DNA of 64,000 nucleotides from Pleodorina starrii (lineage: Eukaryota; Chlorophyta; Chlorophyceae; Chlamydomonadales; Volvocaceae): the NCBI GenBank assembly GCA_030267565.1, contig BRXU01000002.1:8871001-8935000 (forward strand), given 5' to 3'. Of the stretch, positions 1 to 64,000 are shown one piece after another. The notes under the pieces were generated by a model that was given only the letters and a program-made list of their open reading frames with translations, made no database searches and was not told where the DNA came from. A program made the position numbers and the translations under genes. How positions within the stretch are numbered: position 1 is the stretch's first letter; each line of letters opens with the position of its first letter.

Positions 1-549
1 CTTTTGCAGCTGTGCCTTGGTAAGGTTCTTGAGCACCAGCTCGCCCAAATCCGCATCACCCTTGGGGGCGCTTGACGGCGAGTCCGACGTCGAGGCCTCG
101 CTGCACGACATCCGGCGCTGTAAAACGGCCTCCTTCATGGCCCTGTGATCCGCCTGAAACGCCTCAGAAAGCATCTCCAAAGCTTGAACACGGTTGGTGG
201 TGTCACTTGATGTTGACTGCAGTGCCTCCACACGGCCGGCCAGTTCCGCTTGGTCATCCACGCAAGAGGACAAGGCGGCGTCAGTCTCGCTGAGCCGTGA
301 GAAAAGCTCACAAATGAGGACATCCGTCGGCATATTCTGGGCCAGCTTCTTGTAAACGTCCTTCCCAGGCTCCCAGCTCGTCTCCTCCCACTTGGTCTTG
401 GCGGCTTGCATAGGATCTCCACCAACGGCGGCCCGTTTTATTATGCTCTCCATTAGTTCCTTAGTCACATTCGTCCGGAGGCGCGTCTCTTCCACCAGAT
501 CTTCCAAGGACCTGAAAACCGAGAACCTATTCGCGGCTGGCGTCTCCAT
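1..549 (-). CDS. Unrecognised coiled-coil protein, N-terminal part (runs off window edge)
   Basis: The minus strand is open for 183 codons from an ATG at 549 to the window edge, and an in-frame TGA lies just upstream of that ATG. The N-terminus reads METPAANRFSVFRSLEDL. A heptad-like stretch of roughly 80 residues follows (about residues 80-150, rich in L, E, A, Q), which suggests a coiled coil. A serine-rich linker comes next, then DLGELVLKNLTKAQLQK at the edge. No catalytic motif is visible and I do not recognise the family. It lies head to tail with retroelement DNA and a microsatellite, so an ORF1/gag-like retroelement protein is a reasonable guess, but a host gene is possible. Confidence 0.5.
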   Translation of the reverse strand, partial: METPAANRFSVFRSLEDLVEETRLRTNVTKELMESIIKRAAVGGDPMQAAKTKWEETSWEPGKDVYKKLAQNMPTDVLICELFSRLSETDAALSSCVDDQAELAGRVEALQSTSSDTTNRVQALEMLSEAFQADHRAMKEAVLQRRMSCSEASTSDSPSSAPKGDADLGELVLKNLTKAQLQK

Positions 550-594
550 CCTCTTCTGCTCAGCCCCAACAATCTTGATACCTCAAAAGCCGAA

Positions 595-935
595 GTGTTG
601 TGTTATTATGTCTATTGTGTTGTTGTGTTGTTGTGTTGTTGTGTTGTGTTGTGTTGTGTTGTGTTGTGTTGTGTTGTGTTGTGTTGTGTTGTGTTGTGTT
701 GTGTTGTGTTGTGTTGTGTTGTGTTGTGTTGTGTTGTGTTGTGTTGTGTTGTGTTGTGTTGTGTTGTGTTGTGTTGTGTTGTGTTGTGTTGTGTTGTGTT
801 GTGTTGTGTTGTGTTGTGTTGTGTTGTGTTGTGTTGTGTTGTGTTGTGTTGTGTTGTGTTGTGTTGTGTTGTGTTTTGTTGTGTTGTTGTGTTGTTGTGT
901 TGTTGTTGTGTTGTGTTGTGTTGTGTTGTGTAGCA
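595..935. repeat. TTGTG pentanucleotide microsatellite
   Basis: The tract is almost pure TTGTG from about 641 to 871, with imperfect variants such as TTG-TTGTG on both sides. It begins exactly where the reverse transcriptase of the minus-strand gypsy element stops being recognisable, right after the residues NAPAT. Long ORFs read through it are artefacts of the five-base period. Confidence 0.95.
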
Positions 936-2596
936 GGTGCGTTAACCAGACCAAAGCTCAGTACGGTGTATTCGTAATGGCCGAAGGGCGTACGGAAAGC
1001 AGTTTTCGCAATATCAGAATCAGCAATGCGAATTTGATTGTAGCCCTGTTGCAGATCAATAGAACTTAAGTACGCAGCGCCGCGCAGTTTATCCAGCAGG
1101 TCATCAACGCGCGGCAGCGGATACTTGTTCTTAACAGTAACAGCATTCAGTCCCCGATAGTCAATGCACATGCGGAGACCACCATCCTTTTTGCCCACAA
1201 ACAGGATAGGCGCAGAGTAGGGCGAGGTACTAGGGCGAATCATACCCTTAGCCAGCAGATCAGTCACTTGCCGTTTAACCTCGTCCAACTCCAGCGGACT
1301 CAGCCGGTACATAGGACGCGAGACAGGTTGCGCGCCAGGTTCCAGCGGGATGGTGTGGTCGACAGGACGCATGGGCGGCAGACCAGGGATATCACGGAAG
1401 AGATCTGCGTACTCTTCCAACAGAGCAGCGACTGCAGGGTCTTGTTCAGTAGAAGGGTCAACTGCGGCGTTGAGGCGCAGCTTGGGCTGAACAAGCACAG
1501 CATGGGCACCTTTGCGAAGCAAACGCGCAGCGGCCTTGCGCCCTATAGGCTCAGGTTCGGCACGCTGACAAAGCGCAGCAACAGCAAAATTCACAGAAGG
1601 TGCCGCGGCGGCAGTAGGCGCAGGCGAGTCAAGCAGCGGCACTTTGTACTGCCGCACCCCGTGCCGCAGAAACAAGGCACGCTTGCCGTAATCCAACAAG
1701 GCAGCGTGTTGCGACATGGTACCCGAACCCAGAATGAACGGTGCCGCATCAGTAAGTTCAGCAAGAACGTAGGGTTTCAGCGTGACGTGCAGCGAGCCGA
1801 GCACGACGCGCAACGACACCTCCCCTAGAATGCGGTTGCGCCCCCCATCAGCAAGGGTGACATGAGACCAAGTGCTGTCTTGCAACGGCACTCCCAGTTG
1901 GCGTACCACAGACTCAGAGACGAAATCATGACTTGCGCCGGAATCGACCAGCGCCTTGAGAGGCAGACCAGCCGAAGTCAGCTGAACCAGCGGAAGATGA
2001 TCGCCTGAAATGGAAGAAAGGACTGGAAGGGAAAGAGAAGACAGGAAAGGGATGCTGGCGATCGCCGGAGCTGCAGACGGCGCGTCATACCAGACGTCGA
2101 CAGAGTACGGCAACGGCGGTAGAAGTACGGGAGAACCGCTGAGGTCAAGCCCGTTGAACAGCTGACTACCAAGACCGAACCGGTGAACCTTGCGAAGTCC
2201 AGGGAGAAGGTCAGCTGCTTTACGCTCAAGGTACGAAGGCAACAAAATGCAAGCAGCTGTATCAGGGCGCTGACGCTTGCAAGCACGGTAGTGGGCTAGC
2301 TGAAGCTGCAGCGCGCGCAGTGAAGAGGGGACAAACAGAACAGTGTGACCACCCAGTTGGGCCGAAGACAAAGAACGATTGCACGGCGCGAACAGATTAC
2401 ACAGCTCGCGCGCCTCTCCAAAGCCGGCACGCACAGTGCGCGCGTCAAAAGAGATGCAACGTCCCAGCAGTCCTTCCAGCTCAGCCAACACAGCAGGCGT
2501 CACAGCGCGCGCGGCACGGAAACGACAGAGTTCCGGCGCGGCGGCAGCAGCAGCAGACCCAGGAGGCAGTCCCTCAGAACCAGCCTGGGCAGCCCG
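936..2596 (-). pseudogene. Truncated gypsy pol of element 1 (protease and partial reverse transcriptase)
   Basis: The frame is open directly after the gag stop codon, a TGA at 2599-2597, and is the same frame as the zinc-knuckle part of gag. The first usable codon near a conventional start is GTG at 2503. In order it encodes a conserved N-terminal domain shared with element 2 (SFDARTV, later HYRACK and ACILLP), a retropepsin with [11 protein letters not shown], and the first half of reverse transcriptase, recognisable from [17 protein letters not shown] to [10 protein letters not shown]. The polypeptide then runs into the TTGTG microsatellite, so the YxDD box, RNase H and integrase are lost. 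In the shared N-terminal domain, element 2 has NPP where this copy has VPS. Confidence 0.85.
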
Positions 2597-2660
2597 TCAG
2601 TTCCCCTTGCCCCGGTTGTTCCCGCGTTTGCCCTTGGCCTTGCCGTCCCCGCTACCCCCC

Positions 2661-2702
<42 letters not shown>

Positions 2703-3656
2703 TCATTCTCAGCCTTGCGGCGCAGCCAGGCCGGGTTGGTGCACTCAGAGACACCGTGGTCAGGCTCGCCGCAGGCCAGGCAGCGGTTGTGCTCCTTGCG
2801 CCAGAGGTAAATCGACATCCTGCAACCGAACTTGGTCCTCGAACCAGTCGGTGGCGGGGGCGGCGGCGTGGCGGCGGCAGCAGCGAGGGAAGCGCGCCGA
2901 GAAGCGGACTTCTTGCGGCGGACCTCCTGGAAGTCCGAAGACGGGCGCGCCGCGGCAGCAGTCGGCGTCCCAGCAGCGGAAGACGGCCCAGCAGCACCGT
3001 CGACGCGGCGACGCTTGGCGGCAGCGTCCTCCTCTTCGACCTCCTTTTACCAAAGGGAAGAACTTCTTGACGTCCCGGACAAAGACGCGGGTAGCATCGG
3101 CAGCGGCCCGGACGTTAAGCTTGCCTTCAATCGGGATATTCAGCTTAGGTGGAGGAACATTAAGTTTAAGTACCTCGTCAGTGTCGGTGGCCATGGGCGC
3201 GACGCCAGCAGCAGCGTCAGCCCGGATTGCAGCAGCAGCAGCAGAGTGAACGCGAGTCGCAGCAGCAGCGTTCTCGCGAACAGCAGCGTTGTTCACGTGG
3301 ATCTCAGCAGCGACGTGGGCCCCAGCAGCAGCAGTTGCGGTGGCGGCCACGATGCGACCTGAAAGACGGCGCCGAGGGCGAAGGTTCAACACATGGTCAG
3401 GTAAATACTGCCTCAGGTTAAAAGGATCCTCAAGGTCAGAATCAACGCCCTCAGCAGCGCGGCCAGCAGTCGGCGGGTCAGTAACAGCAGTTGGGTCAGA
3501 ACGCGCTGCATCGGTAGGGACAGCAGGGTCCCTAGCAAGCGCAGTCAGTGCAGCCGCAGCAGCAGCGGCAGCAGCATCAACTCCTTCTTCATTCTCATGC
3601 TGAGGTGAAGCAGGAACATATGGGTTGCCGTCGGCGTCAAGCAGGACACCGGACAT
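2597..3656 (-). pseudogene. Frameshifted gag of element 1
   Basis: The first part starts at ATG 3656 (MSGVLLDADGNPYVP) and is rich in alanine. Near 3050 the frame breaks: the upstream frame reads KKFFPLVKGG, while the coding-like continuation KEVEEEDAAAKRRRVDG lies in another frame behind a TAA. The second part ends with a CCHC zinc knuckle (CLACGEPDHGVSEC) and a poly-alanine run before TGA at 2597. The capsid-type region seen in element 2 is not recognisable, so the frame break may be a deletion scar and not a simple indel. A further coding-like minus-strand segment (about 3827-3655, containing LDPETLLDFVSDEVVV) lies just upstream in a different frame. Confidence 0.7.
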
Positions 3657-3882
3657 GACGGGCAACGACAGTCAGTAACCGCGCACCCAAGCAAGTAGCC
3701 GCTCGAGCGACCACGACCTCGTCAGAGACGAAGTCCAGCAGGGTCTCTGGGTCGAGTGGTGCAGTCTGGACCTCCTGGTCGACAGTGGTCTTAGACGGCC
3801 CAGCGACAGTGGGTTGCTCTGCAACAGCTAAGGAGAGTTAGGCTAAAGAAAGCCCAGCAGGGCCAGTAAGGAGGCTGGGAAG

Positions 3883-3960
3883 TTACAAACCTTCAGCAGC
3901 CGCCCTCAGAAGGTCAACGACCATAGCGTCGTCTACGGAACCGAAGACTAGTTCGCTCAT
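3883..3960 (-). CDS. Small ORF upstream of gag, element 1 (25 aa)
   Basis: ATG at 3960 opens a 25-codon frame (MSELVFGSVDDAMVVDLL, then RAAAEGL and stop). It resembles the small ORF in the same place in element 2 (MLSDLPASRLTDAVLIRELL): M-S-D/E-L, then D-A-hydrophobic-hydrophobic, then LL. Alternatively it could be the first exon of gag. A GT donor inside its last codons and an AG at 3828-3829 would join it in phase to an open segment beginning AVAEQPTVAGPSKTT. Confidence 0.4.
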   Translation of the reverse strand: MSELVFGSVDDAMVVDLLRAAAEGL

Positions 3961-4000
3961 TGTCGCGATGTTGTCAAGATGTGAACAGCGGTAAGGGCCA

Positions 4001-4018
4001 GTGCCCGTCTCGATACCA
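4001..4018 (-). promoter_or_regulatory. Primer binding site of element 1
   Basis: Four bases after the inner LTR end (CTTACAACA at 4022) the minus strand reads TGGTATCGAGACGGGC. It begins TGGTATC, like the initiator-Met PBS common in plant LTR elements, and lies where a PBS is expected. The match to a specific tRNA was not computed. Confidence 0.55.
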
Positions 4019-4021
4019 ACT

Positions 4022-4156
4022 TGTTGTAAGCTTTAGAAATGTCCGACTGCATGGGGGCAGTCAGAACTGCCGATTAGAGAAATGCAGAGTGCTTAAGAGC
4101 ACGAGGTGAGCGGTTGTAGCGTACGGCGGTCACAGCGACCCGAACCGCAGCCAGTA
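4022..4156 (-). repeat. Element 1 5' LTR, inner part
   Basis: This is the 3' portion of the element 1 LTR, ending CTTACAACA at 4022. It is separated from its outer part (10396-10641) by the insertion of element 2. Bases 4152-4156 (CAGTA) are the target-site copy. Confidence 0.7.
4152..4156. repeat. Target-site duplication CAGTA (left copy)
   Basis: CAGTA directly precedes the 5' LTR and is repeated at 10391-10395 directly after the 3' LTR. A 5-bp duplication is typical of Ty3/gypsy integration. Confidence 0.9.
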
Positions 4157-4438
4157 TGTTGTAGCGTGATGGCTACACAGTACTTATACGAATTATTGAA
4201 TATGATTATGATTATCGAATTACCGATAACAGAACTTTCCGAATAGTATAGAATATCTCTTGAACGAGTATTCTAGAATCTGTACGACAATCACGAATCT
4301 CGAAGCCGTCTTTGCTCACAGAAAGAACGATGACTGAACGTTAAGTTCTGATTCGATTCTGAGCACGGTAGTAAATACCGTGGCCGGGGCAGTGCCGGCC
4401 TGAGACAAAGGTATTTACCTACGTATCTCACTACAACA
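4157..4438 (+). repeat. 5' LTR of element 2
   Basis: 282 bp with TGTTGTAG...CTACAACA ends, identical to 10109-10390. It is AT-rich in the first half and would carry the element's promoter, though no specific box is assigned. Confidence 0.95.
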
Positions 4439-4442
4439 TCTT

Positions 4443-4460
4443 TGGTGTCTCAGCAACACT
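4443..4460 (+). promoter_or_regulatory. Primer binding site of element 2
   Basis: TGGTGTCTCAGCAACAC lies four bases after the 5' LTR end. The TGG start and the position fit a tRNA primer site. The tRNA is not identified; it does not match the 3' end of the tRNA-Thr(CGT) in the array. Confidence 0.55.
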
Positions 4461-4569
4461 GACTCGCTTCGATTTTACACCAGACGAACGAGCCGCACGA
4501 CTTGCTAGTCTCAAGTCGTCGGCGGTGCTCCACGCGTTAGGTCGCTACGGTTTCGGTTCAGAGTGGTTC

Positions 4570-4677
4570 ATGCTGAGTGACTTGCCAGCAAGCCGTCTGA
4601 CTGACGCAGTGCTCATCCGCGAGTTACTCGCGCGACTCTGCATCTCAGGTTTGCAATACGCTAACGTTCAGCTATGA
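4570..4677 (+). CDS. Small ORF overlapping the gag start, element 2 (35 aa)
   Basis: ATG at 4570 opens a 35-codon frame (MLSDLPASRLTDAVLIRELL, then ARLCISGLQ...). It ends with TGA at 4675-4677, overlapping the gag ATG as ATGA. The frame is open farther upstream, across the PBS and into the 5' LTR, with coding-like content (TRFDFTPDERAARLASL) but no earlier ATG. A similar peptide lies upstream of gag in element 1, which argues against chance. Function unknown. Confidence 0.45.
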   Translation: MLSDLPASRLTDAVLIRELLARLCISGLQYANVQL

Positions 4678-6080
4678 CCGACCCGACAGAGACGAACACT
4701 TTGCCGAACGATCCTATGACCGTAGATGGCAACACGAATAACGTGAACCCTACGAACCCTACGAACCCTACGAACCTTTCGAACCCTGCGAACACGGCCC
4801 AGCAGCAACAGCGGCAACAGCAGCAACGGCAGCAGCCGCCGCCTGCTCGGACCACGCCGACTCCGACGCCGACCGGCGCCGAGGCGGCGACTGGACCTTC
4901 GAACCCCGATATTGCTGCTCAGATTCAGCTCGCTGAAACGCAGTTGAAGCTGAAGCAGGCCGAACTCGAACTGGTTCGCGCGCAGGCCGATTTGGCCAAC
5001 GCGAGCGCATCAGGATCGCGACCCCCAGTGCCATCGGTAAGCACTCGAAACGATTCTGATGCTGATCGTTTTGCTTTGAATGGAGTTTCGAACCGGACTG
5101 AACTGCGACCTCACTTGAAAAACGAACCCCCGCAGCCATCGAAGGACGGATCCCTGGACAACTTTGTGAACGACTTCCAGGAGTGGGCTGTGCGATTCAT
5201 TCCGAACCAGCTCGAAGATTCCGTTTGGCAGTTCCGAACGGCGGTGAAGGAGTACCCGCCCGGTGCTCAGGACTGGCTGGCTGACTGGCGAAGGGAGCAG
5301 AAGCAGTCCGGCAAGCCGTTCGATCTGACCGAACTCCTCCGCGATTTTCTGAACCGCTTCGACCCCAAGGTGCGCACGAAGGAAGACGAAGCGCTCGAAC
5401 AGTTGCTTGAGGGTCAAGTGCGAATGGATCCGGCGAAGGGTGTTGCCGAATACAATGCTCGTTTTCGGGAAATCGCTCGCCGTGCGAAATTTACTGACTC
5501 GAAGGCCTTGGCGAAGATGTTTCGTAAGGGCCTGATTCGCGAACTGCAAGCTCAGTGCCGTGTCGATAGCAATGGCAACGAATTCGCGAACTTGACCGAC
5601 CTTGTCGACTATGCCATTGGCGAAGAAAAGAAGCTTAAGGCACGGGCCCAGGGCCAGTCGCGCGCTTCTTTGCATTACGCAGCCTCTGGTTCTAAGAAAC
5701 GTTCCCGAAACTCCCGACAGGACGCCAACGACAACGGCAAACGACCATCGACCTCGTCGTGGGTTGAAGCTATCAACAAGCGATCTCGACAGGACCGTCA
5801 GGGCCACAACCGCGACTCGACCGCTGCGAACCAGGCGCGCACTGACGAGGCGACTCCGGCGCGGCCTGGGCGTGTCATGTCGAAAGCGATGCAGTGGGCC
5901 TTTCGGATGGCGGAAGAGAAGCCCAACGAACCGTCGAACGTCCCGAACCCCCTAGTTCCCGGAACGTTTTTGACGAACAAGGCGAAGTTCGAATGGATGG
6001 ACCAGGGACGATGCTTTAAGTGCGGGCAGCAGGCTAAGCACATTAAGGCCGCGTGCCCGGGAATCCCGCACCCGAAGTAG
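4674..6080 (+). CDS. gag: Gag polyprotein of element 2
   Basis: This 468-residue protein is the nucleocapsid precursor of the retrotransposon. The N-terminal 60 residues are low-complexity (NPTNPTNPTN, then Q-rich). A retrotrans_gag-like capsid region follows at about residues 160-290 (NFVNDFQEWAVRFIP, then DFLNRFDPKVRTKEDEALE). A basic, Ser/Arg-rich stretch precedes a C-terminal zinc knuckle at about 448-462 (CFKCGQQAKHIKAAC). The knuckle spacing is C-x2-C-x5-H-x4-C, one residue longer than the usual C-x2-C-x4-H-x4-C. The ORF ends with TAG at 6078-6080, and pol continues in the same frame. ATG 4674 overlaps the stop of the small upstream ORF. Confidence 0.93.
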   Translation: MTDPTETNTLPNDPMTVDGNTNNVNPTNPTNPTNLSNPANTAQQQQRQQQQRQQPPPARTTPTPTPTGAEAATGPSNPDIAAQIQLAETQLKLKQAELELVRAQADLANASASGSRPPVPSVSTRNDSDADRFALNGVSNRTELRPHLKNEPPQPSKDGSLDNFVNDFQEWAVRFIPNQLEDSVWQFRTAVKEYPPGAQDWLADWRREQKQSGKPFDLTELLRDFLNRFDPKVRTKEDEALEQLLEGQVRMDPAKGVAEYNARFREIARRAKFTDSKALAKMFRKGLIRELQAQCRVDSNGNEFANLTDLVDYAIGEEKKLKARAQGQSRASLHYAASGSKKRSRNSRQDANDNGKRPSTSSWVEAINKRSRQDRQGHNRDSTAANQARTDEATPARPGRVMSKAMQWAFRMAEEKPNEPSNVPNPLVPGTFLTNKAKFEWMDQGRCFKCGQQAKHIKAACPGIPHPK

Positions 6081-9000
6081 GGAGTTGCCCAGTCGTTTTT
6101 GTGTGGCGGACGTACTGGGTCGAACGTTTCGAAACTAGCTCCCGATTACGACTCGCGCATGATTGACCTTGACCTAATTGCGCAGCTTGAGGAGCGCATT
6201 GGACGAACGTTTACCTTGGACGCCGCTGCCAACGATGACGGCAGTAACTCGATTTGTAAGGTTTTCGCTTCTCCGACCCGCTCTTTCCTGACTTTCGATT
6301 GTTCCGGCCACACCATCTGGATGAACCCTCCCGTTCATCTTCTTGCGTCTTTCTTACGACACTATCGAACCTGCAAGGCATTCGATCCGAGCATCTCAGC
6401 GTGTATCCTTGTTCCGGCTGATCTGCGAAACGTTCGTAGCCTTCTTCATGGCATGACACGACTTATGACCCTGCCGGAGGGGACTCAGCTGTACAAATCG
6501 AAACGACTCGACTTTCCCGATCCGACACGTGAAACGACTAGCCATGAACTCTGGTGGGATCCTCCGAAAAGTCAACCCGTCGAACCGAAATGCGCCGTTA
6601 CTGATGGTAATGCGCAACTGAACCTTTTTGCGGGTCGACTTGGCGCCACGGTGGTACGAGTTCTCCCAGACACAGGCGCTACGCATTGTTTCATCTCCCA
6701 GACCCTGGCTACCAAGCTCGGATTACGACTCTTGCCTACTCCTTTCGCGCCGGTACGCTTAGCGGATCAGTCGACTAGCCCCATTCTTGGCGAATGTCGT
6801 GCTCGATTGCGCCTCGACCGTTTTGGAACCGACGTACGTCTGCTCGTCCTTCCAAGCATGACTGTCTCCGCTGACGTAATCCTTGGCTCGAACTTCTTGT
6901 CTCGCTTCGACGCGCGATTAAGGCCCGCGCGTGGCGAGCTTACCCTCCAACGGCCGAACGGTGGGCAGTTTGTGCTGCGCGCTTTACAAGCACCTCCCAT
7001 TCCGACCGACGATCCGATTCCTATCGAAACGAATTTTCTCGAAAAAGCGCCTAAGCGCACGTCTGTGGTATCCGCGGAACGCGCATTGCGAGACCTGTGC
7101 GAGTCACCCGGTTCTCGCGGGTTGCTGGTGGTTGTCCGCCCTCTCGATTCTCAGACCGCATCTTTCCCCAGCCCCGTTCCACAGGTTAATTCGCTCGAAC
7201 CCGAAATCAATCTTCCACCCGATATCGAAGCGAATCGCGAACTCTCGACAATTCTTCACGATTACGCGGACGTTTTTGCCCCCATTACCGGGTTGCCACC
7301 TGACCGTGGTGTGCATCATACTATCCCGCTCGAACCTGACGCGCAACCTGTTTTCCGACCACAATATCGGTTGTCTCTCCTGGAAAAGGAAGAGGTCGAA
7401 AAACAAGTGAAAGAACTTTTGGCGAAAGGGATGATCCAACCTTCCACTTCGCCCTACGGTGCGCCGATCCTTTTCGTGACCAAGAAGACTGGAGAGCTTC
7501 GAATGTGTATCGATTATCGAGCCCTGAACCGAATCACGATTAAGAACCGCTATCCTCTGCCTCGAATCGATGACACGCTTGATCGTTTGTCGGGCGCACG
7601 TCTTTTTACGGCACTTGATTTGGCCTCTGGTTACCACCAACTGCGAATTCATCCCGACGACGTTCCGAAAACGGCTTTTAACACGCCGCTCGGACATTTC
7701 GAATGGTTAGTGCTGCCTTTTGGTCTTTCGAACGCTCCCGCAACGTTCCAAGCGACGATGAACCGAATTTTCGCACCCTACATGCATCGATTCGTAACCG
7801 TCTACCTGGATGACATTCTCATCTACTCGAAAACACCAGAGGAGCATGCGCATCACCTACGATTGGTGCTCGAAACTCTCCGTAAGCACGACTTGAAAGC
7901 CAAATTATCGAAATGCGAATTTTGGCGATCTGAAGTGAAATACCTTGGTCACGTGGTTTGTGCGGACGGAATTCGAATGGATCCGAAAAAGGTGGAAGCG
8001 ATTCGAACATGGCCGTTACCCAAAGACCTGAGCGAGTTGCGGGCCTTTGTTGGCCTTGCGAATTACTTTCGCCGATTTATCCGAAATTTTGCTTCTCTGG
8101 CCGCGCCGCTCACGGATCTTTTCTCCAATTCGCGCCTCCCGGGCCAGTGGCCACCACAGGCGTTGGCTGCTTTTGAATCCATCAAGAACCGCCTGTCGAC
8201 TGACGTCCTTTTGTCATACCCTGATTTCGAACGACCTTTCGAAGTGGTTTCCGATGCCTCTTTGAACGGCACTGGCGCTGTCCTACTTCAGGACGGACGT
8301 CCCGTTGCCTTCACGAGCCGCAAATTTTCTCCGGCTGAACGAAATTATGCGACTGGCGAACAAGAACTTCTTGGCGTTGTGAACGCACTACGTGAGTGGC
8401 GTTGTTACTTGCAGAGTAACATTCCCTTCACTCTGGTGACTGACCATCACCCCCTGACATACTTGAAGACGCAGACGCATATCAGTCGACGACAGGCCCG
8501 ATGGATCGAATTTCTCGAACAGTTCAATTTCGACTGGGTTTATCGTCCTGGCAAATTGAACGTTGTTGCCGACGCCTTATCCCGGCACCCGAATCTGGCC
8601 ACGATTCTCTGTGCGGTCGAACCTTCCTCTGATTCGCCCCTCCTCACTCGACTGGCTGAAGCCACGCAGCGCGACGCTTACTTCCAAAATCCGAAAAACA
8701 CTCGTTCACTGATCACACATCCTGGCGGATTTTACGTTTTGGAAGAGGAGGAGAACCAATGGCGAATCGTTGTTCCTAACGATCCTGCATTGAAGCACGA
8801 AATCATCGCTCGAGCCCATGCTGACACGTTGTCTGGCCATCCAGGTCGTGACCGAACTATCGAACTCGTCCAACGAAATTTCTGGTGGCCAACCCTTCGA
8901 GCTGATGTGACCGATTTCGTTGCGAAGTGCGATACTTGCCAACGGACTAAACCTGCATCTGGTTTGCCGTTTGGGGAATTACGACCTCTGCCGATTCCTG

Positions 9001-10121
9001 AAATGCCTTGGGACAGTGTGTCCATGGATTTCGTTGTGGGACTTCCGAAGACGAAACGGCATTTTGATGCGATCCTCGTCTTTGTCGATCGCCTCACAAA
9101 AATGGTACATTTAGCTCCGTGCCGTACGACCGCAACCGCGATACAAACTGCGGATTTGATGTTCCATAACGTGGTACGACTTCATGGAATGCCGAAAACG
9201 ATTATTTCCGACCGCGATCCACGATTCAAAGGGCATTTCCTGCCTGCGTTGTTGAAACGCGCTGGTGCGAAGCAACATACCAGTACGGCTTTTCACCCCG
9301 AATCCGATGGACAGACGGAGCGAATTAATCGCGTTCTCGGCGACATGCTACGACACTATGCGACGCATGATCCGCACGAATGGGATCAGCATCTCGACGC
9401 TGCTGAGTTCTCGATTAACAATCTGAAAAATCGAACAACGGGACATTCCCCCTTCTTCTTGAACTACGGTTTCCACCCTCGAACTCCTTTGCAGTTGGAA
9501 CTGGGTGATGCCGTTCCCGTCGCGAAAGATTACGTTGATACACTACACGATCGGTTGAAACTTGCGAAACGATTTTACGAAGCTGCTCAAGATCGCGCTT
9601 TGGTACAGGAGAGTCGAAACCGTCGAAAAATCACTCTCTCTGTTGGACAACAAGTCCTGTTGAGCACTCGAAACCTTTCTTTGCAAGCAGGAACACGAAA
9701 ATTGATGCCGAAATTCATTGGACCTTTTACGATCACAGAACGCATCAATCCCGTTGCGTTTCGACTGAAGTTGCCTCCTGAATATCGATTCCATGATGTC
9801 TTCCATGTGTCTCTGCTACGTCCTTATCGAACTGATGTGTCGAATGGACCTACGAATCCACCTCCGCCTTTGGAAATAGATGGTGAAACTTCCCGACCCG
9901 TTTGGGTTATTTCGAAAATTGTGAAACACGAAGAACGGAAGTTACGCCGACGGACTTTGTATCGTTTCCTGGTACAGTGGCAAGGCTACGGTGACGAACA
10001 CAACACGTGGCTTGATTCGAAGGACGTTCCAGACGAATTGGTGAACGAATATTGGAAAACTCGCCCGGAACACAGCGCGGACGCTGGTTCCTCGGGGGAG
10101 GAGGCAGCTGTTGTAGCGTGA
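6081..10121 (+). CDS. pol: Pol polyprotein of element 2 (Dam-like domain, protease, RT, RNase H, integrase, chromodomain)
   Basis: The frame is open from the codon after the gag TAG; the first ATG is at 6159 and a TTG lies at 6099. Residues counted from 6099: a domain at about 35-115 with [16 protein letters not shown] and HYRTCK...ACILVP, resembling phage Dam-type adenine methyltransferases; retropepsin with DTGAT at 191; reverse transcriptase with YLDD at 569-572; RNase H with SDAS near 719 and TDHH; integrase zinc finger (H907, CDTC near 944); and a D977-D1038-E1074 catalytic triad with D-x35-E spacing. A chromodomain at about 1267-1325 ([13 protein letters not shown]) would target chromatin. 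The domain order is normal Ty3/gypsy, and every key residue named above is present. Expression probably needs read-through of the TAG or internal initiation. Confidence 0.95.
10093..10107 (+). promoter_or_regulatory. Polypurine tract of element 2
   Basis: CGGGGGAGGAGGCAG lies immediately before the 3' LTR. It is purine-rich and in the position needed for plus-strand priming. Confidence 0.6.
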
Positions 10122-10390
10122 TGGCTACACAGTACTTATACGAATTATTGAATATGATTATGATTATCGAATTACCGATAACAGAACTTTCCGAATAGTA
10201 TAGAATATCTCTTGAACGAGTATTCTAGAATCTGTACGACAATCACGAATCTCGAAGCCGTCTTTGCTCACAGAAAGAACGATGACTGAACGTTAAGTTC
10301 TGATTCGATTCTGAGCACGGTAGTAAATACCGTGGCCGGGGCAGTGCCGGCCTGAGACAAAGGTATTTACCTACGTATCTCACTACAACA
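10109..10390 (+). repeat. 3' LTR of element 2
   Basis: Identical copy of the 5' LTR. The pol stop codon (10119-10121) lies 11 bases inside it, so the last pol residues (VVA) are encoded by the LTR. Confidence 0.95.
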
Positions 10391-10395
10391 CAGTA
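10391..10395. repeat. Target-site duplication CAGTA (right copy)
   Basis: Second CAGTA, immediately after the 3' LTR. The original LTR sequence of element 1 continues to its right. Confidence 0.9.
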
Positions 10396-10641
10396 TCTCC
10401 AGAGTAACTCCAATCGGAACAGACAGAACAGCTGCCAAGGACCAGTTGTCCTCAACTGTACACAGCAGATACAGTTCCCGTCTGTAACACAGCGTTACAG
10501 ACCCAGCAGATAACCGATTACGAACCCAGTCAGACGGGACGTATTCAGTTGACAGTTAGTGACAGAGAGGTAACAGACAGATGTATAGGAATTCAGCAGA
10601 ATATTCCTAAGTCCAGAACACGCCAGATGCGTGATACAACA
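10396..10641 (-). repeat. Element 1 5' LTR, outer part
   Basis: This resumes the interrupted LTR after the second CAGTA (10391-10395). It ends with TGTTGTATCACGC read on the minus strand from 10641. Joined to 4022-4156 it gives an LTR of about 381 bp with TG...CA ends. Beyond 10641 the sequence changes to a non-LTR remnant. Confidence 0.65.
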
Positions 10642-10649
10642 TCACATCA

Positions 10650-10935
10650 TGTTACTTAAGCCAATGCGCTCGCGGGAAGAGTTGCACAGCGCAGTGCCGA
10701 GACGGAGCGTGATGCTATACGTGGGGCGGATTGCTGAAGCTGCATGCATTTCGGATATAAAGCTCTGGCTGTCTAATAACAGCAGGACTGTCAGGACACT
10801 CTCACACTTCACACCCTCGCCGCCCTAGCACACAACTTAATAACCCGTACGGATTGAACGGGGCCCCGCCCTTTTTCCGGCTTCAAGGAAGCCGACACCA
10901 ACCCCTTGTTATTTATTATTATTGTTATTATTATT
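10650..10935 (+). mobile_element. Non-LTR retrotransposon 3' fragment (copy 1)
   Basis: About 250 bp from CCAATGCGCTCGC to GCCGACACCAACCCC is closely similar to 20778-21016. It ends in an (ATT)-rich tail (TTATTTATTATTATTG), as expected of a non-LTR element 3' end. The second copy is open in one frame (LHPYGLNGAPPFFRLQGSR), so the unit may be the end of a reverse-transcriptase ORF. It abuts the outer edge of the element 1 LTR. Confidence 0.5.
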
Positions 10936-11742
<807 letters not shown>

Positions 11743-12017
11743 TGCTACTGCGTGCGGTCGTAGCGACAAAGTACATGGCACGGCCCTACACGGATGGAGC
11801 TAGTAGCCAAAACGACGGGTTCAAGGCTTGAAGGGCACTCGTTGTATTAAGGACAAATATATATTGTGATAACCTACGCACATCATACGCCCTGTATTGA
11901 CAATAGTGATGTTGGGGCTCAATCCTTTCCCTGCTGTTTCCCCGGCGGTGACCCTGTATGTGTCGTGTCTTGACGTCAAATTGTCATGGCTTGCCTCAAT
12001 CCCGCGCACGCACGCAG
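11743..12017. other. No gene seen; upstream flank or intron of the WD40-channel gene
   Basis: No ORF with domain content or clear promoter lies here. It ends in CACGCACGCAG, a plausible splice acceptor for the first visible exon, so it is probably intron. The first coding exons of the gene are not visible. Confidence 0.4.
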
Positions 12018-25759
<13,742 letters not shown>

Positions 25760-25800
25760 GAACAAAAAATGCAGCTAGCGCGCGGGGCAAGCGTTTTTGG

Positions 25801-25805
25801 TGTAA
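25801..25805 (+). terminator. Poly(A) signal TGTAA of the channel gene
   Basis: TGTAA, the usual poly(A) signal in Chlamydomonas and Volvox, lies 42 bases after the stop codon. Confidence 0.5.
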
Positions 25806-26651
25806 GCTATCTGTGGTTGGGCTGCTGCGGTGGCCTCGGGGGTCCTTCCGGGATGATGCAATTGTTTGCCAATTGATGAAAGGGGGGACATTCTGGATGC
25901 GTGGTTACCCAGCGAACAAAGGAGAGACACGCAGAGCAGACTATGGCTAGCTGATTATCGATGAAGTGTGATGTCATAAAGCGAGTGCATGGTTTGGTGG
26001 ATGGCGGGCAACTTTTCATCGCGCCTTGCTGCTGTCCGGGTTATTGTTGTTTTCCTTGCAATGTGGCGTTGTTTTAAGCCCTTTTAACAGCCTCGGTGAT
26101 GTTTACTTCAGTGTGAGCCTAGCCGATGTTGGGCCAATGAGGGCGCACGGGGATTGTGCAATTTTGCGCAGTGGGAACGGTGGGGTGTATGGAGGGAAGT
26201 ACCTCTCGATAGGACGAGGTGGGTTAGGGCATGATGAGGGTTAGTTGGCCGCTTCTTTGGTGCCCGTGCATGGGAATCACACACACGGCGAACGAGTGGC
26301 GAACGGGAACCGTACAGATGGAGGGAAATAAGAACGGCCCGGGGCGAGGGAACGCAACGCAGTTACCTGGGATATTACCCGAGGAGGATGGGGTGGAGGG
26401 TTCCACGCATCCTCATCAGCGCCACCAGTTTTGAGCTTGCAGGATGGCGCCAGAAACGACCGGTTGGCGATGCTACCCATCGGGCAGCGTGTTTCACGGG
26501 TAACGTCCTAGCTAGGTGTGAAGCGTTGTATCTGGGATGTGGTTGTTCCGGCCTCTGTGTCTTCCATTGAGCATGCCACTCGGGGACAATGGTAAGGTCC
26601 TCATAATGAAGTGTAGTGAAGTGGCCCCAGGTTCGTCGGTGCAATAGGGTC
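25806..26651. other. Intergenic spacer before the satellite, no gene seen
   Basis: Between the channel gene's poly(A) signal and the first satellite base I see no ORF with domain content, tRNA or clear repeat. The left edge of the satellite falls at GGTCACATCCAACC (26652). Confidence 0.5.
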
Positions 26652-26929
26652 GGTCACATCCAACCACGGCCACAGCAGACAACCTTTACACCTCCACTGC
26701 TAGCAGGACAAAGGTTAGGGGGGGTAGACAAATCACCCACCCGCATACCCTACCACGCACCAAGCCAGGCAGACGGTGCCTCAGCAGTCTCCGTTGGCTT
26801 TTAGTAGCATGAGAGGATATCTCAGTACGTTCTATCCTGGAATTATATTAGATAACACGGACTACTCTGTACACATTCGGTGACCAAGCGCAGGCAAGCT
26901 GCTGCAAGTATGGACACCAAACCATTTGT

Positions 26930-27001
26930 TGCCCCGTTTGAGGATTGAACTCAAGACCTTTCCCTTACGAAGGGAACGCTCAACCACTAAGCTAACGAGG
27001 C
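26930..27001 (-). tRNA. tRNA-Thr(CGT), array copy 1
   Basis: The minus strand folds as a full 72-nt cloverleaf. Acceptor GCCTCGT/ACGGGGC has one G-U pair. D-arm GCTT...GAGC. Anticodon arm TTCCC-TTCGTAA-GGGAA, anticodon CGT (Thr, codon ACG). T-arm TTGAG-TTCAATC-CTCAA, discriminator A. The A box TAGCTTAGTGG and B box AGTTCAATCC fit Pol III consensus. The variable and T-arm part (AGGTCTTGAGTTC) resembles plant tRNA-Thr. D-loop form GGTTGAG. No intron, no encoded CCA, and no T4 terminator within about 300 nt. Confidence 0.9.
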
Positions 27002-27582
27002 TCGCCCACCAGTATTCGTGCCCTTCACACTCAGTTTCCCACTCTCTCAAACCCACACAGGCCTCAAATGTAGCAAGTCTCTAAGGCGAACACTTCGATC
27101 AATGCGCACACAGAACCTAACCTTGCCACGGCCGAATCCCCAACCATGACGGGCGGGCCCATGCGGCCAGAGTCTCAACCCAGCAGAAAAGCTCAACTTG
27201 GGCAGCGAGCACCAAAGTTATAAATAGGGATAACGATCCCCCTGAATGACGACCGAAGCTCGAAAACACAACTGCACGCAGGCAGCTCGTGGATTTCGTT
27301 GGTGGTCACATCCAACCACGGCCACAGCAGACAACCTTTACACCTCCACTGCTAGCAGGACAAAGGTTAGGGGGGGGTAGACAAATCACCCACCCGCATA
27401 CCCTACCACGCACCAAGCCAGGCAGACGGTGCCTCAGCAGTCTCCATTGGCTTTTAGTAGCATGAGAGGATATCTCAGTACGTTCTATCCTGCAATTATA
27501 TTAGATAACACGGACTACTCAGTGCGCATTCGGTGACCAAGCGCAGGCAAGCTGCTGCAAGTATGGACACCAAACCATTTAT

Positions 27583-27654
27583 TGCCCCGTTTGAGGATTG
27601 AACTCAAGACCTTTCCCTTACGAAGGGAACGCTCAACCACTAAGCTAACGAGGC
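27583..27654 (-). tRNA. tRNA-Thr(CGT), array copy 2
   Basis: Fully paired cloverleaf, D-loop form GGTTGAG. Confidence 0.9.
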
Positions 27655-28235
27655 TCGCCCACCAGTATTCGTGCCCTTCACACTCAGTTTCCCACTCTCT
27701 CAAACCCACACAGGCCTCAAATGTAGCAAGTCTCTAAGGCGAACACTTCGATCAATGCGCACACAGAACCTAACCTTGCCACGGCCGAATCCCCAACCAT
27801 GACGGGCGGGCCCATGCGGCCAGAGTCTCAACCCAGCAGAAAAGCTCAACTTGGGCAGCGAGCACCAAAGTTATAAATAGGGATAACGATCCCCCTGAAT
27901 GACGACCGAAGCTCGAAAACACAACTGCACGCAGGCAGCTCGTGGATTTCGTTGGTGGTCACATCCAACCACGGCCACAGCAGACAACCTTTACACCTCC
28001 ACTGCTAGCAGGACAAAGGTTAGGGGGGGGTAGACAAATCACCCACCCGCATACCCTACCACGCACCCAGCCAGGCAGACGGTGCCTCAGCAGTCTCCAT
28101 TGGCTTTTAGTAGCATGAGAGGATATCTCAGTACGTTCTATCCTGGAATTATATTAGATAACACGGACTACTCTGTGCGCATTCGGTGACCAAGCGCAGG
28201 CAAGCTGCTGCAAGTATGGACACCAAACCATTTGT

Positions 28236-28307
28236 TGCCCCGTTTGAGGATTGAACTCAAGACCTTTCCCTTACGAAGGGAACGCTCTACCACTAAGCTA
28301 ACGAGGC
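28236..28307 (-). tRNA. tRNA-Thr(CGT), array copy 3
   Basis: Fully paired cloverleaf, D-loop form GGTAGAG, the commoner and more canonical type. Confidence 0.9.
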
Positions 28308-28887
28308 TCGCCCACCAGTATTCGTGCCCTTCACACTCAGATTCCAACTCTCTCAAACCCACACAGGCCTCAAATGTAGCAAGTCTCTAAGGCGAACACT
28401 TCGATCAATGCGCACACAGAACCTAACCTTGCCACGGCCGAATCCCCAACCATGACGGGCGGGCCCATGCGGCCAGAGTCTCAACCCAGCAGAAAAGCTC
28501 AACTTGGGCAGCGAGCACCAAAGTTATAAATAGGGATAACGATCCCCCTGAATGACGACCGAAGCTCGAAAACACAACTGCACGCAGGCAGCTCGTGGAT
28601 TTCGTTGGTGGTCACATCCAACCACGGCCACAGCAGACAACCTTTACACCTCCACTGCTAGCAGGACAAAGGTTAGGGGGGGTAGACAAATCACCCACCC
28701 GCATACCCTACCACGCACCAAGCCAGGCAGACGGTGCCTCAGCAGTCTCCATTGGCTTTTAGTAGCATGAGAGGATATCTCAGTACGTTCTATCCTGTAA
28801 TTATATTAGATAACACGGACTACTCAGTGCGCATTCGGTGACCAAGCGCAGGCAAGCTGCTGCAAGTATGGACACCAAACCATTTAT

Positions 28888-28959
28888 TGCCCCGTTTGAG
28901 GATTGAACTCAAGACCTTTCCCTTACGAAGGGAACGCTCTACCACTAGGCTAACGAGGC
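28888..28959 (-). tRNA. tRNA-Thr(CGT), array copy 4
   Basis: D-arm reads GCCT instead of GCTT, giving a C-A mismatch at 12-23. The A box still fits consensus. Otherwise intact. Confidence 0.8.
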
Positions 28960-29540
28960 TCGCCCACCAGTATTCGTGCCCTTCACACTCAGTTTCCCAC
29001 TCTCTCAAACCCACACAGGCCTCAAATGTAGCAAGTCTCTAAGGCGAACACTTCGATCAATGCGCACACAGAACCTAACCTTGCCACGGCCGAATCCCCA
29101 ACCATGACGGGCGGGCCCATGCGGCCAGAGTCTCAACCCAGCAGAAAAGCTCAACTTGGGCAGCGAGCACCAAAGTTATAAATAGGGATAACGATCCCCC
29201 TGAATGACGACCGAAGCTCGAAAACACAACTGCACGCAGGCAGCTCGTGGATTTCGTTGGTGGTCACATCCAACCACGGCCACAGCAGACAACCTTTACA
29301 CCTCCACTGCTAGCAGGACAAAGGTTAGGGGGGGGTAGACAAATCACCCACCCGCATACCCTACCACGCACCCAGCCAGGCAGACGGTGCCTCAGCAGTC
29401 TCCATTGGCTTTTAGTAGCATGAGAGGATATCTCAGTACGTTCTATCCTGGAATTATATTAGATAACACGGACTACTCTGTGCGCATTCGGTGACCAAGC
29501 GCAGGCAAGCTGCTGCAAGTATGGACACCAAACCATTTGT

Positions 29541-29612
29541 TGCCCCGTTTGAGGATTGAACTCAAGACCTTTCCCTTACGAAGGGAACGCTCTACCACTA
29601 AGCTAACGAGGC
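29541..29612 (-). tRNA. tRNA-Thr(CGT), array copy 5
   Basis: Fully paired cloverleaf, GGTAGAG form. Confidence 0.9.
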
Positions 29613-30192
29613 TCGCCCACCAGTATTCGTGCCCTTCACACTCAGATTCCAACTCTCTCAAACCCACACAGGCCTCAAATGTAGCAAGTCTCTAAGGCGA
29701 ACACTTCGATCAATGCGCACACAGAACCTAACCTTGCCACGGCCGAATCCCCAACCATGACGGGCGGGCCCATGCGGCCAGAGTCTCAACCCAGCAGAAA
29801 AGCTCAACTTGGGCAGCGAGCACCAAAGTTATAAATAGGGATAACGATCCCCCTGAATGACGACCGAAGCTCGAAAACACAACTGCACGCAGGCAGCTCG
29901 TGGATTTCGTTGGTGGTCACATCCAACCACGGCCACAGCAGACAACCTTTACACCTCCACTGCTGGCAGGACAAAGGTTAGGGGGGGTAGACAAATCACC
30001 CACCCGCATACCCTACCACGCACCCAGCCAGGCAGACGGTGCCTCAGCAGCCTCCATTGGCTTTTAGTAGCATGAGAGGATATCTCAGTACGTTCTATCC
30101 TGCAATTATATTAGATAACACGGACTACTCTGTGAGCATTCGGTGACCAAGCGCAGGCAAGCTGCTGCAAGTATGGACACCAAACCATTTGT

Positions 30193-30264
30193 TGCCCCGT
30201 TTGAGGATTGAACTCAAGACCTTTCCCTTACGAAGGGAACGCTCTACCACTAAGCTAACGAGGC
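30193..30264 (-). tRNA. tRNA-Thr(CGT), array copy 6
   Basis: Fully paired cloverleaf, GGTAGAG form. Confidence 0.9.
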
Positions 30265-30849
30265 TCGCCCACCAGTAGTCGTGCCCTTCACACTCAGATT
30301 CCAACTCTCTCAAACCCACACAGGCCTCAAATGTAGCAAGTCTCTAAGGCGAACACTTCGATCAATGCGCACACAGAACCTAACCTTGCCACGGCCGAAT
30401 CCCCAACCATGACGGGCGGGCCCATGCGGCCAGAGTCTCAACCCAGCAGAAAAGCTCAACTTGGGCAGCGAGCACCAAAGTTATAAATAGGGATAACGAT
30501 CCCCCTGAATGACGACCGAAGCTCGAAAACACAACTGCACGCAGGCAGCTCGTGGATTTCGTTGGTGGTCACATCCAACCACGGCCACAGCAGACAACCT
30601 TTACACCTCCACTGCTAGCAGGACAAAGGTTAGGGGGGGGTAGACAAATCACCCACCCGCATACCCTACCACGCACCAAGCCAGGCAGACGGTGCCTCAG
30701 CAGTCTCCATTGGCTTTTAGTAGCATGAGAGGATATCTCAGTACGTTCTATCCTGGAATTATATTAGATAACACGGACTACTCTGTGCGCATTCGGTGAC
30801 CATCCAAGCGCAGGCAAGCTGCTGCAAGTATGGACACCAAACCATTTAT

Positions 30850-30921
30850 TGCCCCGTTTGAGGATTGAACTCAAGACCTTTCCCTTACGAAGGGAACGCT
30901 CAACCACTAAGCTAACGAGGC
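30850..30921 (-). tRNA. tRNA-Thr(CGT), array copy 7
   Basis: Fully paired cloverleaf, GGTTGAG form. The unit carries the 4-bp ATCC insertion in its 3' flank. Confidence 0.9.
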
Positions 30922-31502
30922 TCGCCCACCAGTATTCGTGCCCTTCACACTCAGTTTCCCACTCTCTCAAACCCACACAGGCCTCAAATGTAGCAAGTCT
31001 CTAAGGCGAACACTTCGATCAATGCGCACACAGAACCTAACCTTGCCACGGCCGAATCCCCAACCATGACGGGCGGGCCCATGCGGCCAGAGTCTCAACC
31101 CAGCAGAAAAGCTCAACTTGGGCAGCGAGCACCAAAGTTATAAATAGGGATAACGATCCCCCTGAATGACGACCGAAGCTCGAAAACACAACTGCACGCA
31201 GGCAGCTCGTGGATTTCGTTGGTGGTCACATCCAACCACGGCCACAGCAGACAACCTTTACACCTCCACTGCTAGCAGGACAAAGGTTAGGGGGGGGTAG
31301 ACAAATCACCCACCCGCATACCCTACCACGCACCCAGCCAGGCAGACGGTGCCTCAGCAGTCTCCATTGGCTTTTAGTAGCATGAGAGGATATCTCAGTA
31401 CGTTCTATCCTGGAATTATATTAGATAACACGGACTACTCTGTGCGCATTCGGTGACCAAGTGCAGGCAAGCTGCTGCAAGTATGGACACCAAACCATTT
31501 GT

Positions 31503-31574
31503 TGCCCCGTTTGAGGATTGAACTCAAGACCTTTCCCTTACGAAGGGAACGCTCTACCACTAAGCTAACGAGGC
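31503..31574 (-). tRNA. tRNA-Thr(CGT), array copy 8
   Basis: Fully paired cloverleaf, GGTAGAG form. Confidence 0.9.
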
Positions 31575-32159
31575 TCGCCCACCAGTATTCGTGCCCTTCA
31601 CACTCAGATTCCAACTCTCTCAAACCCACACAGGCCTCAAATGTAGCAAGTCTCTAAGGCGAACACTTCGATCAATGCGCACACAGAACCTAACCTTGCC
31701 ACGGCCGAATCCCCAACCATGACGGGCGGGCCCATGCGGCCAGAGTCTCAACCCAGCAGAAAAGCTCAACTTGGGCAGCGAGCACCAAAGTTATAAATAG
31801 GGATAACGATCCCCCTGAATGACGACCGAAGCTCGAAAACACAACTGCACGCAGGCAGCTCGTGGATTTCGTTGGTGGTCACATCCAACCACGGCCACAG
31901 CAGACAACCTTTACACCTCCACTGCTAGCAGGACAAAGGTTAGGGGGGGGTAGACAAATCACCCACCCGCATACCCTACCACGCACCCAGCCAGGCAGAC
32001 GGTGCCTCAGCAGTCTCCATTGGCTTTTAGTAGCATGAGAGGATATCTCAGTACGTTCTATCCTGGAATTATATTAGATAACACGGACTACTCTGTGCGC
32101 ATTCGGTGACCATCCAAGCGCAGGCAAGCTGCTGCAAGTATGGACACCAAACCATTTAT

Positions 32160-32231
32160 TGCCCCGTTTGAGGATTGAACTCAAGACCTTTCCCTTACGA
32201 AGGGAACGCTCAACCACTAAGCTAACGAGGC
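32160..32231 (-). tRNA. tRNA-Thr(CGT), array copy 9
   Basis: Fully paired cloverleaf, GGTTGAG form, ATCC insertion in the 3' flank as in copy 7. Confidence 0.9.
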
Positions 32232-32812
32232 TCGCCCACCAGTATTCGTGCCCTTCACACTCAGTTTCCCACTCTCTCAAACCCACACAGGCCTCAAATG
32301 TAGCAAGTCTCTAAGGCGAACACTTCGATCAATGCGCACACAGAACCTAACCTTGCCACGGCCGAATCCCCAACCATGACGGGCGGGCCCATGCGGCCAG
32401 AGTCTCAACCCAGCAGAAAAGCTCAACTTGGGCAGCGAGCACCAAAGTTATAAATAGGGATAACGATCCCCCTGAATGACGACCGAAGCTCGAAAACACA
32501 ACTGCACGCAGGCAGCTCGTGGATTTCGTTGGTGGTCACATCCAACCACGGCCACAGCAGACAACCTTTACACCTCCACTGCTAGCAGGACAAAGGTTAG
32601 GGGGGGGTAGACAAATCACCCACCCGCATACCCTACCACGCACCCAGCCAGGCAGACGGTGCCTCAGCAGTCTCCATTGGCTTTTAGTAGCATGAGAGGA
32701 TATCTCAGTACGTTCTATCCTGGAATTATATTAGATAACACGGACTACTCTGTGCGCATTCGGTGACCAAGCGCAGGCAAGCTGCTGCAAGTATGGACAC
32801 CAAACCATTTGT

Positions 32813-32884
32813 TGCCCCGTTTGAGGATTGAACTCAAGACCTTTCCCTTACGAAGGGAACGCTCTACCACTAAGCTAACGAGGC
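32813..32884 (-). tRNA. tRNA-Thr(CGT), array copy 10
   Basis: Fully paired cloverleaf, GGTAGAG form. Confidence 0.9.
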
Positions 32885-33465
32885 TCGCCCACCAGTATTC
32901 GTGCCCTTCACACTCAGATTCCAACTCTCTCAAACCCACACAGGCCTCAAATGTAGCAAGTCTCTAAGGCGAACACTTCGATCAATGCGCACACAGAACC
33001 TAACCTTGCCACGGCCGAATCCCCAACCATGACGGGCGGGCCCATGCGGCCAGAGTCTCAACCCAGCAGAAAAGCTCAACTTGGGCAGCGAGCACCAAAG
33101 TTATAAATAGGGATAACGATCCCCCTGAATGACGACCGAAGCTCGAAAACACAACTGCACGCAGGCAGCTCGTGGATTTCGTTGGTGGTCACATCCAACC
33201 ACGGCCACAGCAGACAACCTTTACACCTCCACTGCTAGCAGGACAAAGGTTAGGGGGGGGTAGACAAATCACCCACCCGCATACCCTACCACGCACCCAG
33301 CCAGGCAGACGGTGCCTCAGCAGCCTCCATTGGCTTTTAGTAGCATGAGAGGATATCTCAGTACGTTCTATCCTGCAATTATATTAGATAACACGGACTA
33401 CTCTGTGAGCATTCGGTGACCAAGCGCAGGCAAGCTGCTGCAAGTATGGACACCAAACCATTTGT

Positions 33466-33537
33466 TGCCCCGTTTGAGGATTGAACTCAAGACCTTTCCC
33501 TTACGAAGGGAACGCTCTACCACTAAGCTAACGAGGC
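33466..33537 (-). tRNA. tRNA-Thr(CGT), array copy 11
   Basis: Fully paired cloverleaf, GGTAGAG form. Confidence 0.9.
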
Positions 33538-34118
33538 TCGCCCACCAGTATTCGTGCCCTTCACACTCAGATTCCAACTCTCTCAAACCCACACAGGCCT
33601 CAAATGTAGCAAGTCTCTAAGGCGAACACTTCGATCAATGCGCACACAGAACCTAACCTTGCCACGGCCGAATCCCCAACCATGACGGGCGGGCCCATGC
33701 GGCCAGAGTCTCAACCCAGCAGAAAAGCTCAACTTGGGCAGCGAGCACCAAAGTTATAAATAGGGATAACGATCCCCCTGAATGACGACCGAAGCTCGAA
33801 AACACAACTGCACGCAGGCAGCTCGTGGATTTCGTTGGTGGTCACATCCAACCACGGCCACAGCAGACAACCTTTACACCTCCACTGCTAGCAGGACAAA
33901 GGTTAGGGGGGGGTAGACAAATCACCCACCCGCATACCCTACCACGCACCCAGCCAGGCAGACGGTGCCTCAGCAGTCTCCATTGGCTTTTAGTAGCATG
34001 AGAGGATATCTCAGTACGTTCTATCCTGGAATTATATTAGATAACACGGACTACTCTGTGCGCATTCGGTGACCAAGCGCAGGCAAGCTGCTGCAAGTAT
34101 GGACACCAAACCATTTGT

Positions 34119-34190
34119 TGCCCCGTTTGAGGATTGAACTCAAGACCTTTCCCTTACGAAGGGAACGCTCTACCACTAAGCTAACGAGGC
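34119..34190 (-). tRNA. tRNA-Thr(CGT), array copy 12
   Basis: Fully paired cloverleaf, GGTAGAG form. Confidence 0.9.
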
Positions 34191-34771
34191 TCGCCCACCA
34201 GTATTCGTGCCCTTCACACTCAGATTCCAACTCTCTCAAACCCACACAGGCCTCAAATGTAGCAAGTCTCTAAGGCGAACACTTCGATCAATGCGCACAC
34301 AGAACCTAACCTTGCCACGGCCGAATCCCCAACCATGACGGGCGGGCCCATGCGGCCAGAGTCTCAACCCAGCAGAAAAGCTCAACTTGGGCAGCGAGCA
34401 CCAAAGTTATAAATAGGGATAACGATCCCCCTGAATGACGACCGAAGCTCGAAAACACAACTGCACGCAGGCAGCTCGTGGATTTCGTTGGTGGTCACAT
34501 CCAACCACGGCCACAGCAGACAACCTTTACACCTCCACTGCTAGCAGGACAAAGGTTAGGGGGGGGTAGACAAATCACCCACCCGCATACCCTACCACGC
34601 ACCCAGCCAGGCAGACGGTGCCTCAGCAGCCTCCATTGGCTTTTAGTAGCATGAGAGGATATCTCAGTACGTTCTATCCTGCAATTATATTAGATAACAC
34701 GGACTACTCTGTGAGCATTCGGTGACCAAGCGCAGGCAAGCTGCTGCAAGTATGGACACCAAACCATTTGT

Positions 34772-34843
34772 TGCCCCGTTTGAGGATTGAACTCAAGACC
34801 TTTCCCTTACGAAGGGAACGCTCTACCACTAAGCTAACGAGGC
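34772..34843 (-). tRNA. tRNA-Thr(CGT), array copy 13
   Basis: Fully paired cloverleaf, GGTAGAG form. Confidence 0.9.
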
Positions 34844-35424
34844 TCGCCCACCAGTATTCGTGCCCTTCACACTCAGATTCCAACTCTCTCAAACCCACAC
34901 AGGCCTCAAATGTAGCAAGTCTCTAAGGCGAACACTTCGATCAATGCGCACACAGAACCTAACCTTGCCACGGCCGAATCCCCAACCATGACGGGCGGGC
35001 CCATGCGGCCAGAGTCTCAACCCAGCAGAAAAGCTCAACTTGGGCAGCGAGCACCAAAGTTATAAATAGGGATAACGACCCCCCTGAATGACGACCGAAG
35101 CTCGAAAACACAACTGCACGCAGGCAGCTCGTGGATTTCGTTGGTGGTCACATCCAACCACGGCCACAGCAGACAACCTTTACACCTCCACTGCTAGCAG
35201 GACAAAGGTTAGGGGGGGGTAGACAAATCACCCACCCGCATACCCTACCACGCACCAAGCCAGGCAGACGGTGCCTCAGCAGTCTCCATTGGCTTTTAGT
35301 AGCATGAGAGGATATCTCAGTACGTTCTATCCTGGAATTATATTAGATAACACGGACTACTCTGTGCGCATTCGGTGACCAAGCGCAGGCAAGCTGCTGC
35401 AAGTATGGACACCAAACCATTTAT

Positions 35425-35496
35425 TGCCCCGTTTGAGGATTGAACTCAAGACCTTTCCCTTACGAAGGGAACGCTCAACCACTAAGCTAACGAGGC
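35425..35496 (-). tRNA. tRNA-Thr(CGT), array copy 14
   Basis: Fully paired cloverleaf, GGTTGAG form. Confidence 0.9.
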
Positions 35497-36081
35497 TCGC
35501 CCACCAGTATTCGTGCCCTTCACACTCAGATTCCAACTCTCTCAAACCCACACAGGCCTCAAATGTAGCAAGTCTCTAAGGCGAACACTTCGATCAATGC
35601 GCACACAGAACCTAACCTTGCCACGGCCGAATCCCCAACCATGACGGGCGGGCCCATGCGGCCAGAGTCTCAACCCAGCAGAAAAGCTCAACTTGGGCAG
35701 CGAGCACCAAAGTTATAAATAGGGATAACGATCCCCCTGAATGACGACCGAAGCTCGAAAACACAACTGCACGCAGGCAGCTCGTGGATTTCGTTGGTGG
35801 TCACATCCAACCACGGCCACAGCAGACAACCTTTACACCTCCACTGCTAGCAGGACAAAGGTTAGGGGGGGGTAGACAAATCACCCACCCGCATACCCTA
35901 CCACGCACCCAGCCAGGCAGACGGTGCCTCAGCAGCCTCCATTGGCTTTTAGTAGCATGAGAGGATATCTCAGTACGTTCTATCCTGCAATTATATTAGA
36001 TAACACGGACTACTCTGTGCGCATTCGGTGACCATCCAAGCGCAGGCAAGCTGCTGCAAGTATGGACACCAAACCATTTAT

Positions 36082-36153
36082 TGCCCCGTTTGAGGATTGA
36101 ACTCAAGACCTTTCCCTTACGAAGGGAACGCTCAACCACTAAGCTAACGAGGC
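36082..36153 (-). tRNA. tRNA-Thr(CGT), array copy 15
   Basis: Fully paired cloverleaf, GGTTGAG form, ATCC insertion in the 3' flank. Confidence 0.9.
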
Positions 36154-36734
36154 TCGCCCACCAGTATTCGTGCCCTTCACACTCAGTTTCCCACTCTCTC
36201 AAACTCACACAGGCCTCAAATGTAGCAAGTCTCTAAGGCGAACACTTCGATCAATGCGCACACAGAACCTAACCTTGCCACGGCCGAATCCCCAACCATG
36301 ACGGGCGGGCCCATGCGGCCAGAGTCTCAACCCAGCAGAAAAGCTCAACTTGGGCAGCGAGCACCAAAGTTATAAATAGGGATAACGATCCCCCTGAATG
36401 ACGACCGAAGCTCGAAAACACAACTGCACGCAGGCAGCTCGTGGATTTCGTTGGTGGTCACATCCAACCACGGCCACAGCAGACAACCTTTACACCTCCA
36501 CTGCTAGCAGGACAAAGGTTAGGGGGGGGTAGACAAATCACCCACCCGCATACCCTACCACGCACCCAGCCAGGCAGACGGTGCCTCAGCAGCCTCCATT
36601 GGCTTTTAGTAGCATGAGAGGATATCTCAGTACGTTCTATCCTGCAATTATATTAGATAACACGGACTACTCTGTGAGCATTCGGTGACCAAGCGCAGGC
36701 AAGCTGCTGCAAGTATGGACACCAAACCATTTGT

Positions 36735-36806
36735 TGCCCCGTTTGAGGATTGAACTCAAGACCTTTCCCTTACGAAGGGAACGCTCTACCACTAAGCTAA
36801 CGAGGC
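36735..36806 (-). tRNA. tRNA-Thr(CGT), array copy 16
   Basis: Fully paired cloverleaf, GGTAGAG form. Confidence 0.9.
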
Positions 36807-37391
36807 TCGCCCACCAGTAGTCGTGCCCTTCACACTCAGATTGCAACTCTCTCAAACCCACACAGGCCTCAAATGTAGCAAGTCTCTAAGGCGAACACTT
36901 CGATCAATGCGCACACAGAACCTAACCTTGCCACGGCCGAATCCCCAACCATGACGGGCGGGCCCATGCGGCCAGAGTCTCAACCCAGCAGAAAAGCTCA
37001 ACTTGGGCAGCGAGCACCAAAGTTATAAATAGGGATAACGATCCCCCTGAATGACGACCGAAGCTCGAAAACACAACTGCACGCAGGCAGCTCGTGGATT
37101 TCGTTGGTGGTCACATCCAACCACGGCCACAGCAGACAACCTTTACACCTCCACTGCTAGCAGGACAAAGGTTAGGGGGGGGTAGACAAATCACCCACCC
37201 GCATACCCTACCACGCACCAAGCCAGGCAGACGGTGCCTCAGCAGTCTCCATTGGCTTTTAGTAGCATGAGAGGATATCTCAGTACGTTCTATCCTGGAA
37301 TTATATTAGATAACACGGACTACTCTGTGCGCATTCGGTGACCATCCAAGCGCAGGCAAGCTGCTGCAAGTATGGACACCAAACCATTTAT

Positions 37392-37463
37392 TGCCCCGTT
37401 TGAGGATTGAACTCAAGACCTTTCCCTTACGAAGGGAACGCTCAACCACTAAGCTAACGAGGC
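37392..37463 (-). tRNA. tRNA-Thr(CGT), array copy 17
   Basis: Fully paired cloverleaf, GGTTGAG form, ATCC insertion in the 3' flank. Confidence 0.9.
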
Positions 37464-38044
37464 TCGCCCACCAGTATTCGTGCCCTTCACACTCAGTTTC
37501 CCACTCTCTCAAACCCACACAGGCCTCAAATGTAGCAAGTCTCTAAGGCGAACACTTCGATCAATGCGCACACAGAACCTAACCTTGCCACGGCCGAATC
37601 CCCAACCATGACGGGCGGGCCCATGCGGCCAGAGTCTCAACCCAGCAGAAAAGCTCAACTTGGGCAGCGAGCACCAAAGTTATAAATAGGGATAACGATC
37701 CCCCTGAATGACGACCGAAGCTCGAAAACACAACTGCACGCAGGCAGCTCGTGGATTTCGTTGGTGGTCACATCCAACCACGGCCACAGCAGACAACCTT
37801 TACACCTCCACTGCTAGCAGGACAAAGGTTAGGGGGGGGTAGACAAATCACCCACCCGCATACCCTACCACGCACCCAGCCAGGCAGACGGTGCCTCAGC
37901 AGTCTCCATTGGCTTTTAGTAGCATGAGAGGATATCTCAGTACGTTCTATCCTGGAATTATATTAGATAACACGGACTACTCTGTGCGCATTCGGTGACC
38001 AAGTGCAGGCAAGCTGCTGCAAGTATGGACACCAAACCATTTGT

Positions 38045-38116
38045 TGCCCCGTTTGAGGATTGAACTCAAGACCTTTCCCTTACGAAGGGAACGCTCAACC
38101 ACTAAGCTAACGAGGC
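38045..38116 (-). tRNA. tRNA-Thr(CGT), array copy 18
   Basis: Fully paired cloverleaf, GGTTGAG form. Confidence 0.9.
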
Positions 38117-38697
38117 TCGCCCACCAGTCTTCGTGCCCTTCACACTCAGATTCCAACTCTCTCAAACCCACACAGGCCTCAAATGTAGCAAGTCTCTAAG
38201 GCGAACACTTCGATCAATGCGCACACAGAACCTAACCTTGCCACGGCCGAATCCCCAACCATGACGGGCGGGCCCATGCGGCCAGAGTCTCAACCCAGCA
38301 GAAAAGCTCAACTTGGGCAGCGAGCACCAAAGTTATAAATAGGGATAACGATCCCCCTGAATGACGACCGAAGCTCGAAAACACAACTGCACGCAGGCAG
38401 CTCGTGGATTTCGTTGGTGGTCACATCCAACCACGGCCACAGCAGACAACCTTTACACCTCCACTGCTAGCAGGACAAAGGTTAGGGGGGGGTAGACAAA
38501 TCACCCACCCGCATACCCTACCACGCACCCAGCCAGGCAGACGGTGCCTCAGCAGTCTCCATTGGCTTTTAGTAGCATGAGAGGATATCTCAGTACGTTC
38601 TATCCTGGAATTATATTAGATAACACGGACTACTCTGTGCGCATTCGGTGACCAAGTGCAGGCAAGCTGCTGCAAGTATGGACACCAAACCATTTGT

Positions 38698-38769
38698 TGC
38701 CCCGTTTGAGGATTGAACTCAAGACCTTTCCCTTACGAAGGGAACGCTCAACCACTAAGCTAACGAGGC
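38698..38769 (-). tRNA. tRNA-Thr(CGT), array copy 19
   Basis: Fully paired cloverleaf, GGTTGAG form. Confidence 0.9.
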
Positions 38770-39349
38770 TCGCCCACCAGTATTCGTGCCCTTCACACTC
38801 AGATTCCAACTCTCTCAAACCCACACAGGCCTCAAATGTAGCAAGTCTCTAAGGCGAACACTTCGATCAATGCGCACACAGAACCTAACCTTGCCACGGC
38901 CGAATCCCCAACCATGACGGGCGGGCCCATGCGGCCAGAGTCTCAACCCAGCAGAAAAGCTCAACTTGGGCAGCGAGCACCAAAGTTATAAATAGGGATA
39001 ACGATCCCCCTGAATGACGACCGAAGCTCGAAAACACAACTGCACGCAGGCAGCTCGTGGATTTCGTTGGTGGTCACATCCAACCACGGCCACAGCAGAC
39101 AACCTTTACACCTCCACTGCTAGCAGGACAAAGGTTAGGGGGGGTAGACAAATCACCCACCCGCATACCCTACCACGCACCCAGCCAGGCAGACGGTGCC
39201 TCAGCAGCCTCCATTGGCTTTTAGTAGCATGAGAGGATATCTCAGTACGTTCTATCCTGGAATTATATTAGATAACACGGACTACTCTGTGCGCATTCGG
39301 TGACCAAGCGCAGGCAAGCTGCTGCAAGTATGGACACCAAACCATTTGT

Positions 39350-39421
39350 TGCCCCGTTTGAGGATTGAACTCAAGACCTTTCCCTTACGAAGGGAACGCT
39401 CTGCCACTAAGCTAACGAGGC
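39350..39421 (-). tRNA. tRNA-Thr(CGT), array copy 20
   Basis: Stems intact; D-loop variant GGCAGAG, shared only with copy 22. Confidence 0.85.
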
Positions 39422-40002
39422 TCGCCCACCAGTATGCGTGCCCTGCACACTCAGATTCCAACTCTCTCAAACCCACACAGGCCTCAAATGTAGCAAGTCT
39501 CTAAGGCGAACACTTCGATCAATGCGCACACAGAACCTAACCTTGCCACGGCCGAATCCCCAACCATGACGGGCGGGCCCATGCGGCCAGAGTCTCAACC
39601 CAGCAGAAAAGCTCAACTTGGGCAGCGAGCACCAAAGTTATAAATAGGGATAACGATCCCCCTGAATGACGACCGAAGCTCGAAAACACAACTGCACGCA
39701 GGCAGCTCGTGGATTTCGTTGGTGGTCACATCCAACCACGGCCACAGCAGACAACCTTTACACCTCCACTGCTAGCAGGACAAAGGTTAGGGGGGGGTAG
39801 ACAAATCACCCACCCGCATACCCTACCACGCACCAAGCCAGGCAGACGGTGCCTCAGCAGTCTCCATTGGCTTTTAGTAGCATGAGAGGATATCTCAGTA
39901 CGTTCTATCCTGCAATTATATTAGATAACACGGACTACTCTGTGAGCATTCGGTGACCAAGCGCAGGCAAGCTGCTGCAAGTATGGACACCAAACCATTT
40001 GT

Positions 40003-40066
40003 TGCCCCGTTTGAGGATTGACCTTTCCCTTACGAAGGGAACGCTCTACCACTAAGCTAACGAGGC
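40003..40066 (-). pseudogene. tRNA-Thr pseudogene, array copy 21
   Basis: An 8-nt deletion removes the 5' strand of the T-stem and part of the variable region, leaving 64 nt. The T-arm cannot form. Same deletion as copy 23. Confidence 0.85.
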
Positions 40067-40647
40067 TCGCCCACCAGTCTTCGTGCCCTTCACACTCAGA
40101 TTCCAACTCTCTCAAACCCACACAGGCCTCAAATGTAGCAAGTCTCTAAGGCGAACACTTCGATCAATGCGCACACAGAACCTAACCTTGCCACGGCCGA
40201 ATCCCCAACCATGACGGGCGGGCCCATGCGGCCAGAGTCTCAACCCAGCAGAAAAGCTCAACTTGGGCAGCGAGCACCAAAGTTATAAATAGGGATAACG
40301 ATCCCCCTGAATGACGACCGAAGCTCGAAAACACAACTGCACGCAGGCAGCTCGTGGATTTCGTTGGTGGTCACATCCAACCACGGCCACAGCAGACAAC
40401 CTTTACACCTCCACTGCTAGCAGGACAAAGGTTAGGGGGGGGGTAGACACCCACCCACCCGCATACCCTACCACGCACCAAGCCAGGCAGACGGTGCCTC
40501 AGCAGTCTCCATTGGCTTTTAGTAGCATGAGAGGATATCTCAGTACGTTCTATCCTGGAATTATATTAGATAACACGGACTACTCTGTGCGCATTCGGTG
40601 ACCAAGCGCAGGCAAGCTGCTGCAAGTATGGACACCAAACCATTTGT

Positions 40648-40719
40648 TGCCCCGTTTGAGGATTGAACTCAAGACCTTTCCCTTACGAAGGGAACGCTCT
40701 GCCACTAAGCTAACGAGGC
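40648..40719 (-). tRNA. tRNA-Thr(CGT), array copy 22
   Basis: Stems intact; D-loop variant GGCAGAG as in copy 20. Confidence 0.85.
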
Positions 40720-41300
40720 TCGCCCACCAGTATGCGTGCCCTGCACACTCAGATTCCAACTCTCTCAAACCCACACAGGCCTCAAATGTAGCAAGTCTCT
40801 AAGGCGAACACTTCGATCAATGCGCACACAGAACCTAACCTTGCCACGGCCGAATCCCCAACCATGACGGGCGGGCCCATGCGGCCAGAGTCTCAACCCA
40901 GCAGAAAAGCTCAACTTGGGCAGCGAGCACCAAAGTTATAAATAGGGATAACGATCCCCCTGAATGACGACCGAAGCTCGAAAACACAACTGCACGCAGG
41001 CAGCTCGTGGATTTCGTTGGTGGTCACATCCAACCACGGCCACAGCAGACAACCTTTACACCTCCACTGCTAGCAGGACAAAGGTTAGGGGGGGGTAGAC
41101 AAATCACCCACCCGCATACCCTACCACGCACCAAGCCAGGCAGACGGTGCCTCAGCAGTCTCCATTGGCTTTTAGTAGCATGAGAGGATATCTCAGTACG
41201 TTCTATCCTGCAATTATATTAGATAACACGGACTACTCTGTGAGCATTCGGTGACCAAGCGCAGGCAAGCTGCTGCAAGTATGGACACCAAACCATTTGT

Positions 41301-41364
41301 TGCCCCGTTTGAGGATTGACCTTTCCCTTACGAAGGGAACGCTCTACCACTAAGCTAACGAGGC
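41301..41364 (-). pseudogene. tRNA-Thr pseudogene, array copy 23
   Basis: Same 8-nt T-arm deletion as copy 21. Confidence 0.85.
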
Positions 41365-41945
41365 TCGCCCACCAGTCTTCGTGCCCTTCACACTCAGATT
41401 CCAACTCTCTCAAACCCACACAGGCCTCAAATGTAGCAAGTCTCTAAGGCGAACACTTCGATCAATGCGCACACAGAACCTAACCTTGCCACGGCCGAAT
41501 CCCCAACCATGACGGGCGGGCCCATGCGGCCAGAGTCTCAACCCAGCAGAAAAGCTCAACTTGGGCAGCGAGCACCAAAGTTATAAATAGGGATAACGAT
41601 CCCCCTGAATGACGACCGAAGCTCGAAAACACAACTGCACGCAGGCAGCTCGTGGATTTCGTTGGTGGTCACATCCAACCACGGCCACAGCAGACAACCT
41701 TTACACCTCCACTGCTAGCAGGACAAAGGTTAGGGGGGGGTAGACAAATCACCCACCCGCATACCCTACCACGCACCCAGCCAGGCAGACGGTGCCTCAG
41801 CAGTCTCCATTGGCTTTTAGTAGCATGAGAGGATATCTCAGTACGTTCTATCCTGGAATTATATTAGATAACACGGACTACTCTGTGCGCATTCGGTGAC
41901 CAAGCGCAGGCAAGCTGCTGCAAGTATGGACACCAAACCATTTAT

Positions 41946-42017
41946 TGCCCCGTTTGAGGATTGAACACAAGACCTTTCCCTTACGAAGGGAACGCTCTAC
42001 CACTAAGCTAACGAGGC
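41946..42017 (-). tRNA. tRNA-Thr(CGT)-like, array copy 24, weakened T-stem
   Basis: T-stem reads TTGTG against CTCAA, one mismatch. Anticodon CGT and the other arms are intact. Confidence 0.65.
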
Positions 42018-42597
42018 TCGCCCACCAGTATTCGTGCCCTTCACACTCAGATTCCAACTCTCTCAAACCCACACAGGCCTCAAATGTAGCAAGTCTCTAA
42101 GGCGAACACTTCGATCAATGCGCACACAGAACCTAACCTTGCCACGGCCGAATCCCCAACCATGACGGGCGGGCCCATGCGGCCAGAGTCTCAACCCAGC
42201 AGAAAAGCTCAACTTGGGCAGCGAGCACCAAAGTTATAAATAGGGATAACGATCCCCCTGAATGACGACCGAAGCTCGAAAACACAACTGCACGCAGGCA
42301 GCTCGTGGATTTCGTTGGTGGTCACATCCAACCACGGCCACAGCAGACAACCTTTACACCTCCACTGCTAGCAGGACAAAGGTTAGGGGGGGTAGACAAA
42401 TCACCCACCCGCATACCCTACCACGCACCAAGCCAGGCAGACGGTGCCTCAGCAGTCTCCATTGGCTTTTAGTAGCATGAGAGGATATCTCAGTACGTTC
42501 TATCCTGCAATTATATTAGATAACACGGACTACTCTGTGAGCATTCGGTGACCAAGCGCAGGCAAGCTGCTGCAAGTATGGACACCAAACCATTTGT

Positions 42598-42669
42598 TGC
42601 CCCGTTTGAGGATTGAACTCAAGACCTTTCCCTTACGAAGGGAACGCTCTACCACTAAGCTAACGAGGC
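42598..42669 (-). tRNA. tRNA-Thr(CGT), array copy 25
   Basis: Fully paired cloverleaf, GGTAGAG form. Confidence 0.9.
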
Positions 42670-43250
42670 TCGCCCACCAGTCTTCGTGCCCTTCACACTC
42701 AGATTCCAACTCTCTCAAACCCACACAGGCCTCAAATGTAGCAAGTCTCTAAGGCGAACACTTCGATCAATGCGCACACAGAACCTAACCTTGCCACGGC
42801 CGAATCCCCAACCATGACGGGCGGGCCCATGCGGCCAGAGTCTCAACCCAGCAGAAAAGCTCAACTTGGGCAGCGAGCACCAAAGTTATAAATAGGGATA
42901 ACGATCCCCCTGAATGACGACCGAAGCTCGAAAACACAACTGCACGCAGGCAGCTCGTGGATTTCGTTGGTGGTCACATCCAACCACGGCCACAGCAGAC
43001 AACCTTTACACCTCCACTGCTAGCAGGACAAAGGTTAGGGGGGGGGTAGACACCCACCCACCCGCATACCCTACCACGCACCAAGCCAGGCAGACGGTGC
43101 CTCAGCAGTCTCCATTGGCTTTTAGTAGCATGAGAGGATATCTCAGTACGTTCTATCCTGGAATTATATTAGATAACACGGACTACTCTGTGCGCATTCG
43201 GTGACCAAGCGCAGGCAAGCTGCTGCAAGTATGGACACCAAACCATTTAT

Positions 43251-43320
43251 TGCCCCGTTTGAGGATTGAACTCAAGACCTTTCCCTTACGGGGAACGCTC
43301 TACCACTAAGCTAACGAGGC
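43251..43320 (-). pseudogene. tRNA-Thr pseudogene, array copy 26
   Basis: A 2-nt deletion in the anticodon loop (plus strand TTACGGGGAAC) disrupts the loop next to the anticodon. 70 nt. Confidence 0.8.
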
Positions 43321-43900
43321 TCGCCCACCAGTATTCGTGCCCTTCACACTCAGATTCCAACTCTCTCAAACCCACACAGGCCTCAAATGTAGCAAGTCTC
43401 TAAGGCGAACACTTCGATCAATGCGCACACAGAACCTAACCTTGCCACGGCCGAATCCCCAACCATGACGGGCGGGCCCATGCGGCCAGAGTCTCAACCC
43501 AGCAGAAAAGCTCAACTTGGGCAGCGAGCACCAAAGTTATAAATAGGGATAACGATCCCCCTGAATGACGACCGAAGCTCGAAAACACAACTGCACGCAG
43601 GCAGCTCGTGGATTTCGTTGGTGGTCACATCCAACCACGGCCACAGCAGACAACCTTTACACCTCCACTGCTAGCAGGACAAAGGTTAGGGGGGGTAGAC
43701 AAATCACCCACCCGCATACCCTACCACGCTCCAAGCCAGGCAGACGGCGCCTCAGCAGTCTCCATTGGCTTTTAGTAGCATGAGAGGATATCTCAGTACG
43801 TTCTATCCTGGAATTATATTAGATAACACGGACTACTCTGTGAGCATTCGGTGACCAAGCGCAGGCAAGCTGCTGCAAGTATGGACACCAAACCATTTGT

Positions 43901-43972
43901 TGCCCCGTTTCAGGATTGAACTCAAGACCTTTCCCTTACGAAGGGAACGCTCTACCACTAAGCTAACGAGGC
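43901..43972 (-). tRNA. tRNA-Thr(CGT)-like, array copy 27, weakened T-stem
   Basis: T-stem 3' strand reads CTGAA instead of CTCAA, giving a G-G mismatch. Other arms intact. Confidence 0.65.
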
Positions 43973-44552
43973 TCGCCCACCAGTATGCGTGCCCTTCACA
44001 CTCAGATTCCAACTCTCTCAAACCCACACAGGCCTCAAATGTAGCAAGTCTCTAAGGCGAACACTTCGATCAATGCGCACACAGAACCTAACCTTGCCAC
44101 GGCCGAATCCCCAACCATGACGGGCGGGCCCATGCGGCCAGAGTCTCAACCCAGCAGAAAAGCTCAACTTGGGCAGCGAGCACCAAAGTTATAAATAGGG
44201 ATAACGATCCCCCTGAATGACGACCGAAGCTCGAAAACACAACTGCACGCAGGCAGCTCGTGGATTTCGTTGGTGGTCACATCCAACCACGGCCACAGCA
44301 GACAACCTTTACACCTCCACTGCTAGCAGGACAAAGGTTAGGGGGGGTAGACGAATCACCCACCCGCATACCCTACCACGCACCCAGCCAGGCAGACGGT
44401 GCCTCAGCAGCCTCCATTGGCTTTTAGTAGCATGAGAGGATATCTCAGTACGTTCTATCCTGCTATTATATTAGATAACACGGACTACTCTGTGAGCATT
44501 CGGTGACCAAGCGCAGGCAAGCTGCTGCAAGTATGGACACCAAACCATTTGT

Positions 44553-44624
44553 TGCCCCGTTTGAGGATTGAACTCAAGACCTTTCCCTTACGAAGGGAAC
44601 GCTCTACCACTAAGCTAACGAGGC
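44553..44624 (-). tRNA. tRNA-Thr(CGT), array copy 28
   Basis: Fully paired cloverleaf, GGTAGAG form. Confidence 0.9.
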
Positions 44625-45205
44625 TCGCCCACCAGTCTTCGTGCCCTTCACACTCAGTTTCCCACTCTCTCAAACCCACACAGGCCTCAAATGTAGCAAG
44701 TCTCTAAGGCGAACACTTCGATCAATGCGCACACAGAACCTAACCTTGCCACGGCCGAATCCCCAACCATGACGGGCGGGCCCATGCGGCCAGAGTCTCA
44801 ACCCAGCAGAAAAGCTCAACTTGGGCAGCGAGCACCAAAGTTATAAATAGGGATAACGATCCCCCTGAATGACGACCGAAGCTCGAAAACACAACTGCAC
44901 GCAGGCAGCTCGTGGATTTCGTTGGTGGTCACATCCAACCACGGCCACAGCAGACAACCTTTACACCTCCACTGCTAGCAGGACAAAGGTTAGGGGGGGG
45001 TAGACAAATCACCCACCCGCATACCCTACCACGCACCAAGCCAGGCAGACGGTGCCTCAGCAGTCTCCATTGGCTTTTAGTAGCATGAGAGGATATCTCA
45101 GTACGTTCTATCCTGCAATTATATTAGATAACACGGACTACTCTGTGAGCATTCGGTGACCAAGCGCAGGCAAGCTGCTGCAAGTATGGACACCAAACCA
45201 TTTAT

Positions 45206-45277
45206 TGCCCCGTTTGAGGATTGAACTCAAGACCTTTCCCTTACGAAGGGAACGCTCTACCACTAAGCTAACGAGGC
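45206..45277 (-). tRNA. tRNA-Thr(CGT), array copy 29
   Basis: Fully paired cloverleaf, GGTAGAG form. Confidence 0.9.
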
Positions 45278-45857
45278 TCGCCCACCAGTATTCGTGCCCT
45301 TCACACTCAGATTCCAACTCTCTCAAACCCACACAGGCCTCAAATGTAGCAAGTCTCTAAGGCGAACACTTCGATCAATGCGCACACAGAACCTAACCTT
45401 GCCACGGCCGAATCCCCAACCATGACGGGCGGGCCCATGCGGCCAGAGTCTCAACCCAGCAGAAAAGCTCAACTTGGGCAGCGAGCACCAAAGTTATAAA
45501 TAGGGATAACGATCCCCCTGAATGACGACCGAAGCTCGAAAACACAACTGCACGCAGGCAGCTCGTGGATTTCGTTGGTGGTCACATCCAACCACGGCCA
45601 CAGCAGACAACCTTTACACCTCCACTGCTAGCAGGACAAAGGTTAGGGGGGGTAGACAAATCACCCACCCGCATACCCTACCACGCACCAAGCCAGGCAG
45701 ACGGTGCCTCAGCAGTCTCCATTGGCTTTTAGTAGCATGAGAGGATATCTCAGTACGTTCTATCCTGGAATTATATTAGATAACACGGACTACTCTGTGC
45801 GCATTCGGTGACCAAGCGCAGGCAAGCTGCTGCAAGTATGGACACCAAACCATTTAT

Positions 45858-45929
45858 TGCCCCGTTTGAGGATTGAACACAAGACCTTTCCCTTACGAAG
45901 GGAACGCTCTACCACTAAGCTAACGAGGC
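45858..45929 (-). tRNA. tRNA-Thr(CGT)-like, array copy 30, weakened T-stem
   Basis: Same TTGTG T-stem change as copy 24. Confidence 0.65.
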
Positions 45930-46510
45930 TCGCCCACCAGTATTCGTGCCTTTCACACTCAGATTCCAACTCTCTCAAACCCACACAGGCCTCAAATGTA
46001 GCAAGTCTCTAAGGCGAACACTTCGATCAATGCGCACACAGAACCTAACCTTGCCACGGCCGAATCCCCAACCATGACGGGCGGGCCCATGCGGCCAGAG
46101 TCTCAACCCAGCAGAAAAGCTCAACTTGGGCAGCGAGCACCAAAGTTATAAATAGGGATAACGATCCCCCTGAATGACGACCGAAGCTCGAAAACACAAC
46201 TGCACGCAGGCAGCTCGTGGATTTCGTTGGTGGTCACATCCAACCACGGCCACAGCAGACAACCTTTACACCTCCACTGCTAGCAGGACAAAGGTTAGGG
46301 GGGGGTAGACAAATCACCCACCCGCATACCCTACCACGCACCCAGCCAGGCAGACGGTGCCTCAGCAGTCTCCATTGGCTTTTAGTAGCATGAGAGGATA
46401 TCTCAGTACGTTCTATCCTGGAATTATATTAGATAACACGGACTACTCTGTGCGCATTCGGTGACCAAGCGCAGGCAAGCTGCTGCAAGTATGGACACCA
46501 AACCATTTAT

Positions 46511-46582
46511 TGCACCGTTTGAGGATTGAACTCAAGACCTTTCCCTTACGAAGGGAACGCTCTACCACTAAGCTAACGAGGC
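46511..46582 (-). tRNA. tRNA-Thr(CGT)-like, array copy 31, acceptor mismatch
   Basis: Acceptor 3' strand reads ACGGTGC, giving a C-U mismatch at the third pair. Other arms intact. Same as copy 32. Confidence 0.7.
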
Positions 46583-47163
46583 TCGCCCACCAGTCTTCGT
46601 GCCCTTCACACTCAGATTCCCACTCTCTCAAACCCACACAGGCCTCAAATGTAGCAAGTCTCTAAGGCGAACACTTCGATCAATGCGCACACAGAACCTA
46701 ACCTTGCCACGGCCGAATCCCCAACCATGACGGGCGGGCCCATGCGGCCAGAGTCTCAACCCAGCAGAAAAGCTCAACTTGGGCAGCGAGCACCAAAGTT
46801 ATAAATAGGGATAACGATCCCCCTGAATGACGACCGAAGCTCGAAAACACAACTGCACGCAGGCAGCTCGTGGATTTCGTTGGTGGTCACATCCAACCAC
46901 GGCCACAGCAGACAACCTTTACACCTCCACTGCTAGCAGGACAAAGGTTAGGGGGGGGTAGACAAATCACCCACCCGCATACCCTACCACGCACCCAGCC
47001 AGGCAGACGGTGCCTCAGCAGTCTCCATTGGCTTTTAGTAGCATGAGAGGATATCTCAGTACGTTCTATCCTGGAATTATATTAGATAACACGGACTACT
47101 CTGTGCGCATTCGGTGACCAAGCGCAGGCAAGCTGCTGCAAGTATGGACACCAAACCATTTAT

Positions 47164-47235
47164 TGCACCGTTTGAGGATTGAACTCAAGACCTTTCCCTT
47201 ACGAAGGGAACGCTCTACCACTAAGCTAACGAGGC
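47164..47235 (-). tRNA. tRNA-Thr(CGT)-like, array copy 32, acceptor mismatch
   Basis: Same acceptor mismatch as copy 31; the two units look like a recent duplication. Confidence 0.7.
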
Positions 47236-47815
47236 TCGCCCACCAGTCTTCGTGCCCTTCACACTCAGATTCCCACTCTCTCAAACCCACACAGGCCTCA
47301 AATGTAGCAAGTCTCTAAGGCGAACACTTCGATCAATGCGCACACAGAACCTAACCTTGCCACGGCCGAATCCCCAACCATGACGGGCGGGCCCATGCGG
47401 CCAGAGTCTCAACCCAGCAGAAAAGCTCAACTTGGGCAGCGAGCACCAAAGTTATAAATAGGGATAACGATCCCCCTGAATGACGACCGAAGCTCGAAAA
47501 CACAACTGCACGCAGGCAGCTCGTGGATTTCGTTGATGGTCACATCCAACCACGGCCACAGCAGACAACCTTTACACCTCCACTGCTAGCAGGACAAAGG
47601 TTAGGGGGGGTAGACAAATCACCCACCCGCATACCCTACCACGCTCCAAGCCAGGCAGACGGCGCCTCAGCAGTCTCCATTGGCTTTTAGTAGCATGAGA
47701 GGATATCTCAGTACGTTCTATCCTGCTATTATATTAGATAACACGGACTACTCTGTGAGCATTCGGTGACCAAGCGCAGGCAAGCTGCTGCAAGTATGGA
47801 CACCAAACCATTTGT

Positions 47816-47887
47816 TGCCCCGTTTGAGGATTGAACTCAAGACCTTTCCCTTACGAAGGGAACGCTCTACCACTAAGCTAACGAGGC
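47816..47887 (-). tRNA. tRNA-Thr(CGT), array copy 33
   Basis: Fully paired cloverleaf, GGTAGAG form. Confidence 0.9.
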
Positions 47888-48467
47888 TCGCCCACCAGTA
47901 TTCGTGCCTTTCACACTCAGATTGCAACTCTCTCAAACCCACACAGGCCTCAAATGTAGCAAGTCTCTAAGGCGAACACTTCGATCAATGCGCACACAGA
48001 ACCTAACCTTGCCACGGCCGAATCCCCAACCATGACGGGCGGGCCCATGCGGCCAGAGTCTCAACCCAGCAGAAAAGCTCAACTTGGGCAGCGAGCACCA
48101 AAGTTATAAATAGGGATAACGATCCCCCTGAATGACGACCGAAGCTCGAAAACACAACTGCACGCAGGCAGCTCGTGGATTTCGTTGGTGGTCACATCCA
48201 ACCACGGCCACAGCAGACAACCTTTACACCTCCACTGCTAGCAGGACAAAGGTTAGGGGGGGTAGACAAATCACCCACCCGCATACCCTACCACGCTCCA
48301 AGCCAGGCAGACGGCGCCTCAGCAGTCTCCATTGGCTTTTAGTAGCATGAGAGGATATCTCAGTACGTTCTATCCTGCAATTATATTAGATAACACGGAC
48401 TACTCTGTGAGCATTCGGTGACCAAGCGCAGGCAAGCTGCTGCAAGTATGGACACCAAACCATTTGT

Positions 48468-48539
48468 TGCCCCGTTTGAGGATTGAACTCAAGACCTTTC
48501 CCTTACGAAGGGAACGCTCTACCACTAAGCTAACGAGGC
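48468..48539 (-). tRNA. tRNA-Thr(CGT), array copy 34
   Basis: Fully paired cloverleaf, GGTAGAG form. Confidence 0.9.
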
Positions 48540-49120
48540 TCGCCCACCAGTATGCGTGCCCTTCACACTCAGATTCCAACTCTCTCAAACCCACACAGGC
48601 CTCAAATGTAGCAAGTCTCTAAGGCGAACACTTCGATCAATGCGCACACAGAACCTAACCTTGCCACGGCCGAATCCCCAACCATGACGGGCGGGCCCAT
48701 GCGGCCAGAGTCTCAACCCAGCAGAAAAGCTCAACTTGGGCAGCGAGCACCAAAGTTATAAATAGGGATAACGATCCCCCTGAATGACGACCGAAGCTCG
48801 AAAACACAACTGCACGCAGGCAGCTCGTGGATTTCGTTGGTGGTCACATCCAACCACGGCCACAGCAGACAACCTTTACACCTCCACTGCTAGCAGGACA
48901 AAGGTTAGGGGGGGGTAGACAAATCACCCACCCGCATACCCTACCACGCACCAAGCCAGGCAGACGGTGCCTCAGCAGTCTCCATTGGCTTTTAGTAGCA
49001 TGAGAGGATATCTCAGTACGTTCTATCCTGCAATTATATTAGATAACACGGACTACTCTGTGAGCATTCGGTGACCAAGCGCAGGCAAGCTGCTGCAAGT
49101 ATGGACACCAAACCATTTTT

Positions 49121-49192
49121 TGCCCCGTTTGAGGATTGAACTCAAGACCTTTCCCTTACGAAGGGAACGCTCTACCACTAAGCTAACGAGGC
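49121..49192 (-). tRNA. tRNA-Thr(CGT), array copy 35
   Basis: Fully paired cloverleaf, GGTAGAG form; the 3' flank begins with six A. Confidence 0.9.
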
Positions 49193-49773
49193 TCGCCCAC
49201 CAGTCTTCGTGCCCTTCACACTCAGATTCCCACTCTCTCAAACCCACACAGGCCTCAAATGTAGCAAGTCTCTAAGGCGAACACTTCGATCAATGCGCAC
49301 ACAGAACCTAACCTTGCCACGGCCGAATCCCCAACCATGACGGGCGGGCCCATGCGGCCAGAGTCTCAACCCAGCAGAAAAGCTCAACTTGGGCAGCGAG
49401 CACCAAAGTTATAAATAGGGATAACGATCCCCCTGAATGACGACCGAAGCTCGAAAACACAACTGCACGCAGGCAGCTCGTGGATTTCGTTGGTGGTCAC
49501 ATCCAACCACGGCCACAGCAGACAACCTTTACACCTCCACTGCTAGCAGGACAAAGGTTAGGGGGGGGTAGACAAATCACCCACCCGCATACCCTACCAC
49601 GCACCAAGCCAGGCAGACGGTGCCTCAGCAGTCTCCATTGGCTTTTAGTAGCATGAGAGGATATCTCAGTACGTTCTATCCTGCAATTATATTAGATAAC
49701 ACGGACTACTCTGTGCGCATTCGGTGACCAAGCGCAGGCAAGCTGCTGCAAGTATGGACACCAAACCATTTAT

Positions 49774-49845
49774 TGCCCCGTTTGAGGATTGAACTCAAGA
49801 CCTTTCCCTTACGAAGGGAACGCTCTACCACTAAGCTAACGAGGC
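49774..49845 (-). tRNA. tRNA-Thr(CGT), array copy 36
   Basis: Fully paired cloverleaf, GGTAGAG form. It is the last copy with no structural damage. Confidence 0.9.
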
Positions 49846-50426
49846 TCGCCCACCAGTTTTCGTGCCCTTCACACTCAGATTCCAACTCTCTCAAACCCAC
49901 ACAGGCCTCAAATGTAGCAAGTCTCTAAGGCGAACACTTCGATCAATGCGCACACAGAACCTAACCTTGCCACGGCCGAATCCCCAACCATGACGGGCGG
50001 GCCCATGCGGCCAGAGTCTCAACCCAGCAGAAAAGCTCAACTTGGGCAGCGAGCACCAAAGTTATAAATAGGGATAACGATCCCCCTGAATGACGACCGA
50101 AGCTCGAAAACACAACTGCACGCAGGCAGCTCGTGGATTTCGTTGGTGGTCACATCCAACCACGGCCACAGCAGACAACCTTTACACCTCCACTGCTAGC
50201 AGGACAAAGGTTAGGGGGGGGTAGACAAATCACCCACCCGCATACCCTACCACGCACCAAGCCAGGCAGACGGTGCCTCAGCAGTCTCCATTGGCTTTTA
50301 GTAGCATGAGAGGATATCTCAGTACGTTCTATCCTGGAATTATATTAGATAACACGGACTACTCTGTGCGCATTCGGTGACCAAGCGCAGGCAAGCTGCT
50401 GCAAGTATGGACACCAAACCATTTAT

Positions 50427-50498
50427 TGCACCGTCTGAGGATTGAACACAAGACCTTTCCCTTACGAAGGGAACGCTCTACCACTAAGCTAACGAGGC
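50427..50498 (-). pseudogene. Decayed tRNA-Thr, array copy 37
   Basis: Acceptor C-U mismatch plus changes on both strands of the T-stem (TTGTG against CTCAG). Confidence 0.7.
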
Positions 50499-51077
50499 TC
50501 GCCCACCAGTCTTCGTGCCCTTCACACTCAGATTCCAACTCTCTCAAACCCACACAGGCCTCAAATGTAGCAAGTCTCTAAGGCGAACACTTCGATCAAT
50601 GCGCACACAGAACCTAACCTTGCCACGGCCGAATCCCCAACCATGACGGGCGGGCCCATGCGGCCAGAGTCTCAACCCAGCAGAAAAGCTCAACTTGGGC
50701 AGCGAGCACCAAAGTTATAAATAGGGATAACGATCCCCCTGAATGACGACCGAAGCTCGAAAACACAACTGCACGCAGGCAGCTCGTGGATTTCGTTGGT
50801 GGTCACATCCAACCACGGCCACAGCAGACAACCTTTACACCTCCACTGCTAGCAGGACAAAGGTTAGGGGGGGTAGACAAATCACCCACCCGCATACCCT
50901 ACCACGCACCAAGCCAGGCAGACGGTGCCTCAGCAGTCTCCATTGGCTTTTAGTAGCATGAGAGGATATCTCAGTACGTTCTATCCTGGAATTATATTAG
51001 ATAACACGGACTACTCTGTGCGCATTCGGTGACCAAGCGCAGGCAAGCTGCTGCAAGTATGGACACCAAACCATTAT

Positions 51078-51149
51078 TGCACCGTTTGAGGATTGCACTC
51101 AAGACCTTTCCCTTACGAAGGGAACGCTCTACCACTAAGCTAACGAGGC
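51078..51149 (-). pseudogene. Decayed tRNA-Thr, array copy 38
   Basis: Acceptor C-U mismatch, and the T-loop reads TGCAATC, losing the invariant U55 and damaging the B box. Confidence 0.7.
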
Positions 51150-51729
51150 TCGCCCACCAGTCTTCGTGCCCTTCACACTCAGATTCCAACTCTCTCAAAC
51201 CCACACAGGCCTCAAATGTAGCAAGTCTCTAAGGCGAACACTTCGATCAATGCGCACACAGAACCTAACCTTGCCACGGCCGAATCCCCAACCATGACGG
51301 GCGGGCCCATGCGGCCAGAGTCTCAACCCAGCAGAAAAGCTCAACTTGGGCAGCGAGCACCAAAGTTATAAATAGGGATAACGATCCCCCTGAATGACGA
51401 CCGAAGCTCGAAAACACAACTGCACGCAGGCAGCTCGTGGATTTCGTTGGTGGTCACATCCAACCACGGCCACAGCAGACAACCTTTACACCTCCACTGC
51501 TAGCAGGACAAAGGTTAGGGGGGGGTAGACAAATCACCCACCCGCATACCCTACCACGCACCAAGCCAGGCAGACGGTGCCTCAGCAGTCTCCATTGGCT
51601 TTTAGTAGCATGAGAGGATATCTCAGTACGTTCTATCCTGGAATTATATTAGATAACACGGACTACTCTGTGCGCATTCGGTGACCAAGCGCAGGCAAGC
51701 TGCTGCAAGTATGGACACCAAACCATTAT

Positions 51730-51801
51730 TGCACCGTTTGAGGATTGCACTCAAGACCTTTCCCTTACGAAGGGAACGCTCTACCACTAAGCTAACGAGG
51801 C
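51730..51801 (-). pseudogene. Decayed tRNA-Thr, array copy 39
   Basis: Same acceptor and T-loop changes as copy 38. Confidence 0.7.
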
Positions 51802-52381
51802 TCGCCCACCAGTCTTCGTGCCTTTCACACTCAGATTCCAACTCTCTCAAACCCACACAGGCCTCAAATGTAGCAAGTCTCTAAGGCGAACACTTCGATC
51901 AATGCGCACACAGAACCTAACCTTGCCACGGCCGAATCCCCAACCATGACGGGCGGGCCCATGCGGCCAGAGTCTCAACCCAGCAGAAAAGCTCAACTTG
52001 GGCAGCGAGCACCAAAGTTATAAATAGGGATAACGATCCCCCTGAATGACGACCGAAGCTCGAAAACACAACTGCACGCAGGCAGCTCGTGGATTTCGTT
52101 GGTGGTCACATCCAACCACGGCCACAGCAGACAACCTTTACACCTCCACTGCTAGCAGGACAAAGGTTAGGGGGGGGTAGACAAATCACCCACCCGCATA
52201 CCCTACCACGCACCAAGCCAGGCAGACGGTGCCTCAGCAGTCTCCATTGGCTTTTAGTAGCATGAGAGGATATCTCAGTACGTTCTATCCTGGAATTATA
52301 TTAGATAACACGGACTACTCTGTGCGCATTCGGTGACCAAGCGCAGGCAAGCTGCTGCAAGTATGGACACCAAACCATTAT

Positions 52382-52453
52382 TGCACCGTTTGAGGATTGC
52401 ACTCAAGACCTTTCCCTTACGAAGGGGACGCTCTACCACTAAGCTAACGAGGC
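52382..52453 (-). pseudogene. Decayed tRNA-Thr, array copy 40
   Basis: Changes of copy 38 plus an anticodon-stem C-A mismatch (TCCCC against GGGAA). Confidence 0.7.
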
Positions 52454-53034
52454 TCGCCCACCAGTATTCGTGCCCTTCACACTCAGATTCCCACTCTCTC
52501 AAACCCACACAGGCCTCAAATGTAGCAAGTCTCTAAGGCGAACACTTCGATCAATGCGCACACAGAACCTAACCTTGCCACGGCCGAATCCCCAACCATG
52601 ACGGGCGGGCCCATGCGGCCAGAGTCTCAACCCAGCAGAAAAGCTCAACTTGGGCAGCGAGCACCAAAGTTATAAATAGGGATAACGATCCCCCTGAATG
52701 ACGACCGAAGCTCGAAAACACAACTGCACGCAGGCAGCTCGTGGATTTCGTTGGTGGTCACATCCAACCACGGCCACAGCAGACAACCTTTACACCTCCA
52801 CTGCTAGCAGGACAAAGGTTAGGGGGGGGTAGACAAATCACCCACCCGCATACCCTACCACGCACCAAGCCAGGCAGACGGTGCCTCAGCAGTCTCCATT
52901 GGCTTTTAGTAGCATGAGAGGATATCTCAGTACGTTCTATCCTGGAATTATATTAGATAACACGGACTACTCTGTGCGCATTCGGTGACCAAGCGCAGGC
53001 AAGCTGCTGCAAGTATGGACACCAAACCATTTAT

Positions 53035-53106
53035 TGCACCGTTTGAGGTTTGAACACAAGACCTTTCCCTTACGAAGGGAACGCTCTACCACTAAGCTAA
53101 CGAGGC
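53035..53106 (-). pseudogene. Decayed tRNA-Thr, array copy 41
   Basis: Acceptor C-U mismatch, T-stem TTGTG, and T-loop TTCAAAC. Confidence 0.65.
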
Positions 53107-53687
53107 TCGCCCACCAGTCTTCGTGCCTTTCACACTCAGATTCCCACTCTCTCAAACCCACACAGGCCTCAAATGTAGCAAGTCTCTAAGGCGAACACTT
53201 CGATCAATGCGCACACAGAACCTAACCTTGCCACGGCCGAATCCCCAACCATGACGGGCGGGCCCATGCGGCCAGAGTCTCAACCCAGCAGAAAAGCTCA
53301 ACTTGGGCAGCGAGCACCAAAGTTATAAATAGGGATAACGATCCCCCTGAATGACGACCGAAGCTCGAAAACACAACTGCACGCAGGCAGCTCGTGGATT
53401 TCGTTGGTGGTCACATCCAACCACGGCCACAGCAGACAACCTTTACACCTCCACTGCTAGCAGGACAAAGGTTAGGGGGGGGTAGACAAATCACCCACCC
53501 GCATACCCTACCACGCACCAAGCCAGGCAGACGGTGCCTCAGCAGTCTCCATTGGCTTTTAGTAGCATGAGAGGATATCTCAGTACGTTCTATCCTGGAA
53601 TTATATTAGATAACACGGACTACTCTGTGAGCATTCGGTGACCAAGCGCAGGCAAGCTGCTGCAAGTATGGACACCAAACCATTTAT

Positions 53688-53759
53688 TGCACCGTTTGAG
53701 GTTTGAACACAAGACCTTTCCCTTATGAAGGGAACGCTCTACCACTAAGCTAACGAGGC
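53688..53759 (-). tRNA. tRNA-like with CAT anticodon, array copy 42
   Basis: The anticodon loop reads TTCATAA, so the anticodon is CAT (Met) in a Thr-type body. It also has copy 41's acceptor, T-stem and T-loop changes, so it may be non-functional. Confidence 0.6.
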
Positions 53760-54340
53760 TCGCCCACCAGTATTCGTGCCCTTCACACTCAGATTCCAAC
53801 TCTCTCAAACCCACACAGGCCTCAAATGTAGCAAGTCTCTAAGGCGAACACTTCGATCAATGCGCACACAGAACCTAACCTTGCCACGGCCGAATCCCCA
53901 ACCATGACGGGCGGGCCCATGCGGCCAGAGTCTCAACCCAGCAGAAAAGCTCAACTTGGGCAGCGAGCACCAAAGTTATAAATAGGGATAACGATCCCCC
54001 TGAATGACGACCGAAGCTCGAAAACACAACTGCACGCAGGCAGCTCGTGGATTTCGTTGGTGGTCACATCCAACCACGGCCACAGCAGACAACCTTTACA
54101 CCTCCACTGCTAGCAGGACAAAGGTTAGGGGGGGGTAGACAAATCACCCACCCGCATACCCTACCACGCACCAAGCCAGGCAGACGGTGCCTCAGCAGTC
54201 TCCATTGGCTTTTAGTAGCATGAGAGGATATCTCAGTACGTTCTATCCTGGAATTATATTAGATAACACGGACTACTCTGTGCGCATTCGGTGACCAAGC
54301 GCAGGCAAGCTGCTGCAAGTATGGACACCAAACCATTTAA

Positions 54341-54410
54341 TGCCCCGTTTGAGGATTGCACTCAAGACCTTTCCCTTACGAAGGACGCTCTACCACTAAG
54401 CTAACGAGGC
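54341..54410 (-). pseudogene. tRNA-Thr pseudogene, array copy 43
   Basis: A 2-nt deletion in the anticodon stem (plus strand ACGAAGGACG) and T-loop TGCAATC. 70 nt. Confidence 0.8.
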
Positions 54411-54991
54411 TCGCCCACCAGTATTCGTGCCCTTCACACTCAGATTCCCACTCTCTCAAACCCACACAGGCCTCAAATGTAGCAAGTCTCTAAGGCGAAC
54501 ACTTCGATAAATGCGCACACAGAACCTAACCTTGCCACGGCCGAATCCCCAACCATGACGGGCGGGCCCATGCGGCCAGAGTCTCAACCCAGCAGAAAAG
54601 CTCAACTTGGGCAGCGAGCACCAAAGTTATAAATAGGGATAACGATCCCCCTGAATGACGACCGAAGCTCGAAAACACAACTGCACGCAGGCAGCTCGTG
54701 GATTTCGTTGGTGGTCACATCCAACCACGGCCACAGCAGACAACCTTTACACCTCCACTGCTAGCAGGACAAAGGTTAGGGGGGGGTAGACAAATCACCC
54801 ACCCACATACCCTACCACGCACCAAGCCAGGCAGACGGTGCCTCAGCAGTCTCCATTGGCTTTTAGTAGCATGAGAGGATATCTCAGTACGTTCTATCCT
54901 GGAATTATATTAGATAACACGGACTACTCTGTGCGCATTCGGTGACCAAGCGCAGGCAAGCTGCTGCAAGTATAGACACCAAACCATTTAA

Positions 54992-55061
54992 TGCCCCGTT
55001 TGAGGATTGCACTCAAGACCTTTCCCTTACGAAGGACGCTCTACCACTAAGCTAACGAGGC
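54992..55061 (-). pseudogene. tRNA-Thr pseudogene, array copy 44
   Basis: Same 2-nt deletion and T-loop change as copy 43. Confidence 0.8.
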
Positions 55062-55642
55062 TCGCCCACCAGTATTCGTGCCCTTCACACTCAGATTCCC
55101 ACTCTCTCAAACCCACACAGGCCTCAAATGTAGCAAGTCTCTAAGGCGAACACTTCGATCAATGCGCACACAGAACCTAACCTTGCCACGGCCGAATCCC
55201 CAACCATGACGGGCGGGCCCATGCGGCCAGAGTCTCAACCCAGCAGAAAAGCTCAACTTGGGCAGCGAGCACCAAAGTTATAAATAGGGATAACGATCCC
55301 CCTGAATGACGACAGAAGCTCGAAAACACAACTGCACGCAGGCAGCTCGTGGATTTCGTTGGTGGTCACATCCAACCACGGCCACAGCAGACAACCTTTA
55401 CACCTCCACTGCTAGCAGGACAAAGGTTAGGGGGGGGTAGACAAATCACCCACCCGCATACCCTACCACGCACCAAGCCAGGCAGACGGTGCCTCAGCAG
55501 TCTCCATTGGCTTTTAGTAGCATGAGAGGATATCTCAGTACGTTCTATCCTGGAATTATATTAGATAACACGGACTACTCTGTGCGCATTCGGTGACCAA
55601 GCGCAGGCAAGCTGCTGCAAGTATGGACACCAAACCATTTAT

Positions 55643-55714
55643 TGCCCCGTTTGAGGATTGCACTCAAGACCTTTCCCTTACGAAGGGAACGCTCTACCAC
55701 TAAGCTAACGAGGC
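55643..55714 (-). tRNA. tRNA-Thr(CGT)-like, array copy 45, T-loop change
   Basis: All stems pair, but the T-loop reads TGCAATC (U55 lost, B box weakened). Confidence 0.6.
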
Positions 55715-56295
55715 TCGCCCACCAGTATTCGTGCCCTTCACACTCAGATTCCCACTCTCTCAAACCCACACAGGCCTCAAATGTAGCAAGTCTCTAAGGC
55801 GAACACTTCGATCAATGCGCACACAGAACCTAACCTTGCCACGGCCGAATCCCCAACCATGACGGGCGGGCCCATGCGGCCAGAGTCTCAACCCAGCAGA
55901 AAAGCTCAACTTGGGCAGCGAGCACCAAAGTTATAAATAGGGATAACGATCCCCCTGAATGACGACAGAAGCTCGAAAACACAACTGCACGCAGGCAGCT
56001 CGTGGATTTCGTTGGTGGTCACATCCAACCACGGCCACAGCAGACAACCATTACACCTCCACTGCTAGCAGGACAAAGGTTAGGGGGGGGTAGACAAATC
56101 ACCCACCCGCATACCCTACCACGCACCAAGCCAGGCAGACGGTGCCTCAGCAGTCTCCATTGGCTTTTAGTAGCATGAGAGGATATCTCAGTACGTTCTA
56201 TCCTGGAATTATATTAGATAACACGGACTACTCTGTGCGCATTCGGTGACCAAGCGCAGGCAAGCTGCTGCAAGTATGGACACCAAACCATTTAT

Positions 56296-56367
56296 TGCCC
56301 CGTTTGAGGATTGCACTCAAGACCTTTCCCTTACGAAGGGAACGCTCTACCACTAAGCTAACGAGGC
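56296..56367 (-). tRNA. tRNA-Thr(CGT)-like, array copy 46, T-loop change
   Basis: Same as copy 45. The unit has an extra TAAA at 56417-56420 upstream of the tRNA. It is the last tRNA-bearing unit. Confidence 0.6.
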
Positions 56368-56825
56368 TCGCCCACCAGTATTCGTGCCCTTCACACTCAG
56401 ATTCCCACTCTCTCAAATAAACCCACACAGGCCTCAAATGTAGCAAGTCTCTAAGGCGAACACTTCGATCAATGCGCACACAGAACCTAACCTTGCCACG
56501 GCCGAATCCCCAACCATGACGGGCGGGCCCATGCGGCCAGAGTCTCAACCCAGCAGAAAAGCTCAACTTGGGCAGCGAGCACCAAAGTTATAAATAGGGA
56601 TAACGATCCCCCTGAATGACGACCGAAGCTCGAAAACACAACTGCACGCAGGCAGCTCGTGGATTTCGTTGGTGGTCACATCCAACCACGGCCACAGCAG
56701 ACAACCTTTACACCTCCACTGCTAGCAGGACAAAGGTTAGGGGGGGTAGACAAATCACCCACCCGCATACCCTACAACCGAAGCACACAGTGTGTCAGAC
56801 GTCTCCATTGACTTTTAGTAGCGAT

Positions 56826-57240
56826 GGACCCACACGGTTACCCGAATCCAAGATCTTTAATGGTCTACAGGGCCGTCATTTCATCGACGGGCCCCCAAAG
56901 TGTCGCAGCCACGAAGGGGTGCCATCGCGTGTCATCATCGATGCAGTGAAACCACGACACCCAGCCATTTCAGCACTCGGCAATCACCCATCGGATGGTT
57001 TGCTCCTCCAGACCGATGGCATCTATCTCCTGGGCCCGACCAAGATTCCCCGTCGCCTTGGCTATCACGTCCCCAACACATTGCTGCACAAATACCAGCG
57101 TGAGCACACACCACAGGTGCTCTACATATAAAAAAATCCCCAGCAGGAGCTAAAGAGATGGGCGTTAGACAAGTTCAAACCGTACGCCGAAACATATATA
57201 GGTGCACGTGAATAAAAGTCAGTCCGTCCAGTAGAACAGA
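56826..57240 (+). other. Satellite right flank with an open stretch, no recognised gene
   Basis: After the diverging partial unit, one plus-strand frame stays open to a stop at 57129-57131. It includes HPSDGLLLQTDGIYLLGPTK. Its only ATG lies inside the satellite, and I recognise no domain, so a gene fragment or a chance ORF is equally possible. AT-rich sequence with ATATAAAAAAATCC follows. Confidence 0.3.
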
Positions 57241-57292
57241 CTAGATTTGTTTTATTGAATGCAACCTGGAGAAGAGAAGGCTGCCAGAGCAT

Positions 57293-57299
57293 TATATAG
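57293..57299 (+). promoter_or_regulatory. TATA-like box upstream of the sulfotransferase-like gene
   Basis: TATATAG lies about 100 bases before the ATG at 57393. Two very short upstream ORFs (ATG at 57371 and 57380) lie between. Confidence 0.35.
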
Positions 57300-57392
57300 C
57301 TACTGCCTACAGGGTTCCGGAGCTTCAACTCCGTTTGTCATGTTTACTGCCAGGTCATAAACTGGTAGCCATGTCCAGATGGCGATGATTAG

Positions 57393-59949
57393 ATGATACA
57401 CATGCTGTGCTTGCGGTTTTATGTTGCTGTGGTGGTGTGGCTGACCATCGACTTTACAAACATAGCCAATACAGAGCCTCTCCTTGCGAATTACTCCATT
57501 ACCAATGCTATAAAGCCAAGGGTAATAGGCTTATATCCACGAGGTGAAACAGCCAAGGAGGAAGCTGCACTCGATAACCATGGCGGTTCTCACGTTGAGC
57601 AAGTTTTTGTCCACCGCTTCAGCCACGTGCTTGGGAATGCCACAGAGCGTAGTAAACTGGAAGCTGCGCTGGATGCCATCCTGGATGCGAAACAGTTGCT
57701 TCAAGTCGCCTTCAACGCGGCGCCGAGCAGCTCGCAGCTGCTGCGGGATAAAGCCAGTGGCTCCCCTGGCGCTCTACAGCTTATCCAATTAGCGTGGGAT
57801 CTGTCGTCTGCGGTTAAAACCATCAGCGAAGGGCCGGATGCCGAGGCGGTTGCAGACATTTTGACCCAGATGACCGAGCAGCTGGGGAAGCTTAACCCTC
57901 CGTCCTGCCACCCCGTCACGCGCCGCGTCGTGCTGGCATCCCTGTTGCGACTGCAGCTGATGCTCCACGAGCCTGAGCTGGGGCCAGGGGCCAAGGCGCT
58001 GCGCGACAGCCCCGAAACCGCCCGGCTGGTCTTCCGCATATGCCGCCAGCTCTTCAACCTGCACCGGCAGGGCGCCGCCGCAAAAGGCGCCATTGAGTTC
58101 ATGCATATCTCCAAGTCCGGCGGCACTTCCATGTGCTCGGTCGCAGACCGCAACGGCTGCAGTGCTGAGAGCACCACCAACTATGGCAACTGCATGGTGC
58201 GCCGATTCGACGACCGGCCGCGCTGGGTCTCGGCGGCGGTGCACAACCTTTCGGCACCGCTGGACGGCTGGCGCTGGTTCTACCGCTATGCCGTGCGGCG
58301 GGGGGAGCGCAGCTGCGAGTACAGGTGTGGATGTGGTGGGCGTGCATCGGATGGGACTGGTTGGCGGGTCTGAATTCGGGGGTATGGACTTGGACGGGAT
58401 AGGAGAAGAGGGCCATGGTGTGCGGGACACATGGACACGGGTTGTTTGTGTGGGAGAGTTAAATTTGCATTGGGGAACGCATTGGTGTTAACAGAAGGGT
58501 TTGTGGCGGCGGCGGCGGCTATGGGAGGGGGAGAGCTGGCAGGAGGGTGCTGGGCGGGTGGAAAATGCATACCGTAGTTATCAGTGATCATCGCGCATAA
58601 ATAATTAATTATTTGGCAGAATGTGCAATAACGCGCAAAATAAAATAATTGCCCCGGGGCCTGCGCGTTATTTAAAAAAAAACCGCGGAGCCCCTTCCTT
58701 CTTCCTAACTCTGTCGTACCCGCGTTTGAGGGGGCCTGAACGGGGGAAATGGGGTTTCCGTGCTCTTTTCACAGACAGAATTAGCTTCCTGGCCATCCCT
58801 ATATGAGTTTGGGAGTCTCTTAATGCTTGATGGAGCTCATAGTCAGCCTGGATGGGACGCGTGCGCGTTATGAAAAATAATTCCTTACAGTGCTGCGCGT
58901 TAATATAAAATAATTCCAAAGTTCTCAGCTGCGCGATGATTAGAAAGAGCTACGGTAGGCTATGCATGCGGCTATGAATGCGGCCCAAAAAGCAAATCAA
59001 CGGAACCAGGCCAGGGGGGCCGGTCGTGGATATTCGCTGCCTTTGATCCAATGCGCCGCGCCCCCGCAGGGACGAGTTTATGCAGCGCATGCGTTTCAAT
59101 TTCTACTCCAACGAGTTCGCAGTACACGGCGGCCTGGAAGAGGCCGCCGCAGGCGGCGACGGCGGCGCCTGGCGCTCCGCACACCTGTGTCCGCAGTTTC
59201 TCAATGTGGTTCTGCTGCGTCAGCCGTTGGCGCGCCTGCTGTCGCATGTGAAGTGGATCATCAAGGTTTACCGCGCAGAATACGGAAAGCGGAGCGAGGC
59301 ATTTTTCCGCGCGCGCGACGCCGACTATTGGCGCGAGTTCGCGCCCGCAGCCGTAGACAATTACTATATCCGTCTGCTGCTGGGTGAGGCTGTGTTCTAC
59401 CTGCCCAGCGGCGGCATCAACACCACGCACCTGGCGGCGGCGAAGCTCGTACTTCTGCAGTACGACGTTGTGATGCTGCTGGAAGCTGAGGATGTCGATG
59501 ACCTGTGGTTGAAGATGGCTCTCGGCTGGCGCGTGGGGCTGTCGAGTGCGCACGCGCGCGTCGCGACCAACCACCGCGCCACCAATGAACTTGTTCCGTA
59601 CGACATGGACGAGCTGATGGCGGCAAACGCCGAGGATGTTCAGTTGTACGAGTTCGGCGCCGTACTACACCAGCTGGACGGGCTGATGTTCGCGGCAATG
59701 GCCGCCGCCGGGATCCAGCCGTACTCGCCGTACGCGGAATTCGATCCGGCAGACGAGCGCGTTGGCACGCGCGTGCGCTGCGGCTACGTCACGCGAAAGC
59801 AGCAGTTCCTGACCAACATGGGACTTCGCGTAAGCGAGTACGAACGGAAGTACGACGCGGAATTTCCGCGGATTACGTCGATGGACGAGCGAGTGCGCGG
59901 CGCGCCGCCACCCGCGGCGGCGGCGCGGCTGGAGGAGCAGCAGCGTTAA
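57393..59949 (+). CDS. Sulfotransferase-like type II membrane protein, two exons
   Basis: Exon 1 is 57393-58324 and exon 2 is 59070-59949; the junction AG|GTGTGG...CCGCAG|G keeps phase and gives 603 residues. The N-terminus has a hydrophobic anchor (LRFYVAVVVWLTIDF), which fits a Golgi type II protein. Residues 238-246, HISKSGGTS, fit the PAPS 5'-phosphosulfate loop of sulfotransferases. RQPLARLLSHVKW, near residue 361, fits the 3'-phosphate motif (R-x-P-x-x-R-x-x-S). It would transfer sulfate from PAPS to a glycan, perhaps of the extracellular matrix; the substrate is inference. A helical segment of about 170 residues (70-230) precedes the catalytic part and is unusual. The C-terminus is Ala/Pro-rich and ends EEQQR. 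Confidence 0.75.
58587..58940. mobile_element. MITE-like insertion in the sulfotransferase intron
   Basis: The ends are perfect 11-bp inverted repeats, ATCATCGCGCA (58587-58597) and its complement (58930-58940). Subterminal regions repeat AATAATT and the motif GCGCGTTAT in both orientations. The 354-bp insert is AT-rich at its ends, unlike the GC-rich flanks. No clear target duplication, no ORF. Confidence 0.5.
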
Positions 59950-60232
59950 TTGCAGCACCTGCAGCAGCAGCAGAAGCAGACGGAGAAGGATGCAAATGGG
60001 GAGAAGGGGGACCGGGGGCAGCAGCAGGGGCCCGGGGCGATTGATGAAGGTGGTGACGACGCCGTCGGGGAAGAAGCGGGCAAAGCGGGTTGGGGGGAGC
60101 AGCGGGCCGCGAGCCGTAACGACCAAGCTGCGGCGACGAACAAGGCAGGCCAGCGCCAAAGCCACGTGATCTGAGGCTGATATGGTTATGGGAGGAATTT
60201 AGGGGAGGGTGAAGGAAATCATAGGTGTCTCG

Positions 60233-60237
60233 TGTAA
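60233..60237 (+). terminator. Poly(A) signal TGTAA of the sulfotransferase-like gene
   Basis: TGTAA about 285 bases after the stop; the first such signal on this strand downstream. Confidence 0.45.
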
Positions 60238-62132
60238 CGTGCGTCATGTTGGTGTTGTGACGCAGTGTGGGCCGCCCACAATGGGCTTTCGGAGGCACCC
60301 TGTGTTGGGTGCGGACGGGCGGGGAAGTCAAGGGGGCGGCGTCGCGGGCAATTGTACAGCGGGAAGACGGGGCTGGCGCGCGCCCTGGATATGGAGCTGG
60401 CGTGCGGTCCGGCACGGCACGGGCGTGTCAGTTCTGGCATGTCGCCTGGCGAGAGAGAGAGAGAGAGGGAGAGAGACAGAGGGGCCGCGGTTAGCTGGGA
60501 CAGGCCAGGGATGGCCAGTGGGGCAGCTGGCCGGCGGCGGCGCTGTGGCGCGTAGGTGTAGTATGGGTAGGGCCTTGCGGCAGGATGCCGTCTGAGTTAG
60601 AAGACACGGGATACTTGAGGGTGATGCGTATTGATACTGTGAGCGGCAATGGGGGAGTGTCAGGCAACACGGCCACAGGGCCAGGCAGCTGTGTGACATC
60701 ATAATCAATCGACAACCGAGAGCTTGCTCTCGGTTGTCGATTGACAACCGAGAGCAAGCGTGCATTTTGTGTATACTGTCCATATTGAATGGCTCTCGCC
60801 AACCAGGAGCGTCCGCCCGGAGCGACCCTGTTGAGATAAAACGGCGGCATGGTAAACATTACTCGGATTTGACGCACTTTTTGCGGTGATGGCGGGGATC
60901 AGGTGTTGGGGCGATGGCAGGCAGGTAGTTACATCGGCTGCATGTTTGTGCCGTACCATGACAGGGGTTGCCGTACTTAGACGCGGTCTGCCGTACCGCG
61001 GCGGGGGTTGGTGTACTGGGGCGCATAATGCGCATTTTGGTCGCCGTAGTGGCCGGCTGGGTAGGGTGGGACGGGACACGGGGTCAGTCGCACTGGAATA
61101 CAAGCAAAGCCACGTTGTGTCTTATGTCCCGCCACCCCGCGTACTCGGTGTTAACAATTGCAGGCGCGCGCGTGCAGAGTAACCTACCTGGGAACGCATT
61201 TTTCTGTATTGCGTGTTAGTACGCGCCTGTTCATGTGCGGGATACGGCGAGGGTAGGGATTAGGGGTCCACGGTCGGTCAGGTTCGACCGAATCCCGGGG
61301 TATGGAAATGGCGTGCTTGCTACACCCATGCGCCACGTAAGGGAGCTCGCATTGCATGCAGCACGCGCACGCACAAAATGGAACGGGCTCGGTGGGGCTT
61401 GATTCGCTGCGGCGTAATATAATGGGAGATGGTGAGGATTTCGGACGTTGCTGCAGTACGCTGTGTGGCCCCGCAAGGCAAGGCGCTGGCTGGGACTAGA
61501 GTACGGTAGCTAGGTTAAAGCGCCCTTAGCACTGAGGTTTATCGTTTGCCCGCATACGCGTCACGTCACGCTTAGCTCGGATACGTGTAGAGGTAAGCAG
61601 GTTATGGCCGTCACCGGCGGCAGCCGATGACGCCGGCGCGGCCGCCGCCGCCGCCAGCGGCGGCGGCACGAACAGAGTTGGTCGTATCAACTGCGAGCTT
61701 TAAATTTGTTGAGGTGTGTCCCGGACGTCGAGACACCTCCTCCGGAGTGCCGTTTCGGATCGGCCTGATGTCACTTTCGTGAATGTCTGACGAGTTTCTC
61801 ATACCGTTGAGCCCCCCTCCACCTGAAATTTGAGGCACTGGCACAGTGGCACTGCGGCGCTTTGCGACAAGCAGTCCCGCACGCACTCGCCGAATCAAGA
61901 GCAGGGACGAAGGGGCACGGACAGGATAGCGAAGGAGGGCACGTTAGCAGCTTGGCACAGCGGGCTCCTCGCAGAAAGGAGGGTCCCGCGCCCTAATGGC
62001 AGGCTTCGATTTGGTGTACGGTACAATAGAGAAGCGTCAGCTGAATTTTACACATCGAGTCTCCAGCACGAAAGCCAGCAATTGGGACCCCGAGATACCC
62101 CCACTCCCCACTGCAACTCGTCGTCTGCCAGC
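60238..62132. other. Intergenic region between convergent genes, no gene supported
   Basis: No ORF here shows domain content or coding-like continuity. It contains a GA-rich tract (60450-60480), a perfect palindrome (60705-60744) and a GCC/GGC inverted repeat near 61630-61665. Confidence 0.5.
60705..60744. repeat. Perfect 40-nt palindrome (19-bp arms)
   Basis: TCAATCGACAACCGAGAGC, two T, then its exact reverse complement. A third partial copy (GACAACCGAGAGCAAGC) follows at 60743-60759. Confidence 0.9.
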
Positions 62133-62137
62133 TTACA
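62133..62137 (-). terminator. Possible poly(A) signal of the biotin carboxylase gene
   Basis: TTACA on the plus strand is TGTAA on the minus strand, about 865 bases after the stop. It is the nearest one I found, implying a long 3' UTR. Confidence 0.35.
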
Positions 62138-63001
62138 CTTGACCGTACCGACGGCCCCTTTGAAGTAGGGAAGCTTCCCCTCGTTCGGGGAAAGTGACAG
62201 CCCGCAGGGTGGAGGGCTTGGGGCGTGCTCTTGGGCCATGTAATGCCGCAACGCCGAAAACCTCATCTCCGTTCCCGCACACACACAAACACACACCGAC
62301 GCAAGGCAGGCAAACGGCCAAGCTGCGCAGCGCCCGTCGGCTGCGCCTGCACCACTCCAAAATTGGCGCGAGCCTGCGGCTCCGCGGTGTAAGGGTCTCC
62401 AAACAGACCGCGGGGGACCCAGCGCGACCCGTGAGCCCCGGGGCTCGCTGGTCGGCCTCGCTTGAAGACGGGCCGCGCACCCTGCTTGCGCCGGTTTGAA
62501 ACCACACATAAATTCTTCAGGAACACTCGAGCACGAGACAGCTTGTGCGGTACTGGTCATAAGAAGTACTCGCAAGGTACACAGAACACATGTATATATG
62601 TGCAGCCGGCGAGTGGGGCCGGTGTACCCAAAGTTGGGGCAGCCGGCCAGCCAACGGGGCCCTCGCGAGGGCTGCTTCACTCCCGACACGTACCGCCTGA
62701 AGCATCCTCCTCCCCGTCCAGGTGGTTCCCTCTGCCGCTTCGAAATCCCCACCACCACGCCCGCAACCCATCTGCCATGCCCACCCATACGAGCACTGCT
62801 ACCACGCGTGGCCGTGGCCGCGTCTAGCAGCGGCTTCCCGTTAAGCCGCGCCCCTTGTACCGCCCCTGAGCCCGCAGGCGCGCAGTGGTACCGGCACAGC
62901 GGCGCGGATGCCGGAGACGACGTTAATCAACGCCGTGCCGTGCTTAGGGAGCTAGCCAGACGGCGGGTCAGAAGGCCCGACGGAAGCAACGGTTGTCCTC
63001 C

Positions 63002-63539
63002 TTACGCCTTGACGGCCTTGGACTTGCGGCTCTTGATCATCTCCCGCATGTAGGCGCGGACCTGGGGGTCGAGGGAGGTAGAGATGGAGGAGGAACATTC
63101 GCCGGAGGTGGGAATGGGGCAAGGTGCGGAGGCCAAGACACATAGCGGCATAACGGCCCAGCGGCCTAGCGACCATGCGAGCGCGTCGCGTGGAGAGCGG
63201 CAGTGCGACCCCGCGCCAATCCGCCAAACCCTCCGCAACATGCAGGTAGCAGGCGGCTGGCTTCTCCTGGTAGAGGCACATGACCCGTGGGTCACTGCTC
63301 CCTCACCTTGGGGGTCGGCGGCTTCTCCTTCAGCTCGTCCGCGTGCTTCACAATGAAGCCGGTGTCGACCTGCAGGGAAGCGGAGGGGGGGGACGGGGGA
63401 GAAGAAGGGTTTTCAAGGTATGCAGCCCGCAGGGTTGCGACAGGGAGCTGGGGCCAGGCACCGGGCACTTGCCGCGAAGCGTCACGGCGCGCGCACGGGG
63501 CGAGGTGAGGGACACTGCCAGTGTGCGTGGAGCTTATCA

Positions 63540-63574
<35 letters not shown>

Positions 63575-64000
63575 GCACGCGCCGGACAGGGTGCGTGGTG
63601 CAGCTCTCGCCCTCACCTCGCCCTTCTTGAAGGCCTCCGTCTGCAGAATGAGCTTGTGGAAAGAGGCGGTGGTGGGCACGCCGGTGATGACCAGCTCGTC
63701 CAGCGCGCGGGACATGCGGTTAATGGCCTGCGGTCGGGTTGCCATGGAAACAGGGGAGGAGGGAAAGGAGGTGGAGATGAGGCCGGAAAGACGTGCTGCA
63801 GCGAAGTGTAAAGGGGAAGGGGGACATGCATTCCGAGAGCGGGCCGGGTCTTAGGCGCGTCTTCACAAACGCACAAGACCAAGTTGGACGCACACGCTTG
63901 TCCGTGATTGTCTCAAGTCCCTGGCCGCTCCAGCCCCAACGCGCCAGCCCGCAATGCACGCTCACACCGCACCCATTACGTCCGCGGAGCTCCCACGGCC
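63002..64000 (-). CDS. Biotin carboxylase subunit of plastid acetyl-CoA carboxylase, C-terminal exons
   Basis: Four minus-strand exons join in phase 0: 64000-63980 (GRGSSAD, partial), 63727-63617 (AINRMSRALDELVITGVP, then TTASFHKLILQTEAFKKGE), 63369-63307 (VDTGFIVKHADELKEKPPT) and 63061-63002 (VRAYMREMIKSRKSKAVKA, stop). This matches the C-terminal end of AccC-type biotin carboxylases, where RM-ALxE-ItGVpTT-FHk and VDTGFI-KH-eEL are conserved. The subunit carboxylates biotin on the carrier protein with ATP and bicarbonate, the first half-reaction of acetyl-CoA carboxylase in plastid fatty acid synthesis. The ATP-grasp core lies beyond the window. The last exon (basic, Lys-rich) looks like a lineage-specific tail. 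Confidence 0.88.
63541..63573. repeat. (CA)n microsatellite in a biotin carboxylase intron
   Basis: About 16 CA units within the intron 63370-63616. Confidence 0.95.

What the first reader, a model, noticed from the sequence alone, without database searches (positions are those of the whole stretch)
26652..56825. A 30-kb satellite in which every unit is a tRNA-Thr(CGT) gene cassette (46 copies)
Seen: 46 head-to-tail ~653-bp units, each with a 72-nt minus-strand sequence folding as a tRNA-Thr with anticodon CGT, A and B boxes and discriminator A. About 27 copies are fully paired. Known: tandem tRNA arrays are described in a few eukaryotes (Entamoeba, for example), but a satellite built on one Thr isoacceptor is unusual. 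Inference: it could supply extra tRNA for ACG codons, act as a Pol III-bound chromatin structure (insulator or centromere-like), or be a satellite that captured a tRNA gene and is kept by unequal exchange.
Basis: partly seen in the sequence, partly recalled or inferred. Interest (0 to 1): 0.88.

Follow-up and report, generated by a model that had tools for sequence, protein, structure and literature searches.

The report
Tandem tRNA-Thr gene array, green alga
A real 30-kb head-to-tail array of 46 copies of one tRNA gene in what looks like a Volvox-type green alga, and one of at least eight such arrays in that genome, whose copies differ from each other mostly around the tRNA genes.

Summary
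In detail: 46 of 46 units of about 653 bp (window 26652-56673) reach the Rfam tRNA cut-off. Sixteen of 46 tRNAs are identical to two dispersed tRNA-Thr(CGT) genes; none of the last 10 is. A spacer pattern occurs 46 times in the genome, all here. At least seven other tandem tRNA arrays exist in this genome: Thr-AGT, Lys-CTT, Gly-GCC+Arg-ACG, Arg-TCG, Trp-CCA+Glu-CTC, Ile-AAT, Met-CAT+Tyr-GTA. A volvocine alga is inferred. Differences between units concentrate within 50 nt of tRNA genes in three arrays (86 events, 35.8 expected, circular-shift p 1.5e-4). Downstream they are frequent in three of four genes whose first T4 is far and absent in three of three with a near T4. I read this as transcription-associated mutation in Pol III-transcribed arrays kept by unequal exchange; there are no RNA data. 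Thr(CGT) bodies vary as much as their flanks, so single copies seem barely constrained. An insulator or centromere role could not be tested. Tandem tRNA arrays are known elsewhere; this is a new member with a testable mutation pattern.

The parts
26652..56673 (-). 46 head-to-tail units of 645-657 bp, each with one tRNA gene on the minus strand
   Evidence: unit motif positions and alignment; spacer pattern found only here
56674..56825 (-). partial last unit, diverged in its second part, without tRNA
   Evidence: sequence
26930..27001 (-). tRNA-Thr(CGT) of unit 1 (A21 to U), first of 46
   Evidence: Rfam 62.5 bits
28236..28307 (-). tRNA-Thr(CGT) of unit 3, identical to dispersed genes L001 and L002; one of 16 such copies (units 3,5,6,8,10,11,12,13,16,25,28,29,33,34,35,36)
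   Evidence: 66.1 bits; identity
27957..28609 (-). unit 3 as example unit: variable zone 27990-28359 (tRNA, about 50 nt of 5' flank, about 250 nt of 3' flank), quiet zone 28360-28609
   Evidence: 54 variant events mapped on the consensus of 46 units
27916..27919 (-). first TTTT on the tRNA strand downstream of the unit-3 tRNA, at +317
27872..27879 (+). TATAAATA on the opposite strand in the quiet zone (unit 2 as example); meaning unknown
   Evidence: sequence
40003..40066 (-). unit 21 tRNA with an 8-nt deletion in the T arm (unit 23 has the same)
   Evidence: 41.4 bits
50427..56367 (-). tRNAs of units 37-46, none identical to the dispersed genes: degenerate edge of the array
53688..53759 (-). 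unit 42 tRNA with anticodon changed to CAT and stem changes

Best explanation
A tandem tRNA gene array. A segment with one tRNA-Thr(CGT) gene was duplicated head to tail and is kept similar by unequal exchange and conversion (inferred from the identity pattern). It is one of at least eight such arrays in this alga (shown). The copies are, or were until recently, transcribed by RNA polymerase III in the germ line, and transcription raises mutation in the tRNA, its 5' flank and, where no T4 stops the polymerase, downstream (inferred). About a third of the copies are intact and can add redundantly to the tRNA-Thr(CGT) pool (inferred); single copies are under little selection, so one edge decays.
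For: 46 of 46 tRNA hits; 16 of 46 identical to dispersed genes. Neighbouring units differ at 8.4 columns on average against 9.6 in shuffled order; 4 of 5000 shuffles as low. At least seven other arrays. Variant events within 50 nt of tRNAs: Thr-CGT 31 of 54, Trp-Glu 25 of 54, Gly-Arg 30 of 49; pooled 86 against 35.8, circular-shift p 1.5e-4. In the Gly-Arg unit the two hot spots lie over the two tRNA genes that ARAGORN finds. Downstream +16 to +100: genes with T4 within 20 nt (Trp, Glu, Ile) 0 events against 6.0 expected; T4 beyond 100 nt (Thr-CGT, Arg, Lys, Thr-AGT) 38 against 16.2. Thr-CGT body 19.4 events per 100 nt, 5' and 3' flanks 20.0 and 14.0, rest 4.8.
Against: No RNA data. The arrayed Thr(CGT) genes lack a near T4 and the CAT/CAA just upstream that 11 of 13 non-array genes looked at show. 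Single-array shift p values are only 0.049, 0.041 and 0.021; Lys (a stretch picked through high-scoring tRNAs) 0.19, Thr-AGT 0.26, Ile 0.20. Arg (T4 at +240) has no downstream excess (2 against 2.7); Lys and Thr-AGT have no 5' excess (0 and 1 events); the Lys zone does not stop at its T4 (6 events from T4+30 to T4+130), and 5 Trp events lie at +1 to +15 with T4 at +8. The downstream zone was set after Thr-CGT, Trp-Glu and Lys had been seen, and the Poisson tests treat events as independent.
Confidence: 0.55

Rival explanations
1. Silent satellite: the segment was amplified as a satellite, the tRNA is a passenger, is not transcribed now, and decays.
For: No T4 for 317 nt and no CAT/CAA just upstream; 28 of 46 copies carry a change other than U20 to C; the Arabidopsis SYY cluster is silent in most tissues (PMC12308677, abstract).
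Against: 16 copies still identical to dispersed genes; the spacer varies less than the tRNA zone, which plain neutral decay does not predict.
Confidence: 0.2
2. Dosage array: many copies are kept by selection to supply tRNA-Thr(CGT).
For: 16 intact copies. In other arrays more copies share the commonest body in the stretches held: Thr-AGT 14 of 17, Ile 8 of 8, Lys 16 of 18 in one block but 7 of 15 in the other.
Against: Thr(CGT) body as variable as its flanks; three dispersed Thr(CGT) genes.
Confidence: 0.15
3. The quiet 250-bp zone upstream of the tRNA, not the tRNA, is the selected element (a promoter or RNA gene on the plus strand with TATAAATA).
For: 4 of 54 events in 250 nt; a diverged 170-bp copy of part of it at C2:8.8086 Mb (L004, 72% identity).
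Against: No Rfam match to it even at relaxed threshold; L004 lacks the TATAAATA; two other arrays show a tRNA-centred pattern too.
Confidence: 0.08
4. Pol III-bound chromatin structure: boundary, replication-fork barrier or centromere-like element.
For: A human tRNA tandem repeat binds CTCF (PMC4041453, abstract). A survey notes that tDNA clusters can interfere with replication forks (PMC2888827, section read); fork pausing could also make a local mutation excess.
Against: Nothing here tests it; four arrays on one contig do not suggest a centromere.
Confidence: 0.05
5. Assembly artefact.
For: Tandem arrays are hard to assemble; copy number may be off.
Against: Flanks without any match to the unit on both sides, inside a 9-Mb contig, and unit-specific variants.
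Confidence: 0.02

Closest known systems
Entamoeba tRNA gene arrays (PMC2652664; start of abstract and passages seen)
   Same: Head-to-tail units with one or several tRNA genes; many arrays in one genome; homogenised copies; some tRNAs dispersed.
   Different: Entamoeba histolytica has 25 array units holding almost all tRNA genes, with short tandem repeats between genes; none was found in this array, and dispersed genes of the same tRNA coexist here.
Arabidopsis SYY (Ser-Tyr-Tyr) cluster (PMC12308677; abstract, section 7 and passages seen)
   Same: Core of uniform copies, edges rich in altered copies; dispersed genes of the same tRNA.
   Different: Three genes per unit; methylation and tissue expression known there, unknown here.
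Tandem tRNA clusters in 50 plant species (PMC12652284; passages seen)
   Same: Clusters of 2 to 110 genes; repeated multi-isotype clusters in species coded Ath, Cre and Cpu; Cre is called an alga there (I take it to be Chlamydomonas reinhardtii).
   Different: Tandem is defined there as genes less than 1 kb apart; no unit structure or mutation pattern in the passages seen.
Volvox carteri and Chlamydomonas tDNA clusters in a survey (PMC2888827; section 6 and passages seen)
   Same: V. carteri 1051 tDNAs, 41% clustered within 1 kb; C. reinhardtii 336, 56%. Possibly the same or related arrays.
   Different: Counts only in what was seen.
Arabidopsis tRNA-Cys cluster (PMC10701932; start of abstract and passages seen)
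   Same: One isoacceptor per short unit (about 0.42 kb), pseudogene at an edge.
   Different: Four copies against 46.
Human tRNA VNTR at 1q23.3 (PMC4041453; abstract seen)
   Same: tRNA-bearing tandem repeat, 9-43 units per allele.
   Different: 7.3-kb units that bind CTCF.

Membership tests
Functional eukaryotic tRNA-Thr(CGT) gene | Cloverleaf with CGT anticodon, discriminator A, intact A and B boxes | tested here: met
   For part of the copies: 16 of 46 identical to dispersed genes, 18 of 46 with no change at a paired or near-invariant position
Functional eukaryotic tRNA-Thr(CGT) gene | Near T4 terminator and CAT/CAA just upstream | tested here: not met
   First T4 at +317 and 5' flank ending GGGCGA in unit 3, no variant in the 12 nt before the tRNA in 46 units. 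Of 13 non-array genes, 10 have T4 within 38 nt and 11 have CAT or CAA; dispersed Thr(CGT) gene L001 also has its T4 far away, at +188. That the motif matters is recalled for plants, not shown
Tandem tRNA gene array (Entamoeba type) | Head-to-tail units each with tRNA gene(s) | tested here: met
   sibling arrays
Tandem tRNA gene array (Entamoeba type) | Short tandem repeats between genes | tested here: not met
   Tandem Repeats Finder (periods up to 500) lists no row inside 26652-56825
Tandem tRNA gene array (Entamoeba type) | Almost all tRNA genes of the genome are arrayed | tested here: inconclusive
   At least 11 tRNA kinds arrayed, but dispersed genes exist, lists were cut at about 100 rows and one pattern did not complete
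Arabidopsis SYY-like cluster | Uniform core with altered copies at edges | tested here: met
   Partly: identical copies per block of 12, 12, 12, 10 units are 7, 2, 7, 0, so one edge is altered and the second block is mixed too
Arabidopsis SYY-like cluster | DNA methylation and tissue-limited expression | not testable with these tools
   no methylome or RNA data
tRNA-derived SINE | Copies dispersed in the genome | tested here: not met
   Spacer pattern with up to 3 mismatches found 46 times, all in this array
Centromere or insulator | CENP-A, TFIIIC or cohesin occupancy | not testable with these tools
   no ChIP data

The most novel reading that the evidence does not exclude
A volvocine alga has reorganised much of its tRNA gene set into tandem arrays of one- and two-gene units, and within them mutation is concentrated in the Pol III transcription zone: the tRNA, its leader and, where no terminator is near, the read-through stretch. 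The array copies then record Pol III transcription, terminator leakage and different strength of selection (Thr-CGT bodies nearly free, other arrays apparently less so) inside one genome.
Probability: 0.3. Interest if true: 0.72.

Novelty: new member of a known kind. Interest (0 to 1): 0.55.

Why it matters
Arrays covering at least 11 tRNA kinds put Entamoeba-like tRNA organisation into what looks like a model lineage for multicellularity. Dozens of near-identical tRNA genes on known strands, with near or far terminators, make a built-in experiment on transcription-associated mutation and on how much a redundant tRNA gene is constrained.

Tried and rejected
Searched two units for other RNA families at relaxed threshold: tRNA, plus a chance-level match to the tRNA stretch on the other strand. 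Considered a SINE: rejected, the spacer is not dispersed. The 4674 first-look tRNA candidates, of which 63 were scored, suggested thousands of tRNA genes; one search shows many dispersed, SINE-like tRNA strings among the 100 or so rows listed, so no total is claimed. An apparent hypermutated stretch after the Lys tRNA between sub-blocks was a replaced segment. A first Lys count was inflated by an edge unit and redone without it. Species: an rbcL search found nothing and six protein homologues had no names. ACG codon use was looked at in four window ORFs, two of them of a retroelement, and not used.
Full report
What is there. The window is bases 8,871,001-8,935,000 of a 9.03-Mb contig (C2) of a 136-Mb assembly in 95 contigs. 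From 26652 to 56673 it holds 46 head-to-tail units of 645-657 bp, then a 152-bp partial unit. Each unit carries one tRNA on the minus strand; 46 of 46 reach the Rfam cut-off, 39 are called by ARAGORN. The consensus reads tRNA-Thr with anticodon CGT. A 36-base spacer pattern, up to 3 mismatches, occurs 46 times in the genome, all in this array. Units are on average 98.5% identical. Neither flank in the window matches the unit.

State of the copies. Sixteen of 46 tRNAs are identical to two dispersed genes on contigs C19 and C6 (L001, L002); a third, variant Thr(CGT) gene lies on C11 (L003). Nine have A21 changed to U, two U20 to C, two U55 to G alone, and the other 17 have a stem change, an indel or several changes, one of them including an anticodon change to CAT. 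Identical copies per block of 12, 12, 12 and 10 units are 7, 2, 7 and 0: the right edge is degenerate, and the second block is mixed. Adjacent units differ at 8.4 columns against 9.6 in shuffled orders, 4 of 5000 shuffles being as low; the correlation of difference with distance is weak (rho 0.14). Alike pairs such as units 21/23, 31/32 and 38/39 point to local duplication. This is what unequal exchange and conversion would give; it is inference.

Transcription signals. The first T4 on the tRNA strand lies 317 nt downstream, and the 5' flank ends in GGGCGA (unit 3; no variant in the last 12 nt in 46 units). Of 13 non-array tRNA genes looked at, a C40 pair included, 10 have T4 within 38 nt and 11 have CAT or CAA just upstream; L001, L015 and L016 have a far T4. 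That plant tRNA genes use a CAA start motif is recalled, not from a call.

The array is one of many. The same genome shows: tRNA-Lys(CTT), about 1425-bp units, C2 6.656-6.737 Mb with interruptions, 33 genes in the two stretches held, 6.699-6.710 Mb not fetched; tRNA-Arg(TCG), 162-bp units, 5 copies; Gly(GCC)+Arg(ACG), 1527-bp units, C2 6.12-6.32 Mb, 85 Arg rows before the list was cut; Trp(CCA)+Glu(CTC), about 1.78-kb units from the start of C3, 17 Trp and 17 Glu-type genes in the first 35 kb, one of the latter with a CTT anticodon, with further Trp-type hits to 122 kb; Thr(AGT), 554- or 631-bp units, C29, 48 rows; Ile(AAT), 1250-bp units, C30, 21 rows; Met(CAT)+Tyr(GTA), about 2.49-kb units, C36, 8 rows before the cut. 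So at least eight arrays with 11 tRNA kinds. The survey is incomplete: lists stop at about 100 rows and one pattern did not complete. Pattern hits with reversed-pattern controls: 445 against 96, 451 against 137, 155 against 1.

Organism. C2 begins with TTTTAGGG repeats, the Chlamydomonas type (recalled), and Pfam DUF3707, the pherophorin domain (name recalled), gives 157 matches (150 of 306 candidates scored). A volvocine green alga, probably Volvox, is inferred. A survey counted 1051 tDNAs in Volvox carteri, 41% clustered (PMC2888827, passages and one section).

Where the copies differ. I counted each kind of difference between units once. Thr(CGT), 46 units, 54 events per 653 nt (61 before a nine-column block shared by two units was counted as one): tRNA body 14 in 72 nt, 5' flank 10 in 50, 3' flank 7 in 50, rest 23 in 481; 4 of 54 fall in the 250 nt far upstream. 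Trp-Glu, 16 units, 54 events (56 before three long insertions were counted as one): 25 within 50 nt of the two tRNAs, 10.5 expected. Gly-Arg, 18 units, 49 events (51 before two at alignment ends were dropped): 30 against 11.1. Lys, 17 units of a stretch chosen through high-scoring tRNAs, 35 events (39 before four at alignment ends were dropped): 8 against 4.3. Circular-shift p values are 0.049, 0.041, 0.021 and 0.19; pooled over the first three, 86 against 35.8, p 1.5e-4. Thr(AGT), 11 of 17 units used: 13 against 8.8, p 0.26; Ile, 6 of 8 used: 4 against 1.8, p 0.20.

Terminators. In the 85 nt from +16 to +100 after the tRNA, the three genes with T4 within 20 nt (Trp, Glu, Ile) have 0 events against 6.0 expected (Poisson 0.0024); the four with T4 beyond 100 nt have 38 against 16.2 (2.6e-6): Lys 12, Thr-AGT 14, Thr-CGT 10, Arg 2; Gly, with T4 at +32, has 4 against 2.7. 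The zone was set after Thr-CGT, Trp-Glu and Lys had been seen; of those examined later, Thr-AGT and Ile fit and Arg does not. From T4+30 to T4+130 there are 6 events in Lys, 3 in Gly, 2 each in Trp, Arg and Thr-AGT, 0 in Thr-CGT, Glu and Ile, so the edge is not sharp everywhere. The 5' peak is not general either: Lys 0 and Thr-AGT 1 event in 50 nt. The Poisson tests treat events as independent.

Constraint on the tRNA body. Copies with the commonest body: Thr-CGT 16 of 46; Trp 7 of 17, Glu-type 10 of 17, Lys 7 of 15 and 16 of 18 in two blocks, Thr-AGT 14 of 17 and Ile 8 of 8 in the stretches held. In the list, 8 of 48 Thr-AGT and 5 of 21 Ile rows differ in the stretch shown. Thr(CGT) is thus among the least constrained, but the other arrays are not free of changed copies.

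Reading. Raised mutation in tRNA flanks from transcription is described for tRNA genes: one held paper says so and cites Thornlow et al. 2018 (PMC8113476, passage); the original was not held. The pattern here fits Pol III transcription-associated mutation, with read-through where the terminator is far. If so the arrays are transcribed in the germ line. In Thr(CGT) the body is as variable as the flanks, so copies are nearly free of constraint. Rivals are a silent satellite, a dosage array, a selected element in the quiet zone, and mutation at replication forks stalled by tRNA genes.

In print. In the listings (12-15 rows shown of up to 1,313 papers) no title or abstract start describes such arrays in volvocine algae. 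PMC12652284 (passages) reports repeated multi-isotype tRNA clusters in a species coded Cre, an alga, so tandem tRNA clusters in this lineage may already be partly known. The library lacks most subscription journals.

Noticed in passing
window 4674-10121: Ty3/gypsy-type retroelement ORFs: gag-like, and pol with reverse transcriptase, RNase H, integrase zinc finger and chromodomain.
   Followed up: no
window 560-2503 and 621-931: ORF whose listed text looks like retroelement protease and RT (by eye), running into a (TGTTG)n repeat; no family search was run on it.
   Followed up: no
window 56616-57131: A 171-aa ORF starts 27 nt after the start of the TATAAATA of the last full unit and runs out of the array into the right flank; no Pfam match.
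   Followed up: partly
window 57393-58373 and 59080-59949: Two ORFs without Pfam match; the first has six unnamed homologues.
   Followed up: partly
L004 (C2:8808556): A 170-bp stretch, 72% identical to part of the unit's quiet zone, about 89 kb from the array; the only non-tRNA match listed.
   Followed up: partly
L045 1049-1122: Glu-type tRNA with CTT anticodon in the first unit of the C3 array; could misread AAG if expressed.
   Followed up: no
L045 about 4920-5240: tRNA-like, SINE-type insertion inside a Trp-Glu unit, present in two units.
   Followed up: no
C2:6.665-6.690 Mb against 6.656-6.664 and 6.710-6.737 Mb: Two kinds of Lys units that differ by a replaced segment just downstream of the tRNA.
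   Followed up: partly
C2:9024254-9026253 (L047): Contig end made of a GGCCCCCGGA-type short repeat.
   Followed up: no
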